DNA of 64,000 nucleotides from Mycolicibacterium baixiangningiae (lineage in GTDB: Bacteria > Actinomycetota > Actinomycetes > Mycobacteriales > Mycobacteriaceae): NCBI RefSeq assembly GCF_016313185.1, contig NZ_CP066218.1:6076001-6140000 (forward strand), written 5' to 3'. Shown piece by piece: positions 1 through 64,000 of this stretch. The translations under genes were made by a program, and so were the position numbers. How positions within the stretch are numbered: position 1 is the first letter of the stretch; each line of letters starts with the position of its first letter. A model generated the notes under the pieces. It searched no databases. It saw nothing but the letters and a program-made list of their open reading frames with translations, and was not told the origin of the DNA.

Positions 1-32
1 TCACTGCGGTGCTCCTTGTCTGGAACTGCTGA

Positions 33-920
33 TCAGTCGACCCAGCGGGTCAGGTGGTTGAGGGATTTCGCGAGGACGAGGTGGGTACATCCGGCGATGA
101 TGATCACCACCAGAGCGGTCACGGCGACGATATCGGTTGCGGCGTAGAGCAATGCGAAGTTGAGAATGCGGCCGAGACCGTACTGCTTGCCGATCACTTC
201 GGCTGCGAGCACAGCGCTCCACGCGAAGGGAACTGCCAGGAGGATTCCGACCTTCAGGCTCGGTGTGATCGACGGAATGATCACCGACAGGTAGATACGA
301 CGGCGACTGGCCCCGAGAGAAGCCGCCGAGTCGTTGTAGATCCTGGGAACGTTGTCGACGGCAGCCACCGTGAGAACGAACAGCAAGACGGCGACTGCGA
401 ACGCCGTGAACGAATAGGTGCCGAGTTCGGAGTTGCCGAACCACAAGCCGAACAGGGGCAGCATCGCGAGCAACGGCATCATCCGGAAGAAGTGCGCCGG
501 AAAGGTCACCGTCCGGCGCGCAATCGACGACCAACTGACGAGCAGGCCAGCTCCAATTCCGACGACAGATCCCAGTATGAATCCGACCATGAAGCGGGAC
601 AACGAGATCGCGACATTGTAAGCAAGGCCCAGCGTCGCACCCCACACCGTGGATCCGGCGCCGCCCACCGTGCGCTCGGCGCCGAGGCCGCCTGGCCAGT
701 AGTCGGCGAAGACCATGAACGACGACAGCACATCGGAGATGCTCGGCACCAGCCGTATTCCGGAGTCATCTATCCCGACGACAACGGATGCGAGCTGCCA
801 CACCACCAGGACGAGCGCCAACGACGTTGCACCCCAGTACAGATCGGATCTGTTGCGCTTGGACTTCGGCGCTGACTCGGACTCGAGGGCCGCAACCACC
901 GGTACCAGCGTTGCCGTCAT
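33..920 (-). CDS. ABC transporter permease (NitT/TauT/SsuC type)
   Basis: Integral membrane permease of 295 residues, read as one of two permeases of an uptake ABC transporter in the inner membrane. It has about six hydrophobic segments (residues ~28-48, 105-130, 145-165, 170-190, 220-245, 255-280). The cytoplasmic EAA-type loop lies around the segment AASLGASRRRIYLSVIIP, which docks on the ATPase. The start ATG at 920 overlaps the stop of the upstream ATPase gene by 4 bp (ATGA), so the two are translationally coupled. It is the last gene of a five-gene minus-strand operon that also encodes a second permease, a lipoprotein and a creatinase-like enzyme. The substrate cannot be read from sequence; nitrate, taurine, sulfonate or a nitrogenous organic compound are typical for the family. 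Confidence 0.9.
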   Translation of the reverse strand: MTATLVPVVAALESESAPKSKRNRSDLYWGATSLALVLVVWQLASVVVGIDDSGIRLVPSISDVLSSFMVFADYWPGGLGAERTVGGAGSTVWGATLGLAYNVAISLSRFMVGFILGSVVGIGAGLLVSWSSIARRTVTFPAHFFRMMPLLAMLPLFGLWFGNSELGTYSFTAFAVAVLLFVLTVAAVDNVPRIYNDSAASLGASRRRIYLSVIIPSITPSLKVGILLAVPFAWSAVLAAEVIGKQYGLGRILNFALLYAATDIVAVTALVVIIIAGCTHLVLAKSLNHLTRWVD

Positions 921-1717
921 CGCGAGAACTCCTCCAGAAGCTGCCTACGCAGTGCGTTCGCCTCGGGACCGGTGATGTCGTCGGTCAGGCGCGGCCGCGG
1001 TAGGTGGACCTTCAGGTCGAGCGCCAGCGTCCCATGCTTGACCACGAAGATTCGGTCGGCGAGCGACAACGCCTCATCAATGTCGTGCGTGACCATGAAC
1101 ACCGCCCGCTTCTCTGCCTCCTGCCACAAGTCGAGCAGGACCTCGTGGAGTTGAGCCAGTCGGAGATAATCGATTCCAACGAACGGCTCGTCCATCAGCA
1201 GCACCTTGGGCTTGTTGGCGAACACCGCGGCGATCGCCACCCGCCGCCGCATCCCGCCGGAGAGCTGCTTGGGCCAGGCGTCGGCGAACTTCTCCAGGCC
1301 GATGATTTTGAGCATCTCGGCGACAACGGCCTTACGTTCGTCCTTCGGTATTCCCCGAGCGTTTAAGCCGAACTCGATGTTCTGCGCCACCGTCTTCCAG
1401 AGGAACAGCGTGTCCCGTTGGAAGACGACCCCACGATCGGGTCCCGGTTTGGTCACCGGGGTTCCGCCTACTGTGACGGTGCCGCTGGTCGGGGGAAGGA
1501 ACCCGGCGATCATGTTCAGCAGGGTCGACTTACCGTGCCCGGAAGGTCCGATGACACAGATGAATTCACCAGGCTCGATCCGGAATGAGACCGCGTTGAC
1601 GCTGTTGACCACCTCGCCCGACTCGAGCCGGAAGTCCTTGGAAACGTTGTCCAGTTCAATAGCTGCGGATTGCGTTGTCACACCCGCGAGTTGATGAGCA
1701 CTGGTTTCGACTGTCAT
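917..1717 (-). CDS. ABC transporter ATP-binding protein (NitT/TauT/SsuB type)
   Basis: Cytoplasmic ATPase of 266 residues that powers the flanking permeases. It shows Walker A GPSGHGKST near residue 55, the signature LSGGMRRRVAIA near 150, Walker B VLLMDEPF near 170 and the H-loop THDIDEA near 208. A longer reading to 1738 is possible, but the ATG at 1717 is preferred: it overlaps the stop of the upstream permease (ATGA) and is preceded by a GAGGTGG ribosome site. The same 4-bp coupling occurs at its 3' end with the next permease. The SsuB/TauB-like length and the short linker to the H-loop fit an importer rather than an exporter. It acts with the lipoprotein encoded at 2531-3907. Confidence 0.93.
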   Translation of the reverse strand: MTVETSAHQLAGVTTQSAAIELDNVSKDFRLESGEVVNSVNAVSFRIEPGEFICVIGPSGHGKSTLLNMIAGFLPPTSGTVTVGGTPVTKPGPDRGVVFQRDTLFLWKTVAQNIEFGLNARGIPKDERKAVVAEMLKIIGLEKFADAWPKQLSGGMRRRVAIAAVFANKPKVLLMDEPFVGIDYLRLAQLHEVLLDLWQEAEKRAVFMVTHDIDEALSLADRIFVVKHGTLALDLKVHLPRPRLTDDITGPEANALRRQLLEEFSR

Positions 1718-2502
1718 TCGTTCCACCTCACAATCCAACGGCCGGCGAGGCCGATCAGGGCATCAACCACAACGGCGACGATGCCGACGACGATCAGGAC
1801 GCCGATGGCGCCGGCAGTTTGGGTGGCATCGGAGAACGACCGGACCAGACGCCCCGCACCCTGGTTGCCACCGAGCACCTCCGCGATGCACTGGAAGCCC
1901 CACCCGAATGCCGTTGCCGCACGAACGACACCGATGGTGGACGGCACCAACGCAGGCAGGATGACCGACACGGTGGTCCGACTCTTCGAAACACCGAGTG
2001 TCGCTGCGTAGTCCGCGTACCTGACTTCTGCCGCAGCTGCCGCGGACTGCACAGTGCTGGCCACGGTGAGAGCAGTGAAGAAGATCACCAGCCCGCTGGT
2101 CGCCAGCGTCGAGTTACCGAACCACAGCGTGAGGAACGGCAGAATCGCGAGGACGGGGACGGTGCCGAGGATGGCCACGGGTAGCCGGCCCAGGCGGTTG
2201 AACCACTGGATCCGCGCCAGTGCCAGCCCGGTCGCGAACCCCACGATCAATCCCGTCGCCACACCCAGGAGAACATTCTGTGCCGTCCACAGGACGTTGG
2301 ACCAGATCCCCCCTGTCCCGAAGGTGGTGTAGGCGAGAATCGGCGCGGCAGAGAAGTTGTCGATCGTTGCCTGGACGATGGCCGGAATTACCGGAAATCG
2401 CGCCGCCGTGTTGACCGATGCCACCGCAGACCAGATGGCTGCGACCACCAGCACACCCACGAATCCGCCTGCGACCGTGGGGACAGCAGTTCTGACGCGC
2501 AT
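1714..2502 (-). CDS. ABC transporter permease (NitT/TauT/SsuC type), second
   Basis: Second permease of the importer, 262 residues, with about six membrane helices and the EAA loop around YAATLGVSKSRTTVSVILP. It begins at ATG 2502, 28 bp behind the stop of the substrate-binding lipoprotein, with a GAGGAGGAA ribosome site; its stop overlaps the ATPase start. Two distinct permeases point to a heterodimeric channel, which is less usual than the SsuC or TauC homodimer. Together with the permease at 33-920 it shares the hydrophobic pattern and the conserved LPFLTLWFGNS / LPLFGLWFGNS segment near the middle, so the pair arose by duplication. The substrate is unknown. Confidence 0.9.
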   Translation of the reverse strand: MRVRTAVPTVAGGFVGVLVVAAIWSAVASVNTAARFPVIPAIVQATIDNFSAAPILAYTTFGTGGIWSNVLWTAQNVLLGVATGLIVGFATGLALARIQWFNRLGRLPVAILGTVPVLAILPFLTLWFGNSTLATSGLVIFFTALTVASTVQSAAAAAEVRYADYAATLGVSKSRTTVSVILPALVPSTIGVVRAATAFGWGFQCIAEVLGGNQGAGRLVRSFSDATQTAGAIGVLIVVGIVAVVVDALIGLAGRWIVRWNE

Positions 2503-2530
2503 GTCTTCCTCCTCTCAGAGCATCGGCGGG

Positions 2531-3907
2531 TCAGCTCTTGACGGCTGCCTCGATGATGCGCGCAGCGTCGAGGTGGTTGCGGTGTGCGTACTGCGTCGCA
2601 GCGATCTCGGCGAGCTTGGCTTGGTCACCACTGAGGCCTGCGGCTTGCGGTAGCAGCGACTCGTACTGTTCCTTGTAGCCGACCAGCTCCTTGTAGACCT
2701 CGTCGGCGATGATGAAGTCGGAGGCATCGAGGTCGGGGTTGGTGATCACCCCGGCTTCCTGGGCAGCTTTGACCTGCTGGTTGTAAGTCGCCTTGAAGTA
2801 GTACGGCGATTCGGTGTTGAGCCACCAGTCGGCTTGGTCTTCGAAGGACGCGAACGGGCCGATCTTCTCGAACGTGATCTTCAGGGCCTCGGCCGAGGTA
2901 TCGATGGAGGCGGCGGACTCCAGGACCGGCACAATCGGCTCGGTGGCCTCGGTGGTGTTGTTCTCGATGTCGGCCAAGAGCGCATCGACGATGCGGAAGG
3001 CGACCGACGAGACCCGCAGCATGGTGTCGTGGTGTTCGTTGATCCACTTCTCGTCGGCCATGTGGCCGACGTGGCCGAGGCCGGAGACGGCGCGCGGATC
3101 ACCGGCTGGGAGGTTGGCGATGAGATCCTGCAGGCCTATGACGGGGTACCAACCGGCCTGGAGAAGCTCCGCAGTCTGCGCAGCACCAGCGGGTTTCGCG
3201 TAATCGAGCTGCCCGCCGCGCGACAGGAGGAGGATCTGGGAGTCGTCCACGACGTCGACCTGACCGAATTTGTCCTGCGAGAAGTTCCCGATCTGGTACA
3301 CCGCCTCCAGGAAGTTGCGATGGGCGGCGGTGTCGTCGGTGGCGAACCGCTGGCCTGCCATATCGCCCATTACCGAGGCCGCGGCGTCTTCGAAGGAGGC
3401 GCCGTCGGCCATGAGGTCTGCTACTGATGCCTTGCCCGAGTCCGGGGCGGCAAGGATCGCCAGGCCGCTGGTGACGTCGATGAAATTGAAGACCTTGATC
3501 GACGGGGCACCTTCGGCGTTACGCACGGAATTGGGGCCGTACGCCGAGGTGACGTCGTAGTCTCCGTTCAGGATCAACGGCACAGCCTGATCGTCGGCGA
3601 TGCTGGCGAACTTCTCCGGTCCGACGGTGATACCCACTTCCTCGAACCAGTCTTTGGCCATGCCGACCGCGAGCATCGAGTTGTCCGCGTACGGCAACAA
3701 TCCGATGTTGACGACTTCCTGCGGAATACCGACGCCGTGTTGCTCGAGCAGGGCGTTGTCGGTCACGGTGCTGGGGCCGGCGGCGGCGGCGGCCGACTGG
3801 TCGGTGCTCTCTGGAGCGTTGGAGCATGCGACCAGGGTGCCGGCGAGCGCAATGCACGCCGCCATCGCGGTTCCGCGGGATATGCCGCGTCGACTGAGCG
3901 TTTTCAT
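2531..3907 (-). CDS. ABC transporter substrate-binding lipoprotein
   Basis: Exported lipoprotein of 458 residues that would capture the substrate outside the membrane for the two permeases and ATPase downstream. The open frame extends far upstream, but the start is set at ATG 3907: it is preceded by GAGGACAGGA and followed by a textbook lipoprotein signal (twin-arginine-like SRRG, hydrophobic core, lipobox LVACS with Cys at about residue 28). The mature part matches the NMT1/SsuA-type periplasmic fold (NIGLLPYADNSMLAVGMAKDWFEEVGI and LNGDYDVTSA). The protein is longer than SsuA or TauA (about 320), with an extra C-terminal helical region. Gene order with a creatinase-like protein upstream suggests a nitrogenous substrate; this is inference. 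Confidence 0.88.
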   Translation of the reverse strand: MKTLSRRGISRGTAMAACIALAGTLVACSNAPESTDQSAAAAAGPSTVTDNALLEQHGVGIPQEVVNIGLLPYADNSMLAVGMAKDWFEEVGITVGPEKFASIADDQAVPLILNGDYDVTSAYGPNSVRNAEGAPSIKVFNFIDVTSGLAILAAPDSGKASVADLMADGASFEDAAASVMGDMAGQRFATDDTAAHRNFLEAVYQIGNFSQDKFGQVDVVDDSQILLLSRGGQLDYAKPAGAAQTAELLQAGWYPVIGLQDLIANLPAGDPRAVSGLGHVGHMADEKWINEHHDTMLRVSSVAFRIVDALLADIENNTTEATEPIVPVLESAASIDTSAEALKITFEKIGPFASFEDQADWWLNTESPYYFKATYNQQVKAAQEAGVITNPDLDASDFIIADEVYKELVGYKEQYESLLPQAAGLSGDQAKLAEIAATQYAHRNHLDAARIIEAAVKS

Positions 3908-3942
3908 GAGTATTCCTGTCCTCGTGGGAATTCGGTGGGCTT

Positions 3943-5136
3943 TTACAGTTCGATGAATGCGGAGGTGAGGTGCTGGTCGTTCGTCATCCACCGGCCACCA
4001 CCGGGTGTTACGAGGATGTTGTCGGTGAGTCCGAAGAGACCGAACTTCGCTGTCGCCTCGGCCGTTGGGAACAGCCGGTGTGGGTGGATGTTGACAACCT
4101 CGTGCTCGAGCAGAATCCGGTCGTTCCCGCTGACCCACACTCCCTGGATCGCATCCGTTCCGATGCCGTGAAGATGGAACGACCGGTGCTGGTCTGCGGG
4201 GTTGGTGTAGTCGAGCTCGATTCCGTGCGAACGGAATACGGTGGCGACGCCTTCGACGAACTCGCTTGCCATGGCGCCGGGTCTCATCGCCGCAACGCCG
4301 GCCTGATGGGCTTCGGTGTAGATCTGCCACGCGTCCCGGTACTCGGGGGACACCGGTCCGACGGAGTACATGCGGCGGTATTCCAGCCAGGTCCCGTTGG
4401 GACCCGCAGATTCGATCCAGACTGTCACCACGTCACCGTGCTCGATGACTTTCTGTGTCCCGAACGTCGTGGCCCCTTTGAACGGGGTCGAGTCGAGGAC
4501 GACCATGGGATCACGCACTCCGTGCTCACGGCAGATCCGATGCGCTTGGGCCGCCAGCGAGATCTCGGTGACGCCGGGATTGACGAACGCTTCGAGCTCC
4601 GCGTAGATCGAGTTCCAGCATGCGGATGTGTCCGTCATGGAGGCGAGGGACTCGGCGCTGTTGACCTGCCGGCATTGTTCGAAGAGATCGGTGGCATCGC
4701 GGATTCGGGAGTCGGGGAGCGCATCGACGAGCTGCGTGTAATGGCTGTAGGCGAAACCGCCGTCGAGCAGTCCGACCACTCCGATTGTGCTCGCCGATAA
4801 GCCCTGCTCCGCGAGAACGTTGCCGATCTCGGTGCCAGAAGTCCCGCTGAGGCGGCACTCCGAGATCCAACTGGACTGACGTGCCTGCGAGATGCCCCAC
4901 ACAGTGCCGCCGATCAAGACCGGCCCGGATGTGTGGGTGAGTACCACGTGACTGTCGGCGAAGAGCTGCCAGTAGTCCGTCGCATAGAAAACTCTGCCGC
5001 GGAACCGGATATCGTCGCGACCAGCGATGACCAACGCATCGAGCCCGTGCGACGTCATCGCGGCGCGAAGCGCGTCGATGCGTCGAGCGCGCTCCGTGTC
5101 CGTGGTGAAGCGGTGGTCCTCGACCAACTGCATCAT
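3943..5136 (-). CDS. M24 (Xaa-Pro aminopeptidase / creatinase-like) protein
   Basis: Cytoplasmic protein of about 397 residues with the two-domain layout of the M24 pita-bread family: an N-terminal creatinase domain (to about 150) and a C-terminal M24 domain. The usual metal ligands appear changed: where metallopeptidases have D..D this protein has the stretch VWIESAGPNG and E at the LEYRRMYSVG segment, while the FHLHGIGTD histidine is retained. Creatinase itself is a metal-free member, so a hydrolase acting on a guanidino or amidino compound is as likely as a peptidase. Tandem ATGs at 5136/5133 follow a GAGGA site; the upstream extension to 5214 would run through an operator palindrome and is rejected. 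First gene of the transporter operon, 35 bp before the lipoprotein. Confidence 0.8.
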   Translation of the reverse strand: MMQLVEDHRFTTDTERARRIDALRAAMTSHGLDALVIAGRDDIRFRGRVFYATDYWQLFADSHVVLTHTSGPVLIGGTVWGISQARQSSWISECRLSGTSGTEIGNVLAEQGLSASTIGVVGLLDGGFAYSHYTQLVDALPDSRIRDATDLFEQCRQVNSAESLASMTDTSACWNSIYAELEAFVNPGVTEISLAAQAHRICREHGVRDPMVVLDSTPFKGATTFGTQKVIEHGDVVTVWIESAGPNGTWLEYRRMYSVGPVSPEYRDAWQIYTEAHQAGVAAMRPGAMASEFVEGVATVFRSHGIELDYTNPADQHRSFHLHGIGTDAIQGVWVSGNDRILLEHEVVNIHPHRLFPTAEATAKFGLFGLTDNILVTPGGGRWMTNDQHLTSAFIEL

Positions 5137-5194
5137 GTAGGGGTTCCTCGTGTTGGCTCGGACGACGCTCGTCTGCGGCAAACCCGGTAGCCAA

Positions 5195-5215
5195 GTTGTG
5201 CGTTTTTCGCACAAC
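5195..5215. promoter_or_regulatory. Perfect palindromic operator between M24 operon and IclR gene
   Basis: GTTGTGCG-N5(TTTTT)-CGCACAAC, perfect 8-bp arms, in the divergent intergenic region. A related, weaker site GTGCA-TTTCA-TGCAAC lies near 5308-5323. The size (about 21 bp, AT centre) suits an IclR-family dimer pair. It is 59 bp upstream of the M24 start and 173 bp upstream of the IclR start. Confidence 0.6.
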
Positions 5216-5387
5216 CTTGTGCGTACCTGACTACAGAGAACGTTGAATGTAAAACGTTACGAAGACGATGCCGCGATGGTTAAGTTGTGTAAATTCCGCG
5301 CAGCGCTGTGCATTTCATGCAACAGTGAGAGCAGGGGGTGGCTTCTGCGCGGCCCCGTCGGCACAGCACACTCGTTCAAGGAGATCG

Positions 5388-6119
5388 ATGACGGCAGCCA
5401 CCCTCCGCATAGCGGAGATCATCGAACGGATCGCCGAGCAGCCGATGTCGGTTGCTGAACTCGCGGAAGACTTCGACGTTCATCGATCATCGATGTTCCG
5501 CCAATTGAAGTCGCTGGAACAGGTCGGCTACGTCAGACGTCGCGACGACGCCCGATTCGTGGTGGGTGCCAAGCTGATCGCGCTGGCCCGCTTGAGTTTT
5601 GACGATGTGGATCTGCGCCAGGCGGGCTACCAGCACGTGCGGAAGTTGCAGGCGAAGGTCGGACACACCATCCAATTGGTCGGGCTGATCGGCGACAGTT
5701 TGATCTACGTCGACAAAGTCGAAAGTGCGTCAGGTGTGGGCATGTACTCCCGCATCGGGCGTGAGGCACCGGCCTACTGCAGCGGGGTGGGAAAAGTCAT
5801 CCTGGCGGCGCTCGACTCTTACCGGCGGGATGCGATCGTGGATTCGACACCGTGGAAACAATTCACTCCCAATACGTTCACTACACGCGCGCAACTCGAT
5901 GATGCGCTGCAACTGGCCGCCGAACGGGGCTGGGCAGTAGACGATCGAGAACTCGACATGATGATCAATTGCCTCGCCGTCCCCATCGGCAGGCCCCCGG
6001 TGGTGGTCGGTGCCGTTTCCGTCACAGCTTTGTCGAGCGTCGAAGACATCGATGCGCTGATGAAGTATCTCCCGCTTCTCCAAGACACCGCCCGCGCGAT
6101 CGAGGGCGAGCTACGGTGA
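5388..6119 (+). CDS. IclR-family transcriptional regulator
   Basis: DNA-binding regulator of 243 residues. Residues ~1-65 form a winged helix (SVAELAEDFDVHRSSMFRQLKSL), followed by the IclR effector domain with the characteristic segment PAYCSGVGKVILAAL and a C-terminal AVPIGRPPVVVGAVSVTAL strand region. The long frame opens at 5268, but ATG 5388 is chosen because AAGGAG lies 6 bp upstream and the winged helix then starts at the normal distance. It is divergent from the M24/ABC operon and precedes the dioxygenase gene. The likely role is control of both units in response to the transported compound or a breakdown product. Confidence 0.9.
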   Translation: MTAATLRIAEIIERIAEQPMSVAELAEDFDVHRSSMFRQLKSLEQVGYVRRRDDARFVVGAKLIALARLSFDDVDLRQAGYQHVRKLQAKVGHTIQLVGLIGDSLIYVDKVESASGVGMYSRIGREAPAYCSGVGKVILAALDSYRRDAIVDSTPWKQFTPNTFTTRAQLDDALQLAAERGWAVDDRELDMMINCLAVPIGRPPVVVGAVSVTALSSVEDIDALMKYLPLLQDTARAIEGELR

Positions 6120-6366
6120 CATTTGCGAATCATCGGTACTGGCGCGGATTCTGCCGCGGGGTTCGGTAGAACTCGCAGGAATCGCGGGTGGGATGCCGCC
6201 GGGATGGCCGAGCTCGCCACACCAAGAGCTGGACGCTGGACGCCAGCATGCGACAGGCCCCCCTGCCGACCCAGTCTTAACCCGGTTTTTAACCTCCACG
6301 GCGTCACAGAAACACGTGGGAGTTCAGGCTTGAGTCACATCTGTTGATCTGCCGAGGAGTGGCCGC

Positions 6367-7284
6367 GTGCCCGAACTACACCATGTACCGCCGACGACCA
6401 CCCCAGCCGACATCTCCCGTCACCTGCGCGAGGACGGGTACGTCATCGTCGACAATCTCGTGGGCACCGACCACATGGACCGTATTGCAACGGAATTGGG
6501 TCCCTACATCGACGGTACCCCGGTAGGTGAGGACAACTTCCTCGGGACGAAGACCCGCCGCACCGGACGGTTGATCGCGCGGTCCCAGGCGGCCCGCGAA
6601 CTGATTCAGAACCCCACCGTGCTCGAAGTGGCCGGCGACTTTCTGAGCCACGCCTCCACCTACCGGCTGCACCTGACTCAAGTCATCTCAATCGGCCCGG
6701 GCTCGCCGGCCCAGCCGCTCCACCGTGACCAACTGGCCTGGGACTTCTTCCCGTTCCCGAACGACTATGAGGTGCAGTGCAACACGCTGTGGGCCATGTC
6801 TGACTACACCGCCGAAATGGGGGCCACCCGAGTGGTGCCCGGAAGTCACCGCCTCGGCGACAACGAGAAGTTCACCCAGGAGGACTCGATACCTGCCGAG
6901 ATGGAGCGTGGATCGGTCTTGTTCTACAGCGGCAAGATCTACCACGGTGGCGGCGCCAACACCACCGAGGAGGCAGAGCGACAGGCGTTGAACATCACCT
7001 ATGCAGTGGGCTGGGTGCGCCAAGAGGAAAACCAGTACCTGTCCACACCGCTGGAGATCGCCAGAACGCTCGACGACGATCTGCTCAAGCTGATGGGCTA
7101 CCAAATGGGTTGCTTTGCACTGGGATACGTCGGCGATTTCCAAGACCCGATATCGGTGGTCCGCGACGGCGTCACCGGTGTACGCGGTATCGGAGAAATG
7201 CAGAAGGCGGCTCTGCGGGACGACTCAGCCAGCACCCTGATGAACCTGGTATCCGATGCCGGTTTCGCAGCGACCAAAGGGTAG
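6367..7284 (+). CDS. Phytanoyl-CoA dioxygenase family protein (Fe(II)/2-oxoglutarate)
   Basis: Cytoplasmic oxygenase of 305 residues in the PhyH family, which hydroxylates or oxidatively cleaves small substrates with Fe(II), O2 and 2-oxoglutarate. The iron triad is visible as HRD (LHRDQLAWDFF, near residue 120) and a distal His in KIYHGGG (near 195); the Arg in AERQALNITY would bind 2-oxoglutarate. Start GTG 6367 follows GAGGAG. It lies 247 bp behind iclR on the same strand and may belong to the same regulon, degrading the compound brought in by the ABC transporter. The substrate is not predictable from sequence. Confidence 0.85.
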   Translation: MPELHHVPPTTTPADISRHLREDGYVIVDNLVGTDHMDRIATELGPYIDGTPVGEDNFLGTKTRRTGRLIARSQAARELIQNPTVLEVAGDFLSHASTYRLHLTQVISIGPGSPAQPLHRDQLAWDFFPFPNDYEVQCNTLWAMSDYTAEMGATRVVPGSHRLGDNEKFTQEDSIPAEMERGSVLFYSGKIYHGGGANTTEEAERQALNITYAVGWVRQEENQYLSTPLEIARTLDDDLLKLMGYQMGCFALGYVGDFQDPISVVRDGVTGVRGIGEMQKAALRDDSASTLMNLVSDAGFAATKG

Positions 7285-7325
7285 CTGACGGTCGCTCCAC
7301 GGATCGCAGCTTAGGCTGGAGTGTC

Positions 7326-9335
7326 ATGGCGACCTTCGGCTCGTGGCCCACCCCGATCACCTCCGAGCTCGTAGTACGTGCCGCTGCCGGACTCGGCGGC
7401 GCGATCTTGCACGGTGACACCGTGATCTGGGCCGAGCAACGGCCCGAGGAGGGCGGCCGCACCCAGCTCGTCCAGCGCACGGGTAGGGGACCGGCCGTCG
7501 ACCTGTTGCCTGCGAGAGCCAACGCCCGCACGGCCGCCCACGAGTACGGCGGGGGCGCGTGGTGGGTTGCGGACAACACACTGTGGTTTGCCGACTGGGC
7601 GGATCAACGGGTCTACACCATCACCGGGCCGGCGACACCCGTGCCGGTGACCCCGGAGCCCGAGGTGCCCCGCGGTGACCGCTGGGCCGACGGATGCGTC
7701 ACCGCCGACGGGCGGTGGGCGCTCGTGGTGCGCGAGCACCATCCTGCCGGCGGCGGCCCGGCCGAAGTCGTGAACGAGATCGTCATGCTCGATGCCACGG
7801 GCCGGCTCGCCCCGAGGGTGCTGGTGTCCGGCCCCGACTTCGTCTCCGATCCCCGGATCTCGTCGGACGGCGGGCGCCTGTGCTGGCTGCAATGGTCGCA
7901 TCCCGACATGCCGTGGGACGGCACCGAGCTGTGCGTCGCGGATCTGCGGGCCACCGAGACCGGTCCGCTGTTGGGCCATCCCACGGTGGTGGCGGGCCGG
8001 CCCGACGCAGGGCCTGGTGGTACGGGCGCCGGCGAGTCGGTGAGCGAACCCCGCTGGGCCGACGACGGGTCGCTCTGGTTCGTCTCCGACCGGTCGGACT
8101 GGTGGAACCTCTACCGGTGGGCTTCGGACCGCGTAGAGCCGATGGTGACCCTCAGCGCTGAGATCGGCGCGCCCCAATGGGTTTTCGGTCAGTCCAACTA
8201 CGCCTTCCTGTCGGAGGGGCGCGCCGTCTTCGCCTCGTCACGCGGCGGGCTCGGGTACCTGGCGATCCGCTTCGCCGACGGGCGCGTGGTCGACCTCGAC
8301 GTGCCCTACACGTCCTTTGCCTCGCTCCGGGCCGAGGGCGACCGGGTCGTCTTCGTCGGCGCGTCTGCGATCACCGAACCGGCCGTGGTGTCGGTGACCG
8401 TCGACGTCGCAGGTGCGGTCACCACGAGCGAGATACTGCGTCCACCACGTGATCTCGGGCTCGAGCAGGACTGGTTCTCCGTGCCCGAATCGATCTCGTT
8501 CCCGACCAGCAACGGGCGCACCGCCCACGCTCTGTTTTACCCACCCACCAACCCAGCGGTCCACCCACCCCCCAACCCAGACGTGACCTCCGAGCCCGGC
8601 GAGCTTCCGCCGCTACTCGTACTGATCCACGGCGGCCCCACCAGCGCTACCCGGCCGATGCTGCAGCTGGGTACGCAGTACTGGACTAGCCGGGGCTTCG
8701 CCGTGGTCGACGTCAACTACGGCGGGTCCACCGGGTATGGCCGTGCCTACCGCAACCAGCTTCGCGGCCAGTGGGGGGTCGTTGACGTCGACGACTGCGA
8801 GGCGGCGGCCCGGTGGCTGGGCGAGCAGGGACGCGTCGATCCGGCCAGGCTCTGCATTCGGGGCGGCTCGGCCGGCGGTTACACCACGCTGGCAGCCCTC
8901 GCCTTCCGGGACACGTTCGCCGCCGGGGCCAGCCACTTCGGCGTGGCCGATCTCGAGGCACTCGCCACCGAGACCCACAAGTTCGAGAGCCGGTACCTCG
9001 ACGGCCTGATCGGCCCGTACCCCTCGCGACGCGATCTTTATGTCGAACGCTCACCGATCCACCACGTCGACGGCTTCGACCCGCCGCTGATCGTGTTGCA
9101 GGGCCTCGAGGACGAGGTGGTGCCGCCAAACCAGTCCGAGATGATCGTCGACGCGCTCCGCACCAAGGGTGTGCCCGTGGCCTACGTGGCGTTCGAGGGT
9201 GAGCAGCACGGGTTCCGCCAAGCGGCCAACATTCGCCGGGCGCTGGACTCCGAGTTGTCCTTCTATGCACAGATATTCGGGTTCGCACTTCCCGACACCG
9301 AGCACATCGAACCCGTGCTCGTGCAGAACCTGTGA
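7326..9335 (+). CDS. S9 family prolyl oligopeptidase / acyl-peptide hydrolase
   Basis: Serine peptidase of 669 residues. The N-terminal ~390 residues look like a WD/beta-propeller gate; the C-terminal ~260 are an alpha/beta hydrolase with nucleophile Ser in RGGSAGGYTT (about residue 515), Asp in LEDEVVPPNQS and His in GEQHGFR. The preceding oxyanion strand is LVLIHGGP. No signal peptide is seen, so it is cytoplasmic and would trim short peptides or acyl-peptides. The start is ATG 7326; the frame extends further upstream but overlaps the dioxygenase gene and lacks homology there. A short proline-rich insert PPTNPAVHPPPNPDV near residue 405 marks the interdomain link. It lies 41 bp behind the dioxygenase gene. 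Confidence 0.92.
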   Translation: MATFGSWPTPITSELVVRAAAGLGGAILHGDTVIWAEQRPEEGGRTQLVQRTGRGPAVDLLPARANARTAAHEYGGGAWWVADNTLWFADWADQRVYTITGPATPVPVTPEPEVPRGDRWADGCVTADGRWALVVREHHPAGGGPAEVVNEIVMLDATGRLAPRVLVSGPDFVSDPRISSDGGRLCWLQWSHPDMPWDGTELCVADLRATETGPLLGHPTVVAGRPDAGPGGTGAGESVSEPRWADDGSLWFVSDRSDWWNLYRWASDRVEPMVTLSAEIGAPQWVFGQSNYAFLSEGRAVFASSRGGLGYLAIRFADGRVVDLDVPYTSFASLRAEGDRVVFVGASAITEPAVVSVTVDVAGAVTTSEILRPPRDLGLEQDWFSVPESISFPTSNGRTAHALFYPPTNPAVHPPPNPDVTSEPGELPPLLVLIHGGPTSATRPMLQLGTQYWTSRGFAVVDVNYGGSTGYGRAYRNQLRGQWGVVDVDDCEAAARWLGEQGRVDPARLCIRGGSAGGYTTLAALAFRDTFAAGASHFGVADLEALATETHKFESRYLDGLIGPYPSRRDLYVERSPIHHVDGFDPPLIVLQGLEDEVVPPNQSEMIVDALRTKGVPVAYVAFEGEQHGFRQAANIRRALDSELSFYAQIFGFALPDTEHIEPVLVQNL

Positions 9336-9380
9336 CCGCTCACGTCCGCGGTCCGCCCCCGAGTGACTCTCGGACGTCGA

Positions 9381-10545
9381 TCAACGCCGTGTCCGCCGCA
9401 TGCTACGCGCGGCGGTCTTGACCAGAACATCGCCGATGAAAAAGCGCAGCAGCCCGCCGTCGACGTGGACATCGCACCGCGCCCCGGCGTAGTGCCGGCC
9501 CAGACTGACCTGCTGCCAGGACACACACACGACCCCGTTGGTGGTCACCCGCCTGCTCACCCAGTCCGACCCGGTGCGCTCGGACTGCAGTCCCTCGATC
9601 GGTGTGGGCGTGATCGCCGTGGCCACATCGGTAGGGCCGGCGGTGAACCGCGACGCCGGGGTGGCCATCTGCAACCCCTGATGCGGCCGGGCAGTGTTAT
9701 AGAACTCAACCCATTCATCGAGAGCCTGCTGCGCAGTCTTCAGATTCTTGAAAGGAGCTAGACCAGAGAGGAACTCCGCACGCACACTGCGGTGGAAGCG
9801 CTCAATCTTTCCGGTCGTGGTCGGCGATCGTGGCTGGGTGAGGCGATGGTCAATGCCGTGCTGGCGGCAGATCGCATCAAAGAGGACCTCGACCGGGGGG
9901 GTTAAACCGCCCGGTGAACACCTTGCCGTTATCGGTCAAGATCTGCGTCGGCGCCCCATAGGTGGCCAACGCCGCGCGAAGTCCGTCGCAGACCGCGCGG
10001 GTGCGTTCGCGGGCCATCACCGCGGCGCACACGCATAGACGCGAGTGGTCATCGATACCGGTCAACACTTTCGCCGAGGTGCCGTCAGCGAGCGGGAACC
10101 CGCCCACCACGTCCATCTGCCACAACTCCATCGCAGTGGCGCGTTCCCAGCGTTTCCACTTCCGCGACCGCCGATCCCGCAGATGCGGGTCAATCATCTG
10201 TGCCCGCACCAACGCTCGATACGCCGCCGATTCCGAGGGCACCGGCCGCACTCCCCGTTTGGCCAGTTCGAACACCAACCGCCGCGGCCCCCAATACGGT
10301 CTGGATCGCCGCAACTCCAGCAGCCGCGCCTCGACCTCGGCGGGCATCTGATGCGGACACGCCACCGGCCGATGCGACCGATCCACCAGCCCCTCGAGGC
10401 CCTCAGCCTCATATCGGGCCAACCAGGAGTGCAGCGTCTGGCGCGACACCCCCACCTTCGATGCGACCTGCGATATCGACAACCCATCGCTGATCACGGC
10501 CAATATGGCCTGATACCGCTGCTCGGCCACGCTCAACTCCCTCAT
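9381..10545 (-). pseudogene. IS481-family transposase, frameshifted
   Basis: Minus-strand IS481-type transposase. The first part (10545 to about 9890) has the helix-turn-helix SISQVASKVGVSRQTLHSWL and the start of the rve domain with WQMDVVGGF and LTDNGKVFTGRF (two catalytic Asp). The reading frame breaks in a seven-base G run at 9895-9901 and resumes in another frame with the C-terminal part (RAEFLSGLAPFKN, NTARPHQGLQMATPASRF). Total content is near full length, so a single indel in a homopolymer explains the break; decay, sequencing error or a slip site cannot be separated here. Element ends were not found with confidence. Confidence 0.85.
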
Positions 10546-10561
10546 CTAGGGAGTCTCAAGG

Positions 10562-10617
10562 ATCAACCGAAGCAACTGACAAGCATCAGCCGAAACACTG
10601 TCGCCCATCAACCGAAG
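10562..10617 (+). repeat. Three iterated 11-bp repeats upstream of the IS481 transposase
   Basis: ATCAACCGAAG at 10562-10572, ATCAGCCGAAA at 10585-10595 and ATCAACCGAAG at 10607-10617, with 22-23 bp spacing (about two helical turns). They sit just outside the transposase start and may be transposase binding sites at that end of the element. Confidence 0.7.
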
Positions 10618-10694
10618 ACGAAAAGTCAGCCCTCAGCCGACGCAATACATGATGCAGTGGATGCGGCAGCCATGGTCTGCGGACTCAATCGGTC

Positions 10695-10912
10695 ATGAGT
10701 CCGATGCTCTGCATGCCGTCACATGAGGTGCTCGCGTTGTACCGCGCGGCCGTGGCCGCCGGTGTCCGACTGTGGGTCGACGGCGGGTGGTGCGTGGACG
10801 CGTTGGTTGGTGAACAGACCCGAGAGCATGACGACCTCGACGTGGCGGTTGATCGCGACGACCTCGATGTCCTGGTTGGCTCCGTGCGCCGATACTGGCG
10901 CCGTTTTTGCTC
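10695..10912 (+). pseudogene. Nucleotidyltransferase fragment (antibiotic adenylyltransferase-like), N-terminal part
   Basis: ATG 10695 opens a frame whose first ~60 residues contain the nucleotidyltransferase core GGWCVDALVG...HDDLDVAV, as in lincosamide or aminoglycoside adenylyltransferase-like proteins. Homology stops near 10900, and the frame then runs into a region with two 19-bp direct repeats. The catalytic second half is missing, so no active enzyme is expected. The matching C-terminal half of a similar gene lies far away at 28990-29356, but nothing shows that they were one gene. Confidence 0.7.
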
Positions 10913-10972
10913 GAATATTGACGTCGGCTCCTGGTGGGTGTCTTGCTGTGCGTGAATGCTGACGTCGGCTCC
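10913..10972 (+). repeat. Direct repeat pair at the nucleotidyltransferase break
   Basis: GAAT-NN-TGACGTCGGCTCC occurs at 10913-10931 and again at 10954-10972, a 41-bp period. It coincides with the loss of nucleotidyltransferase homology and looks like an insertion-sequence scar or recombination joint. Confidence 0.6.
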
Positions 10973-11053
10973 CGACGTGGATGGGCAATGCCGCACGGTA
11001 CAAATTGCCTCCGCGAGCGCTGGGGTTTGGGCCTGTCGCTATCGGCGATGGGG

Positions 11054-11084
11054 TTGACCTTGCCGCTGCGGCAACTTTTAGGGT
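11054..11084 (+). promoter_or_regulatory. MerR/TipA-type promoter upstream of alpha/beta hydrolase
   Basis: -35 TTGACC at 11054-11059, a 19-bp spacer and -10 TAGGGT at 11079-11084. The overlong spacer contains the perfect palindrome TTGCCGC-T-GCGGCAA, the hallmark of MerR-family activated promoters. It is nearly the same as the promoter at 12003-12033 in front of the MerR gene, so the hydrolase is very probably in that regulon. Confidence 0.75.
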
Positions 11085-11138
11085 GGGAGATCGGTCATCT
11101 ACTGAGAGGTTGCACAATGAGTTGGCCGATAGCGATTC

Positions 11139-11963
11139 ATGGACTTCGCTAAGTACGATCAGCTGCCCGCTCGGCGGATTGTCGTTGAGGGCGGCGAGAT
11201 GTTTGCGATTGACGCCGGCAGTGGCCCCGCCGTGGTCCTGGTCCACGGCAGTCCCCTCTTCTCGTTCGAGTTCCGAGCGACCATCTCGAGACTCCTGCCG
11301 CACCATCGCGTTCTCGCGCCCGACCTGTTGTCATTCGGCCGGTCGCAGGGTCCGCCTCAGGGGGCGGACTTCACACAACAGGCTCGCGCGCTGCGTGGCT
11401 TTCTTGACGCCGTCGAGCTTGATCGCTTTCACCTCGTTGGTCATGACTGGGGCGGCCCCATTGGCCTTGCAGCGGCTGCTCGGCGCCCCACGCAGGTCGA
11501 CCGCCTGGTGCTGTTGAACACCAGCGTTCGCGCGGACTTCCGGCCACCGTGGTACTGGCTGCCACTGACGGCTCCAGGCCTCGGCGAGGCGGCGTTGGTG
11601 AGCGCAAATCTCTTCTCGCGCGCGTTACCGCTGTTCTTGCAAGCCGCACGTCGCGACCGTGCGCTTCGCGAGTGCTACCAGCGGCCGCTTGAGCAACTCG
11701 CCACGCGGCGAACGATTCTCAAACTTGAACGCCTCGAAGGCTACGCATCCGAGTGCCAACTGATCGAACGCAGACTCCCGCAGATCAGCGGCCCGAAGCT
11801 GATCATTTGGGGCAAGCCAGAACCTTACTTTCGCCGCGAAGGACCACACATGCGGGCTCTTATGCCCACGGCGTACTTCACGTACTTGTCAGGAGCCGGA
11901 CACTTCGCAGCCGAGGACGCACCAGATCGCGTTGGCGAGGAGATCCGCGCCTTCCTCGCTTAG
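11139..11963 (+). CDS. Alpha/beta hydrolase (haloalkane dehalogenase / epoxide hydrolase-like)
   Basis: Cytoplasmic hydrolase of 274 residues with the oxyanion HG in LVHGSPLF (near 33), an Asp nucleophile in VGHDWGGP (Asp near 107) and the catalytic His in AGHFAAEDAP (near 257). Asp rather than Ser at the nucleophile position places it with haloalkane dehalogenases, fluoroacetate dehalogenases and epoxide hydrolases. It starts at ATG 11139, inside a short upstream frame (11117-11152, MSWPIAIHGLR) that is a relic of a duplicated merR start. The promoter is of MerR type, so expression is likely induced by the ligand of the TipA-like regulator encoded next. Confidence 0.87.
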   Translation: MDFAKYDQLPARRIVVEGGEMFAIDAGSGPAVVLVHGSPLFSFEFRATISRLLPHHRVLAPDLLSFGRSQGPPQGADFTQQARALRGFLDAVELDRFHLVGHDWGGPIGLAAAARRPTQVDRLVLLNTSVRADFRPPWYWLPLTAPGLGEAALVSANLFSRALPLFLQAARRDRALRECYQRPLEQLATRRTILKLERLEGYASECQLIERRLPQISGPKLIIWGKPEPYFRREGPHMRALMPTAYFTYLSGAGHFAAEDAPDRVGEEIRAFLA

Positions 11964-12002
11964 GGCGAGATTCGTCGACGCGCCAGGAATTGACTCTGTG
12001 TA

Positions 12003-12033
12003 TTGACCTTCTCGTTGCGGCAACTTCTAGCGT
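12003..12033 (+). promoter_or_regulatory. MerR/TipA-type autoregulated promoter
   Basis: -35 TTGACC (12003-12008), 19-bp spacer with the dyad centred on CTCGTTGCGGCAAC, and -10 TAGCGT (12028-12033). It matches the promoter at 11054 base for base except a few positions, and both lie exactly 63 bp before an ATG/GTG followed by AGTTGG. It decides the start of the downstream gene: an ATG at 12003 would fall inside the promoter. Confidence 0.75.
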
Positions 12034-12065
12034 GGATGGTGGCCATCGAGAAAGGCGGCGCGGCA

Positions 12066-12833
12066 GTGAGTTGGTCGATTCAGCAGGCGGCTCGGGTGTC
12101 GGGGGTGACGGCTCGGACGTTGCGTTACTACGACGAGATTGGGCTGTTGCGGCCGGCGCGGGTCGGTTCCAACGGCTACCGCTATTACGAGCGGGAACAG
12201 TTGTTGCGGCTGCAGCAGATTCTGCTGCTTCGCGAGCTCGGGTTGGATCTGACCACGATCGGCAAAGTGGTCGATGCCCAGCACGATCCGATCGAGGCGC
12301 TGCGTCAGCATCACCGCCGGCTCCTTGACGAGCGGGGCCGCCTGGACCGCCTCGCCATCACGGTGGCCGCCACCATCAAACACCTGGAGGAAGGAACCGA
12401 TATGCCCGCCGAGCACATGTTCGAGGGTTTTGAGATGAGCCCCGAATACCTGGCCGAAGTGGAAGCTCGCCGTATCGAAAGCACCGGCAGCACAGATCAA
12501 CCCGAGATCGCCGAGATCAAGCGCAACACCGCCGAATGGTCCGAACAGGACTGGGGGGCCTTCAACGCTGAAGGCCACGATCTCACCCGGCGCATGGTGG
12601 CGTTGCTGCGTGACGGTGTGGCCGCCGATGATGCGGAGACATTCGCGGTACTCGACGATGATTTAGCCTTGCAGCGCAAGCTGTGGAGCCCGGATAAGGC
12701 CAGCTATATCGAGCAGGCTGAGGGACTGCGGCAGCCCTCAGACCTGCGCACGTACTACAACGCCCAAGATCCCCGCCTGGCGGAATACCTACACGAAGCA
12801 ATGCTGGCCTACGCCGAGAGCCGGATGCAGTGA
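12066..12833 (+). CDS. MerR-family regulator with TipAS ligand domain (TipA-like)
   Basis: Transcription activator of 255 residues. Residues ~1-75 form the MerR winged helix (AARVSGVTARTLRYYDEIGLLRPARV), followed by a long dimerization helix (to about 115) and a C-terminal TipAS domain (MFEGFEMSPEYLAEVEAR to the end) that binds thiopeptide or other drugs in TipA of Streptomyces. The start is GTG 12066, preceded by GAGAAAGG; the in-frame ATG at 12003 overlaps the promoter. Autoregulation and control of the hydrolase at 11139 follow from the duplicated promoter. The ligand is unknown. Confidence 0.9.
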   Translation: MSWSIQQAARVSGVTARTLRYYDEIGLLRPARVGSNGYRYYEREQLLRLQQILLLRELGLDLTTIGKVVDAQHDPIEALRQHHRRLLDERGRLDRLAITVAATIKHLEEGTDMPAEHMFEGFEMSPEYLAEVEARRIESTGSTDQPEIAEIKRNTAEWSEQDWGAFNAEGHDLTRRMVALLRDGVAADDAETFAVLDDDLALQRKLWSPDKASYIEQAEGLRQPSDLRTYYNAQDPRLAEYLHEAMLAYAESRMQ

Positions 12834-12950
12834 TGACAAGCCGCCGGAGGTACGTAATGGGTTACTGCAGGAGCGATCGTGGCCGCCGACCCTGAACTCA
12901 TCGACGCGATCGCTCGCTCCGGAATTGATCACTTGATCTAATATCTGACT

Positions 12951-13580
12951 ATGCGATCAGCGGAGCAGAAGCCTCGCACATTCACACAGTCCGCGCGTCG
13001 GGCACAGATCATCGAGTCCGCGATCGACGTCATCGCCGAGGCTGGCTGGGCTCAGACATCGATCCGCAAAATCGCTGACCGGGTGGGCGTGGCGATGAGC
13101 GCGGTGCTGTATCACTTCGGCACCAAGGACAACCTGGTCGACGCGATCATCGAGCACATGTACCGCTCGGCGTTGGCCGTGGTCGTCCCAGCCGTGGACG
13201 CGGAGTCGACGGCGGCAGGGAAGCTCACCGCCTACATCAGAGCCACCATCGAGTACTACGACGCGCACCGTGTGCATCTTGCGGCGCTGAGCCAACTCGC
13301 TTCGAGCTACCGACCCAGCGACGGCCGCCCATTCGACGAACTGGGAGTAACCCCCGCGCTGGCGGAGGATCTCACCTCCCTCGATGCCCCCGCGATTCTG
13401 AGAAGCGGACAACTGTCCGGTGAGTTCGGAGACTTTCCTGTCGAGTCGGTGGCCATGGCCATCAGTGGGGCCGGCCATGCACTGGTCTACAAGTTCCTTC
13501 GTGAACCTGACTTCGATGCGCACCGCTACGGCGAGGACCTGATCGAGATCTTCGGTCGAGTCGTGGGAGCACGGCGATGA
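12951..13580 (+). CDS. TetR-family transcriptional regulator
   Basis: Repressor-like protein of 209 residues with an N-terminal helix-turn-helix (TSIRKIADRVGVAMSAVLYHFGTKDNLVDAII, residues ~35-66) and an all-helical ligand domain. The stop overlaps the start of the glycosyltransferase gene by 4 bp (ATGA), so the pair forms one operon. A GATCACTTGATC dyad lies about 20 bp before the start and could be the operator for autoregulation. The preceding 110 bp hold no gene. Confidence 0.9.
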   Translation: MRSAEQKPRTFTQSARRAQIIESAIDVIAEAGWAQTSIRKIADRVGVAMSAVLYHFGTKDNLVDAIIEHMYRSALAVVVPAVDAESTAAGKLTAYIRATIEYYDAHRVHLAALSQLASSYRPSDGRPFDELGVTPALAEDLTSLDAPAILRSGQLSGEFGDFPVESVAMAISGAGHALVYKFLREPDFDAHRYGEDLIEIFGRVVGARR

Positions 13581-14824
13581 GCACCGTTGCGATCGCCGCA
13601 GTCGGCAGCCGCGGCGACGTCGCTCCATTGGTGGGACTGGGGACCCGGCTGACCGATGCCGGCCACGATGTGGTGATCGCCGCCTACACTCCGTTCTCCG
13701 AGCTGATCAGCGGATGCGGGTTGCGGTTTCGTGACATACCGGTGGATTTCATTCCCGGCAGCGACCTTCCCGACAACCCGGCCAAGGCGTTCGTGTCGCT
13801 GTTCGGCCCCAACGGCATGCGCGATATGGGGCGTGCCGTCCATGCTGCCCTCCACGATGAAGGCGCCGATGTTCTTCTGCTGCCGCCCCTGTCAGAGCTG
13901 GCCGGTCACCCCCTGGCCGAGGCGCTGGGCATCCCCTCGATCGGGGTTCGGATGCAGCCGATCTCGGCCACAGCGGCCTATCCGCCAACGGTGATGGGCG
14001 CCTGGTCGGCAGGCCCAACCGCAAACCGGGCCGCGTCCCACGTGGGCGGGTGGGTGCTCGACCGTGCCTACAAGCGGGTTCTCCCCGATCTGCGGCGCGA
14101 CCTCGGACTTCCGGCGGCATCGCCGCGCAGACTTCGACGGGCCCGCGCAGACGCGCACTGGCCGGTACTGCACGGTTACTCGCCGAGCGTCCTGCCGCGG
14201 CCCGACGATTGGCGGCCGGGTCTGGAGGTGGTGGGCTACTGGTGGCCCCCGCCGGCCACCGACTGGGCACCTCCTGCCGCGCTGACCGATTTCCTGGACG
14301 CAGGTCCGGCGCCGGTGTTCGTCGGGTTCGGTAGCACCACGCCCACCGAGCAGCGGGCCGCCGAGTTGTCGAGCATCGTCAGCCAGGCATTCGGACTTGC
14401 CGGGGTGCGGGGCATCGTTCAATCAGGTTGGGCTGGTCTACACGTCACCGCAGATGACGTATTGACCATCGGTGAAACCCCCCATGAATGGCTCTTTCCG
14501 AGGATGGCCGCAGTCGCCCATCACTGCGGTGCCGGCACCACCGCCGCAGCCCTGCGTGCCGGCGTCCCCAGCATCGCGATGCCGGGCCCCGTCGGAGATC
14601 AACCATTCTGGGCGCGCCGACTCCAACAACTCGAGGCCAGCGCCGCAACCATCAAACAAGGCAACCTCACCGCCGAACGCCTCGCTGAAGCCATGCGCAC
14701 CTCCGTCTCCAACCACCAACTCCGCGATACAGCAGCACAACTCAGTGCCCTCATCGCAACCGAAGACGGATCCGCAGCAGTGCTCTCCACTATCGAAACT
14801 CTCCTCACAGCCCGACCGCGCTAG
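13577..14824 (+). CDS. GT1-family glycosyltransferase
   Basis: Cytoplasmic nucleotide-sugar glycosyltransferase of 415 residues with the GT-B fold. The N-terminus AAVGSRGDVAPLVGLGTRL is typical of the family that glycosylates lipids, sterols, polyketides and glycopeptides; the donor-site motif AVAHHCGAGTTAAALRAGVP lies near residue 312 and is followed by DQPFWARRLQ. No signal peptide or membrane helix. Coupled to the upstream TetR gene. The family includes drug-inactivating enzymes and enzymes for mycobacterial glycolipids; the presence of its own TetR favours an inducible detoxification or surface-lipid role, as inference. Confidence 0.9.
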   Translation: MSTVAIAAVGSRGDVAPLVGLGTRLTDAGHDVVIAAYTPFSELISGCGLRFRDIPVDFIPGSDLPDNPAKAFVSLFGPNGMRDMGRAVHAALHDEGADVLLLPPLSELAGHPLAEALGIPSIGVRMQPISATAAYPPTVMGAWSAGPTANRAASHVGGWVLDRAYKRVLPDLRRDLGLPAASPRRLRRARADAHWPVLHGYSPSVLPRPDDWRPGLEVVGYWWPPPATDWAPPAALTDFLDAGPAPVFVGFGSTTPTEQRAAELSSIVSQAFGLAGVRGIVQSGWAGLHVTADDVLTIGETPHEWLFPRMAAVAHHCGAGTTAAALRAGVPSIAMPGPVGDQPFWARRLQQLEASAATIKQGNLTAERLAEAMRTSVSNHQLRDTAAQLSALIATEDGSAAVLSTIETLLTARPR

Positions 14825-15182
14825 CACTCGAGCTGCCGGGCGGTGCGGTCGAAGCAGGTGAGTCACCTCCGGCAGCATGTGCGCGGGAGTGCCGGGAGGA
14901 GCTGGGCATCGACATTGCCGGTGGGCGGCTGCTCGTGCTGGATCACCAGACCGATGAGGGTAATCGGGGCGACTCGGTCATGTTCGTCTACGACGGGGGC
15001 GTTGTCGACGAGGCTGCCTTCGGTCGGTGCCCGCCAGCGAGGAGGGTCGAGGCGTGGTGCTCGTTGATCCCGCCGATTTAGGCGGCGCCACGATCCCACG
15101 GCTGGCCAACCGAATTCGCGCCGCGTTGACTGCCCGAGACACCGCATGTGTCGTCGAAGCGATCAACGGAGAGATCCGCTAG
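14825..15182 (+). pseudogene. NUDIX hydrolase remnant
   Basis: Directly behind the glycosyltransferase stop, a frame without start codon reads LELPGGAVEAGE...ARECREELGI, a complete NUDIX box (G-x5-E-x7-R-E-x2-E-E-x-G-x). The N-terminal strands are missing and the frame shifts near 15050, after which VVLVDPADLGGATIPRLANR continues in another frame to a stop at 15182. The catalytic box is intact, but the gene is broken at both ends, so it is read as a decayed copy. Confidence 0.7.
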
Positions 15183-15321
15183 GAACCCTGCGCCCCTTCA
15201 TCTTGATTGACTGCGGGCATCGTCAGTTGCGTGTTGCTCCATTTTCGAGATAGGACGTTCGCCTGTTGTTCGTGCGTGTCGTGTGGCTGTGATCCGGCGC
15301 AGCATGTGCGCGGGTAGGCGC

Positions 15322-15861
15322 TCATAAAGCTGTCGTTGGGAGTTCGTAGTGGCCTGCGATTAGTGCTGCGGACTCTTCGGGCTCGTGCTCGGAGGTGTCA
15401 ATCGTGAAGACATCGGCGTAGGGAAGCGACGGATACGGATTTTGTTGCAGCAGCGATGCCAGAGTGTCGCGGTCGCTGAGTTTGTTGTGTTTCGTGCGAG
15501 ATAGGTCCGATACCCGCTGCAGCAGAACGTCGTGTGGCGCGCGCAGTTCCACCATTAGAACCTGGCCGCCGTTTGCCGTCACGGCGTCGACTCGTTTTCG
15601 GACCACGTCGTCGTCCTGGGGCCCGTCGTAAACGAAGGTGAAGATGACGCCGGTGCCATGCCGTGCGCAGTAACTCAGGACGGCTTCCCGGAGGAGGTCG
15701 ACAAGCTCGTAGTTGGCCGCGAGTTCGCCCGGGTAAATGCGCTGTACCAAGTCACGCGTCACATGATTGTGGAACACCGGATATCCGGTGAGCTCGGCTA
15801 GTTTCTCGGCGACGGTTAACTTCCCAGACGCGGGAGGACCGTAGATGAAGATCAGTTTCAT
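15322..15861 (-). CDS. Small P-loop kinase-like protein (AAA_33/shikimate-kinase-like)
   Basis: Cytoplasmic nucleotide-binding protein of 179 residues with Walker A GPPASGKLT at residues ~8-16 and a lid region rich in Arg (VRKRVDAV, LQRVSDLSR). This layout is typical of zeta-toxin-like and small-molecule kinases. The open frame extends upstream to 16071, but ATG 15861 gives a P-loop at the normal N-terminal position; the upstream part runs through an IS fragment on the other strand. No partner antitoxin is seen. The substrate is unknown. The 140 bp between the NUDIX remnant and this gene show no coding signal. Confidence 0.72.
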   Translation of the reverse strand: MKLIFIYGPPASGKLTVAEKLAELTGYPVFHNHVTRDLVQRIYPGELAANYELVDLLREAVLSYCARHGTGVIFTFVYDGPQDDDVVRKRVDAVTANGGQVLMVELRAPHDVLLQRVSDLSRTKHNKLSDRDTLASLLQQNPYPSLPYADVFTIDTSEHEPEESAALIAGHYELPTTAL

Positions 15862-15999
15862 CTCGATGGTTAACGGACCGGACGAACAGGCGCGTACGCG
15901 AGGTCGCGAGGTTGGCCGGCTCCTAATGGGCCGAACAACGCGCCCACTATCTCGACACGCGATCCGCGGTGATGCTGCGCCCAGACCCGGCGTGCCGTC

Positions 16000-16180
16000 C
16001 GTGCTGAACATGCGGAAGGTCCTGTACAGGCACCGCTGGGACCGGCAAGCGCTTCGGATCGCGATCGTCACCTGGATCGAAAGGACCTACCACCGACGCC
16101 GCCGCCAGGCCGGCCTCGGCCGGTTGACCGCGATCGAATACGAAGCGCTCATGACCGCACCGGCCAGTCAGACCGCGTGA
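16000..16180 (+). pseudogene. IS3-type transposase C-terminal fragment
   Basis: The stretch RIAIVTWIERTYHRRRRQAG...LTAIEYEALM is the C-terminal end of the rve integrase domain of IS3-family OrfB. The catalytic Asp and Glu residues and everything upstream are missing. Marks earlier insertion activity behind dnaB, next to the left end of the Tn7-like element. Confidence 0.7.
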
Positions 16181-16501
16181 CCGCAACTATCACCCGACCG
16201 TGCAGCAGACCCACCCGCTGATGGGACACTTCGGTATCGTCGGCCGCGCACGTGTCCCAGCTGCCCAATCGTCACCCCGCTTACCTGGGCGATCACCGGG
16301 GACAGCTACACCCCGGACTAGCTGACACCGGTATAGCAACCCGTGCTGAGCGAATCCTAAGCGGACCCGGCTCCATCACGGCCACCCCACCCGCCGCCAG
16401 TCCAGGGGCCATGCGGCGTGAGTATGGCGTGCCGCCCCGGACTATCCCCGCCGTCGTGCTTGTGTGCCGAGAGCAGATACGTGACAGCCTCGACGTGGTG
16501 G
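16181..16501. other. Gene-free stretch left of the transposon
   Basis: About 320 bp without a supportable gene, RNA or repeat. It is the DNA that lay directly behind dnaB before the Tn7-like element inserted. Confidence 0.5.
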
Positions 16502-16506
16502 TGTGG
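16502..16506 (+). repeat. Target-site duplication (left copy) of the Tn7-like element
   Basis: TGTGG directly before the left terminal TGTCGAG; the same five bases follow the right terminus at 53348-53352. Five base pairs is the duplication length of the Tn7 family. Confidence 0.92.
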
Positions 16507-16593
16507 TGTCGAGATGCAGCGAAGATTGACAGGACTCGCCTGCCTACTTTGACAAGATTTCGGCGTGTCGCGGGAGTTGCTAATCTTCGCTGC
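16507..16593 (+). repeat. Left end with transposase-site-like repeats
   Basis: The terminal repeat TGTCGAGATGCAG continues into GCGAAGATTGACAGG. A second site, CTACTTTGACAAG (16544-16556), places TTGACA 23 bp further in. An inverted copy of the terminal motif, AATCTTCGCTGC (16582-16593), mirrors GCAGCGAAGATT (16516-16527) perfectly. Multiple spaced sites are expected for TnsB binding. Confidence 0.8.
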
Positions 16594-16702
16594 AAAAGCG
16601 CTGGGTTTAAATTGTTCGTTAGTCGTGCTAGGCGCCGGGATCGAGATGCCGTCCGAGCCCTGCGCAGGAACCAGAAGCCGACGCAGACTGTGCGATTCGC
16701 GT

Positions 16703-18472
16703 CTAGGGCGGAGCCTGGTTGAACTCAGGCGCATCCTTCGCGAGAACCGACTTCGTGGGTGCCCCGTTCGCTTCCTCGATCAGATGAACAAGCTCCAAAA
16801 CTCGCGCGTGAAGATCCAGCCAGTCCAGACCAGACTTCCATTGAGCGACGACCTCCTTCGCAACCTTGATCTTGTCTGCCTTTCGTGTTTCGTTGGCGTC
16901 GACGGGTTTCATCACGTTCGACCAATGATTCACCGGCGCCGTGAAATCGATGTTTGGGTGCAGTGCGCTCAGAACGGTCGTCAATCGCTCTGGCGGCACG
17001 TAGTTTTCGATGTACCTGCATCCGGTGATCCAGGCGACTCCCGGTGCAGCCATCTCGTCTCGCACGCGCCGCTTGGCTTTACCGATCCCGCTGTTGCCGG
17101 TTTCCCGGTCGCTGTCCATGACGACGGCCAAATGACGATTGAGGCGCCGGAGGCTGATAAACTCTCCAACCTCGGGATCGTCCGGCGACAGATGATTCAG
17201 CAGACGACCGCCGTAGAACATGATCGAAAAGTCGATGTTCTCTCGCAGTGCCGGGTTCACGATGCTGATCCAGTGAGCCAAGTAGATGCGATCCGACGGC
17301 CCTTCAACCCAAATGACACAGTTGGTCTGCAAGAGGTCGCTGGGCCGGTACCCAAGGTCATAGCAAACGGCGCTCAGCTCGGCCGGATTGCCCGCGTAGT
17401 CAAGTGCCGAGCCACCGGTGGTGTAGGTCGTGTGGAACACCGAGGCGATGTCGGAATCGAGCATATGGGCTGAATGCGTCGCGATCAGATACTGGTTGGT
17501 CGTGTTCTCGTATAGATAGCGCAACAGCTTTCGCTGCAGGAGTGGATGTAGGTGCACCTCGGGTTCTTCCATGCAAACGAGGGTGTTCGTCTCGATCGTC
17601 GCTGCCGCAGCGAGAATCACTACCTGCGCGACACCGGAGCCCAAGTGTTCTAACGGGAGCAGGCGTCCCTGCCGTCGCACGTTGAGTTCAGTGTTCGACT
17701 GCGGCACCTCCAACCGTGCAGTCTCGTCCTCCAGCACCGTCTGGACGAATTTTCTGATGTCGGCGAACCGCTCGCGGTCGCCATCTTTGGCGAGCAGCGG
17801 GTTCTGCAGTTCACCCAACCGTCTTATTAGTCCGATGCCACTGAGGGCCTGGTCGTCGTCGATAGGATCATCCCCGACCGTTTCCGCAATTCGCCGTGAC
17901 GCCTGTACGAACCTCACCTTGGGCCAGGTCACTGTAGGTGCGAGCACGCGGGTCAAGAACTCCAGCGCGTTCGTTCGGCTATCGCTGGAGTAACTGCCTC
18001 TCGTCTGAAAGTACTGGTCGTTGACGCCGAACACATCGGTCATTAAACCGGCCTGACGGTCGAGAGTGACAGCGCCGTTTCGCGCGTCCTCCTGAGACCA
18101 GTACAGCCATACCGATCCGTCCTGTCGGATGTCGAGGGCCTCGCTCCCCATTACCGCTTCAACGAGATTGGCGGCCGTCGATTGCTGGCGTTCCAGATCA
18201 AGCTTCTCGAGAACCTTGTTGGTGGCTGTGTCAAGGTCGCCGAGTCGTAGTGCAATCTGGAAGTGACCCATCGGAGCATTTCGTGGGACATCGAGATCCG
18301 CCGGAGCTTCCGTAGTCAGGGCGTGAAGTCGTTGCGCGACCCGTAGCACGTTGGACTTACCGCTGTTGTTCTGTCCGGCGATCAAGTTGATCTTGCTCAT
18401 CGGATCGATGACTTGAAAGTCACCGAAGAAGCTGCGGAACCCTTGAAAGCCAAAACCAGTCAGCAACTGCAC
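16703..18472 (-). CDS. OLD-family ATPase/TOPRIM nuclease (candidate defence)
   Basis: Protein of 589 residues in the overcoming-lysogeny-defect family. The N-terminal ABC/SMC-type ATPase has Walker A GQNNSGKSN (33-41), the signature-like LGSGVAQVV near 280, Walker B VCMEEPEVHLHP near 302 and the H-loop ATHSAHML near 333. The C-terminal TOPRIM domain shows the acidic WVEGPSDR (near 390) and VVMDSDRE (near 450) segments that bind metal in OLD and GajA nucleases. Start GTG 18472. It is last in a minus-strand set with a PD-(D/E)XK nuclease and a DUF3644-like gene; no UvrD-like GajB partner is present, so this is not a standard Gabija system. Location at the left tip of a Tn7-like element fits a phage-defence cargo. 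Confidence 0.85.
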   Translation of the reverse strand: MQLLTGFGFQGFRSFFGDFQVIDPMSKINLIAGQNNSGKSNVLRVAQRLHALTTEAPADLDVPRNAPMGHFQIALRLGDLDTATNKVLEKLDLERQQSTAANLVEAVMGSEALDIRQDGSVWLYWSQEDARNGAVTLDRQAGLMTDVFGVNDQYFQTRGSYSSDSRTNALEFLTRVLAPTVTWPKVRFVQASRRIAETVGDDPIDDDQALSGIGLIRRLGELQNPLLAKDGDRERFADIRKFVQTVLEDETARLEVPQSNTELNVRRQGRLLPLEHLGSGVAQVVILAAAATIETNTLVCMEEPEVHLHPLLQRKLLRYLYENTTNQYLIATHSAHMLDSDIASVFHTTYTTGGSALDYAGNPAELSAVCYDLGYRPSDLLQTNCVIWVEGPSDRIYLAHWISIVNPALRENIDFSIMFYGGRLLNHLSPDDPEVGEFISLRRLNRHLAVVMDSDRETGNSGIGKAKRRVRDEMAAPGVAWITGCRYIENYVPPERLTTVLSALHPNIDFTAPVNHWSNVMKPVDANETRKADKIKVAKEVVAQWKSGLDWLDLHARVLELVHLIEEANGAPTKSVLAKDAPEFNQAPP

Positions 18473-18680
18473 CCATATATCTCAGCAGACAGAGCATGTA
18501 GGCGTCCACAAAACTAGACTGCCAAGCCCTGCTCATAACGCGTTGATGACGAGCGGGCCAGCGCATCATGGGTCATTCAGCGAAAGGATGCGTTCTTGTC
18601 GCGCTGCCAAAGGGTCCGACACCAACGGTAGGCACTATTCTTGGTCGGATCGCGTGCAAGCGGTCGAGTGGTGCTGTCTC

Positions 18681-20198
18681 CTACTCGCCTTCGTAAATCC
18701 CGAACGTCGGAAATGGGTAGGTATTCCAGGCATTTTCAAGAATGCTGTTCGGTCTGTTGCTGTGCAGGCGATCATCGTGAATGGGTAATGCGGTGCCGAC
18801 AGCGTGGTTATCAAGGACCTCTAGGAGACGATCTTCGATTGTGGCGCCATGCGTCACCCACGCTTCTAATTCACGGGCACTGATCGCCGCCACCGGCACG
18901 TTCTGCAGATGGCCAGCCGACAGCGTGGCACCGTGCTTCTCGACGAGGTAGGCGTTCCCGCCGTAGATTGGCTCGGCAGACACGACTATTGCGAGTAGTG
19001 GCCGGTCTGACGGAATGTGTTCGAACTCAGGTCTTTTGGAGGCCAATTGCTCGATTGAACGTCCAAGCTGTTCGTATGCCTTGTCCACCGCGCGGGCGAG
19101 TTCAGGGAAGAGTGCAGGGCCGCCCGCGCGGGCCTCAAGACTGAGACGTTTGAGTTTGCACTCGATGATGAGCACCAGACCCGGCAGAACGACGAACCAG
19201 TCGACGCTCTTCTTGTCCCGCCGGGGTCCGTAGCTGAGCTCGGGATGCACTTCGGCACCGTCGATCAGACGTAGTTGTCGTCCGACGTAATGCTCGAACA
19301 GATATCCAAGGTCCGTCGTGAACGCGCGGTCGTAGCGCACCAAACCTGGATAGTAGAGCCCTCCTGGTGTCACCGTCCGCATGATCAGACGCGGTGCCGG
19401 CGCCACGGTGTCGCCGTTTGTCAGCTCCACGAACGGCGTCCGCGCCAGCGGGTTGTAGTCGAACTTCGCGAGTTCTTTAATTCCGTGCGACCACTTAGCA
19501 AAGTCGTCCTGAAACTCCGCCTGCGTCGCCGTGAGACGACCTGCTGCTGCCTCGATGTTGCCGCGTGGATACAGCTCAAGAACATCCTTGAAGTTGTCCT
19601 GGTCGAGCCATGAACTGTCGTAGAGTCCGCCGTTCCGGTTGGCTCCGACCTGTAGAACGAACGTCGCGGCGATGGCATCGCCCAGCGGCACGCCGCCGAG
19701 TACCTCCGCCAAGGCGGACTCGGAGATCACTTTCGTGTCGACGTCCTTAAGTCCCTCAATCATGAGGGCATGGGAGCGCGCCAGCTCTTCGTAAATAGGC
19801 TCCTGCCAGGGGAATTGCTCGTAGAGAATCGGGGTAACGAGAGAGATAAGGACCCCTGGATCGCCTGGAGCGGGGTCCCGCGGAACGTCGGCATCGAAGA
19901 ACTTCTGCAGCAGAACGCGGATCCCATCGTCCGTGACAGCCTTGTCTCGGTGCTCGTTGCCGTGTAGCAGGGACTCGCGCGCAATCGCCGCGAGACCCCA
20001 CGGCGGGCATCGGCGCTTCACGTCGTCGGAGTACGGCGGCTCCCCCAAGGCCGCGGAGATCCGAGCGATCGTGGGAACGAGCTCGCTCGGTCGATAAGCG
20101 CGACAAGCCTGCACGAACTCGTTGAAGTTTCTACTCCATCGCGGCTGTGCCATCCAGTAAGGGTATTTAGTGGTGCCGACGAGGCAGACAAGGAACAC
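18681..20198 (-). CDS. PD-(D/E)XK nuclease-domain protein (candidate defence)
   Basis: Protein of 505 residues with no family I can name. The N-terminal ~300 residues are mixed helical, with no motif recognised. A restriction-endonuclease-like core follows: VHPELSYGPRR, then SVDWFVVLPGLVLIIECKLKR with Asp near 333 and the E-C-K pair at 346/348, the classic D...ExK arrangement. The C-terminal part has LLAIVVSAEPI as a further core strand. The start may instead be ATG 20153 (MAQPRWSRNF). It lies 67 bp behind the DUF3644-like gene and 208 bp before the OLD-like gene. Predicted role: the DNA-cleaving or sensing partner in a defence operon; this is inference from motif and location. Confidence 0.75.
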   Translation of the reverse strand: MFLVCLVGTTKYPYWMAQPRWSRNFNEFVQACRAYRPSELVPTIARISAALGEPPYSDDVKRRCPPWGLAAIARESLLHGNEHRDKAVTDDGIRVLLQKFFDADVPRDPAPGDPGVLISLVTPILYEQFPWQEPIYEELARSHALMIEGLKDVDTKVISESALAEVLGGVPLGDAIAATFVLQVGANRNGGLYDSSWLDQDNFKDVLELYPRGNIEAAAGRLTATQAEFQDDFAKWSHGIKELAKFDYNPLARTPFVELTNGDTVAPAPRLIMRTVTPGGLYYPGLVRYDRAFTTDLGYLFEHYVGRQLRLIDGAEVHPELSYGPRRDKKSVDWFVVLPGLVLIIECKLKRLSLEARAGGPALFPELARAVDKAYEQLGRSIEQLASKRPEFEHIPSDRPLLAIVVSAEPIYGGNAYLVEKHGATLSAGHLQNVPVAAISARELEAWVTHGATIEDRLLEVLDNHAVGTALPIHDDRLHSNRPNSILENAWNTYPFPTFGIYEGE

Positions 20199-20265
20199 GC
20201 CCCCGGTCTGACCGGCGAGGACAACACCTGGGTGAGCACGTCCTCGAAACGTGTTCGTCAGTTGC

Positions 20266-21288
20266 CTACTTAATTGCTGCTACTGCGTCGTATACCTCCT
20301 GGTCAGACAGCTTCCTCTTTAGATAGGCGACCCACGCCGGGGTGTATACGTACTTGCCCACAAGTTGGTTCCAGTAGCAAAACTGGGTCTTGGTCTTGAA
20401 CTTATCGGCTGCCCCGGTTGCGGGACGGACGTCGAAGTACTTCCACGCTTGGGTGTGCATGTGCATAGTGAACTCGCGATCGGTCTCGGCGTTGACCTGC
20501 TCAACGACTGCCCCCGGTAGAAACTCGTCGACACCGCCGATAGGCACCGTGCGGTCACGGATGATGGTTCTTACTTGATCCATCACGCTCTTCTGCTCCT
20601 TGGTGAGTTCGTCCTCATGTACGAACGTCATCGCGGCGTCAGCGTCGGTCTTGGCACCCTTATGCGGAATCAGATAGACCTTGAAATCGAAGCGCTGGTC
20701 GGCCGCGATGTCAGGTTCGACGGAGGTGTCAAAGTCCTGCACCCACTCCAGCACTCCCCTAGGGATACGGGCGCGCACCTTCTTGAGCGAGGCGACAGCA
20801 TCGCCGGTGATCGACGATAGGAACAGTGGAAATCGCAGCTCGTCGGCAAGTCCTTCATCCTCCCCGAATAACTCGACGACCGTCTGCTCGTAATTGAGAA
20901 GGTAAGCCTGGGTCCTACCGGCGACCAGCGCAGCGATGTCTCGCTCGTAGCGGTGCTCAATGATATTTCGAAGTCCGGTGAAGAAGCCGAGGTTGGCTTT
21001 TCGAGGATCATTCTCTGCGAAGTGCTCCTTGGCCAGATCGTGCAGACCGCGATGCTTGTATCCACCATCAGGGTGTTTTATCCTCCAACCTCGCTCATCG
21101 CGGATATGAATGTCCCGGCCACTCTTCTCAAAGTGCGCCTGCAATAACTTGAGCCAACCCATCGACATGTGAACGATGAATGCTTCGAGCTGTCGTTCCG
21201 TACCCGATCTGTTGTAGAGATCAACCGCGAGCCGCACCTCGTTCTTCGAGTCCTGGAGGACATACCACCACCGCGGCTTCCTTGGCAT
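20266..21288 (-). CDS. DUF3644-like protein (candidate defence)
   Basis: Protein of 340 residues. The N-terminus RLAVDLYNRSGTERQLEAFIVHMSMGWLKLLQAHF, followed by LRNIIEHRYER near 120, resembles DUF3644 proteins, which have a HEPN-like helical domain and are often found in phage-defence islands. The R-N-x-x-E-H element inside that helix could be a HEPN-type RNase motif (usually R-x4-6-H); this is tentative. The C-terminal third (TKTQFCYWNQLVGKYVYTPAWVAYL) looks like a winged helix. ATG 21288 is the first gene of the three-gene minus-strand set. The IS21 element begins 214 bp upstream, so the native promoter may still be intact. Confidence 0.65.
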   Translation of the reverse strand: MPRKPRWWYVLQDSKNEVRLAVDLYNRSGTERQLEAFIVHMSMGWLKLLQAHFEKSGRDIHIRDERGWRIKHPDGGYKHRGLHDLAKEHFAENDPRKANLGFFTGLRNIIEHRYERDIAALVAGRTQAYLLNYEQTVVELFGEDEGLADELRFPLFLSSITGDAVASLKKVRARIPRGVLEWVQDFDTSVEPDIAADQRFDFKVYLIPHKGAKTDADAAMTFVHEDELTKEQKSVMDQVRTIIRDRTVPIGGVDEFLPGAVVEQVNAETDREFTMHMHTQAWKYFDVRPATGAADKFKTKTQFCYWNQLVGKYVYTPAWVAYLKRKLSDQEVYDAVAAIK

Positions 21289-21297
21289 CGGCGCAGT

Positions 21298-21501
21298 ATG
21301 TCATTTCACCCGAACATCAAGGAGACCCGCGAGTCGCTTCGCCGCATTCGAACCGCAGTCGAGGCGGACGGATGCGCTCCGCGAAGAGGGTTGCGCGCAT
21401 GCTGGCGTACCCAGCGAGAGGAGAGCGCGCCGATAACACCCGATTACGTCGGTACCGCGACAGGTGCAGCTGCTCGGCCAGGGTGACTGTACTGGCGGAA
21501 C
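21298..21501 (+). other. Left flank of IS21: interrupted, unidentified reading frame
   Basis: If the IS21 element and one GGAAC copy are removed, a frame from about 21444 continues across the joint to a stop at 23831 (ending RLFVEAPEDPEFGRLAVEVAGDRT). A second frame from ATG 21298 (MSFHPNIKETRESLRRIRTAV) looks coding for its first ~25 codons. No family is recognised. The sequence was probably a small gene disrupted by the insertion. Confidence 0.3.
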
Positions 21502-21571
21502 TGTTGACGACGGTTGAAAATCCGGCCAGTCGCGACGGATGAAAAGTAGGCCACCCAACCAGATTGGATGG

Positions 21572-22813
21572 GTGATCTCCTTGGAAGACTGGGCCTTGAT
21601 CCGGCACCTTCACCGCAGCGAAGGGCTATCGCAGCGGGCCATCGCACGGCAACTCGGTATCGCGCGTGACACCGTGGCCGGGGCGCTGGCCAGTGATGAT
21701 CCACCGAAGTACGAGCGGGCCTCGACGCCGTCGGCGATCAACGAAGTGGAACCGCGGATCCGCGCGTTCTTGTCGGCCTATCCGACGATGTCGGCGACGG
21801 TGCTCGCCGAGCGGGTCGGGTGGACCGGTTCGATCTCGTGGTTCCGGGAAAGGGTCCGGGCGATCCGCCCGGAATACCTACCTGCTGATCCGGTGGACCG
21901 CCTCGAGCATCCACCGGGGCGGGCGATCCAGTGCGACCTGTGGTTCCCGGCACCCAAGATCGCGGTCGGGTTCGGCCAGGAGGCGATGCTGCCGGTGCTG
22001 GTGATGGTCGCGGCGTTCTCCCGGTTCATCGCCGCGGTGATGCTGCCGTCGCGCCAGACCATGGACCTGGTGGCCGGGATGTGGCAGCTGCTCGCGGGCA
22101 ACTTCACCGCGGTGCCTCACGAGTTCTGGTGGGACAACGAGGCCGGGATCGGACGCCGCGGCCGGTTGACCGATCCGGTCACCGCGTTGATGGGCACCCT
22201 CGGGTCGCGGCTAGTCCAACTCAAACCCTATGACCCCGAATCCAAGGGCATCGTCGAGCGAGCCAACCGCTATCTGGAAACCTCATTCTTACCCGGGCGC
22301 AGCTTCACCTCACCACATGATTTCAATGATCAACTGAGTCAATGGCTTCCGAACGCCAACGCTCGCAGGGTGCGAGTGTTGGATGGCCGTCCGGTCGACT
22401 TCCTGAATGCCGACCGAGCCCAGATGCTGGCCCTGCCGCCCGTGCCGCCGACCGTCGCGACGATGACCTCGGTGCGGTTGGGACGCGACTACTACGTCCG
22501 GGTGGCCGGCAACGACTACTCCGTCGACCCGAGTGCGATCGGCCAACTCGTCGACGTGTGCACCACCCTGGCCCAGGTGAGGGTGAGCCGGGCGGGGCGC
22601 GTTCTGGGGGCTCACCAGCGCTGCTGGGCGGCGCGACAAGCCCTCACCGACCCCGCCCACGTCGCCACCGCTGCGGCGTTGCGCCGCCAGTTCCAGAGCG
22701 GCCCACCACCGCCGCCGGGTGATCACCTGGTGCGGGATCTGTCCGATTACGACCGTGCGTTCGGTGTGGACTTCGCCACGGGCACAGCGACTTCCGATGG
22801 CGAGGTGGCGTGA
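21572..22813 (+). CDS. istA: IS21 transposase IstA
   Basis: DDE transposase of about 413 residues. The N-terminal helix-turn-helix (LSQRAIARQLGIARDTVAGAL) binds the ends, and the rve core carries Asp in IQCDLWFPAPK, Asp in FWWDNEAGIG and Glu in GIVERANRYLE. The frame is open from ATG 21539, but that codon lies in the terminal repeat; GTG 21572 before the first helix is preferred. Stop TGA overlaps the istB start by 4 bp (GTGA), so translation is coupled. Confidence 0.93.
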   Translation: MISLEDWALIRHLHRSEGLSQRAIARQLGIARDTVAGALASDDPPKYERASTPSAINEVEPRIRAFLSAYPTMSATVLAERVGWTGSISWFRERVRAIRPEYLPADPVDRLEHPPGRAIQCDLWFPAPKIAVGFGQEAMLPVLVMVAAFSRFIAAVMLPSRQTMDLVAGMWQLLAGNFTAVPHEFWWDNEAGIGRRGRLTDPVTALMGTLGSRLVQLKPYDPESKGIVERANRYLETSFLPGRSFTSPHDFNDQLSQWLPNANARRVRVLDGRPVDFLNADRAQMLALPPVPPTVATMTSVRLGRDYYVRVAGNDYSVDPSAIGQLVDVCTTLAQVRVSRAGRVLGAHQRCWAARQALTDPAHVATAAALRRQFQSGPPPPPGDHLVRDLSDYDRAFGVDFATGTATSDGEVA

Positions 22814-23598
22814 TCATGGCTGCGGATCCGATCAAGGACGTCCTGCACTACGCCCAAGCCCTCAAAGCGCCACGCATCCGCGATTCCGCCGCCCGCCTCG
22901 CCGAGCAAGCCCGCGACGCCAGCTGGACCCACGAAGAATATCTGGCGGCGGTGCTCTCACGTGAGGTCGCCGCCCGCGAAGCCTCCGGCGCGGCAACCCG
23001 CATCCGCTCGGCTGGATTCCCGACACGGAAGTCCTTGGAGGACTTTAACTTCGATCATCAACCCGCACTCAACCGGGACATGATCGCCCACCTGGGCACC
23101 GGGGCGTTCTTGGCCAAGGCCCGCAACGTAGTGCTGCTCGGTCCGCCCGGCACCGGCAAGACCCATCTCGCCATCGGGCTGGCCATCAAAGCGGCCCAGA
23201 CCGGGCATCGCATCGCGTTCGCCACCGCCGTGGACTGGGTCGCCCGGCTCAAGGCGGCCCATAACGCCGGCCGACTCCCCGCCGAGCTGGCGAAACTGCG
23301 CCGCATCGGCCTGCTCGTCGTCGACGAGGTCGGCTACATCCCCTTCGAACAGGACGCTGCGAACCTATTCTTCCAACTGGTCTCCAGCCGCTACGAACAC
23401 GCCTCGCTGATCTTGACCTCGAACCTGCCCTTCGCCCGCTGGGGCGACGTTTTCGGCGACCAAGTGGTGGCCGCGGCGATGATCGATCGCATCGTGCACC
23501 ACGCCGACGTCCTGACCCTCAAAGGCTCCAGTTACCGACTCAAGGACACCGGAATCGACACCTTGCCCTCCGCTAGAGCGGACAACACGGCACAATAA
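22810..23598 (+). CDS. istB: IS21 helper ATPase IstB
   Basis: AAA+ ATPase of 262 residues, related to DnaC and DnaA, that selects the target and remodels DNA for IstA. Walker A LLGPPGTGKTHLAIGLA lies near residue 112 and Walker B LLVVDEVGYIP near 169; sensor-1 is LILTSNLPFARW. Start GTG 22810 (or ATG 22816) overlaps istA. The C-terminus RLKDTGIDTLPS is the usual ending. Complete. Confidence 0.95.
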   Translation: MIMAADPIKDVLHYAQALKAPRIRDSAARLAEQARDASWTHEEYLAAVLSREVAAREASGAATRIRSAGFPTRKSLEDFNFDHQPALNRDMIAHLGTGAFLAKARNVVLLGPPGTGKTHLAIGLAIKAAQTGHRIAFATAVDWVARLKAAHNAGRLPAELAKLRRIGLLVVDEVGYIPFEQDAANLFFQLVSSRYEHASLILTSNLPFARWGDVFGDQVVAAAMIDRIVHHADVLTLKGSSYRLKDTGIDTLPSARADNTAQ

Positions 23599-23851
23599 CC
23601 ACGACCACGTGGCCTACTTTTCACCGTCGCCTCTGGCCTAGTTTTCGACCGTCGTCAACAGGAACCGCACGCAGTGTCTGCCCCAACTCAGAGGAACAGT
23701 GGACGTCAGTCGCCACTCGGGCCGGGCTGCGGATGATGGATAACCGGGATTATCCACGGCTCTTCGTCGAAGCGCCCGAGGATCCTGAGTTCGGTCGACT
23801 CGCCGTCGAAGTCGCTGGTGATCGCACCTAACACTATGAAATAGTTGGGTT

Positions 23852-24229
23852 ATGAGGGGAGTGCTCTACTTCGATGGCGGGTGTGGCATGTGCACCCGCT
23901 GCCGAAATTTGTTGCTCAAGGCAAACCGGACGGGTGAACTAAAAACGGAGCCACTTCAGGCTGCTGGCGCCGCCGACCGCTTGGGCCTTCCCGCTTCCCA
24001 GCTGCTGGACGCCGTCAGATGGCTTGACGAATCCGGTGAGGTGTATTCCGGCGCTGAGGCCGCCAACGCTGCGTTATCGTCAGCGCTTGGGACTCGCCTG
24101 CCCTTGATGGCTTATCGGCTTCCAGGCATCCGATGGTTCCAGGATGCTGTTTATCGCTGGGTGGCCGGTCATAGGTACCGATTCCCCGGCGTAACGCCGT
24201 ATTGCGAAACCTCTCCAGCCAATTGCTGA
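23852..24229 (+). CDS. DCC-family thiol-disulfide oxidoreductase-like protein (DUF393)
   Basis: Small protein of 125 residues. The family motif YFDGGCGMCTRCRN at residues 6-19 provides the D-G-x-C-x-x-C thiol pair of DCC proteins; a further Cys pair sits at the C-terminus (YCETSPANC). No signal peptide. The family is predicted to have a thioredoxin-like fold, but its reactions are mostly unknown. The start is ATG 23852. It stands alone, behind the IS21 joint and before a hairpin. Confidence 0.85.
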   Translation: MRGVLYFDGGCGMCTRCRNLLLKANRTGELKTEPLQAAGAADRLGLPASQLLDAVRWLDESGEVYSGAEAANAALSSALGTRLPLMAYRLPGIRWFQDAVYRWVAGHRYRFPGVTPYCETSPANC

Positions 24230-24321
24230 GTGCACGAACTCGACCAATTGCGAATTGTCGATTTCCCGCAGTCTGGTCGGAGGATGACACCTGGCGCCGG
24301 GGGTAGCTTCTAGCTACTAGG

Positions 24322-24345
24322 TGTCTCGTTTTGGTAAACGAGACA
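24322..24345. terminator. Perfect inverted repeat TGTCTCGTTT-N4-AAACGAGACA
   Basis: A 10-bp stem with loop TGGT, 92 bp behind the DCC gene. It could terminate that gene or be a remnant of a TGTCTC-type element end, a motif that recurs in this element. The rest of 24230-24656 shows no gene. Confidence 0.5.
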
Positions 24346-24656
24346 GCCGGATAGACACCACTCCCCCGCCACGAATGCTGAGCTCATGCTGGCTCATCCC
24401 GGTCTCGAATCTATTCGAGTTCGGCCGCAGGACAGGCGGCCCAGACGCCGACGCCGGCCGACCGCCACGCGTCAGGAGTGATAAGACGCAGACCGCCGGA
24501 GCTGACATGAGACCGGACGATCGATCGGAGCCACGCGGATCAGATCGGCAGCGGTGCAACATTACTGGAGGGCCATCAGCGCGGGCGGCCCGTCGATACG
24601 CGAGGTTCTCGCCGTTATGCATCAACTTCTCTGCGTGACTGCGTTCAGTCCCGCAA

Positions 24657-25271
24657 TCACCCGTGCCCTCTTGCTAACTCGCCCATCGCGATGACACCCT
24701 GCCGAATTGACTCAGCCACCGCGGTCGGGTCGGCATCACGCAGCTCGACGATGTTGGACGTCAAAGCGAGAGTCGCGAACCCGTGCGACAACGACCAACC
24801 CGCCAAGGCTAGCGAGCTGACCTCCTCGTCGCTGACGGGCTCCGAACGATCGGAGCTCAGACTCGCCCGAGCGGTGTCGTACAGCACCTCGAAGGCGGCG
24901 TCCTTTGCAACCAGCAATTCCGGATCGTCGCCGCGGTACAGATAGGGACGGAACATCACCTCGAAATGACCGGGATAGGCGAGGGCAAACGCGATGTACG
25001 CATGGCCACCGTGCAGAAAACCATCAGGTCCGCCCACACCCGCGTTCAGCGCTTCGGCTTGCAACCGAAACCCCTCGGCCGCCACAGCAGTAAAGATCCC
25101 GGTCTTATCCCCGAACTGATAAGCGAGCGCGGCGTGCGACACGCCTGCTCGGCGTGCGATGCGCCGCATGCTTACCGATGCAACTCCGACGGTTCTGACT
25201 TCCTCGACCGCGCCGTCAATCGCCGCTCGTTCGAGGTGGCCGTGGTGATAGGGGCGTGGACTCGTTGCCAT
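24657..25271 (-). CDS. TetR-family regulator
   Basis: Repressor-like protein of 204 residues. The N-terminal domain contains GVASVSMRRIARRAGVSHAALAYQFGDKTGIFTAVA (about residues 28-62), and a C-terminal TetR_C_33/WHG-like ligand domain follows (FEVMFRPYLYRGDDPEL). The frame extends to 25301, but ATG 25271 (MATSPRPYHHGHL) gives the standard tail before helix 1. It is divergent from the membrane-protein gene at 25373 across 101 bp and is the natural candidate for its control. Confidence 0.88.
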   Translation of the reverse strand: MATSPRPYHHGHLERAAIDGAVEEVRTVGVASVSMRRIARRAGVSHAALAYQFGDKTGIFTAVAAEGFRLQAEALNAGVGGPDGFLHGGHAYIAFALAYPGHFEVMFRPYLYRGDDPELLVAKDAAFEVLYDTARASLSSDRSEPVSDEEVSSLALAGWSLSHGFATLALTSNIVELRDADPTAVAESIRQGVIAMGELARGHG

Positions 25272-25372
25272 GAGCAGCCACATTACCGGCGATCTGACCA
25301 TTGATAAGTTTCGCTTTCACCGGCATGATGATCAACCACAACCTTAGAACTTACCGCTGGAAAGATCCGTAG

Positions 25373-26068
25373 ATGGGGGCGTCGATGCGGAACCCTGACC
25401 GAGCCTCAACTGGGCTTGTAAGTGCTTGGGATTCCGGGCGAGTTGCGCGATGGACCGGCGTGCTCGGCTTTGCGCTGCCCGCATTCACCCTCGTCGCGTA
25501 CCCGATCTGGTCCTTTCCCGGGACTCAGACCGCTGGCACAGAGGTGGCGCGTTGGGCCACGGCCAACCACGACCGGCTGATCGTGACGATGCTGCTCAAC
25601 ACTGGCGGCGTCACACTGTGGTTCGTCTTTGGTGCCGCCGTATGTGCAGTCCTTCGTGATCGCCTTCCCGCGCGCTCGATGCTTCCGATGTGCTTCGGAG
25701 CAAGCTTTCTCGGCTGCGTGGTCCTGTTGCTCGGCGGGTTCACCGCATTCAATCTGCTGCTGTACCGCAATCACGGCGCCGAAATGCCACTCTTGCTCTA
25801 CGACTTGACGTTTGGACTGTTGGCTATGTCCGGGTTGCCCACCGTGATAGCGCTCGGGTCTTTCGCCGTCGCGATCTACACCTACCACGTGTTGCCGAAC
25901 TACACCGCGCATCTGGCTATGGCCGGCGCTGCCGTTCATCCATTCTTGCTCGTGACCTTCATTGTCAGCGACGGTCCTTTCTCCTTGGAGGGCATCGCGA
26001 TAACAGTGATGCCGGCGTTCCTGTTCGCCTGGATCCTCGCCGTCGCACTCGCAATGCCACGCAACTGA
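25373..26068 (+). CDS. Six-helix integral membrane protein, function unknown
   Basis: Membrane protein of 231 residues with about six hydrophobic segments (residues ~28-48, 70-95, 103-128, 143-165, 172-190, 203-227). A family is not recognised with confidence; the layout recalls DUF998 or DUF4386-type proteins of unknown function. The divergent TetR gene suggests inducible expression. The ATG at 25373 or the in-frame ATG five codons later (MRNPDRAS) may start the protein. Confidence 0.75.
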   Translation: MGASMRNPDRASTGLVSAWDSGRVARWTGVLGFALPAFTLVAYPIWSFPGTQTAGTEVARWATANHDRLIVTMLLNTGGVTLWFVFGAAVCAVLRDRLPARSMLPMCFGASFLGCVVLLLGGFTAFNLLLYRNHGAEMPLLLYDLTFGLLAMSGLPTVIALGSFAVAIYTYHVLPNYTAHLAMAGAAVHPFLLVTFIVSDGPFSLEGIAITVMPAFLFAWILAVALAMPRN

Positions 26069-26211
26069 TCTTCGAACTGATCCGTGCGTAACTGGGCTGA
26101 TCGCGATCGCAAGATCACTCCTACTGGCGCCGCTCGCCGCGTTCACCTTGTCACGCCTGACATTGCTTATCTACTCGCCGTCCAGTTGAACGTCGCGACC
26201 CCCCTCGACAT

Positions 26212-26230
26212 CTACTACACGTCGTCGTAG
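26212..26230. promoter_or_regulatory. Dyad CTACTAC-N5-GTCGTAG upstream of FAD monooxygenase
   Basis: Seven-base arms with one mismatch, 10 bp before the start codon of the monooxygenase gene. The same dyad, with a different spacer, precedes the truncated copy at 28525-28543. Conservation across diverged copies supports a bound regulator. Confidence 0.5.
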
Positions 26231-26239
26231 CTTAGAGAG

Positions 26240-27307
26240 ATGAGGGTGGGAATCGTCGGCGGCGGCTTTGCAGGACTGGCGGCGGCGATTGCGTTTCGGC
26301 AAGGCGGTCACGACGTCAGCATTTTCGAGAGATCTGCTGGTCCATCGGTAACTGGTGGCGCAATCTCCCTCGCCCCGAACGCGCTCACGTGTCTGTCAGC
26401 TCTCGGTGTTCGCGCACGTGTCGTGACGGAACCCTGGTCGCGCATGCCGGCCACCGTACGCACGCCTGAGGGCCGCGTTCTCGTCCGACGAACGCTCGCT
26501 CAGCTCACCGGTGGAGACCACTACGCCGCCGTGCCGCGCACTCAACTGCTCACCTGGCTGGCCGAGAAGCTTCCCCCGGATTGCCTGCACTATTCAAGCG
26601 CCGTCACAGGGATCCATACTGACGGTGTTCTCGTCGTGGGCGAGGCAGAACAGCGGTTCGATCTGGTCATCGGTGCCGACGGAACACGTGGCGTTGCCAG
26701 AAAATTACTGTGGCCGGATGCGGGACCGCCGACGGTCACCGGCATCAAAGGGTGGGCCTGGATCGTTGACCGTGAACTGGACACCGGGTTCGGGCCAATC
26801 TGGGGCTGCACCACTGATTTTGGGATCTTGCCGCTCGCCGATGGGCGCACCTACGTCTACGGCGGAACCCAGGACCCGGGAACCGACCTGCGCGCCTACC
26901 GCCACTGGCCGGCACCACTCCCGACGCTGATCGACGCCGCCGATCCCGACCGCATCGCCACTCCGGAAATTTTCGAAGCCCGACCACCCCACCATCTCGT
27001 ACGCGGCAAGGTCGTCCTGATCGGCGATGCGGCTCATACGATGCGCCCCACGTTCGGCCAAGGTGCCGCGCTGGCGATGGAAGACGCCCTCACCCTTGTC
27101 AAGTGTGGAACAGAGGGCCTGGAGAAACGCCGGTTACGCATCCTGGCGCTGTACACCGCTTCAAAGGCCGGATCATTCTTCGCGACCCCACGCCTTCGCG
27201 TTGCGGAGAAAGCTCGCAACCTCACTCTGAGGCTCACGCCCGACCCCCTTTTCGGCCTCATGGCGGGGTCAGTCAGCTACTGGCGACCACCGGCCCGCAT
27301 CGCATAA
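26240..27307 (+). CDS. FAD-dependent monooxygenase (UbiH/PHBH-type)
   Basis: Flavoprotein hydroxylase of 355 residues. The N-terminal Rossmann motif GIVGGGFAGLAAAIAF (residues 4-19) ends with the FAD-ribose acid in VSIFERSAG; the DG motif is VIGADGTRGVARK (near 138) and the GD motif is VVLIGDAAHTMRPTFGQGAALAMEDA (near 258-283). All FAD contacts are present and no membrane anchor is seen. Family members hydroxylate aromatic substrates or, as in TetX and Rox, inactivate antibiotics. A truncated close paralogue lies 2.3 kb downstream. A dyad next to the start suggests repression by a local regulator. Confidence 0.88.
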   Translation: MRVGIVGGGFAGLAAAIAFRQGGHDVSIFERSAGPSVTGGAISLAPNALTCLSALGVRARVVTEPWSRMPATVRTPEGRVLVRRTLAQLTGGDHYAAVPRTQLLTWLAEKLPPDCLHYSSAVTGIHTDGVLVVGEAEQRFDLVIGADGTRGVARKLLWPDAGPPTVTGIKGWAWIVDRELDTGFGPIWGCTTDFGILPLADGRTYVYGGTQDPGTDLRAYRHWPAPLPTLIDAADPDRIATPEIFEARPPHHLVRGKVVLIGDAAHTMRPTFGQGAALAMEDALTLVKCGTEGLEKRRLRILALYTASKAGSFFATPRLRVAEKARNLTLRLTPDPLFGLMAGSVSYWRPPARIA

Positions 27308-27480
27308 GGCTGCAGCACAACGGCGCTCACATCATCAGCGATTGGCTCGCCTGGAAGCGATAGTCGATCAGATACCGATCTTTCGGCATCGGTTGAAAAG
27401 GTTGACATTGGACGGCAGCATCACCGGGAGTGGCGTCGTGAACGAGTGCGCGTGACCTCGGGTGGACAGCCCCTTGTGTC

Positions 27481-28524
27481 TCACCGAGATGCGGTAGGTG
27501 AATGTAACGCGATGAAGGTGAAGTCGAGCATTCGTGGTCTGCCTGCACGCTGGGCGGTAGCGCGCGAGGCGTGGTTCAGGCGGTGGATGGTGCCCACAAG
27601 CAGCTGGTCTCTATCAGTCGCGATGTGGTGTGCCCAGGCGCTTTGAGCGGACGCGGCGTAACCACGACCGGTGTAAGGCTCGGTGATCAATTCTTCGTTG
27701 ATTTCGTCGCCGGTGATCCATGCGATGGCTCCCGCTGCCACAGCGAGGACTCCCACGGTGGATTCGTGCCTGCGGATCGCGCGTACTTGATCCTGCGTAT
27801 GCCAGTGGCGTAGATCGTCAGCTGTAGCGGGCGCGATGCTGCTGGCGAGGGGTGGATCGAGGTGCGCGAGGCGGGCGTAGCGGCCAGCTACAAGTTCGAT
27901 GGCCTCTTCGGCTGAACCAAATGTCTCGAGGGTGACCCGGCCGTCGGCTGGTGGCATGTCTCGGTAGCGGGCCAGGTGAATACTGACGTCGAGAAGGCCG
28001 TCGGGGCGATCCGCGAGAAGACCGGGCCGAGTGAGCAGGCGTAGGTATGGGGCGCCGAAGTTGGACCATTCGTGGCGGATGCAATCGGTGAGCGCCTCAA
28101 TATCGTTGAAACTGTGGATGAGTACCTCAACGAACGGCCGCGCGGTGTCGAGGCCACGGAACCGGATCCCACCCAGTAGCTGACCGTGTGCCGTGCGGAG
28201 ATGACGGTGAGCGTAATCCTGGGCACTGATCCCGGGCAGGTGGGCATTAGCGGCGAACTGCTGGGCGAAGTCAGCGTTGTCGACAAGGTCCACCTGTTCG
28301 GCCAGCCAATCGCACACCTTCCGCCGGCCGCCATCGCCATAGAGCTTGTCCGCGAGCTCAAAATGATCATCCAACGACGGCCACAGCGTTGAAGTCCCCA
28401 CCGCCACAGCATCCCACCCACCGTCGGGACGTCCAATCATTTCAACCGACGCCTGCGCCCTCCATTCGCCGTACGCCAAGAGTGCGTCTCGTTCGCCAGT
28501 TGGATGCCCCAACCTGATCGACAT
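27481..28524 (-). CDS. GNAT N-acetyltransferase-like protein
   Basis: Cytoplasmic protein of 347 residues. The C-terminal ~110 residues resemble the acetyl-CoA core of GNAT enzymes: a strand VGVLAVAAGAIAWI, then ITEPYTGRGYAASAQSAWAHHI with the Q/R-x-x-G-x-G/A loop (YTGRGYA), then GTIHRLNHASRATAQRAGRPRML. The N-terminal ~220 residues have no recognised domain. The start codon at 28524 abuts the dyad 28525-28543 shared with the truncated monooxygenase, so the transcript has almost no leader and both genes may share an operator. Substrate unknown. Confidence 0.75.
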   Translation of the reverse strand: MSIRLGHPTGERDALLAYGEWRAQASVEMIGRPDGGWDAVAVGTSTLWPSLDDHFELADKLYGDGGRRKVCDWLAEQVDLVDNADFAQQFAANAHLPGISAQDYAHRHLRTAHGQLLGGIRFRGLDTARPFVEVLIHSFNDIEALTDCIRHEWSNFGAPYLRLLTRPGLLADRPDGLLDVSIHLARYRDMPPADGRVTLETFGSAEEAIELVAGRYARLAHLDPPLASSIAPATADDLRHWHTQDQVRAIRRHESTVGVLAVAAGAIAWITGDEINEELITEPYTGRGYAASAQSAWAHHIATDRDQLLVGTIHRLNHASRATAQRAGRPRMLDFTFIALHSPTASR

Positions 28525-28543
28525 CTACTACCCATCGTCGTAG
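28525..28543. promoter_or_regulatory. Second copy of the CTACTAC-N5-GTCGTAG dyad
   Basis: Identical arms to 26212-26230 with spacer CCATC instead of ACGTC. It lies between the GNAT gene start (28524) and the truncated monooxygenase start (28554). Confidence 0.5.
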
Positions 28544-28553
28544 TGTCGGGGCG

Positions 28554-28961
28554 ATGAGGGTGGGAATCGTCGGCGGCGGCTTTGCAGGACTGGCGGCTGC
28601 CCTTGCATTTCGGCAAAGCGGTAATGACGTCAGTGTTTTCGAGAGATCCGCGGGACCACCGGTAGCTGGTGGCGCCATCTCCCTGGCCCCGAACGCGCTC
28701 GCGTGTCTGTCAGTTCTGGGTGTTCGCGAACGTGTCGAAACCGAGCCCTGGTCACGCATGCCGGCAACCGTGCGCACGGCTGCTGGCTGCGTCCTCGTCC
28801 GACGCACGCTCGCTCAGCTCACCGGTGGAGACCACTACGCGGCGGTGCCGCGCGGTCAGCTGCTGGGTTGGCTCGCTGAAAGGCTTCCTCCGGACTGCCT
28901 GCACTACTCGAGCGCCGTCACCGGGGTGCGCACGGACGGTGTTCTCGTCGTGGGCGAGACA
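28554..28961 (+). pseudogene. Truncated duplicate of the FAD monooxygenase
   Basis: The first 136 codons closely match the intact gene at 26240 (GIVGGGFAGLAAALAFRQ, AGGAISLAPNALACLSVLGV, GGDHYAAVPRGQLLGWLAE). Similarity stops at VVGE (28961), before the DG and GD motifs, so the product cannot hold FAD properly. The frame runs on into unrelated sequence. The duplicated unit also includes about 35 bp of the upstream region with the dyad. Confidence 0.88.
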
Positions 28962-28989
28962 GGTGGGCAGCGGCGGGGAGCCTCACACC

Positions 28990-29356
28990 CCTTCTCCACC
29001 AGCGCTCAGATGTGTCGGCTCAGTGCGGCAACCTCTGGTTGCGGGCCAGCGGAGCCGACCCGTGGGAATACGACATCCAGCTCAACAACGTTGACGGGCA
29101 GACCTGGCGATACAAACGCAACCCGAACATCGCACGCTCACTGAGCGATTGCCTTTGGTCCCACGACGGAATCACATACTTACGACCGGAGATTCAACTT
29201 CTGCACAAGGCCAAGCATCTCCGAGACAAGGACACCGTCGACTTCCAGCGCTGCTTGCCACTTCTCGATGAACCCAGCCGCACATGGCTCGCCCAGTCGC
29301 TGCTCTTGGAAAGCCCGCATCATCCGTGGATCACTGCGATAGCCACCCACCGTTGA
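28990..29356 (+). pseudogene. Nucleotidyltransferase-like C-terminal fragment
   Basis: The frame reads VSAQCGNLWLRASGADPWEYDIQLNN...LRPEIQLLHKAKHLRDKDTVDFQRCLPLL and ends HHPWITAIATHR. This is the C-terminal half of an aminoglycoside-resistance-type nucleotidyltransferase. The N-terminal G-G-W/D-x-D catalytic part is missing and is replaced by the truncated monooxygenase in another frame, so the two genes were joined by deletion. GTG 29012 could start a 114-residue product, but activity is not expected. Confidence 0.7.
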
Positions 29357-29418
29357 ACGCTTTGTCTCGGCCGAGCAGGGCTCGCCCCCTGCGCCCCGCC
29401 GGATAAGATCATCAGCCG

Positions 29419-30138
29419 ATGGAGGCGGATTGGAACGGCATCGCGGACTGGTACGCCGATTTGGTTCGTGGCGGATCGGCGATGCATCAGTTCTCGCGGG
29501 ACATTCTGCTCAACGCTCTGCCCGACAGAATGCCCGGTTTCGATGTCCTTGATGTGGGGTGCGGTGAGGGCATCGTCAGCCGCGCGCTGGCGACGGCCGG
29601 AGCGCGCGTGGTGGGCATCGATCCCACTCACACGCTGATTGCCCACGCCGAGGCAGCAGAACGTGCTCATCCAGTGGGAGTGGCCTACCGAGTCGATGAC
29701 GGAGCCACCCTGCGCACCGTGGCTGACGGCTCCGTCGATGGTGTGACCGCTGCGTTGTCGCTGAATAACATTGCCGATCTTGATGCCGCCCTGAGATCGG
29801 TCCGACGAGTGCTGCGCCCCGGTGGCTTTCTCGCCTTCACTGTGCCGCATCCGTGCTTTGACGCCCCCGGTACCGAGACGATCTCGACGCCGAGCGGAGT
29901 GCGACGTGTCGCCGGCGACTACTTCGTCGAAGGGCTCTGGCGATCGGCGCACCCGCAGAGCGTTCGCCGAGCCGGCAATTACCACCGCACCATCTCGACA
30001 TACCTCACGGCGGTGTTGGACCACGGCTTTACGCTTCAAAGTTTCGAGGAGCCGGCCCCCAGCGACGCCGTACGCGCCGAGGCCCCGCATCGCCTGGGAT
30101 TGCCCCCGTTTCTGCTGGTCAGCGCCACGCTGCCATAG
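29419..30138 (+). CDS. Class I SAM-dependent methyltransferase
   Basis: Cytoplasmic methyltransferase of 239 residues with motif I VLDVGCGEGIVSRAL (residues ~43-57), the acidic end of strand 2 VVGIDPT (near 68), motif II LSLNNIADLDAALRSVRRVLRPGG (near 114-137) and FTVPHPCFDAP. It is a ubiE/Methyltransf_11-type protein; the acceptor is unknown. ATG 29419 starts 62 bp behind the nucleotidyltransferase remnant and the gene is convergent with the P-loop gene downstream (stops adjacent at 30138/30139). Confidence 0.88.
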   Translation: MEADWNGIADWYADLVRGGSAMHQFSRDILLNALPDRMPGFDVLDVGCGEGIVSRALATAGARVVGIDPTHTLIAHAEAAERAHPVGVAYRVDDGATLRTVADGSVDGVTAALSLNNIADLDAALRSVRRVLRPGGFLAFTVPHPCFDAPGTETISTPSGVRRVAGDYFVEGLWRSAHPQSVRRAGNYHRTISTYLTAVLDHGFTLQSFEEPAPSDAVRAEAPHRLGLPPFLLVSATLP

Positions 30139-30729
30139 CTAGGATTCGGTCAGTCTTCTTTGGGCCGCCAACGTGTGGAGGGGGCCGCGGATCCACTTAT
30201 TGACTTGGGGTTGACCGCGGAGGCGCACGACGACGGGCCCGTTGTCTTGGCGTGCGATGGCCTGAGCTTCGTTTCGCCGCTTCTGATGGGTGTTCCAGGA
30301 CCAGCGGATGATGTGTTCGGGGTCGGTAAAGATCGTGTGCAAAGGCGGCTCACGGTTGCCGTTCCATAGCTCGGTTCGGTGGATTCGTCGGTGCAGGGTT
30401 CGGCGTACGACGCGTTGGGTGACGGTGAATTTGCTGTGGTCCAGCCAGATGACGGTGTCGGCGCGCTGCAGCAAAAGTGGGCGGACCTGCGCGTACTGCC
30501 ATTCGACGACCCATTCTGGGCCGGCGGAGAATTGCTCGACGTCAGCGACGAAGCTGGGACGTTGCGTCCAGCCAGGGCCATGATGCAGTGAGTCCAGTTC
30601 AACGGTGGGTAGTCCTAGAATGTCGCTGATGGTTTGGCGCAGTGTGCTTTTGCCGGCGCCGGATGCGCCGGTGACGAGAATTCGCTGAGTGGTGGGTGGC
30701 AGTGGGTCATTCGGCCCGCGCAGCACCAT
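30139..30729 (-). CDS. P-loop ATPase, adenylate-kinase-like / topology-modulation family
   Basis: Protein of 196 residues with Walker A VTGASGAGKSTL at ~18-29, followed by LDSLHHGPGWT and RADTVIWLDHSKFTVTQRVVRRTLHRR. This is the layout of the FlaR/topology-modulation group of small kinases. The open frame extends upstream to 31017, but ATG 30729 gives the normal N-terminus and avoids overlap with the zinc-finger gene in another frame. It lies 13 bp behind that gene, so both are probably co-transcribed. Substrate unknown. Confidence 0.78.
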   Translation of the reverse strand: MVLRGPNDPLPPTTQRILVTGASGAGKSTLRQTISDILGLPTVELDSLHHGPGWTQRPSFVADVEQFSAGPEWVVEWQYAQVRPLLLQRADTVIWLDHSKFTVTQRVVRRTLHRRIHRTELWNGNREPPLHTIFTDPEHIIRWSWNTHQKRRNEAQAIARQDNGPVVVRLRGQPQVNKWIRGPLHTLAAQRRLTES

Positions 30730-30742
30730 GGTTCCCAGATTA

Positions 30743-31111
30743 CTAATCGTGAGTGAAGCGTTCCCAGGCCGACTGTCGCGTGACGCCCAACGCCGCGGCG
30801 ATCCGGGACCACGCGACTCCGCGTTGCCGAAGCTCGTCCACGCGAGCACGTAGGTCTGCCTCGACATTGGCCGTCGTAGCTGCAACGCGCGGGATCTCGT
30901 CGAGCAATTCATCATCCGAGTAATCCTCACGATCCCGCAGCGGGAGCGTGTCTCGATCAGGTCGATCCTCGACAATTGCAACACATTTGGTGACGCAATC
31001 GCTGCAGATATACACACCGTGACCGCTAATCAGCTTCTTGACCTGACGCGATTCGCGCCCGCAGAACGAGCAGTACATCACTGCCGACACCGCTTTGCCC
31101 AGCATCCCCAC
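30743..31111 (-). CDS. ClpX-type zinc-finger protein with helix-turn-helix
   Basis: Small protein of 122 residues. Residues ~13-43 form a ClpX-type zinc-binding domain ([17 protein letters not shown]...CSDCVTKC, two C-x2-C pairs). A C-terminal segment [19 protein letters not shown] is a clear helix-turn-helix. Unlike ClpX it has no ATPase domain. Met-12 (31078) is an alternative start. A near-perfect 41-bp dyad 13 bp upstream (31124-31164) is a strong candidate for its own operator. It probably acts as a DNA-binding regulator of itself and the P-loop gene. Confidence 0.82.
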
Positions 31112-31123
31112 CCTTCCCTATCT

Positions 31124-31164
31124 GTCAGGGCTATCCTGACGGATAATGTCAGGATAACCCTGAC
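31124..31164. promoter_or_regulatory. Large palindromic operator upstream of zinc-finger regulator
   Basis: Arms GTCAGGGCTATCCTGAC (31124-31140) and GTCAGGATAACCCTGAC (31148-31164) match as inverted repeats at 16 of 17 positions around the spacer GGATAAT. Each arm is itself a GTCAGG/CCTGAC dyad, so four half-sites are present. It lies directly before the start at 31111. Confidence 0.7.
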
Positions 31165-31211
31165 GGAGACGATCTTCAAGCTTCCATCGCAGCGGTAGGG
31201 GTAAGCGGCGC

Positions 31212-31237
31212 TGTCTCAGATCTAGAGACCTGAGACA
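31212..31237. repeat. Inverted repeat TGTCTCAG-N10-CTGAGACA
   Basis: Perfect 8-bp arms. It shares TGTCTC with the hairpin at 24322 and with sites around 34.4-34.7 kb and 39.5-39.8 kb. It may be an element end or a protein site; function unknown. Confidence 0.4.
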
Positions 31238-31329
31238 ACCGGCGGGGTGCTACTCCCCCACCGTGCAATTCCAGGTCGCCTTGTCTCGTTTCTACTTAGA
31301 GGCGAACAGCCGCCAATCTTGGTAGACGC

Positions 31330-31672
31330 CGGTGGATCGTCGGGTGTTCATCCCTCGCGGCCTTGCCGTGGCGACGCCTTTCTCATTTCGGGACCGTGCT
31401 GAGTCCTCAGACAAGACCGAGCGTGTCGTGGCGGGGCCGCGAGGTCGTCTTTGGGTGGGATTGGCGTCGTGGTTCAAGCCCCTCGCACGGATGCAACGTC
31501 TCAGTCATTTCGGGCGTGGAAGCCCTCAACGAAGACCGACGCCATGCGGGTCGCTGGGATCGCGAACAGCTCATCGGAGGGAAGGCCATCGAGCCTCGTA
31601 AGTAGAGCGCTGCGCATCCTGCTGGGGTTTGACCAGCACCAACACCCGCTATAGGTCGGAGGCAATACCAAC
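31330..31672 (+). ncRNA. Putative IS110 bridge-RNA region
   Basis: IS110 elements of the group with a long 5' non-coding end express a structured RNA from it that pairs with target and donor DNA and guides the recombinase. This gene-free segment sits in that position and is GC-rich with several short dyads. No covariance model could be run, and loops pairing to the flanks were not identified, so only the location supports the call. Confidence 0.35.
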
Positions 31673-32905
31673 GTGAAACTCTTCTGCGGCATCGACTGGG
31701 CCGAAGCGCACCACGACGTCGCCATCATCGACGGCGACGGTCACCTGGTCGCCAAGAAACGCATCACCGATGACCCCGAGGGGTTCGCCGAGCTAATCGA
31801 GGTGCTCACCGCCGCCGGCGACGAGGCCGAGGACCCCATTCCGGTGGCGATCGAAACCCCACGCGGGCTGCTGGTCGCCGCGCTGCGCGCCACTGGTCGG
31901 GCGGTGTACGCGATCAACCCGCTCGTAGTCGCCCGCTACCGCGAGCGCCACTCAGTGGCACGGTCGAAGTCCGATCACGCCGATGCCATGACCCTGGCCC
32001 ACATCTTGCGGGTCGATGCCCATCTGCACCGCCAGCTGCCCAAGGACAGTGAACTGTGCCAGGCCATCGCGGTCCTGGCCCGGGCCCATCAGGATGCGAT
32101 CTGGGCACGCACCAAGGCGCACAACCAATTACGTTCGGTGCTGCGGGAGTTCTATCCCACCTTCCTGGCCGTGTTCACCGGGCGATTCGCCTTGGGAATC
32201 AGCAGTCCAGAAGCTCGCGCCGTGCTGGGGATCGCGCCGACACCGGCAGCTGCGGCCAAACTGTCGGTGAGGCGGATCGCCGCGGCACTGCGCCGGGCCG
32301 GTCGCAGCCGCAACATCGACCCGACCGCAGCCGATCTGAAGGCAGCGTTGCGCAAACCCCAATTGCGACAACCAGTTCTGGTGGAGACCGCGATGGGACG
32401 CCAGACGGTGGCGCTACTGGCCGCCCTCGATACCGCGTGCGCGAGTGTCGTGGACCTCGGCCGGGCCGCTGCCGAATCGTTCCAAGCCCATCCCGACTAC
32501 GCCGTCATCACCAGTTTCCCTGGTCTGGCCGACTCGACCGGCGCCCGGGTGCTCGCCGAGATCGGCGATGACCGCAGCCGGTTCGTCGACGCGCGGGCGT
32601 TGAAGGCCTACGCCGGGTCGGCACCAGTCACCCGGGCCTCGGGGCGCTCCATCTCGATTAGTCACCGCCGCATCAAGAACGACCGGTTGGCCAACACCGG
32701 ATGGGTCTGGGCGTTCGCCGCCGCCACGCACTGCGAACCCGCCCGCCTGCATTACCGGCGTCGGCGAGAACACGGCGACCGTCATGCCGCGGCCAATCGG
32801 CACCTGTTCAACAAGCTCCTGGGTCAGCTCTACCATTGCCTGCAGCAAGGGAGTGCCTTCGACGAGGCGAAGGCGTTCGCGCAGACGGTCGACGCGGCAG
32901 CCTAG
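31673..32905 (+). CDS. IS110-family DEDD transposase/recombinase
   Basis: Recombinase of 410 residues. The N-terminal RuvC-like DEDD domain shows GIDWAEAHHDVAIID (first Asp), VAIETPRGLL (Glu), and SKSDHADAMTLAHILR (Asp pair). The C-terminal Tnp domain shows ITSFPGLADSTGARVLAEIGDD and APVTRASGRSISISHRRIKNDRL with the catalytic Ser region. It starts at GTG or ATG near 31673 behind a GGAGG site. Full length and apparently intact. Confidence 0.93.
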   Translation: MKLFCGIDWAEAHHDVAIIDGDGHLVAKKRITDDPEGFAELIEVLTAAGDEAEDPIPVAIETPRGLLVAALRATGRAVYAINPLVVARYRERHSVARSKSDHADAMTLAHILRVDAHLHRQLPKDSELCQAIAVLARAHQDAIWARTKAHNQLRSVLREFYPTFLAVFTGRFALGISSPEARAVLGIAPTPAAAAKLSVRRIAAALRRAGRSRNIDPTAADLKAALRKPQLRQPVLVETAMGRQTVALLAALDTACASVVDLGRAAAESFQAHPDYAVITSFPGLADSTGARVLAEIGDDRSRFVDARALKAYAGSAPVTRASGRSISISHRRIKNDRLANTGWVWAFAAATHCEPARLHYRRRREHGDRHAAANRHLFNKLLGQLYHCLQQGSAFDEAKAFAQTVDAAA

Positions 32906-32920
32906 AAGACGTCAAAACGA

Positions 32921-33511
32921 TTACTCATCAACGGTTTTCGTCATCTCAGGTTGATCGGTGCGGATGTGGCGGTAGATCGTCATGGGTGTGACCGAGCAGG
33001 ATGCGGCGATCTCGGCCATGGTGAATTGGCGGGAGTCATACATCCGTTGAGCCTTGCCGATCAGGGCCGGTGTCATCTTGGGTGTGCGTCCCCCTCGTCG
33101 TCCGCGGGCCCGGGCCGCGGCCAAACCGGCCTGGGTGCGTTCCCGGATCAGTGCTGCCTCGTATTCCGCCATCACGGCGAACATGCCGAACACCAGGGCG
33201 CCGTGCGCGGTGGTGGTGTCGACCAGGCCGTTGCATAGTGACTGCACCCCGACGCCGCGGGTCTGCAGGGTGGTGACGATGTCGATGAGGTCGCGCAGGT
33301 TGCGTCCGAGGCGGTCGATGCGCCAGATGATCAAGGTGTCCCCGCTGCGCAGATCGGCCAGACAGGCATTCCATTGCGGTCGGTCGGCCTTCGTCCCGCT
33401 GGCATGGTCGGTGTAAACCTTCAGGCAGCCGGCGCCGCCGTCGAGGGCGTCGAGTTGCAGCTGTGGATTCTGGTCTGCCGTCGACACCCGCGCGTACCCG
33501 ATCTTGGCCAT
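32921..33511 (-). CDS. Serine recombinase (resolvase/invertase type)
   Basis: Resolvase of 196 residues with catalytic Ser in YARVSTADQN (Ser-10), the conserved DHASGTKADRP and IIWRIDRLGRNLRDLI segments, and a C-terminal helix-turn-helix (FTMAEIAASCSVTPMTIYRHI). Length and domains fit Tn3-type resolvases and DNA invertases. The stop lies 15 bp behind the IS110 transposase stop, so IS110 may have inserted at its 3' edge. No Tn3 transposase is present in the window. A res site would be expected in 33512-33777, where no clear three-subsite dyad was seen. Confidence 0.92.
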   Translation of the reverse strand: MAKIGYARVSTADQNPQLQLDALDGGAGCLKVYTDHASGTKADRPQWNACLADLRSGDTLIIWRIDRLGRNLRDLIDIVTTLQTRGVGVQSLCNGLVDTTTAHGALVFGMFAVMAEYEAALIRERTQAGLAAARARGRRGGRTPKMTPALIGKAQRMYDSRQFTMAEIAASCSVTPMTIYRHIRTDQPEMTKTVDE

Positions 33512-33777
33512 CGCCGGACTCTATCGAATGCCGTCCCATGCGAAGTGTTGTGTGAGTGTGTTTTCGTGATGAGTTTCGATAGCGCAGCGACCTGCAGGGA
33601 TCCATCGATCCGTCCCGACCACCCTGGGTCTATCGCAACCGATCCTTTGCGATAAAGCCGCGGAGACCAAACCAGCTTGGGCAGCTGTCAAGATGACGGG
33701 CATGCTCACCAGCGCCGCGGCTTGGAGGTTCTGATCGTGCCCCGCCTGACCTTCGCTCCAGTGACCGCTCTCATTCG

Positions 33778-34341
33778 ATGAGCGGCGATCATTCCTGGCC
33801 GGCCTGGGCGATCGAACGCATTGAGGTCGTCGACGCCGACCCCAGCTGGGCCGACCGGGGCGAGCAGGAACGTAGTCACCTGCAAGTGCTGCTCGCACCA
33901 TGGCTGACTGCCCGTGTCGAGCACATCGGCTCCACCGCTATTCCCGATCTGGCGGCCAAACCGATCATCGACCTGCAGGCTGCCGTGGCTGATCTCGGCG
34001 ATGCCGATTCGATCGCAACAGCACTTGCTCCTCACGACTGGCACTATGTTGCACCCGAGTTCGACCATCGTCTGTGGCAGCGGTTCTTCGTCAAGGTCGC
34101 CAACGGGCGGCGCAGCGCCCACCTGCACGTCATGACCATCGACAATGCGCACTGGTCTGAGCGAACCGCGTTCCGCGACGCGCTGCGCGCCGAACCTGCC
34201 TTCGCCGCTGAATACGGCGACCTCAAACGCGCGCTCGCCGCCGAGCATGCCAGCGACCGCGAGGCCTACACCGAGGCCAAAGCCGACTTCGTCCACTCTG
34301 TTGTCAAACGATGGACACAGCAGCAGCCGAGGCCCGAATGA
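33778..34341 (+). CDS. GrpB/UPF0157-family protein
   Basis: Cytoplasmic protein of 187 residues with the family signature HIGSTAIPDLAAKPIIDLQ (near 45-63) and VRF/RRSAHLHVM near 105-118. GrpB proteins have a nucleotidyltransferase-like fold; their reaction is not established. The start is ATG 33778. Some members are encoded next to resistance genes, consistent with accessory cargo. No co-transcribed gene is seen; the next 450 bp hold repeats. Confidence 0.88.
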   Translation: MSGDHSWPAWAIERIEVVDADPSWADRGEQERSHLQVLLAPWLTARVEHIGSTAIPDLAAKPIIDLQAAVADLGDADSIATALAPHDWHYVAPEFDHRLWQRFFVKVANGRRSAHLHVMTIDNAHWSERTAFRDALRAEPAFAAEYGDLKRALAAEHASDREAYTEAKADFVHSVVKRWTQQQPRPE

Positions 34342-34458
34342 CGCCGGGACCGTCGCACTGGCGCCGAAAACATTGACTCTTAGCTTGATCGGAGGTCTTG
34401 TCTCGCACTGCGCTGGGGAGTACTCCACAACGCGGAGGCGACGGTCAAGGGATCTGCG

Positions 34459-34684
34459 CCGTAGGAAATGACGCGTTTCGAGAGACACCCGATGTAGACG
34501 ACGTGAGACAGTCGCGGAAGGCCCAGGCCCGAATCGCCGCTGATGAAGTCGCAGGCGAGAACCTACACCCAGTGTCGATTCTCACGTTCGGTTGCATCTG
34601 CGCGACCTGCTGACCTCGACTTTGCGAACTGTCTCACGCCGGCTGCACGGCGCTTTGTCTCACGAGCCGCTTCATTTCCTACGG
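34459..34684. repeat. Imperfect inverted repeat around a 226-bp gene-free unit
   Basis: CCGTAGGAAATGACGCG at 34459 and, inverted, TTCATTTCCTACGG at 34671-34684 enclose a unit that carries TGTCTCA or its complement at 34482, 34504, 34630 and 34656. It looks like a small non-autonomous element. The whole of 34342-34794 contains no gene. Confidence 0.5.
34542..34568 (+). repeat. Direct repeat, left of the Emb module
   Basis: GATGAAGTCGCAGGCGAGAA continuing with CCTACAC; 24 of 27 bases match 39661-39687. Each copy is followed, 60-100 bp on, by ACTGTCTCACG. The two copies bracket the Emb-TetR-membrane protein module. Confidence 0.6.
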
Positions 34685-34794
34685 TTCGAGCAGCTCAGCT
34701 GACCACCGTCTCCTTGAAAACTCCCCTGCTGACCGTCTTGGTCGATGACCGTCTCCCGGTGGCGGCAGTGATCACCTCGGGCACGCCCACGGGG

Positions 34795-37700
34795 TCAGCC
34801 TGTCTTCGGGGGCGCAGGGTTCCAAAGGCCGGATCGCTTGATCGGCGTCGTTCGTAGTCGCGCTATCTCGCTGTTGGCGACTCGGGGGGTGTATTGCTCG
34901 AGTTCGCCCCAGTCGCGACCGAGGTCGTCTTTGAGGTAGGAGGGCAGTGTTCGGGCGGTCAGTAGGGGGTCGATCCAGCCCAGTGGTCCGCCGCCGAAGG
35001 CGTCTTGCCAGAGGTTGGTTGTCTGTGCGCCGCGGCGGTCGGGGAGTATTCGGTACTGGGGAATTTGCATGACCCCGTCTCGGAGTGTGAGTAGGTGCTG
35101 GCAGGGGAAGTTGAGACCAACAGCCCAGTCGATCATCACGGGGGTTTCCGGGCCAATGAGGGTGTTCAGGACGACGGTGTGTGGCACCCGCGGCGGGGTG
35201 ATCGCCAGCCATTGATTGGCGTCGAGGTCTGTGTCGCTGGCAACGATCCGTATCACATCGACCTCGGAAGGTATGGCCGACAGGGGAATCCGCAGATTGC
35301 GCCATGACGGCGCTGGCCCGATGTCGATGGGGGTCACCTTGGCGCGCGCGACGACGTCTCCGGTGGGCGTCGTGGCGCCTAGTTCGACCTGAACGTCTTG
35401 GCCGTAGGTGGCGATGCCATCGCGGTCGATGGAGCGCACACGCCCGGCAACGGCGATGGCGACCAGGTCGCCACGGTGCCCCGCCGAGTTTGGCTCCGGT
35501 AGCCGGTACCAGTCGGTGGTGATCGAGGCTGTACCGGTTGCGGCGAAACTCCCAAGAATGGGCGTGGCGCGGGGGTTGAGCCCGAACGGGAGCGCGACGG
35601 AACTTCCGTTGATGCCGAGGGTTCCACGGCCGCCTCCGGTTCCAGCGGAGTTGGTGGGCGAGGATGCGGCAGCGGCCACGGTGGCTACGGAGTTTGCGGT
35701 GCCGGCGGTGCCGAGGTCTTCATCGGACGTAAGGTCAGCTGCGACCCCGTTGGGCGTGAATCCGGTCGCGCCGCCGGCGTCCAGTGCGGCACCGGGATCA
35801 CCGTCGAGGGGTGCCAGCAGGGAGGCGTTGGGATTGGTCTCGACGAGGACGTCGTTGGCCAGGCCGCAGGGGCTGCCGAGAAGGGCGTCGATATTCGACC
35901 GGGCGATCGAATAGGCGGGATACTGGGCTACCGCGGCCTTGGCCAGGGAGGCGACCTCCAGGACGACCATGAACGCCGCGGCGATGACTACCGGTGAGGC
36001 TCGTCCCCACCGGCTCGGCCTGGCCGTTTGGTTGGCCAGGGGCGATTCGATGCGGTCGTGAATGTGAAACCACAGCGCGGCCGCCAGCGCGATCACTGTG
36101 ACCCCTCGGAACACGGTAGCGACGCCAAATCCGTTGATGGAGGGTGCTTTGTCGAACCACGGCACACCCCAGGTCGACACGTACCAGTAGCCGTTTCGGC
36201 TGGTTAGGACGAGCGCCATCAGGAACGCGGTGGCGGCCGTCGCGAGCGCCTGATTTCGGCGCGACCGAAGAACGGTCGGGCCGATCGCAATCACCAACAC
36301 GGCCGCTACGGAAGCGGTCAGCCCGGCGAAGACGCCGAAGTGATGAGTCCACTTCGTGGGGGTGAACATCATCAGCACGATCGCGCCTGCCGTCACCCCG
36401 AGCAGTCGACGCGTGGGCCCAGTGGCCAGGCCGGGGATGCCGTGCCTGCGTAGCAGCACTGCCGTCGCCGCCAGGATGGAGGCGATCATGACGAACACGC
36501 CGAATCGCCGTGCCGGAGAGCCATCGACGGTGTCTTGCAGCAGGTACTGGTAGCGCAGGTATTCCTGGAACCACGGCAAGCTGGGACCCGCCGCGTCGTG
36601 TGCGGCGATCATCGGCGGAACCGCGGCGATTGATTGGTCGACGAAGACAGCGACGAGCACGATGAGCCCGGCTGCCAGCAGCGGCCCGACTACCGGGAGC
36701 CAGCCGTAGTCCCGGGCTTTGGAACGGATGATCGCAGCGATCGGTCGAGATGCTGCCAGGAGTGCCGCCACACAAATCAGGCCCGATGGCCCCGCCGTCA
36801 GGGTGAATGCCGCCACCAGGATCGCCGCTGCTACTGGCAGCAGCCGCCGCGTGGCGACGGCCCGCTCGCAGGACCACCAGGTCAGCAGAACTCCGAGGGC
36901 GACGGCGGGCTCGGGGCGAAGCCCATTGTTGTAGGGCAGCCAAAAGGCGAGGAAGACCAGCGCCGCGCCCCATAGCGGCAGGCGAGAGTTGACAGCAGCT
37001 GCGCCCAGCCGCGGCAGCACCCTAGTGCTAATGAGCCACCATGTGGCCAGCGCGAGGACCAGGGCGGGCAGGCGCATCCATACGCTCGCCGTGGATAGGT
37101 GGGTCAAGAGGGCGAAGAGATTGTAATACGGTGTGCCGAACGGCGTTTCGGGGATCCCGAAGTAGCGGAAGTAGTTCACCATGTAGCCGGCGTCGGCTGA
37201 CGCGCGAGCCATCCCCAGTTGATAGCCGTCATCAGCGGTGTTTGCCCCGATGACGTGCCACAACGCCAAAACCGCCACGACCAGGACATCGGGTGCCGAC
37301 AGACGTCGCCACCGCCACCGCCACCGGTGCAGACCGGACTGCAGGCGCGGTGCACGTCGATCCATCCGAGCCAGCAGAATCAGCGACACCGACGTCGTCA
37401 CACAAGCCAGCGCGATGAAGGCGACCTTCGTTGGTGCGGGGTGAGAGTCGAATCGGTCGTCGATGTGTGCGGTGATCGTCAGACCCGGTGTGGTAGCGGG
37501 GTCGACGTCGCTGAAGATGCCGACGACTTGCGGGCGGTAGTCGCCAGACAGGACCGGCGCCGTCACCGCGGATGCGTTCTCCACGGTGGTGGTGGTCTCG
37601 GTGGCCGACGACGCGATACGGATCGTGCAGTCAGCATCGGTGAGCCGGTCGAGCGGGACGTCGAGGACAGCGATGTTGCGCAGGATGATCCGCAGCCGGG

Positions 37701-38070
37701 CGGCATCGCCGCTGCCTGCCGCTTCTGTCCGGACGAAGAGCCCGTCCTTCTGCGCGGTTGGGCTCGATGACGGGATCGTGGAGGCGATAACGGTATCGCG
37801 ATCTCCACTGCGGACCGCCACGGCGCACGGAATGGCGGCTTCGAGGTCCAGAGGCGCGTACGCCACCAGAGGTGCAGTGACGTTTGCGCCGGATCCGGGC
37901 TGCGGCCAACTCAGGGTGACATCGTCAACGACTACGGGCAGGAACGGGACGGCCAGTGCCAAGGCCGCGCCCAAGAACCCGCAGACCGCGGCTAACACAG
38001 CGACGGCCCGACGGCGATCCGGTGTCCGGGGTTGTTGGCCGGTTACCTCCACCGCCGCAGCCGAACTCAC
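34795..38070 (-). CDS. Emb-family arabinosyltransferase (orphan EmbC/A/B homologue)
   Basis: Membrane glycosyltransferase of about 1,091 residues, the normal length of EmbA/B/C, which add arabinofuranose from decaprenyl-phospho-arabinose to arabinogalactan or lipoarabinomannan on the outer face of the membrane. The GT-C site ANTADDGYQLGMARASADAGYM, the loop NYFRYFGIPETPFGTPYYN, GLRPEPAVALG, FTPTKWTHHFG and a C-terminal extracytoplasmic domain ending near GRDWGELEQYTP are all recognisable, with more than ten membrane helices. GTG 38070 is preferred over the open extension to 38331. The gene stands alone rather than in an embCAB cluster and lies in transposon cargo. A TetR gene is divergent. 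It may remodel the cell envelope, for example against phage or ethambutol; this is inference. Confidence 0.93.
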   Translation of the reverse strand: MSSAAAVEVTGQQPRTPDRRRAVAVLAAVCGFLGAALALAVPFLPVVVDDVTLSWPQPGSGANVTAPLVAYAPLDLEAAIPCAVAVRSGDRDTVIASTIPSSSPTAQKDGLFVRTEAAGSGDAARLRIILRNIAVLDVPLDRLTDADCTIRIASSATETTTTVENASAVTAPVLSGDYRPQVVGIFSDVDPATTPGLTITAHIDDRFDSHPAPTKVAFIALACVTTSVSLILLARMDRRAPRLQSGLHRWRWRWRRLSAPDVLVVAVLALWHVIGANTADDGYQLGMARASADAGYMVNYFRYFGIPETPFGTPYYNLFALLTHLSTASVWMRLPALVLALATWWLISTRVLPRLGAAAVNSRLPLWGAALVFLAFWLPYNNGLRPEPAVALGVLLTWWSCERAVATRRLLPVAAAILVAAFTLTAGPSGLICVAALLAASRPIAAIIRSKARDYGWLPVVGPLLAAGLIVLVAVFVDQSIAAVPPMIAAHDAAGPSLPWFQEYLRYQYLLQDTVDGSPARRFGVFVMIASILAATAVLLRRHGIPGLATGPTRRLLGVTAGAIVLMMFTPTKWTHHFGVFAGLTASVAAVLVIAIGPTVLRSRRNQALATAATAFLMALVLTSRNGYWYVSTWGVPWFDKAPSINGFGVATVFRGVTVIALAAALWFHIHDRIESPLANQTARPSRWGRASPVVIAAAFMVVLEVASLAKAAVAQYPAYSIARSNIDALLGSPCGLANDVLVETNPNASLLAPLDGDPGAALDAGGATGFTPNGVAADLTSDEDLGTAGTANSVATVAAAASSPTNSAGTGGGRGTLGINGSSVALPFGLNPRATPILGSFAATGTASITTDWYRLPEPNSAGHRGDLVAIAVAGRVRSIDRDGIATYGQDVQVELGATTPTGDVVARAKVTPIDIGPAPSWRNLRIPLSAIPSEVDVIRIVASDTDLDANQWLAITPPRVPHTVVLNTLIGPETPVMIDWAVGLNFPCQHLLTLRDGVMQIPQYRILPDRRGAQTTNLWQDAFGGGPLGWIDPLLTARTLPSYLKDDLGRDWGELEQYTPRVANSEIARLRTTPIKRSGLWNPAPPKTG

Positions 38071-38096
38071 GACGGCGCCGTAACGATAAGTCCCAC

Positions 38097-38109
38097 TGTT
38101 CGGCGAACA
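38097..38109. promoter_or_regulatory. Dyad TGTTCG-G-CGAACA between Emb and TetR genes
   Basis: Perfect 6-1-6 palindrome 27 bp upstream of the Emb start in the 131-bp divergent region. A likely operator for the adjacent TetR protein. Confidence 0.5.
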
Positions 38110-38201
38110 TGTGCTGAGTCGGTCGATCGGCCGCAGTGGGCCCGGCTTCCGCCCCCCTCTTTCACAACTCCACAGATATATGAAGCATTTGTTACAGTCA
38201 A

Positions 38202-38825
38202 GTGGTGCCACGCACCGTCGACCTCGACAAGCGCCGCGAGCTGCTGGCCGACGTCGCGACCGTACTGGCCCGCACCGGGTTGATCGACACTTCGCTGCGC
38301 GCGTTGGCCGCCGAACTGAACACCAGCGCACGCATGCTCGTGTACTACTTCGGAAGCAAAGAGCAACTCATCCTGGAGGTCCTCAACCGCCAGCAACGTG
38401 CCGCGATACCGCAGACATCCGAGGTTGAGCTGCCCACATCGATTGCTGCGCATCGCCAATGGTGCTTCGAGGACTGGCATGCTTGTACCCAAGGCGAGCG
38501 CCGCGACACACTTCGCATCGTTGAACAAGTGTTCGGTGCGGCCTGCGGCCGCGACAGTCCCTATCGCGAATACACCTGGGAAACACTGACTCTGCTCACT
38601 CGCAATTCCCGCGCTCGACTACTCGCACTCGGAATGCCCGTTCACGTTGCGGAGACCCGATCGCGGATCGCCCTGGCCGCCTTCCAGGGCATGCTCATTG
38701 AGTACTTCACCGCGCCCGACCCAAGTTATGTCGATGACACCTTTAGGCGATTCGTCGACGAGTTCCTGCTCGCCCCGTTTCCTCCCGTCGACCAAGAATC
38801 CGAACCTGAGACGAGGTCAGGATGA
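38202..38825 (+). CDS. TetR-family regulator, divergent from Emb
   Basis: Protein of 207 residues with an N-terminal helix-turn-helix TSLRALAAELNTSARMLVYYFGSKEQLILEVL (about 28-60) and a helical ligand domain. Start is GTG 38202 or GTG 38205. The stop overlaps the next gene by 4 bp (ATGA). Location and the dyad at 38097 make control of the Emb gene and of its own operon likely. Confidence 0.88.
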   Translation: MVPRTVDLDKRRELLADVATVLARTGLIDTSLRALAAELNTSARMLVYYFGSKEQLILEVLNRQQRAAIPQTSEVELPTSIAAHRQWCFEDWHACTQGERRDTLRIVEQVFGAACGRDSPYREYTWETLTLLTRNSRARLLALGMPVHVAETRSRIALAAFQGMLIEYFTAPDPSYVDDTFRRFVDEFLLAPFPPVDQESEPETRSG

Positions 38826-39532
38826 GCATGACCCCCGACGACAAAGCCTGCGACACAGTCGCCGCAACCAGATCGCCGGGGTCGTCGACACCGACTGTCG
38901 AGACGGGCGCGGGGTATCGCGATCTTCGACGCGGGCTCCTCAGCGCAGCGATTGGGTTGTCGGCCTACTACGGTGCCCGCGGCGCCGGAGCTACCCCCGT
39001 CGACGCAATGATCATTAGTACCCTGGTCTGCGCCGGCCGCGCGGCCTACATCGGAATCAGACAGCGACGGTTCGATGCCATCGCATGCTTCCTGATGTTC
39101 GCCAACGCAGTCACGCTCGCGGTAGCAATCTGCGCCCGGTCTCCTGTCGCCGTGATGTTCGGCCAGAAGCTACCCGGCGTGGTGTTCCTGGCGTTCGTAC
39201 TAGGAAGTCTGGCAATGGGTAAGCCCATGACCGAAGCATTCGTCAAATGGATTCGCCCACAATGGGTTCCCGATCACACAACTCAGGCCGGACGTACCGC
39301 ACACGAGGCACGGGCCTACCACCGCACTCACATGCGACTCACGACTTGCATCGCTGCAGCACAAACACTGCATCTCGCCGCGGCCAGCATCGTCATCCTC
39401 ACACTGTCGGTCGACGTCGCCCAAGGACTGCTCAGTTTTCTTGCTCTGGCCACCGACCTCGCGGTTCTGCTGATCACCGTTGGTGGGGTCAGTCGATATC
39501 TCATGCGACGAAACTCCACCGTCCCCGGGTAG
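38822..39532 (+). CDS. VC0807-like integral membrane protein
   Basis: Membrane protein of 236 residues with five to six hydrophobic segments. The pattern IGLSAYYGARGAGATPVDAMIISTLVCAGRAAYIGIRQRRFDAIACFLM resembles VC0807/intracellular-septation-like proteins of unknown function, widespread in actinobacteria. It is coupled to the upstream TetR gene. Together with the divergent Emb it forms a three-gene module flanked by repeats. Confidence 0.75.
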   Translation: MSMTPDDKACDTVAATRSPGSSTPTVETGAGYRDLRRGLLSAAIGLSAYYGARGAGATPVDAMIISTLVCAGRAAYIGIRQRRFDAIACFLMFANAVTLAVAICARSPVAVMFGQKLPGVVFLAFVLGSLAMGKPMTEAFVKWIRPQWVPDHTTQAGRTAHEARAYHRTHMRLTTCIAAAQTLHLAAASIVILTLSVDVAQGLLSFLALATDLAVLLITVGGVSRYLMRRNSTVPG

Positions 39533-39660
39533 GCCCCGCACGTACCGTCCGGCGTGTCTCAAATCCGCTGCACAAGTGCAGCGTTGGTGCAGCCGACGCG
39601 CCACGGCGAAAAATAGGCGGGCGTTATGTGATCGACTGAAGACCCGCTAGGGCGCCTGCG

Positions 39661-39687
39661 GATGAAGTCGAACGCGAAAACCTACAC
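39661..39687 (+). repeat. Direct repeat, right of the Emb module
   Basis: GATGAAGTCGAACGCGAAAA continuing with CCTACAC; partner of 34542-34568. TGTCTCA sites follow at 39555 and 39786. No gene is seen in 39533-39819. Confidence 0.6.
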
Positions 39688-39819
39688 GGCCGTCGCCGCG
39701 GCTGTGGCTTCTCAAGCTTGATGTCCGATCTCAAGTGCGATGTCCACCCGATGTCCAATTGGGCTTGAGCTGGGCTCTCCTGGACTGTCTCACGTCCGCC
39801 TGGCTGTGTCGTCAAGGCG

Positions 39820-40040
39820 TCAGGCCAAGCGCGAGTGGTGTTCAGTCACGAACCGACGGATCTCATCATTGACCGCTTCGGGTTCCTCTGCTGCTAGCGC
39901 GTGTGAGGCGTCGGGCCACAGTCGATGTCGCCAGCTTGGTACGGCCGCCTCGATCCGCTGGATCGCCCGCTCGGAGTTGTGAATTGTGTTCCGGCAAGGA
40001 GAACCTGGACAGGGGCTGCATGTCCGGTCTTGGAGCCGTG
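39820..40040 (-). pseudogene. Alpha/beta hydrolase C-terminal remnant, frameshifted
   Basis: Reading toward lower coordinates, APVQVLLAG shifts frame and continues as NSERAIQRIEAAVPSWRHRLWPDASHALAAEEPEAVNDEIRRFV, the C-terminal part of an alpha/beta hydrolase with the catalytic His (ASHAL). The N-terminal part is missing. It ends beside the lipoprotein gene. Confidence 0.65.
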
Positions 40041-40055
40041 GGGTACCGCCAGCAC

Positions 40056-40568
40056 TCACCCCAGCGTGACCGGTTCGGGCTGGTTGTCGCCCTTGGTCGT
40101 GGTCATGTCGCGGCACTCTCCGTAAACCTGGATGTCTCGGTTCGGGTTGCTTGCATTCTGCGGTCCCAGTACGGCAACGACGTTGTTTTTCTTTAACACG
40201 GTGCCGTGGCTCTTGAAATTAGGGTCGGGACTCCATCCCCTGTCCTGGAGTCGCTGCGCCATCTGCGCGATCTCTTCACTGGACGCATCGAAGGTCTCCG
40301 CCGGCGGATACGCGATTCTGATCTGGCCCCGAAAGGGCGCCTCGCCCTGGTCGTTGCACGAGGAATGCCAGAAGAATGCTTCGATGACCGGCAGGTCGAG
40401 TGTGTCGACGAGGTCGGTTGCGGCGTCGACGACTTGTGCCCTGGACTGTTCAGGCGTCACGGGGTTGGAAGCCTCGTTATTGAGGGAGTTCACGGCATCA
40501 CATCCTGATACGAGAGCGGCGATGAGTGCCGCTGCGGTCACTGCGCTGCGCCATACCAGTGTCTTCAC
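40056..40568 (-). CDS. LppV/LppA-like lipoprotein
   Basis: Exported lipoprotein of 170 residues. Signal peptide with lipobox LVSGC (Cys near residue 23), then a mature domain with SSCNDQGEAPFRGQIRIAYPP and IQVYGECRDM, which supply a Cys pair. It resembles M. tuberculosis LppV/LppA (Rv2796c, Rv2543). It follows the DUF1023 hydrolase by 12 bp and an EspC-like gene upstream, matching the order Rv2798c-Rv2797c-Rv2796c. Role unknown; a membrane-bound immunity or chaperone function for the secreted hydrolase is possible. Confidence 0.8.
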   Translation of the reverse strand: MKTLVWRSAVTAAALIAALVSGCDAVNSLNNEASNPVTPEQSRAQVVDAATDLVDTLDLPVIEAFFWHSSCNDQGEAPFRGQIRIAYPPAETFDASSEEIAQMAQRLQDRGWSPDPNFKSHGTVLKKNNVVAVLGPQNASNPNRDIQVYGECRDMTTTKGDNQPEPVTLG

Positions 40569-40580
40569 GTTTATGGCTCG

Positions 40581-42323
40581 CTATCCGTAGGTATGTCCGC
40601 TGGTTCCCGGGCGGAAAATCTCCGGGTCTATTTCTGGGCCCATCTCGGGCAGGCCGGGAATGCCGATCTGGAATCGGTGGTCGGCCGTCATTCCGAGATC
40701 CTCCAACATATTGCCGTGCCCTGATGCGATGGTGGCGATGCTGTACAGCGATTCACTGCCGGGTTGCAGGTAGGTGCTGTGGTCGGAGATGGGATTGGTG
40801 AGACCGGGCACTTCGGCCTTGAAGCGTGTGGAGCCGAAATCGTCGTCTGCGGGGTCGTTGCCCAATCCGACGGTGATGTCGGTGCCGGGAATTGTGGACT
40901 GGTTGCCGCCGAGGTGGGTGACGGGGTCTGAGGATGCGGCGCCTACATACACGTGGCCGCCTTCGGGGAGATGAAAGTCGGCGGCGCTTTGAGCTAGGTC
41001 GGTTCCTGGGGAGCCGATGAGTACGACGTCGTCGACTCGCATCCCCGATCCGGCGGCCGCGTCCGCCACCGTTGTGGATCCGTAAGAATGGCCCATCACC
41101 GTGACGTGCGAATCACCCTGGTTCGTGACGCTGAGCGCGTTGACGTCGGCGGCGAGCAGGTCGCCGCCTTGGCGTGCGAGGTCCGGTTGACCGACGCGTA
41201 TGTCGGCCATGCTGTCGGGGGCGTCGTAACCCATCCAAGCTACGACTGCGGTGCTTCGGGTCGGGTCGGCCTTGGAAGTCTGGTCGTAGACACGCGCCGC
41301 GTCGTCTTGGCTGAGCCAGCCCGATTCGACGCTGTTACCGGTGCCGGGCACGACGACGGCTGTGTTGTCGGCCTTGTCGGGGTTGCCGATCGCGATCGCG
41401 GCCCGGCCCTGGTTGTTGAAGGCATTCGGCTCGTAGACGTAAAGGTAGGTCTCCGCGCCGGTCTTCGCGTGCTGGGCCGCGAGACCGTCGCGCACCTTGA
41501 GCGCGTTGTAGTAGCGCTGCATGTCGTCGTACGGGACCGCTTCGGTCGCGTTCTCCACACGGGCGATATCGCGATTCATCACCTCGATGTTGGCTTTGCT
41601 TCGGTCCTCGACGGGAATGCCGTTGAGGTTGCCTACTTTGTCGGGCTGCTCGCGTAGAAGCCGGTCTTTGTCGGCCTGGCTCAAGGACTCCCACCACTTC
41701 TTGACCTCGTCGGGTGACTTGTCCTGCGGGATCCTGGGGCCTGTGTCCGGGGGCTTTTGAGGGATGTCGCCGATGCCGGCCCAGGACGTCGAAGGCTTTG
41801 CATCCAGTGCGGCCACTGCGCTGCGCAGGTTTTGGCCGATTTGTCGATCTGTCGTATCAAACGACGCGAGAAGGGTTTTCATCGTCGTGCTGTTGGTTAC
41901 CGCGAGCTGCTGGACCTGCATGGCGTTGACTTGGCTTGTTTTCGCGTACTTGTCGAGGGGACTGCCCGGACGCACCGACACGCTGCCATCGGCCCCGACC
42001 TGCCAACCCTGGTTGCGCAGTTGATCGGCTGTCTGCAATACATTGTTGCGGGTCTGGGTCAGCGTTGCGCCGCCCTCCTGCAGGGTGGACTGCAGCTTCG
42101 TCATGGACTCATGCATCTGCTGCATCTGTTGCACCGTCGGGGTGGCCTTCGCGATCGCCGCGTCAGACCCCGAGCCCTGCCAGGAGGACTTCAGGGCGTT
42201 CAGCGTGCTCTGCTGTTGGTGGATCCGGTCGTTGAGTCCGGAGGCGGACTGACCAAGTGCGGTGCCCGATTGCGTCAGGCTGTCCGGATTGGAGGCTTCG
42301 ACCTGCGGGATTGTCACCGGCAC
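40581..42323 (-). CDS. DUF1023 alpha/beta hydrolase with ESX-like N-terminal domain
   Basis: Protein of 580 residues, related to Rv2797c. Residues ~1-110 are a helical WXG100-like hairpin (LNALKSSWQGSGSDAAIAKA), consistent with type VII secretion. Residues ~260-540 form a DUF1023 alpha/beta hydrolase with nucleophile Ser in VMGHSYGSTTVADAA (near 425), preceded by TAVVVPGTGNS and WMGYDAPDS. No Sec signal is seen. It is likely exported as a partner of the small EspC-like protein encoded 22 bp upstream and acts outside the cell on an ester or lipid; the substrate is unknown. GTG 42323 starts the gene. Confidence 0.85.
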   Translation of the reverse strand: MPVTIPQVEASNPDSLTQSGTALGQSASGLNDRIHQQQSTLNALKSSWQGSGSDAAIAKATPTVQQMQQMHESMTKLQSTLQEGGATLTQTRNNVLQTADQLRNQGWQVGADGSVSVRPGSPLDKYAKTSQVNAMQVQQLAVTNSTTMKTLLASFDTTDRQIGQNLRSAVAALDAKPSTSWAGIGDIPQKPPDTGPRIPQDKSPDEVKKWWESLSQADKDRLLREQPDKVGNLNGIPVEDRSKANIEVMNRDIARVENATEAVPYDDMQRYYNALKVRDGLAAQHAKTGAETYLYVYEPNAFNNQGRAAIAIGNPDKADNTAVVVPGTGNSVESGWLSQDDAARVYDQTSKADPTRSTAVVAWMGYDAPDSMADIRVGQPDLARQGGDLLAADVNALSVTNQGDSHVTVMGHSYGSTTVADAAAGSGMRVDDVVLIGSPGTDLAQSAADFHLPEGGHVYVGAASSDPVTHLGGNQSTIPGTDITVGLGNDPADDDFGSTRFKAEVPGLTNPISDHSTYLQPGSESLYSIATIASGHGNMLEDLGMTADHRFQIGIPGLPEMGPEIDPEIFRPGTSGHTYG

Positions 42324-42345
42324 GCGGCGCCTCCAGCCGGCCGGT

Positions 42346-42645
42346 TCATTCGGCGATCCGTCGCAATCGCTGGGCGAACTCGCTGTCTGCCTGGTGATAG
42401 CGCTCGGCAGCCGACGATAGCCGCTCCGAATGCGCCGTTAGGTCGGCGCTCACCGCCGCGGCCGCACCGTCGAGCACCGAGGCGACGATCTGGCACGCCT
42501 TGCCGCTGTCCAGTCCTGACATCGCCTGCACTGCACCTGCCATCGATTGGCCTGCGTTGATACCCGCGACGTAGGCGCTGACATCGGCCTGCGCCTCTGA
42601 GGCAACGCGTAAGCGCCCAGGGTCAACGCGCAACGTAGCAGCCAT
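42346..42645 (-). CDS. EspC-like / DUF2580 type VII secretion-associated protein
   Basis: Small helical protein of 99 residues: two amphipathic helices with LRVDPGRLRVASEAQADVSAYVAG and AHSERLSSAAERYHQADSEFAQRL. The Y-x3-D motif (YHQAD) near the C-terminus is the general ESX export signal. Related to Rv2798c and EspC. First gene of a three-gene minus-strand operon with the DUF1023 hydrolase and the lipoprotein, probably the secretion partner of the hydrolase. ATG 42645. Confidence 0.85.
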   Translation of the reverse strand: MAATLRVDPGRLRVASEAQADVSAYVAGINAGQSMAGAVQAMSGLDSGKACQIVASVLDGAAAAVSADLTAHSERLSSAAERYHQADSEFAQRLRRIAE

Positions 42646-42850
42646 AGAAACGATGGTAAGTCCGCAAGGAAAGGGTGCCGCACATCAACTTTGTCTGGAA
42701 GGACCTGCGGCGTCGCTCGCCGGAGATTGCCCGGACCGCCTGCCGTCGCCGTCGACATGCGCCCCGGGCGGACGACGTGGACCGCGTCCGGTCTGCGGTG
42801 GGCCACAGCGAGGATCGGGGAAGCGTCCGCGCGCTGAGGCGCTCCCGAGA

Positions 42851-43027
42851 TTAGCGCTTGGGCGGCTGCTGCTTCGCGAGGTAGGCCTTGACCGCCGCAG
42901 AGCGGCGATGGTCAGCCGGGACCACCCTGTCTTCCAACTTGGCCGAGGCCTTGGTGGAGCGCACGCCAGCCTTTTTGATGGCAGCCTTCGATACCACCAC
43001 CGTCTTCGGTGTTCGTTGAGCTACCAC
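42851..43027 (-). CDS. Small basic hypothetical protein
   Basis: A 58-residue frame rich in Lys, Arg and Ala (VAQRTPKTVVVSKAAIKKAG, VKAYLAKQQPPKR). GTG 43027 follows a good GGGAGGT ribosome site 4 bp upstream; the frame remains open to 43045. No family recognised; it could be a nucleic-acid-binding peptide. Stands alone in a 450-bp interval between the EspC-like gene and a methyltransferase remnant. Confidence 0.45.
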   Translation of the reverse strand: MVAQRTPKTVVVSKAAIKKAGVRSTKASAKLEDRVVPADHRRSAAVKAYLAKQQPPKR

Positions 43028-43264
43028 TGCACCTCCCTGAACCAACGAAAGTACAAAGCTACCGCGGCGAGACCGACGTTGACCACGACGTTTACCCCCA
43101 CCTCAGCGCGTCAATGCTAGGGGCACAGGCTTTATCCGCGCTCGTCGGCCATGAGGTACACAGGGTTTCGACCCAGCCGCGGCGAGTCGGGTGCAGGATG
43201 CTCGGTTCTCCGCATCGTTCGCAGGCGATCGCGGAGGCGTGTTCGGCTTCGTCGGTGGTGGCTC

Positions 43265-43414
43265 GACACCGAATTCGAGTGCGCTGCCACCGCCGGCTAG
43301 TTGGGTCAGAACGTCGACCGTTGGACCGACGATGTCGTCGCTGAATATGTCGGAAGCATCCGAATCGTAGGTCGCTGCAACATCGTCGCCGAAATACCCG
43401 TCCCGCTCGTCCAT
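43265..43414 (-). pseudogene. SAM methyltransferase N-terminal remnant
   Basis: MDERDGYFGDDVAATYDSD continues with VGPTVDVLTQLAGGGSALEFGV, the start of a class I methyltransferase through strand 1 of motif I. The G-x-G loop and everything after it are missing, and unrelated sequence follows. Truncated. Confidence 0.65.
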
Positions 43415-43589
43415 CGAGCGTCGACAGTACTGCCGTTGACGTTCTACCTCACCTGGTTTTCGGCGCAGCGGATCGCCTCTGATGCCAAGCTACTGGCAGA
43501 TCTGGTGCGCACTGACCGGCACAACCACCGCCCGATCGCCGGCACGCCAGAGGTGGGGCTCCGCAGTCGAGTGTCTGGCGACCGGCCCA

Positions 43590-43847
43590 TCAACGCCCCG
43601 CGGAGGGATCCCACGGGTCGATAACACCATCTTCAATCTCGACGCGCTCGTGCTGAAGGTTCGGATCGCCAGATCCTGCAAACACCTCGGCCACGTCTGG
43701 CCATCGCCGCCATGACCGCGGCTTCGGCGGAACTAACTTGGCTACCGGGCGGCCTGCACTAGTAATCAGGAATTCTTCGCCAGCCTCAGCCCGACGTACA
43801 AGCTCTGCCGCCTGCCGCCCAAAGTCCCGGAGGTCAACGGACTCCAT
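43590..43847 (-). CDS. Phd/YefM-type antitoxin, apparently orphan
   Basis: Protein of 85 residues. The N-terminal Phd fold is VDLRDFGRQAAELVRRAEAGEEFLITSAGRPVAKLVPP; the tail (DVAEVFAGSGDPNLQHERVEIEDGVIDPWD) is the toxin-binding part typical of VapB-like antitoxins. ATG 43847. A VapC or RelE toxin would be expected right behind 43590, but the following 180 bp give only short frames without PIN or RelE motifs. The toxin was probably lost next to the methyltransferase remnant. Confidence 0.82.
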   Translation of the reverse strand: MESVDLRDFGRQAAELVRRAEAGEEFLITSAGRPVAKLVPPKPRSWRRWPDVAEVFAGSGDPNLQHERVEIEDGVIDPWDPSAGR

Positions 43848-44398
43848 GACGCTGTCTTAGCACAGTCGCGGCACCATTATCCCTCAATCTTCCGACACGG
43901 CGCAATGGCTAGTAGTAGACCCTCTTCGGGAAGGCGGCGCTCGAGACACTCGACACCCTTGCATCAGTTCCGCACCCCTTTAACCCTTTTGAAAAATGAT
44001 GGTTTCAAAAATCAGCAGATTATCCCGCCGTCTTTCGGCTGCAGTCGTGCTACTACTTCAAATGATTTGAAGACATATGAGTACTGACATGTGCGAGGTC
44101 TAGATTTCCACTTTCCGGAACTCCCAGCAAATTCCCTTTACAAAGATTGTCGGCGCTGGCTAGTCACGATATGCACAACGTGCTGGCCAGACTTGAACGG
44201 GCTCGAGGCTCTTCCAGTCCTATTCCGTGGTCTGTCAGAAAGTTTCGCGCCAATTTGGACGCTGATTGCATCAAAGACCGCGCTTGCGTAAACCGCAGCC
44301 CGCTGCTTAACTCGTACCTGGTGTTGCGGTAGTTCAACTAAGAGCTAATCTTTGGTGGCAAGTTATACAGAGATCGACTAGATCCGAGGAAAGGACTT
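43848..44398. other. AT-richer gene-free stretch with two palindromes
   Basis: No supportable gene. The base composition drops visibly against the surroundings. Two perfect dyads occur: TTTTGAAA-N8-TTTCAAAA (43987-44010) and CTTCAAAT-G-ATTTGAAG (44056-44072). They share TTTGAA/TTCAAA half-sites and may bind the XRE-type protein encoded downstream. Confidence 0.55.
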
Positions 44399-44740
44399 GT
44401 GGTGACCGATTTTGTCGTTCAACAAAACCCTCGAAAGAAATCTCCTAGGCCCCACGTAGGCCCCGCGACGAAATTTTTTGCCGACGTTTTCAATCAGCTT
44501 CTGGGAGTCACCGGCGCGCGCGATGTTGAAACGGGGCGCGTTAGACAAGCGAAATGCACGTCGCTATCGCAAGTGCTGAGGTATCAGCGGATGGGACAGG
44601 CTTTGCGGGGCACGTCCCAAACCAGTCTTTACAGGCTTTCGCGTGCTGAGACGAGTCCGAGCATCGACGTGGTGTACGAGCTCGCCAAAGCGTTCAAGGT
44701 GTCGCCACAGGTGTTCCTGCCCGAGCGCCTGGACGATTGA
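44399..44740 (+). CDS. XRE-type helix-turn-helix protein
   Basis: Protein of 113 residues with a helix-turn-helix in the C-terminal half (TSQTSLYRLSRAETSPSIDVVYELAKAFKVSPQVFLP). The N-terminal ~45 residues are Lys/Arg-rich. The GTG at 44399 (or 44402) follows GAGGAAAGG. The 5' part uses AT-richer codons than its neighbours, a sign of foreign origin. It precedes a zinc-ribbon protein gene by 52 bp and may be in the same transcript. Confidence 0.7.
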   Translation: MVTDFVVQQNPRKKSPRPHVGPATKFFADVFNQLLGVTGARDVETGRVRQAKCTSLSQVLRYQRMGQALRGTSQTSLYRLSRAETSPSIDVVYELAKAFKVSPQVFLPERLDD

Positions 44741-44792
44741 AGACCAGCCTTCTCGGAGACGCCGGCAACATGACGGAGGGAGATCCCCTGTG

Positions 44793-45311
44793 ATGCTGAA
44801 CGAGGCTGAAAGCTCCGGCGACGAGGGGCAGACGGGGGGGCAAAGATTCCAGCACCCCGAGGATCCTGAGATCTTGGGGATGGAAATCCCCGACGACGCC
44901 GGGCCGCACCGCGAAGCGCTTATCGAGATCCTGTCGCGGATCCCACCGCACTGGGGACGGTGGATCGATTGCGAGGCGGGGTGGTATCACCTGATCATCG
45001 AGCTACACGAGCACCTTCTCGACCTAGACCCGAACTACGTGGTGCAGCAGATCAAGCAGAAGTACGGCGCGCTCCGTTACTACGCGGGCTCATCGATTAG
45101 CGATCCCGTTGTACAGGAACGGTTTTCTGCTCTGGTCGACGTGGCCGAACGATTCTCGAAGTCGGTGTGCGAGGTTTGCGGTGAGCAAGCGCGACTATCG
45201 GTCTCCGATGATCCGGAGCCCGCGTATAAGACGATCTGCGCCGACTGCGCGGCCGCATCCGCTGCCGCCGGCGGCCGACGCTATCGCCCTTACGTCACGC
45301 CACCCAGGTGA
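44793..45311 (+). CDS. Hypothetical protein with C-terminal zinc ribbon
   Basis: Protein of 172 residues. The central part (WGRWIDCEAGWYHLIIELHEHLLDLDPNYVVQQIKQKYGALRYY) is a helical domain seen in some phage and plasmid proteins of unknown role. The C-terminus has C-x2-C...C-x2-C (CEVCGEQ...CADCAA). ATG 44793 (or GTG 44790) follows GGAGGGA. No function can be assigned. Confidence 0.65.
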   Translation: MLNEAESSGDEGQTGGQRFQHPEDPEILGMEIPDDAGPHREALIEILSRIPPHWGRWIDCEAGWYHLIIELHEHLLDLDPNYVVQQIKQKYGALRYYAGSSISDPVVQERFSALVDVAERFSKSVCEVCGEQARLSVSDDPEPAYKTICADCAAASAAAGGRRYRPYVTPPR

Positions 45312-45337
45312 GGTAGGTAATCGTTAACGCTCGGATG

Positions 45338-45595
45338 TCACGCGTTCCGGACGAGTTCGGCGACGGAGACCTCCAGCGCGTCGGCGATATCGAACAGTCG
45401 CTCGTACAGCAGACCTCGGCGGCCTGACTCAACCGCGACCAGCAGCGTTCGATCCACCCCGCAGTACTCCGCCAGCCGCTCCTGCGTCAGGCCCCGCTCG
45501 GTTCGCACCCTCCTGATGTTCTGCCCGACGGCACGTCGTCGCTGCTCCCATTTGTCGACGCGGCGTGGATCATGCTGGTTCGGACTGGTGGGCAC
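45338..45595 (-). CDS. XRE-family transcriptional regulator
   Basis: Protein of 85 residues: a single helix-turn-helix of the Cro/C1 type (GQNIRRVRTERGLTQERLAEYCGVDRTLLVAVESGRRGLLYERLFDIADALEVSVAELV). GTG 45595. It is divergent from tniQ1 across 59 bp, so it may repress transposition genes, as small regulators do in some Tn7-like elements. Confidence 0.82.
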   Translation of the reverse strand: MPTSPNQHDPRRVDKWEQRRRAVGQNIRRVRTERGLTQERLAEYCGVDRTLLVAVESGRRGLLYERLFDIADALEVSVAELVRNA

Positions 45596-45654
45596 CTAGA
45601 CAAGAAATGGGCACAAAAGGCCAAAAGTCTGTAGCAGTAGTTCTACATTGCTGG

Positions 45655-47382
45655 ATGAGTTCCACCGCAGCCCACGCAGCTGGACCAAGCGGGAAGGCTG
45701 ACGCGCCCGCCAGGCGCGAACTCCTGCCCTCTCGAGTCACCCTTCAGCGCGATGAATCCCTGGACGGCTTCCTGGAGCGGCTCGCTCGCGCGAACGGTCT
45801 GCGCTCACGCCAACTCCTGCGCGTGCTGGCCTCGCTGGCCGGCCCGAGCATCCCGACGACAGCATTCCTCATGTTCGAGGTCGACCCGGCGTTCCTCGAT
45901 CGGTTGGCGCGGATCAGCGGCGTCTGTCCTGAGGAGCTGCAAAACGCAACGCTCGCCCGCTTTGGCGGGGGCTTACCACTGCAGTTGGATGGGCTCAATC
46001 CGCGGGAGCGCACGAGCTTTCGTCAGGTTGTCATGCAGGGGTGGTTTCCGCAGTTCGGCTCTGCGATATGCCCGGAATGCCTTGCCAGCGATGGCTTGTG
46101 GCAACTGGCGTGGCGGCTCCCTATCATCGCCGCCTGCGTTCGTCATCGGGTCCTACTCACGCCGCGTTGCGCCGGCTGCGGCAAGCGGTTCCGCACCCAT
46201 CGCTACGCAACACTGCGACCTATCCTCAGCGCGGCGGAGCCGTGCGGTAACTCGTTGGGCTTGCGCACCCACTGCCACCACCCGGTCACGGCTCACAGTA
46301 GCCAACCTGCGGGCCCCGAAGTCCTCGCTGCGACCTGCGCCATTCAACAGGCAATAGAGGGCTGCCCGACCAAAATGCTCGGGAGCACAACCGACGCCCG
46401 GGTGTACCTGGCTGAACTCCGGCACGTCGCGACCCTGCTGCTTCATCTGTTGTCGAGGTCGGGCGGGGAATCGGCAGTGGCCTGGGGCGAGGAGCTTCAT
46501 CGAGAGGCAGCCACCCGCACGACATCACGTCGCGGCCCGCGGTGGGGCATCACCCCACCCGGCAGCGCGGCGGCGCGAGGCGGCGCACTCGCCGAAGCCC
46601 ACAACATTCTGAGCCAAGACAATGTGCAGGCCGCAGGTGACCGGCTCGCCGGCTGGCTCTGGTTGATCGAGGATCACAACGGCCCCGCGGTCTGGCTCAA
46701 GCAGCGAACCACCCAGACGACCACCACCACGCAGATCATCGATGCCGCGGTGGCTCCACGCCGTCACGTCGGTCGCCGACTGCGCGCTGTCAGCGATGGC
46801 GGCCGCAGCCTCCTGCCCGCGGCGATCCCGCAACTGTTCGACGCCGCTCTCTATGCGGAGCTTTTCGAGGGCATGCTCGGCGGCTACGAGGTGACCGGCA
46901 GAATGTATGTGTCGCTGTGCGTCGTGCGGCTGGTGAGCCCCGCGACCAACTGGTCCGAGGCCGCCTTTCAGCTCAACCTGGATCCGGACATCGGAAGGCG
47001 CACCGCCCGTGCTGCCAGCAACCGAATGCGCGTCACCCCGGCCGCCCTCGAGGAAGCGGTTCGTCAGGCGCACCGTGCGCTCCCCCGCGGCCGTGACTTC
47101 CGTGTACGCGAGTCCCGTGTTCGCGCGCTCGCCGCCAACCCGGTTGCATGGGAGGACTGTTGGCGTGACACGACCTCACCGCGGCGACGGTCAACGTCGT
47201 TGCCGTACGCCGTGACCTGGATGTGGTGTGAGGTGGCACAAGGAACCCTTGACACCAGCCCAGCTTGGGCCGAGGGGCCGACGCCACCGGCGAAGGTGGC
47301 TTACCGCGCCTTCCGCGACAAGCTCCCCGAGGCGTCGAAGGACTTCCTTCGCGCGCTTGTGCTAACCGACGCTATGAGCTGA
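45655..47382 (+). CDS. tniQ: TniQ/TnsD-family target-site protein 1
   Basis: Protein of 575 residues. The N-terminal TniQ domain (LLPSRVTLQRDESLDGFLERLARANG) is followed by zinc-finger pairs: CPECLASDGLWQLAWRLPIIAACVRH and CAGCGKRFR. The long C-terminal part probably binds target DNA, as in TnsD. ATG 45655 is preferred over the longer frame from 45565. It is convergent with tnsC and overlaps it by 11 bp. Because a second TniQ lies at the other end of the tns block, the two may serve different target modes (fixed site versus mobile replicons), but which does which cannot be told from sequence. Confidence 0.88.
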   Translation: MSSTAAHAAGPSGKADAPARRELLPSRVTLQRDESLDGFLERLARANGLRSRQLLRVLASLAGPSIPTTAFLMFEVDPAFLDRLARISGVCPEELQNATLARFGGGLPLQLDGLNPRERTSFRQVVMQGWFPQFGSAICPECLASDGLWQLAWRLPIIAACVRHRVLLTPRCAGCGKRFRTHRYATLRPILSAAEPCGNSLGLRTHCHHPVTAHSSQPAGPEVLAATCAIQQAIEGCPTKMLGSTTDARVYLAELRHVATLLLHLLSRSGGESAVAWGEELHREAATRTTSRRGPRWGITPPGSAAARGGALAEAHNILSQDNVQAAGDRLAGWLWLIEDHNGPAVWLKQRTTQTTTTTQIIDAAVAPRRHVGRRLRAVSDGGRSLLPAAIPQLFDAALYAELFEGMLGGYEVTGRMYVSLCVVRLVSPATNWSEAAFQLNLDPDIGRRTARAASNRMRVTPAALEEAVRQAHRALPRGRDFRVRESRVRALAANPVAWEDCWRDTTSPRRRSTSLPYAVTWMWCEVAQGTLDTSPAWAEGPTPPAKVAYRAFRDKLPEASKDFLRALVLTDAMS

Positions 47383-48412
47383 TGTCTAGGCCACATCCTT
47401 CGTCGGCACGTTTGCTCAGATCCACTTCATCGAGATGGCGAGGCAGGATCTTGTGCGTGCCGTCGACGGTTGCGTTGATCGCCGCCTCGCACAGCAGCGC
47501 TTTGAGGTCTCCGAGATAGCCCTGAGTACGCTCTTGAAGTGCCCCGGCGAGCTCCCTGAACAACTCCTCGGGCTTGCTTCTCGGCAGGTGAGGAGCAAGT
47601 AACTGTTCGAAGTCACGCACAATCACCTGCCAGCCCACACGGTCCTCTTCATCATCGGGACTCTCGACTTTGTAAGGCCCGAAACGACTGAGGCGAAGGC
47701 GGCATGCGATCTGCGGGTCGTTTACCAGGGCCGTGTCTTCTAGATCGGCGCCGATCAGAACTAACGAGACGCCGATCTGACCGAGGCGTGTATTGAGGTG
47801 TTTGATGTGATCGAGCACGTCCCGTCCCGACTTCCAGTTCGTCTTCAGCAGATGAACGTCGTCAACGATGACGACCTGTGTTCGATGTCGTCGCACCGCT
47901 TCCATCGCTGCTGCCGAAATGTCTCGTTTCACCCCGTCCGCGGGCAAGTTGAACACGCCCAGAATGGCCGCATCAACGTCCTTAATCTGGGATGCAGCGT
48001 CGAGGTCGATCCACGCGAGCGGACACAGATCGACTTCGTGCCCGGGTTCGGGGTGGAGGATCGGTCGTCCGTAGGTGTCCAGTTCAGCGCCGTCAATCCA
48101 CATCAGGTACTTCTCGCGTGCCCAACGCATCATCATCGTGCTCTTGCCGGCATAGTTCGGCCCCGAGAGTGCTGGCAGGGTCTTGGCACCTGGTGGTGTC
48201 AGCTTGTTGATTCGTACAGCCTTGGAAATCTCTCTGAAGATCTGATCCACCTCGCTCGTCGGCAAAAACAGGTTCTGCAACCATGCGGTCAGCCTGTCCA
48301 GGTGGTCTTCACGTTCCTGGTCGTTCATCCCCTTCCATTGCCTCACTGTGAGGGGCGCAGGTTCTGATGGAGGTTGCCTCACGCAGTACTCATGCCACAG
48401 TTGCGCGTCCAC
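47372..48412 (-). CDS. tnsC: TnsC/TniB-family AAA+ transposition regulator
   Basis: AAA+ ATPase of 346 residues that links target recognition by TniQ to the transposase. Walker A LSGPNYAGKST at ~82-92, Walker B QVVIVDDVHLL at ~179-189 and sensor-1 VSLVLIGADLED follow the TniB pattern. GTG 48412 lies 3 bp behind the tnsB stop, so they are co-translated. The element has no separate TnsE. Confidence 0.9.
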   Translation of the reverse strand: MDAQLWHEYCVRQPPSEPAPLTVRQWKGMNDQEREDHLDRLTAWLQNLFLPTSEVDQIFREISKAVRINKLTPPGAKTLPALSGPNYAGKSTMMMRWAREKYLMWIDGAELDTYGRPILHPEPGHEVDLCPLAWIDLDAASQIKDVDAAILGVFNLPADGVKRDISAAAMEAVRRHRTQVVIVDDVHLLKTNWKSGRDVLDHIKHLNTRLGQIGVSLVLIGADLEDTALVNDPQIACRLRLSRFGPYKVESPDDEEDRVGWQVIVRDFEQLLAPHLPRSKPEELFRELAGALQERTQGYLGDLKALLCEAAINATVDGTHKILPRHLDEVDLSKRADEGCGLDISS

Positions 48413-48415
48413 GAA

Positions 48416-50557
48416 CTAGATCCCCTCGGGAAGGGGTGGCCAGACTTCCCGCGCCGCCGCCGACCTACGCCTTGCGGGTGGCCGCGCGGGCCGTAGGTGG
48501 TCTTGAACCCGTTGTGCCTCAGCATGATCAATCTTGGCCCGCTCTTCCCGCATCCTGGCCGCGATCAGCTGTTTCTGCAACTTGGGTTTGGCAGGCGTCT
48601 CGGTGATCTGCCCGAGCTCGTCGATGATCTGACGCGTGGCGGAGTGCTTGTTGAGCACCAGGTTCCCCCCGCGGCGGCGAATGCGCTTGAGCGCGAGATT
48701 CACGATGGCCTCGGTCATGGGGGCAACGGTGCGGTCCGAGCCGCGCCATTCGATGGGTTCCACCCGTTTCGTCGCGGGGTCGTGAAACCAAATGCGTGAG
48801 AGGTCCTGTGGGTCATAAAAGAAGGGTGCCGCGCGGTCGCCGGCTCGGAACTGCCCGACCGGCACCGACCGGTAGGGCTCAAGAACTGTCAGAGAGTCAT
48901 ACACCATGTTCTTGAACTCGACGCCGGCGTGACTGATCGTGCCCCACTTGACCGGGAGAAACTGGTAGATCAGATCCGGCTGCTGCGGTACATCGATGCG
49001 CCCGGTGATCTCGGTCATCGCATCCCACAGCTCGAGTGGACACACCCTCGCCGCTTCCTCCCCCGGCAGGATGATGCCCTCGTGCCCATAGCGGTGGTAG
49101 TCCAGCGCGATAAAACGGCACAGATGATCCTGCAGTTGGCGAGCGGTCAACAACGGTTCTTCCGCGACGAGCTTGCCGCGTTGAGAGACATTGCGGCCCT
49201 TGTACCCTGGGATCTGTTGCAAGCCGCGTTGGATGGTTTCGTGCCACCGCTCCACATGCGGGTTGTCGTTCGGCTTTCCGCCACGGTTGAGCATCAGGTC
49301 AATACCCAGCATGATCAGAAGCGCCCGGAACTGCATGCATACGAAGATGGACCCGTGGTCACAGCGAATAGCATCCGGCATCACCGACGGGATCCCGTGC
49401 TCGCCCTGGAGGGTGGTGAAGTTCGGCGAGAGAACACGTTTGCCAACCTGAATGGGTACGCCAGACAAGTCGAGCTGCTCGGGTAGCCCCACCCACCTCC
49501 AGTCTCCGATCGAGGTGCCATCGACCTGCAGAGAAAAAGGCCGACAGATGTCGTAGAGCAACAATCCTGCTTCGAAACCTTTTGCACTTCGCGGGACGAC
49601 GCGTAACGCGAGGACCACCCGGGTCGCCACGTCGATGGCGGTGATGATCTCCACGCTGCACGGGTCGCCGGAGAGAGGGTCGTAGACGAGATTGTCGGCG
49701 CGAGTGACGTCGATGGCGACGACTTGTCCCGGCCGAATCGCCGGGTAGTGCTTCGCACCGGAGACCCTGCGGGACTTGCGACTCCTCTGCGCCCGGGTTG
49801 TGGTTCCTCGCTCCCGCTTGAGGTGAGCGAGGTACTCGCGGGTGATGCGTTCAGGCGCTACAAAGTCATCGATACCATTCTCTTTCAATTGAACTCGGGT
49901 GCGGCGGTCGATCTCTTGATTCGATATGGTCGATCGGTCCCCGTCGAGGGTGTCGACGATCTGGGTTGCCACCTGGCGGTACCGCGAGTCGATCAACTCC
50001 CAGGACTTGCTTTGCCGTGTGCTTCGCTCATCGATCAGAGCGAGGAGGCCGCGCTCCTTGAAGTTACGTACCCAGAGCCTAAGCGTGGAGGGGCTGTACT
50101 GAGCTGGTCGGGTTTCACCATCCTGAAGCCGCCCCCGCACTCTCCGATCAAGTTGTGCCCCAGCATTCAGTTCTGCTGCCATCGCTTTGCAACGTTGGTT
50201 CTCGGACGCTCCGCTCGGGCCGTACGGGGGTCGCGGCTCACCGGGACGTGCAAGACACTGGTGACCATCGCGGTAGCCGGTCAGGATTTCCTGGACGATT
50301 TCCATTTTGAACAGCGCCGCTTCGCGTACGTCGTCTACGAGGGTGTCCCACAGTGGGCGTAGCGAATCAGAAAGCGCACAGACCTCGCCGCCCTCGAGGC
50401 CGCGGATCACGCCGAGCGCCACCCAGCTGACCACCGACGTTTCACCGCAGGAATAGTGCAAAGTGACACCCGCAGCGCCGACTACACCCGTGAGTGCGAA
50501 CCCTCGCTGGGTCAGGACTTTCGTGCCTTCGATCAGGCTGGTACGTCCATCAGACAT
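48416..50557 (-). CDS. tnsB: TnsB/TniA-family DDE transposase
   Basis: Transposase of 713 residues that cuts and joins the element's 3' ends. N-terminal helix-turn-helix region (about 150-250), then an rve core with Asp-283 (VVAIDVTRADN), Asp-400 (AIRCDHGSIFV) and Glu-436 (NPHVERWHETIQRG): a complete DDE triad. A Mu-type C-terminal domain with VYDSLTVLEPYRS follows. ATG 50557 follows GGAGAAGCC; the longer frame to 50716 runs through tnsA. It overlaps the tnsA stop by 8 bp. Confidence 0.93.
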   Translation of the reverse strand: MSDGRTSLIEGTKVLTQRGFALTGVVGAAGVTLHYSCGETSVVSWVALGVIRGLEGGEVCALSDSLRPLWDTLVDDVREAALFKMEIVQEILTGYRDGHQCLARPGEPRPPYGPSGASENQRCKAMAAELNAGAQLDRRVRGRLQDGETRPAQYSPSTLRLWVRNFKERGLLALIDERSTRQSKSWELIDSRYRQVATQIVDTLDGDRSTISNQEIDRRTRVQLKENGIDDFVAPERITREYLAHLKRERGTTTRAQRSRKSRRVSGAKHYPAIRPGQVVAIDVTRADNLVYDPLSGDPCSVEIITAIDVATRVVLALRVVPRSAKGFEAGLLLYDICRPFSLQVDGTSIGDWRWVGLPEQLDLSGVPIQVGKRVLSPNFTTLQGEHGIPSVMPDAIRCDHGSIFVCMQFRALLIMLGIDLMLNRGGKPNDNPHVERWHETIQRGLQQIPGYKGRNVSQRGKLVAEEPLLTARQLQDHLCRFIALDYHRYGHEGIILPGEEAARVCPLELWDAMTEITGRIDVPQQPDLIYQFLPVKWGTISHAGVEFKNMVYDSLTVLEPYRSVPVGQFRAGDRAAPFFYDPQDLSRIWFHDPATKRVEPIEWRGSDRTVAPMTEAIVNLALKRIRRRGGNLVLNKHSATRQIIDELGQITETPAKPKLQKQLIAARMREERAKIDHAEAQRVQDHLRPARPPARRRSAAAREVWPPLPEGI

Positions 50558-51317
50558 GGCTTCTCCGCGATCTCGCTGAGATAGGGGTGTACAAGGTCCA
50601 CTGGGTGCCCATGTCGAGACGCAACTCGCCAGTCCACACCAGATGCCAAACCACCGAGATGTTTTCACCTGTCCCGTCATCGGCGCCGAGAAGCGAGCCC
50701 ACAGTCTGACCGTCACGTTCGGCCATGCGGAGTATTTCCTCCTCGAAGCGGTCCGCCCAGAGAGGTCTGCGACGAAACCCGTGCAACCACAACAAGTTCG
50801 TGCGCTCGGTGGTACTCACTCCTGTGAACACCCGGTAGCGCCAGCCAACCCGGTCACATGCGTGGCGAGTGACGCCACTCTTGGTGCGGAAGTCGTCGTC
50901 TTGCTGCTCCAATGATCTGGCGTCCCACACAGTGACGCTTCCATCCGTGTGCTGGGTCAGGAGGTCAGGAACGTGGCTCACGGAGTCATCGGTCCTCCAT
51001 TCCAAGCGGAACGGTTGAGCGATCAGCAGAACCACATCGGGATCACGATCGAGCTTGCGAACCAAGTCGTGCTCAAGTCCCGACTCCAGATGCAGCACAC
51101 CAGAGTTGGTGTGCGAATATGCCGATACCGGGATATGACGGTTCTTGGACGACGACCGAGGCGTACGGATCGGCGCGAGCTTGTGCAGTGGTGGCGCGCC
51201 TTGAACTTGCCACATCCATCTTGTCTTCACGCCGTCGTGAAACTTCATTACCCATTCGAGATGTAGGACGCCGTCCGATAGAACTCGAACGTTTGTCAAT
51301 GATTTCGTGCGACTCAC
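50550..51317 (-). CDS. tnsA: TnsA-like endonuclease
   Basis: Protein of about 255 residues that in Tn7 cuts the 5' strands, giving cut-and-paste transposition. The N-terminal domain shows the nuclease-like layout E (SGLEHDL, near 82), D (SHVPDLL, near 118) and then VTVWDARS, where Tn7 has x-x-K. The catalytic Lys position reads Arg, which is unusual. The C-terminal part is TnsA_C-like and should contact TnsC. GTG 51317 is chosen because GGAGGT lies 7 bp upstream; the frame continues to 51359. It lies 136 bp behind tniQ2. Confidence 0.8.
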   Translation of the reverse strand: MSRTKSLTNVRVLSDGVLHLEWVMKFHDGVKTRWMWQVQGAPPLHKLAPIRTPRSSSKNRHIPVSAYSHTNSGVLHLESGLEHDLVRKLDRDPDVVLLIAQPFRLEWRTDDSVSHVPDLLTQHTDGSVTVWDARSLEQQDDDFRTKSGVTRHACDRVGWRYRVFTGVSTTERTNLLWLHGFRRRPLWADRFEEEILRMAERDGQTVGSLLGADDGTGENISVVWHLVWTGELRLDMGTQWTLYTPISARSRRSHV

Positions 51318-51453
51318 AGCCTTTACCTCCATTAGGGTTAGGTGCGCCACAATATGCACCTCGGAGGTAGTTCACAGACCGAAATTCGAAAACTAGTATC
51401 AGTTTCTCCATCGGTACGCAGTTTTGCTGCGCACTCGGGCATCTACGTCGCGA

Positions 51454-53202
51454 TTACTGAAAGTTCAACCTCTTGAGCAGTTTTAGAGGGGGATGCCAGT
51501 GCACCGGCTCTGCAACGTCTTGCTGCGCAAGGAACTCGCGAGCGACTTGATCTAGAGCAGTGACGGCGGTACCTGCAAGTCCCGCCCTAAAAGCAGTCAC
51601 GAGTGTGTTCAGTTCCCGTTCGTCCATCTCGGGGTAATCGGACAATGCCAGGTTTGGCGACCCGCTTATTCTTTCGATCAGGTAGCACCTCGTCGCCACC
51701 AGTGAATTTACCATTGGTGGTGAATTTACCAACAATGGTAAATAGGCGCCTTCGGCTAACCGTTGTAGAGGAGCATCGTTGTCAAGCAACATTGAGTAGT
51801 CCAATCGGCGGCGACGGTCGTAGTTGATTTGGCCGCCGGCCTGTTCCAAGAAGTCACTCAGTTCGACCAGCGCAAGACTAACGGGCTTCCACGAGCCGGT
51901 GACGCTCAAAGCCGACAGCTGTTGAGTCAGAAGGCTTGGTCTTACGGCGACTCCTAAGAGTTGTAGGACTTCAGCAACTTTCAGATTCGCAGCGCCCACG
52001 AGGAGGGTCGCGCACGATAACGCCTCGCGCAGGACCACGGTCTTGCGACGACCGGTTAGCAGGCACGATGCCCATTCGGGCCAGATCGCCGCGGGCAGAT
52101 GCGCAGCCTTCTTCTGTATCCGTTTTCGGCCAGACGCAGGTGCGCATGGCATTGCCGTGGCCGTTCGGTATCGGAGTTGCAGCTCGGGGCCCATGCTGTC
52201 ACTGCGCGCTTTCAAGACGATGGCGGCGGCAACTGTGCTATCCCGCGCACAGGACCCAATCTCACCCGAGGCGGCACACGCGTTCTGTCCCTCGACGAAC
52301 CACTGAGCCGCACGCCCGCACTCGCTCACAGTGGCGTTCCGCAGGACCGACAACGCCACCGTAACGCCGACCGCCATATCGATAGCGGATTGTGGCGCTT
52401 TGGCATTCAACGTTCCGCGAGCGGTCGCCGAGACATACTCGACTTCGACTTCGGCGGTTGAGTCTCCCTCTAGCCCCTTGACGCGTAGGGGCCGCACCGA
52501 GGCAGAAGTCAACACCCGATTCGTCAGGCTCCGAACCGCGTCCAGGGCCTCCGGCAACTGCCCCGGGTGCTCACGGAAAACGCCGAAAGTGTTGGCGCCT
52601 GAGTCGATAAAGGTATCGATAGTTCGTTGCGCCCAGGAGAATGCATGATCATTTGGCCATCGCATCGTGGGAACAGCGCCCAGCGGTTGTCCACACCTAC
52701 AGGTGGTCGGAGTAGGTCTACGCCTGTAAGGCTGGGTCAGCCTTTGGTGCTTACCGCACTTCGTACAGAAGTCCACAAGAAGACAGTCGTGTCTTGGACA
52801 CGCAAACGACCAGCCGAGCCGCCAGCGTAGCTGCCACCTCCCGTCTGTCTCGCGTATGCAGGCGGGGCAGAACCGAGACCGAGACAGCGGCCCGAAAGGA
52901 AACTTGGGGTCAAGGCGGTGAGATTCCGGATCCAGCCTCAAGGCCGCTCCGTCGTACCGACTCAGGGTCATAGCCTCGAGAGATTCTGGAGGTACGCCCG
53001 TGACGGCTGCTAGCGACTGTGATTGTGCCGGCGACAGCCACCTCGTCCAAGTCGACATTGCGGCGGCGGGCAAATTAGCAATCGTTGCGACGCCGCCGAC
53101 GGTCATGCCCGTGGCCAGCGCGGTGGCCTCCAACCACGATTCGAGCGATTCACCCTTAAGTGGTTGCACCCGAACCGGCAGTAGGCGACGGTCGACTCTC
53201 AC
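51454..53202 (-). CDS. tniQ: TniQ/TnsD-family target-site protein 2
   Basis: Protein of 582 residues beginning with a TniQ domain (LLPVRVQPLKGESLESWLEATALATG), followed by two zinc-finger pairs (CPACIRETDGRWQLRWRLG, then CPRHDCLLVDFCTKCGKH). Only weakly similar to TniQ1 outside these parts. GTG 53202 is the first gene inside the dnaB-proximal end. As the larger, site-proximal TniQ it is a good candidate for recognising the dnaB 3' end; this is inference. Near 51703-51745 the gene carries an AT-rich stretch with direct and inverted repeats. Confidence 0.87.
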   Translation of the reverse strand: MRVDRRLLPVRVQPLKGESLESWLEATALATGMTVGGVATIANLPAAAMSTWTRWLSPAQSQSLAAVTGVPPESLEAMTLSRYDGAALRLDPESHRLDPKFPFGPLSRSRFCPACIRETDGRWQLRWRLGWSFACPRHDCLLVDFCTKCGKHQRLTQPYRRRPTPTTCRCGQPLGAVPTMRWPNDHAFSWAQRTIDTFIDSGANTFGVFREHPGQLPEALDAVRSLTNRVLTSASVRPLRVKGLEGDSTAEVEVEYVSATARGTLNAKAPQSAIDMAVGVTVALSVLRNATVSECGRAAQWFVEGQNACAASGEIGSCARDSTVAAAIVLKARSDSMGPELQLRYRTATAMPCAPASGRKRIQKKAAHLPAAIWPEWASCLLTGRRKTVVLREALSCATLLVGAANLKVAEVLQLLGVAVRPSLLTQQLSALSVTGSWKPVSLALVELSDFLEQAGGQINYDRRRRLDYSMLLDNDAPLQRLAEGAYLPLLVNSPPMVNSLVATRCYLIERISGSPNLALSDYPEMDERELNTLVTAFRAGLAGTAVTALDQVAREFLAQQDVAEPVHWHPPLKLLKRLNFQ

Positions 53203-53352
53203 TTTGCACAGCTACTTTGACAAGGCCGTCGGGCCGATAGGGCCTATATCGACTTGACCTGCAGTTAAGCGTCGAGGAAAGTCAGGTTCACTGACGATGT
53301 TGTTTAACAATCAATGCACGCTTGTCAATCATCACTGCATCTCGACATGTGG
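53203..53352. repeat. Right end with spaced transposase-site-like repeats and target duplication
   Basis: Read inward from 53347 the end is TGTCGAGATG, then CAGTGATGATTGACAAG (53321-53337), CATTGATTGTTAAACAAC (53299-53316) and CAGTGAACCTGAC (53281-53293), spaced 21 and 23 bp. CTACTTTGACAAG (53212-53224) repeats a left-end site in opposite orientation. TGTGG (53348-53352) is the target duplication, immediately followed by the dnaB stop. Confidence 0.85.
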
Positions 53353-55944
53353 CTACGTGTGCGCCATGTTGGCGAACCGCGACAAATGCAGTTGGTGCGC
53401 AACGGTAATCGTCTTCGTCGGCCCGTTACGGTGCTTGGCCACGATGAGGTCAGCTTCACCGCCACGCGGGTCGTCGCGCTCGAAAGCGTCCGGCCGGTGC
53501 AGGAGGATCACCATGTCCGCGTCCTGCTCAATTGCGCCCGACTCACGAAGGTCCGACAGCATCGGCTTCTTGTCGGTCCGCTGCTCCGGACCACGGTTCA
53601 ACTGGCTCATCGCGATCACCGGGACCTCGAGTTCCTTGGCCAGCAGCTTCATGTTTCGGGAGAACTCCGACACTTCCTGCTGGCGCGACTCGACCTTCTT
53701 GCCCGACGTCATCAGCTGCAGGTAATCGATGACAATCAGCCGCAGACCGGCCTTCTGGTGCAGCCGGCGTGCCTTGGCCCGGATCTCCATCATGGTCAGG
53801 TTCGGTGAGTCGTCGATGTAGAGCGGCGCCTCGCTGATCTCGCTCATGCGCCGCGCCAACCGCGTCCAGTCGTCGTCGCTCATCCGGCCCGAACGCATAT
53901 CGGCCAGTTTGATTTTCGCCTCCGCCGAGAGCAAGCGCATGACGATCTCGGACTTACTCATCTCCAGCGAGAAGATGACGCTCGGCAACTGGTTCTTGAT
54001 CGAGCACGACCGCATGAAATCCAGCCCCAGTGTGGAGTTGTGCGTGGGCACCATTGACCGGCTCGCCAGGTACATGTGGCTGGCGTTGTCCACCTCCACG
54101 CACCGCACCGGGACGCTGGGGACCGGCCGCACATCGATAATGAACCGCGAGCTCGAGCGGGCGGTGCTCGCCGCGCCACGTCGTTCCTTGTGCAGTATCG
54201 CCTTACGGCTCAACCCGAAGACCTCGTCGTCGGTCGAGAAGTTGAGGGTGTACGCGGTCGACGAGCTCTCGGTCCGGCCCTTCACGACTTTCGTCGCGGT
54301 CTGGCACCGATAGCCCAGGCTCACAATCAATTCCGCTACATCGGCGGCCAACCGCATGTTCGTGACACTGAACTGAACTCCCCCACCGACGGTGACCGTG
54401 CCATCGGTGTCGAGTAGGCCGGCCAACACCGCCCGCCGCTGCGCTTCCGAAGCTCGCAGGTAGTCCTTCGGAATGTGCTTGTCGCCCAACACTCCGATCG
54501 CACGGAGTCGACCCTGCAGCGTCCCCGCCTCGTTGCGGCAGCTCTGGCATAGACGCAACCCGCACGACTTGCCACCACAGCGTTCACACGTGGGTGCCGG
54601 CACCGGCGCAGACACGAATCGCACTCGGCCGCCGCAGGAGCGCCCGCAGGTACGGACCTGACTGGTCTGAGGGACGAACTCTGCGCCGCATACCTCGCAC
54701 GGCCGCGGCGCAATGGCCACAGGCGCGGGCAGCTTTAGCTGATACCGGTACGGAGCGCTGGTCGATGGGTGCGCCTCGACGCCTTCCCCCTCGATCCGCA
54801 TCAGGATCTCGGGGTCCGCACTGGTGATCTGCGCGGAGGCGGTGGTGCCGTCACCCAACCACGCCCCCAACGTGTACGGGGGCACCAACAGCTCACGCGC
54901 CGACGCCTGCAGTGGTGCGGCGTTCATCACCGAGTGGTTCAGCCTGCGGTCGGCGGTCTGGCAGCGCAGCGTGGCTGCGATCTCTTGCGTCGTGCGTACC
55001 GCCGCCGACTCCGCCGATCTCCGCGACGCCCGCGTATCCGTCAACCACTGGTGTTCCGCGTCGGCGACGATCGTCGTGCCATCGGAGAACTCGACCTCGT
55101 AACAGGGCCGCCCCACCATGACGTCCGTCGCCGCGACGACCCGCGTCGGCCGTCCGTCCTCACCGATCAACTGATCGCCGACAGCGACCTCGCCCATCGT
55201 GGTCCAACCGTCCGGTGTCGGCAGCGGCGTATCCAACGCCAGCGCCTTCCCCATACCCGGCCGAGCCGCGATCACGATCATCTGCCCGGAATGCAGGCCG
55301 TTCGTCAACTCATCGAGCTCGGTGAAGCCCGTCGGCACACCGCGGGAGATGCCCCCTTGGGAGGCGATGGCGTCGATCTCGTCCATGGTGGGCTGCAGCA
55401 GGTTCTCCAGCACCACGAAGTCTTCGGAGGACCGGCGGTCCACCACGTCGTAGATCTCGGCCTGTGCGCGGTCCACGACATCGGCCACGTCCGCCCCGTC
55501 GGCGCCCGCGTACCCGTACTGCACAACACGGGTGCCCGCCTCCACGAGCCGGCGCAGCAACGCCTTCTCGGCCACGATGGTGGCGTAGAAGCCCGCGTTC
55601 GCCGCCGTCGGCACCGTCGAGATCAGGGTGTGTACGTACGGCGCCCCACCGATCCGGCGCAGCAACCCGCGCCGGTCCAACTCGGCGGCCACCGTCACTG
55701 CATCGGCTGGTTCGCCGCGCCCGTACAGGTCGAGGATCGCGTCGTAGACGTTCTGGTGCGCCGGCCGGTAGAAGTCGCCGGGACGAAGACGCTCGAGCAC
55801 ATCGGCGATCGCGTCCTTGCTGAGCAGCATGCCACCCAGCACCGCCTGCTCCGCGGCCGCGTCATGGGGAGGCTGGCGACCGAAGTCCTCACGGGGCGGC
55901 CCTTGATCCATATCCGGATGACCACGGTCGTCCACGACAGCCAC
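53353..55944 (-). CDS. dnaB: Replicative DNA helicase DnaB with intein
   Basis: Precursor of 863 residues; the spliced hexameric helicase that unwinds the replication fork is about 460 residues. Extein N (1-233) contains the DnaB N-terminal domain (EQAVLGGMLLSKDAIADVLERLRPGDFYRP) and ends in the P-loop ARPGMGK. Extein C (637-863) resumes STLGLDFMRS and contains Walker B LIVIDYLQLM and the arginine-finger region; it ends HLSRFANMAHT. Start GTG 55944. The gene is separated by 445 bp from rplI, so it has its own promoter. The Tn7-like element begins 5 bp behind its stop and leaves the coding region intact. Confidence 0.97.
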   Translation of the reverse strand: MAVVDDRGHPDMDQGPPREDFGRQPPHDAAAEQAVLGGMLLSKDAIADVLERLRPGDFYRPAHQNVYDAILDLYGRGEPADAVTVAAELDRRGLLRRIGGAPYVHTLISTVPTAANAGFYATIVAEKALLRRLVEAGTRVVQYGYAGADGADVADVVDRAQAEIYDVVDRRSSEDFVVLENLLQPTMDEIDAIASQGGISRGVPTGFTELDELTNGLHSGQMIVIAARPGMGKALALDTPLPTPDGWTTMGEVAVGDQLIGEDGRPTRVVAATDVMVGRPCYEVEFSDGTTIVADAEHQWLTDTRASRRSAESAAVRTTQEIAATLRCQTADRRLNHSVMNAAPLQASARELLVPPYTLGAWLGDGTTASAQITSADPEILMRIEGEGVEAHPSTSAPYRYQLKLPAPVAIAPRPCEVCGAEFVPQTSQVRTCGRSCGGRVRFVSAPVPAPTCERCGGKSCGLRLCQSCRNEAGTLQGRLRAIGVLGDKHIPKDYLRASEAQRRAVLAGLLDTDGTVTVGGGVQFSVTNMRLAADVAELIVSLGYRCQTATKVVKGRTESSSTAYTLNFSTDDEVFGLSRKAILHKERRGAASTARSSSRFIIDVRPVPSVPVRCVEVDNASHMYLASRSMVPTHNSTLGLDFMRSCSIKNQLPSVIFSLEMSKSEIVMRLLSAEAKIKLADMRSGRMSDDDWTRLARRMSEISEAPLYIDDSPNLTMMEIRAKARRLHQKAGLRLIVIDYLQLMTSGKKVESRQQEVSEFSRNMKLLAKELEVPVIAMSQLNRGPEQRTDKKPMLSDLRESGAIEQDADMVILLHRPDAFERDDPRGGEADLIVAKHRNGPTKTITVAHQLHLSRFANMAHT
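54037..55245 (-). other. DnaB intein with homing-endonuclease domain
   Basis: A 403-residue intein (residues 234-636) placed inside the Walker A motif after Gly-Lys. It begins ALALDTPLP with Ala instead of Cys or Ser and ends VPTHN before Ser. The residues W (EHQWLTD), C (PVRCVEVDN) and T (VPTHN) match the WCT triad of class 3 inteins, which splice without an N-terminal nucleophile. LAGLIDADG-like motifs TLGAWLGDG and LAGLLDTDG indicate a homing endonuclease. An inserted segment with several C-x2-C pairs (CEVCGAEF, CERCGGKSCG) may bind zinc. Confidence 0.92.
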
Positions 55945-55959
55945 AAGTCCCCCTATAGA

Positions 55960-55975
55960 TCGAACACCAGTTCGC
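55960..55975. promoter_or_regulatory. SOS-box-like site upstream of dnaB
   Basis: TCGAAC-ACCA-GTTCGC matches the mycobacterial LexA consensus TCGAAC-N4-GTTCGA except for the last base. It lies 16 bp before the dnaB start codon, where LexA binding would block expression. Confidence 0.5.
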
Positions 55976-56338
55976 TTTCGCCGGCTGTGACTGTAGGGAT
56001 CCCTACCGACAACTCCACGCGACGGCCAACGTTAGACGTTGCTGAGGGAGCCCGGGGATGGCCCTGTTCATGAACCTGTGGACGGACTGTGCATAGATCA
56101 GGACAGGCGTGTTGAGGCCTTGGGGAGAACCTGTGGATAGGCATTCGTTATATGGATATCACCGCAGATACGCGCACCATAGCGCCGATTAATCGTTGTG
56201 GATAGAAACTTCTTCGGCGTGTCGTGTCGGGTTGACTTCTCGGGCGTGTTGAGTGGCGCCGGAGGACCCCGCAGGTTAACAGCGGATTACCTTCGCTAGT
56301 GAAGCAACATCACGCGATGTTCGCCAGACAACACAGCA
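55976..56338. other. dnaB leader with DnaA-box-like sites
   Basis: No gene. Three DnaA-box-like sequences occur: CCTGTGGAC (56075-56083), CCTGTGGATAG (56130-56140) and TTGTGGATAG (56196-56205). They may regulate dnaB through DnaA. Promoter elements were not fixed. Confidence 0.4.
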
Positions 56339-56339
56339 A

Positions 56340-56376
56340 CGCCCGGGTGAGAACCGACACGGTTCCCACCCGGGCG
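56340..56376 (-). terminator. Hairpin terminator behind rplI
   Basis: Stem CGCCCGGGTGAGAACC / GGTTCCCACCCGGGCG, 16 bp with one G-T pair, loop GACAC. It starts 15 bp behind the rplI stop on the minus strand and closes the ribosomal operon before dnaB. Confidence 0.8.
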
Positions 56377-56390
56377 TATTGACGCTGGCG

Positions 56391-56849
56391 TCAGGCTTCG
56401 GCGACGACGTTCAGCGACACCGAGGTCTCCACACCCGGGTGCAGCCGCACCTTCACCGAGTGCGCACCGAGGCTCTTGATGTGCGCCTTCGGCAGCTGAA
56501 CGGTCCGCTTCTCGAGGTTCGGACCGCCGGCCTTCTTGATTGCGGCGACCACATCGGTCGAGGTGACCGAGCCGAACAGCTTGCCGGTGTCGGCCGAGGC
56601 GTTCACCGCGAGCTCGACACTGTCGAGCGCCTCGATGGCGGCCTTGATCTCGTTGGCATGCTCCACGCCGCGAACCGTCTTGGTCTCGCGGGCACGACGG
56701 ATGTCATCCGCCTGGCGCTGGGCACCGCGGCTGGCGACGATCGCCAATCCGCGCGGCAGCAGGTAGTTGCGGCCGTAGCCGTCTTTGACTTCCACGGTGT
56801 CACCGGGCTCGCCCAGGTGATCCACGTCAGCGGTAAGAATCAGTTTCAT
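56391..56849 (-). CDS. rplI: 50S ribosomal protein L9
   Basis: 152 residues, the normal length. The N-terminal rRNA-binding domain [36 protein letters not shown] carries the family signature; a long helix ([13 protein letters not shown]...) links it to the C-terminal domain. It binds the L1 stalk base of the 50S subunit and helps to limit frameshifting. Last gene of rpsF-ssb-rpsR-rplI, 29 bp behind rpsR. Confidence 0.98.
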
Positions 56850-56878
56850 CTCGTTGATCTTTCGTTTCCGGTGGCGGA

Positions 56879-57139
56879 CTACCGCGTGGACGAACCGAAC
56901 GGCAGCAGAGCCACCTCGCGGGAGTTCTTCACCGCAACCGCGATGTCACGCTGGTGCTGGACGCAGTTGCCGGTCACCCGGCGGGCGCGGATCTTGCCGC
57001 GCTCGCTGATGTAGGTGCGCAGCAGTGCGGTGTCCTTGTAATCGATGATGGTGCCCTTGCCCTTCTTGGAGCAGAACACGCACTTGCGGGTCTTGACCGG
57101 CTTTTCCGGTGCCGGCCGCCGCTTATTGGACTTGGCCAT
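56879..57139 (-). CDS. rpsR: 30S ribosomal protein S18, zinc-type
   Basis: 86 residues. It has the zinc-binding C-x2-C (KCVFCSKKG) plus a third Cys at GNCVQHQRD, the C+ form (rpsR1) used when zinc is available; mycobacteria often carry a zinc-free second copy elsewhere. Pairs with S6 on the 30S platform. ATG 57139, behind ssb by 50 bp. Confidence 0.98.
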
Positions 57140-57189
57140 ATCGCTATCTCTTTCTCAGTATTGCTCGTGGGAGTGCTTCAGGAAGCCAC

Positions 57190-57717
57190 TCAGAAGGGGG
57201 GCTCGTCATCGGCGCCGTTGAAGGACCCCGACGCCGGGGCACTGCCCCACGGGTCCTCGGCCGGGGCCGCCTGGCCACCACCGCTGCCGCTGCCGCTGCC
57301 GCGGGATCCCCCGCCGCCACCGCCGCCGAAGCCACCGCCACCGCCGCCTCCGCGGCTGGCCTTGTTGACCTTGGCGGTCGCATATTTCAGCGACGGACCG
57401 ATCTCCTCGACCTCGACCTCCATGACGGTGCGCTTCTCGCCCTCGCGGGTTTCGAAGGACCGCTGCTTGAGCCGCCCGGTCACGATCACCCGAGACCCTC
57501 GGGTCAGGCTTTCGGCCACGTTCTCGGCGGCCTCGCGCCAGATGTTGCAGCGTAAGAACAGCGCTTCGCCGTCCTTCCACTCCCCGCTCTGGCGGTCGAA
57601 GATCCGCGGAGTCGACGCCACGGTGAAGTTGGCGACAGCCGCGCCGGACGGTGTGAACCGCAATTCCGGATCGGCCGTCAAGTTTCCGACGACGGTGATG
57701 GTGGTGTCACCAGCCAC
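57190..57717 (-). CDS. ssb: Single-stranded DNA-binding protein
   Basis: 175 residues. The N-terminal OB fold ([62 protein letters not shown]) is followed by a Gly-rich linker and the acidic tip DDEPPF that recruits repair and replication proteins. It coats single-stranded DNA in replication, recombination and repair. Located between rpsF and rpsR as in all mycobacteria; 77 bp separate it from rpsF. Confidence 0.98.
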
Positions 57718-57794
57718 TGGGGTCCTCCTGAGATGGACGGCATATTGGGCGCGAGCCTACGCAAGGCGTAGGACACCCGACAGCCGTTCGGTGA

Positions 57795-58085
57795 TCAGTG
57801 CTTGTCGGTCCGCATGACCTTGGTGCGCAGCACCGACTCGTTCAGGCTGAGCTGACGGTCGAGCTCAGTCACCGTGGCGGGCTCGGCTTTCACGTCGATC
57901 ACCGCGTAGATGCCTTCGGCATGCTTGGCGATCTCGTACGCCAGCCGCCGGCGGCCCCAGATGTCGACCTTGTCGACACTTCCGCCGTCCTTGCGGATGA
58001 CGTTCAGGAACGTCTCCAGCGAGGGAGCTACGGTGCGCTCGTCAAGTGTGGGGTCGAGGATGACCATGATTTCGTATGGACGCAT
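57795..58085 (-). CDS. rpsF: 30S ribosomal protein S6
   Basis: 96 residues: [49 protein letters not shown] is the S6 core. First gene of the ribosomal operon; a very strong ribosome site GGAGGTGATG lies 12 bp before ATG 58085. It binds S18 and 16S rRNA. The Rv0052-like gene found here in M. tuberculosis is absent. Confidence 0.98.
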
Positions 58086-58211
58086 TAGAACCTCATCACC
58101 TCCTATGGTCGTAGTGCGGCCACGGGGGTTCCCGTGGCAGGAGGGTCGCCTGCGTCGGCAACCGGCCCAGGCTACAGGAACAAGGGCTGAGCTGGGAAAT
58201 CCGCTCGCAGG

Positions 58212-59858
58212 TCACCTGACTTCGGCCGGCTGTTGCTCCTGGGCCGGCGCCGCGCTGACCCGGATCCGCCGATCCGGCGGCCGCAACCAGTCGGGCAGCC
58301 AGCGCGGCGGATCGTCGGGCGCCCCGTCGAAGACGCCGCCCGCGGGATCGTCGACCCGGCCGCCCCACCGGACGAGATCCAGCTCCGGGCGATAGATCTG
58401 GCGAATCACCAAAGCGCACAGCACGATCACCGCGATATCGCGCAGCAGCACCGTCGCGGTGAACCACTGCTCGGGCAGTCCGCGATTGGCTTCGCCGTAG
58501 AGGTAGAGCATCCGGGGCACCCACACCAGCGCGTCGATCGTCATCCACACCAACAGGATTCGGCGATGCGGCAGTGCCAGCACCGCCAGCGGAACCAGCC
58601 ACAGCGAGAACTGCGGGCTCCACACCTTGTTCGTCAACAGGAACGCCGCCACCACCAGGAATGCCAGCTGCGCCACCCGCGGCCGCTGCCGGGCCGTCAA
58701 CGCGATGAACCCGATCGCGATACAGCACGAGGCGAACAGCACCGCGGTGACCGTGTTGAGGATGGTCGGGGGCTGCCAGAAACCGAGGTCGGTGTCGAAC
58801 CCACGCCACCCGGTGAACGACTTGACGACGTTGTACAGCGAGTCCATGTCGTCGCCGCGACGGGTGTTGAGCCGGAAGAACTCCGACCACCCGCGCGGGA
58901 ACAACGCCATGATCGGCAGGTTGACCACCAGCCAGGCGGCGAGTGCCGTGGCCGCCGTCTTCGCCACCTCACGCAGCCGTCCCGTCCGCACCGCCAACAG
59001 CACCAGCGGAACCAGCAGCAGCACCGGGAACAGCTTCGCCGCCACGCCCAGGCCGATCAGCGCACCGGCCAGCACGGGTCTTCGCCGCGCCCAGGCGAGC
59101 ATCGCGCCGACCGCGAATGCCGTTGCCAGCGCGTCGAAGTTGGTGAAGATCTGGAAGATCACCAGCGGCGACGCGGCGACCAGCGCGGCATCCCACACCC
59201 GGCGGCCGGCCAGCATCGCCGTCGCCCACACGGTCGCCAGCCACGCCAACGCCAGACCGAAGGCCGCGATGTTGAAGAACATCACCACCTCGGCGACCAC
59301 CGGCACCGACACCGCCCGGGTGACCGCCGAATAGGTCTTCGCCAACGCCATCGACACGTACTGATACAGCCCGGTCAGCACCGGATACTCCATGTACCGC
59401 ACGGCGGTCTCGCCGTCGTAGGTGATCCGCGGCTCACCGCTACTGTCGGTTTCGATCCAGCTCGACTTGTACGGGAACTTGCCCTGGTTCAACAGTTCCG
59501 CGGTGTAGAGCGGCACGGTGTCGGAGTAGCAGAGCTCGTAGTAGGCGCGGTTGTTCTCCCAGTTGGCCACCCGCTGATCCGCCGATCCCGTGCCGGTGGT
59601 CTGCAGGCAGGCGGCCTTCGTCGAATAGCCCAGCGCCAGGAACACGACGGCGAGGACGAGCATGACCCGCAGCGGAGTCATGACGCGCTGCCTGCCGATC
59701 AGGGCGTGCCGCCCGACGGACCCGCCGATGGTGTCGGCGAGTGCCGCCCCGATGCGATCAGTGCGGCTGGGGAGATCGCGGTCGTCGACGCTGCGTCGGT
59801 CCTGCGCCGGCGGCGCCGGCGACACCCACCCACGCTGCGGCTCCTCGGGCTCCGTCAC
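58212..59858 (-). CDS. GT87/DUF2029-type membrane glycosyltransferase (Rv0051-like)
   Basis: Integral membrane protein of 548 residues with 10 or more helices. The features ATKAACLQTTG...CYSDTVPLYTAELLNQGKFPYKSSW and NVVKSFTGWRGFDTDLGFWQPP fit the polyprenol-phosphate-mannose-dependent GT87 family that builds lipomannan or similar glycans. The start GTG 59858 overlaps the ponA stop by 4 bp (GTGA), so both are coupled. Same position as Rv0051. Exact acceptor unknown. Confidence 0.85.
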   Translation of the reverse strand: MTEPEEPQRGWVSPAPPAQDRRSVDDRDLPSRTDRIGAALADTIGGSVGRHALIGRQRVMTPLRVMLVLAVVFLALGYSTKAACLQTTGTGSADQRVANWENNRAYYELCYSDTVPLYTAELLNQGKFPYKSSWIETDSSGEPRITYDGETAVRYMEYPVLTGLYQYVSMALAKTYSAVTRAVSVPVVAEVVMFFNIAAFGLALAWLATVWATAMLAGRRVWDAALVAASPLVIFQIFTNFDALATAFAVGAMLAWARRRPVLAGALIGLGVAAKLFPVLLLVPLVLLAVRTGRLREVAKTAATALAAWLVVNLPIMALFPRGWSEFFRLNTRRGDDMDSLYNVVKSFTGWRGFDTDLGFWQPPTILNTVTAVLFASCCIAIGFIALTARQRPRVAQLAFLVVAAFLLTNKVWSPQFSLWLVPLAVLALPHRRILLVWMTIDALVWVPRMLYLYGEANRGLPEQWFTATVLLRDIAVIVLCALVIRQIYRPELDLVRWGGRVDDPAGGVFDGAPDDPPRWLPDWLRPPDRRIRVSAAPAQEQQPAEVR

Positions 59859-62413
59859 GGAGGCGGCGGCGGACCCGGCGGTACGGGTGCGCCCGGGACG
59901 ACCGGCTGCGGCTGCACGGGAACAACGGGTGCAGGCACCGGCGCGCCGACCGGTGGTGGCGGGCCCACCGGCACCGTCGTCGGCGGGCCGAGCGGAATCG
60001 TGATGCCCGGCGCGACTTCGAGTGTCGGCTGGATGACCGTCTCGGTCGGAGTGGGCACCAAGGTCGAGGTGGCCGTCGGCCGCGGCGCCTGCGGCACACC
60101 CGCGTAGCCACCGATCTCTTCCGGCTTCGGGAACGACTCCTCGTCGGTGCCGTCGAGCGCGCCGTCCATCGTGGCCTTCCAGATGTCCGACGGCAGACCC
60201 GACCCGTACACCGGGGAGCCCCACTTGTTCTCGAGCGGTTTGGTGCCGTCGACCGTGCCGACCCACACCGCGGTGGACAGCGACGGGGTGAACCCGACCA
60301 TCCACGCGTCGCGGTTGGCGCCGGTGTCACCGAGCTGGTTGGTGCCCGTCTTGGCCGCCGAGGGCCGTCCGCCGTCCAGCGCGTGACCGTTCGAGTACGC
60401 CGCGATCGGCTGCATCGCGGAGGTGACGTTGTCCGCCACGGTCTTGTCGATGCGCTGCTCGCCGCTGTTGTCCTCCTGGGTGGCGTCGAACAGCACGTCG
60501 CCCTGGGAGTTGACGACCTTCTGGACGAAATGCGGTTTGTGATAGAGGCCGGACGCGGCCAGCGTCGCGTACGCCGAGGCCATGTCGATCACCCGGGACT
60601 GGTACTGCCCCAGCACGACTCCGTTGTTGGGCGGGCCGCCCTTACCGTCCTCGCTCAGTGTGTGGTCCACACCGGGAAAACTCTCGGCGATCCCGGCCTG
60701 ATGCGCGGCGTCGGCCACATCCTGCGGACCGTTGTTCAGCTCGAGCATCAGGCGGTAGTAGCTGGTGTTCAGCGAGCGCTTCAGCGCCTCGGCGATGTTG
60801 CAGGTGCCGCAGCTGTTGCCCTCGACGTTGCCGATCTTGATGCCGTCGACCTCCAGCGGTGAGCTGTCGACCTGGAACCCCAGGCCGATGCCCTGCTGCA
60901 GCGCGGCGACGAGCGCGAACACCTTGAACGACGACCCCGTCGGCAGACCGGCCTGAGCGAAGTCGAACCCGTTGGCGTCCGAGCCGCCGTAGTAGGCCCT
61001 GACCCCGCCGGTCCTCGGATCGATCGACACCACCGCGGTGCGCATGTCGGGGTCCTGGCCGTCGAGGTACTCCGCGACGGCCTCCTCGGCCGCGCGCTGC
61101 GCCTTCGGGTCGATGGTGGTGGTGATCTGCAGACCCTCGGTGTTGAGTTGCTGCTCGCTGATGTTGAACAACTCGAGCAGCTCACGCTGGACCTGACGTT
61201 CGATGAGGCCGTTGGGGCCCGTCGTCTGATTCTGGTTCTGCGCCTCATCCGGCGCGACGGTCGGCGGGAACACCTGCGCCGCGCGGTCGGCCTCCGACAG
61301 CGCGCCGATGTCGACCATCCCGTCGAGCACCCAGGTCCACCGCTCCGCGGCACCCTCCGGGTCGACGGCCGGATCGAGGGCGGACGGGCGCTGGATGAGC
61401 GCCGCCAACAGTGCACCCTCGGAGACGGTGAGTTCTTCGACCGGTTTGTTGAAGTACGCCTTCGACGCCGCGGCCACGCCGTAGGCGCCGCGCCCGAAGT
61501 AGATGATGTTCAGATACGACTGCAGCACCTGGTCTTTGGACCACTCGCTGGACATCTTCGTCGAGATGACCAGCTCCTTGGCCTTTCGGGTCAGGCCTCC
61601 CAGCCCGCCCCGCTCCGAACCGACGAGCGCGTTCTTCACGTATTGCTGCGTGATCGTCGACCCACCCTGGATGTCGCCGCCGAACAGGTTGTTCTTGAAC
61701 GCGCGGGCGAAGCCGGTGAGCGAGAAGCCGGGGTTGGAGTAGAAGTCGCGGTCCTCGGCGGCCATCACCGCGTCCCGCACGTGCACCGGGATCTGGTCGA
61801 TGTCGACGTCGACGCGATTGCCTTCCGGCGGAACGATCTTCGCGATCTCACTGCCGTCGCCGGCGAGGATCGTCGACACCTGGTTCGTCCGGATGTCGCC
61901 CGGGTTGGGCACATCGACGATCATGTAGGCCATACCGAACGTCACCAGCGGCAGCACGATCAGCACGGCCGCGGCGGCGATCAGTCCGCGCCGGACCCAC
62001 TTCCAGTTGATCTGCTCGCGCCAGTGCGGGCGCCTTCCCGGCGGCGGGCCCGACGGTCCTCCGCCACCGGGTCCGCGTGGCGGCGGGGGCTTCTGCGGAG
62101 GGGTGCCGTCGAGCGCGGCCTTGACCACGTCGATGGGGTCGCGCAGGTGCGCGGGGGGTTCGTCGCGGAACTGCGGGAGTATCGCGGTCCGCCCGTCATC
62201 GGGCGCCCTCGGCGGACGGTTGCGGGGAGACGGTTCCGGTGGCCGGCGCACCGGCCTCTCACCGGGGCGCGGTGGACGACCGCGGTCCGCGTGCCGGGGG
62301 CCCCTATCGGATGCTGCACGGTCGGATCCTGGAGGCGGCGCACCGACACCGTCAGCAGCATGTCCCCTACGGACATCGCCGGCCGACCGTTCGTGGCGCC
62401 CTTCGCTATTCAC
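59855..62413 (-). CDS. ponA1: Bifunctional penicillin-binding protein PonA1 (class A PBP)
   Basis: Cell-wall synthase of about 852 residues. A basic, Pro-rich cytoplasmic tail (~1-150) precedes one membrane helix (RRGLIAAAAVLIVLPLVTFG). The GT51 transglycosylase has Glu in AAEDRDFYSNPG and GGSTITQQYVKN; the transpeptidase has SxxK in PTGSSFKVF, SxN in RSLNTSYY and KTG in AAKTGTNQLGDTG. A Pro/Thr-rich tail ends the protein. GTG 62413 is preferred; it overlaps the DUF5318 gene stop by 8 bp. Makes and cross-links peptidoglycan at the growing poles. Confidence 0.95.
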   Translation of the reverse strand: MNSEGRHERSAGDVRRGHAADGVGAPPPGSDRAASDRGPRHADRGRPPRPGERPVRRPPEPSPRNRPPRAPDDGRTAILPQFRDEPPAHLRDPIDVVKAALDGTPPQKPPPPRGPGGGGPSGPPPGRRPHWREQINWKWVRRGLIAAAAVLIVLPLVTFGMAYMIVDVPNPGDIRTNQVSTILAGDGSEIAKIVPPEGNRVDVDIDQIPVHVRDAVMAAEDRDFYSNPGFSLTGFARAFKNNLFGGDIQGGSTITQQYVKNALVGSERGGLGGLTRKAKELVISTKMSSEWSKDQVLQSYLNIIYFGRGAYGVAAASKAYFNKPVEELTVSEGALLAALIQRPSALDPAVDPEGAAERWTWVLDGMVDIGALSEADRAAQVFPPTVAPDEAQNQNQTTGPNGLIERQVQRELLELFNISEQQLNTEGLQITTTIDPKAQRAAEEAVAEYLDGQDPDMRTAVVSIDPRTGGVRAYYGGSDANGFDFAQAGLPTGSSFKVFALVAALQQGIGLGFQVDSSPLEVDGIKIGNVEGNSCGTCNIAEALKRSLNTSYYRLMLELNNGPQDVADAAHQAGIAESFPGVDHTLSEDGKGGPPNNGVVLGQYQSRVIDMASAYATLAASGLYHKPHFVQKVVNSQGDVLFDATQEDNSGEQRIDKTVADNVTSAMQPIAAYSNGHALDGGRPSAAKTGTNQLGDTGANRDAWMVGFTPSLSTAVWVGTVDGTKPLENKWGSPVYGSGLPSDIWKATMDGALDGTDEESFPKPEEIGGYAGVPQAPRPTATSTLVPTPTETVIQPTLEVAPGITIPLGPPTTVPVGPPPPVGAPVPAPVVPVQPQPVVPGAPVPPGPPPPP

Positions 62414-62831
62414 TCGCCGTACGCGCGCTCTTGCGCGCCGGCCGGGTACCGCGCGGGGCCTTGGGCGGCCGCACCGCGCCGAGCACATACGACTTCACCA
62501 GGTGATTCCATTCACAGGTTCGGCATACCTCCACCACATGTACGGAGAACTCGTCGAACTTGGTGGCCAGCAGAACCAGCTCCTCGGCGGTTCGCGCTGA
62601 CCCGGACACCGGGCCCAGATGGTCCCCAAACACCCACGACACCAGCGTGAGCTGCTCCTTGCGGCAGATCGGGCACATCACCGAGCTCTGCTTGCCGTGG
62701 AACTTCGCGGCACGCAGGAGGTAGGGATTCGCGTCGCAGACCTCCGAGACGCCGGTGCGCCCCGAATAGACCTCAGCCAGCAGGGACCGGCGCCGCAGCG
62801 CGTAGTCCACCACCTGTCTCTGCAATCGCAC
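62406..62831 (-). CDS. DUF5318 protein (Rv0049-like)
   Basis: 141 residues. Two C-x2-C pairs (VMCPICRKE and EVCRTCEWNH) suggest a zinc ribbon; the N-terminus LQRQVVDYALRRRSLLAEVYSGRTG and the basic tail (RPPKAPRGTRPARKSART) are conserved in mycobacteria. GTG 62831. Coupled to ponA1 by overlap, so a role in wall synthesis or its control is possible but unproven. Confidence 0.88.
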   Translation of the reverse strand: MRLQRQVVDYALRRRSLLAEVYSGRTGVSEVCDANPYLLRAAKFHGKQSSVMCPICRKEQLTLVSWVFGDHLGPVSGSARTAEELVLLATKFDEFSVHVVEVCRTCEWNHLVKSYVLGAVRPPKAPRGTRPARKSARTASE

Positions 62832-62941
62832 GCAGACCAGAGTACGTCGGCCCTTTGCGCACCGAGCGTCAGACGCCGCACGTGATCACCTTTTCCGCGT
62901 CTGGTCTGCGGCGTTGCCCCTCGAACTCTTACGATCCTGGC

Positions 62942-63820
62942 GTGGCAGTGAGCAGCTCAGGGCGGCCGACGACGGGAACCCGGGCCAAGGACAGCGACCG
63001 CAATGACATCTGCCAGGTGCTCGACACCGCGCTCAGCGAGGGGCAGCTCTCGATGGCCGAGCACGGCGAGCGCGTCAAGGCCGCCACCCACGCCGCGACG
63101 CTGGGCGACCTGCAGGCGCTGGTCTCGGACCTGCAGACCGCGAACGCGCCGGTGACGCTGCCCGATCTGAGCAGGCCGAAGCGGCGCCGCATCTCCCCGC
63201 AGGCCGGCTGGGGCGTCAAGGTGGCGATGGCAGCGGTGCTCGTCGTGCTGGGCGTGTGCATCGGCTGGGGCCTCTACGGCAATACCAGCTCACCGTTGGA
63301 TTTCCAGAGCGACCCGGGCGCCAAGTCCGACGGCATCCAGGCCAAGGTGCTGACCCCGCCGCGGCAGTTGCAGTCCCTCAACGGGCTCAACGGACTCTTC
63401 GAGCAGATGCGGCAGCGCTTCGGCAGCACCATGGGCTACGAACTGGACATCCGCGCCGACTACGCGTCGCTGGACCGGCCGGACCCCGCGGACAACCGCC
63501 GTCAACAGAACTACGACTACCGCGGCGGGTGGGGTGACCCCTGGGGTTCGCCGACCAGCCTGAGCAGCGACGACCGGCTGGTCGACCTAGCGAGGTTCGA
63601 CTACGAGAAGACGCTCGCGGTGATGCGCGGAGCGCCCGACACCCTCGGGATGAACCGCGCCGACGTCACCGACTCCTGGCTGCGGATCGGGCCGTCCACC
63701 GACCCCGCGACTCCCGACCTCGTCACCCTGGAGATCGTCGTCAACAGCGACTTCGGCAGCGGCCGTATTGAGCTGTACCCCGACGGCACCACCAAGGCGA
63801 TCTGGCCGCCCAGCAACTGA
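62942..63820 (+). CDS. DUF1707 membrane protein (Rv0048c-like)
   Basis: 292 residues. N-terminal DUF1707 domain (KDSDRNDICQVLDTALSEGQLSMAEHGERVKAATHAATLGDLQALVSDL), one membrane helix (VKVAMAAVLVVLGVCIGWGLYG, near 105-125), then an extracytoplasmic domain to the end. GTG 62942 (or GTG 62948). Divergent from DUF5318-ponA1 across 110 bp. Function unknown. Confidence 0.85.
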   Translation: MAVSSSGRPTTGTRAKDSDRNDICQVLDTALSEGQLSMAEHGERVKAATHAATLGDLQALVSDLQTANAPVTLPDLSRPKRRRISPQAGWGVKVAMAAVLVVLGVCIGWGLYGNTSSPLDFQSDPGAKSDGIQAKVLTPPRQLQSLNGLNGLFEQMRQRFGSTMGYELDIRADYASLDRPDPADNRRQQNYDYRGGWGDPWGSPTSLSSDDRLVDLARFDYEKTLAVMRGAPDTLGMNRADVTDSWLRIGPSTDPATPDLVTLEIVVNSDFGSGRIELYPDGTTKAIWPPSN

Positions 63821-63862
63821 CCTCCCGCGGGCGCACAACGACGGACCGGGGTTCCCGATGTA

Positions 63863-63881
63863 GCGCCATATATATCGGCGC
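63863..63881. promoter_or_regulatory. Dyad GCGCC-N9-GGCGC upstream of padR
   Basis: Perfect 5-bp arms around an ATATATATC centre, with GATACT as a possible -10 just behind. A likely operator for the PadR-type regulator encoded next. Confidence 0.45.
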
Positions 63882-63945
63882 GATACTATTCTGCGAGGTG
63901 TCGGTGCGTCGTAGCGGCGATGCAGAAATGAGGAGGTGGTTCCCG

Positions 63946-64000
63946 GTGCTGGAACTCGCCATCCTGGGTCTGCTGCTCGAATCGCCGATGCACGGCTATG
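63946..64000 (+). CDS. PadR-family regulator, partial (Rv0047c-like)
   Basis: GTG 63946 behind AGGAGGTGG reads LELAILGLLLESPMHGY, the invariant first helix of PadR winged-helix regulators. The rest lies outside the window. Confidence 0.88.
   Translation, partial: MLELAILGLLLESPMHGY

Follow-up and report, generated by a model that had tools for sequence, protein, structure and literature searches.

The 3' end of dnaB as a probable and apparently new attachment site for Tn7-like transposons of mycobacteria

What places a Tn7-like transposon flush against the stop codon of dnaB in Mycolicibacterium baixiangningiae, and is the end of this gene a site that such elements recognize? The element lies in a window, by which is meant the whole analysed stretch of 64,000 nucleotides (NZ_CP066218.1, positions 6,076,001 to 6,140,000), whose numbering is used throughout. 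As the preliminary description had stated, it is a Tn7-like element with defined borders and a complete transposition gene set, measures 36,841 bp and possesses inverted termini that agree in 24 of 27 bases, with TGTGG on both sides. The left terminal inverted repeat (16507..16533, + strand; TGTCGAGATGCAG...) belongs to the left end sequence TGTCGAGATGCAGCGAAGATTGACAGG, the first base of which is 16507, and the right one (53321..53347, - strand) starts at 53347 on the other strand. The two copies of the target-site duplication, neither assigned a strand, occupy 16502..16506 and 53348..53352, the latter abutting the dnaB stop codon. Across both strands of the window, the runner-up 27-mer reaches 18 matching bases, the terminal 13-mer is perfect within the window only at the element's two ends, and GATTGACA- and TTTGACAAG-type motifs, possible TnsB-binding repeats, are seen repeatedly at both. 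Inverted TGT...ACA ends with a 5-bp target duplication, as in Tn7-like elements, occur a second time in a relative (G229), where the duplication is GCGCC and removal of the element collapses the site to a canonical older junction.

The term 'undisturbed' had to be abandoned, as the element contains a nested IS21-family insertion with its own target duplication (istA and istB, 21502..23660, + strand, inverted ends, GGAAC on either side), an IS110-family transposase gene (31673..32905, + strand) and one or more ends from another transposon family. Two families with different ends, family 1 and family 2, are distinguished in the following. A stretch at 34567..39703 (no strand assigned), which encodes an Emb-type arabinosyltransferase (34795-38331) and a TetR-type protein (38202-38825), is flanked by family-2-like end sequences. 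Firm among these is the end at 39703 (+), with 53 of 61 aligned bases as in locus L117; those at 34567 (-, one mismatch) and 39686 (-, two mismatches) have 26 of 34 bases in common, 34573 (+, two mismatches) is suggested by position alone, and 34573 and 39686 are by themselves near chance level. In the window, the family-2 12-mer is found once without mismatch, 3 times with one and 6 times with two mismatches, versus 0.0, 0.4 and 3.2 under a Markov model. This end of another family, together with six further places in the window that resemble the terminal 13-mer with two mismatches (100 shuffles gave, for all matches together, a mean of 2.2 and a maximum of 6) and a decayed family-1 left end of the same orientation 57 kb further out, would be compatible with two outer ends that stem from separate insertions at one spot, the 36.8 kb being a fused array and not a single transposon, particularly as each renewed insertion at that position would again duplicate TGTGG. 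Against this stand the duplication and the 24 of 27 terminal bases common to both ends, which no other 27-mer in the window rivals with more than 18, and we regard a fused array as unlikely.

The cargo includes an AAA/OLD-like ATPase as a possible defence gene (16703..18472, - strand; Pfam AAA_21 1e-19; PADLOC AriA/GajA-type matches, given without cut-off), a weakly GapS1-like protein (18681..20198, - strand; NCBIfam antiphage_GapS1 5e-9, 35 bits, below the cut-off of 320) with no Pfam match, and a DUF3644 protein of the PADLOC candidate defence family PDC-S19 (20266..21288, - strand; 1.7e-83). Cas families, which would mark a CRISPR-associated transposon (CAST), were not detected among the 29 element ORFs scanned (Pfam, E<=0.1); the GapS1-like protein has a weak PADLOC match to Csx1 (0.002), and Rfam gave no match at gathering scores.

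The reported tnsA-tnsB-tnsC order with DDE and Walker motifs and the presence of two tniQ genes were both confirmed, and the frames tniQ1-tnsA-tnsB-tnsC as well as tniQ2 are open. The endonuclease subunit TnsA (50550..51359, - strand; NCBIfam NF033179) scores 143 bits with NCBIfam TnsA_like_Actin, above the cut-off of 110, and 15.6 bits with Pfam, below the cut-off of 26.5; its sequence alone retrieved no PDB relative, the match to Tn7 TnsA, nearest to the model, coming from the structure model alone. For the DDE transposase TnsB (48416..50557, - strand), the longest frame of which begins at 50716, alignment places the start at the ATG at 50557. Its Pfam match is weak (rve 0.0038, below cut-off), D283, D400 and E436, with 35 residues between the latter two, are invariant in 13 aligned sequences, and Tn6677 TnsB is matched in the PDB (1.2e-4). 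TnsC (47372..48412, - strand) is a TniB-like AAA+ regulator (TniB 5.9e-9; ShTnsC 2.7e-5) with the Walker A motif GPNYAGKS and the Walker B motif VVIVDD. The TniQ domain (PF06527), hallmark of a TniQ/TnsD selector, is present in two proteins, TniQ1 (51454..53202, - strand), a candidate selector of the dnaB site by Pfam, tree and structure model, the last matching TniQ and TnsD chains, and TniQ2 (45565..47382, + strand; Pfam TniQ 1.9e-22), which by the tree is of the type adjoining tnsC in family-1 relatives. Members of the Tn5053/Tn402 family combine TniQ with a TniB-like ATPase and are not known to have a TnsA, unlike the element described here, in which TnsA is present.

TnsA and TnsB would cut and join the element ends, with TnsC as the probable regulator, most plausibly in a cut-and-paste mode. 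An alignment of 121 TnsA sequences, drawn from the best 120 of 201 homologues (the window's own protein among them), has arginine at position 148 in 112, K in 8 and H in 1, where Tn7-type endonucleases presumably have a catalytic lysine. Together with a serine resolvase-like gene within the element (32921..33511, - strand), this raises the alternative of movement by cointegrate formation and resolution. As E92, E96 and D132 never vary in this alignment, the model is closest to Tn7 TnsA and the resolvase gene sits in the cargo beside the IS110 gene, about 14 kb from tnsC, this alternative appears improbable and cut-and-paste is preferred.

With Tn7 of Escherichia coli and its TnsD/attTn7 pathway, the element shares TnsA, TnsB, TnsC and a TniQ/TnsD protein, a 5-bp duplication and, as far as the accessible text on Tn7 goes (PMC2918618), insertion in a single orientation, at a near-constant distance past the 3' end of a conserved gene. 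It differs in having a second TniQ, in very low sequence similarity and in its target, which is dnaB instead of the glmS that characterizes Tn7 proper. By its TnsA, which matches NCBIfam TnsA_like_Actin, it may be related to an actinobacterial Tn7-like clade; in the available sections of a 2021 survey, this TnsB clade is mostly from Actinobacteria and no member is experimentally characterized (PMC8649781).

The assumption that such an element is notable for Mycobacteriaceae did not survive: in 396 genomes sampled from the larger genus, TnsB is matched at E<=0.001 in at least 135 and at 53% identity or more in at least 25, own genome included. The insertion as a mycobacterial novelty was thus rejected, being common in the genus sample. 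Searched by tblastn, viral contigs contained no TnsB relative, and 433 plasmid records matched, all below 60% identity.

The target gene dnaB (53353..55944, - strand; Pfam DnaB_C, DnaB and LAGLIDADG_3), interrupted by an intein, adjoins the insertion point with its last codons. The preliminary description had correctly named dnaB as the flank and had missed the recurrence of its 3' end as a target. Among 150 listed TnsB matches, taken from a longer set, 43 are found no more than 15 kb downstream of dnaB, every one on the dnaB strand, and none lies upstream. In a pattern search, ends of the two families are located 8-28 bp past a dnaB-like ATGGC plus stop in 97 of the 396 genomes; of the 98 rows kept, 52 could be compared with a dnaB gene mapped by protein, and 51 of these junctions coincide with dnaB, the exception being G274; the other 46 are in genomes outside this mapping. 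Rows without an early in-frame stop were set aside (25 of 57 for family 1, 11 of 77 for family 2), among which at least those in G154 (C13), G030 (C47) and G181 (C39) do lie at a dnaB-type gene. For family 1, the distance of the ends varies as little when counted from the stop codon (sd 2.2) as when counted from ATGGC, which favours neither as the anchor. In one relative two families are stacked at dnaB, and elements are found at dnaB also in Gordonia and Micrococcales. On the plasmid pJCM12272 of M. alvei, family-2 ends follow the dnaB gene, and such ends also follow second dnaB-type copies in G030 (C47) and G181 (C39).

Could the region downstream of dnaB simply be a permissive hotspot, where insertions are harmless and no sequence-specific selector acts? 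The region behind dnaB here contains relic ends and has little in common with that of three relatives (G009, G028 and G031), whose downstream genes (20 to 36 kb) were not recovered as an ordered set within the 133 kb that follow dnaB in this genome, where two lone distant matches occur. Yet a hotspot would hardly account for a single orientation in all 43 near elements among the 150 TnsB matches listed, for a near-constant distance to dnaB in two families with different ends, or for the use of plasmid dnaB and of dnaB in other actinobacterial families, and is considered highly improbable. Very probably, the element is instead a Tn7-like transposon that attaches at the 3' end of dnaB, with TniQ1 as a TnsD-type selector.

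An exact empty site for the window's genome was not found, the closest of 100 relatives sharing 90% of the dnaB 3' DNA; against the same 100 relatives the left flank (15900-16506) matches chiefly in an IS fragment, and the approximately 275 bases beside the left end gave one weak 31-base match only. Within the stretches covered, no left end was found for G282, G020, G011, G234, G241 or G341. Among 41 named loci, whose mycobacterial part mostly duplicates the genus sample, one end pair with matching duplications (L172) was taken as chance.

Not every relative is at dnaB. Among the matches listed, 13 of the 28 close TnsB rows have no dnaB nearby on their own contig, 7 of the 13 being on contigs without a mapped dnaB; G013, G081 and G154, genomes of these 13 rows, do have a family-1 end beside dnaB, located on a different contig from tnsB or 22 kb away from it. 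The only plasmid copy of the close kind, on pGKT2 of Gordonia sp. KTR9 (57%, tnsB broken by IS3), has no dnaB within the 33 kb viewed, which counts against the dnaB reading.

Most likely, the TnsD-like TniQ1 reads the 3' end of dnaB, as judged from position, orientation, distance and tree. The tree, from which 2 of 70 rows under 330 aa were left out, is by itself no proof, since all its family-2 loci were picked for lying at dnaB and TniQ1-group proteins are also found in elements away from dnaB; the TniQ1 of L035, located elsewhere on a 440-kb contig, is even identical to that of the dnaB-borne L034, which counts against this assignment. Alternatively, TniQ2 would read dnaB and TniQ1 would serve another target class: TniQ2-type proteins are found in family-1 loci both at and away from dnaB, and the dnaB-borne L040, L045 (to the contig end) and L119 (8 kb only) have TniQ2 and no TniQ1-group protein in the stretch covered. 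Family 2, none of whose TniQ rows fall in the TniQ2 group, is nevertheless at dnaB as well, and L052, with TniQ2 and a divergent TniQ1, sits behind another gene, which leaves a dnaB-reading TniQ2 doubtful.

With TniQ1 as the preferred reader, the protein would most likely bind the conserved last dnaB codons, and TniQ2 would probably serve a second target class. Insertion would follow at a near-constant distance past these codons, with the tns end towards dnaB and dnaB left intact. As the recognized codons persist through every insertion, further elements, whether of the same family or another, could later land beside dnaB and displace the older ones outwards. Under the spacing of the Tn7 selector footprint (+23 to +58, in the sections available of PMC2918618), the predicted footprint would be 53373..53408 (- strand).

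TniQ/TnsD selectors share a TniQ core and have each their own target gene, with glmS, comM, tRNA genes and parE as attachment sites in the accessible text of two studies, the main texts of which do not mention dnaB (PMC10293859, PMC11406308); the strings dnaB and mycobact are likewise absent from the main text of PMC8649781. No description of the dnaB end as a shared transposon landing site was found in the accessible literature; the transposon is of a known kind, its attachment site apparently new. More tentatively, the dnaB 3' end may serve Tn7-like elements as an attachment site in Actinomycetes generally, with at least two families reading it; as several large mycobacterial plasmids have their own dnaB, one TnsD-type selector could then serve both a chromosomal safe haven and a ride on plasmids, achieving by way of a single recognized gene what takes Tn7 two pathways.

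The gene dnaB would thereby join glmS, parE, comM and tRNA genes as attachment gene of Tn7-like elements. In the sections available of the 2021 survey (PMC8649781), the Tn7-like elements of Actinobacteria are described as experimentally uncharacterized. Targeting of dnaB could help to explain the patchwork DNA with probable defence genes behind dnaB in this genome. As such junctions are present, by pattern, in a quarter of the sampled mycobacterial genomes (97/396), there are many natural examples on which to test the idea, and the element may also offer a means of site-specific insertion in high-GC Gram-positive bacteria.

The right end of the 36,841-bp Tn7-like transposon (16507..53347) is located directly 3' of dnaB, with the duplication at 53348-53352 and the dnaB stop codon at 53355-53353. 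Of 20 stretches taken around relatives with a TnsB identity of at least 57%, 12 have a dnaB gene in front of the transposon end; in 11 of these 12 the end starts 12-17 bases past the conserved codons AA(C/T)ATGGC(G/C), and in the remaining one, locus L047, the initial bases of the end are altered. In eight of the 20 stretches dnaB was not found, the contig end being reached in some. Among the 150 TnsB matches listed, 43 are situated 0.8-12 kb downstream of a DnaB-matching gene, all on the same strand, and none within 15 kb upstream of such a gene. The last 60 DnaB residues find a match in 134 of 135 TnsB-positive genomes. The window's dnaB (53353-55944) itself harbours an intein-like insert matching LAGLIDADG, and the alignment of the relatives' dnaB is interrupted at one or two intein-like places; as the transposon is located at dnaB as well, two kinds of selfish DNA seem to use the same gene.

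Two families of ends are found at this site. The close TnsB relatives (family 1) possess the terminal sequence TGTCGAGATGCA, and the ends of family 2 (26-33% TnsB identity) at dnaB mostly read TGTAGG(T/G)TCTCA, with variants. Scanning 396 genomes of the genus for ATGGC followed 6-30 bases later by a family end gave 57 family-1 and 77 family-2 matches (backward-pattern controls, 3 and 2). Upon requirement of an early in-frame stop, 32 family-1 and 66 family-2 genomes were left, 97 in total with one carrying both; 52 of the 98 junctions could be checked against mapped dnaB genes, and 51 of the 52 coincide. The distance from ATGGC to the end is 16.6 bases (sd 2.2) for family 1 and 18.4 bases (sd 3.6) for family 2. 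This geometry is similar to that of Tn7 at glmS, where TnsD recognises the final 36 bp of the gene and the transposon inserts approximately 25 bp downstream of this site (PMC2918618). Genome G055 (locus L094), for which the genus scan listed no TnsB match, has a family-1 end 15 bp past the dnaB codons, and further genomes positive for the family-1 pattern resemble it; such genomes may carry either relics or elements whose transposase was lost or changed.

With respect to host range, a scan of named genomes returned 41 loci, 22 with the dnaB 3' end, 19 of which have a recognised terminal sequence 10-20 bp further on. These include three of six Gordonia loci and nine of 16 loci from more distant actinobacteria (Cellulomonas humilata, Phycicoccus, Knoellia, a Micrococcales, Kineosphaera, Nostocoides, Humibacillus, Brevibacterium and Piscicoccus). 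A 304-kb Mycolicibacterium alvei plasmid carries a family-2 element, annotated with a TnsA-like protein, a Mu-type transposase and an ATP-binding protein, 3' of the plasmid dnaB.

The element encodes two TniQ proteins, TniQ1 (51454..53202, minus strand) and TniQ2 (45565..47382, plus strand). A TniQ tree of 68 rows separates a group of 24, with 21 TniQ2-type and three third-type rows, all family 1, from a group of 44 containing the family-1 TniQ1-type proteins and every family-2 row, the family-2 loci having been chosen for their position at dnaB and thus providing no independent test. Locus L052, with a divergent TniQ1, is inserted 18 bp past a gene other than dnaB, read by eye as a probable short-chain dehydrogenase gene. 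Tree grouping and L052 location together point to TniQ1 as the dnaB selector, in which case TniQ2 may be a constant partner or a second selector. TniQ1 as selector leaves unexplained L040, L045 and L119, which are at dnaB with no TniQ1-group protein in the stretch in view, and L035, the TniQ1 of which is identical to that of L034, yet which is not at dnaB.

In genome G229, the site appears to have been used repeatedly. Its family-1 element of 14,940 bp has GCGCC at either side, and a family-2 end follows seven bases past its left end. Joining the flanks in silico with a single GCGCC places the family-2 end 18 bases past ATGGC, the most frequent family-2 distance (20 of 66). As the commonest spacing is restored, most likely an older family-2 element was at dnaB and family 1 subsequently landed between it and the gene. 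On the window's own chromosome, 57 kb beyond the element and in the same orientation, C1:6035227-6035299 (L002:1501-1573) is a decayed family-1 left end (88% identity over 73 bp, terminal bases missing), some 340 bases from a family-2-like end at C1:6035637. L035, on a 440-kb contig of G164, has two family-1 right ends in the same orientation 5.5 kb apart (positions 4179 and 9678) at a location other than dnaB; the element of the second (9678) is very similar to one at dnaB in G234.

The element had been described preliminarily as undisturbed, which is contradicted by a nested IS21-family copy (21502-23660; inverted ends, GGAAC flanking either side), by an IS110 transposase gene, which together with a resolvase-like gene comes after this copy, and by a clear second-family transposon end at 39703 (53 of 61 aligned bases identical to locus L117). 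A likely second-family end, with one mismatch, is found at 34567, and weaker candidates at 34573 and 39686 each adjoin one of these two. Between 34567 and 39703 there are genes for a TetR-type regulator and for an arabinosyltransferase of the Emb type, but none for transposition was seen. As the five outer bases at 34573 and 39686 are not the same, the stretch would be a relic or rearranged unit at best. This additional arabinosyltransferase of the cargo (34795-38331) shows 42-46% identity to the three host Emb proteins (C1:5462013-5471761), proteins which are the targets of ethambutol. Three minus-strand genes adjoining the left end (16703-21288), encoding an OLD-like ATPase, a weakly GapS1-like protein and a PDC-S19/DUF3644 protein, are a possible defence operon as judged from sequence. 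At 26239-28852, a 300-bp segment from the beginning of an FAD-dependent monooxygenase-type gene recurs 2.3 kb on with 88% identity. Across 121 aligned TnsA sequences, the residue at the place of the Tn7 catalytic lysine is arginine in 112, lysine in eight and histidine in one, and E92, E96 and D132 are unchanged.

Targeted literature searches retrieved no paper on Tn7-like transposition at dnaB, no description of a dnaB attachment site was found in the titles and beginnings of abstracts screened, and the string dnaB is absent from the main text of PMC8649781, PMC10293859 and PMC11406308. Within these bounds, dnaB appears to be a so far undescribed attachment gene. The window element belongs to the known Tn7-like kind and on its own is ordinary among mycobacteria; the point of interest is the dnaB site shared among elements, rather than the single element.
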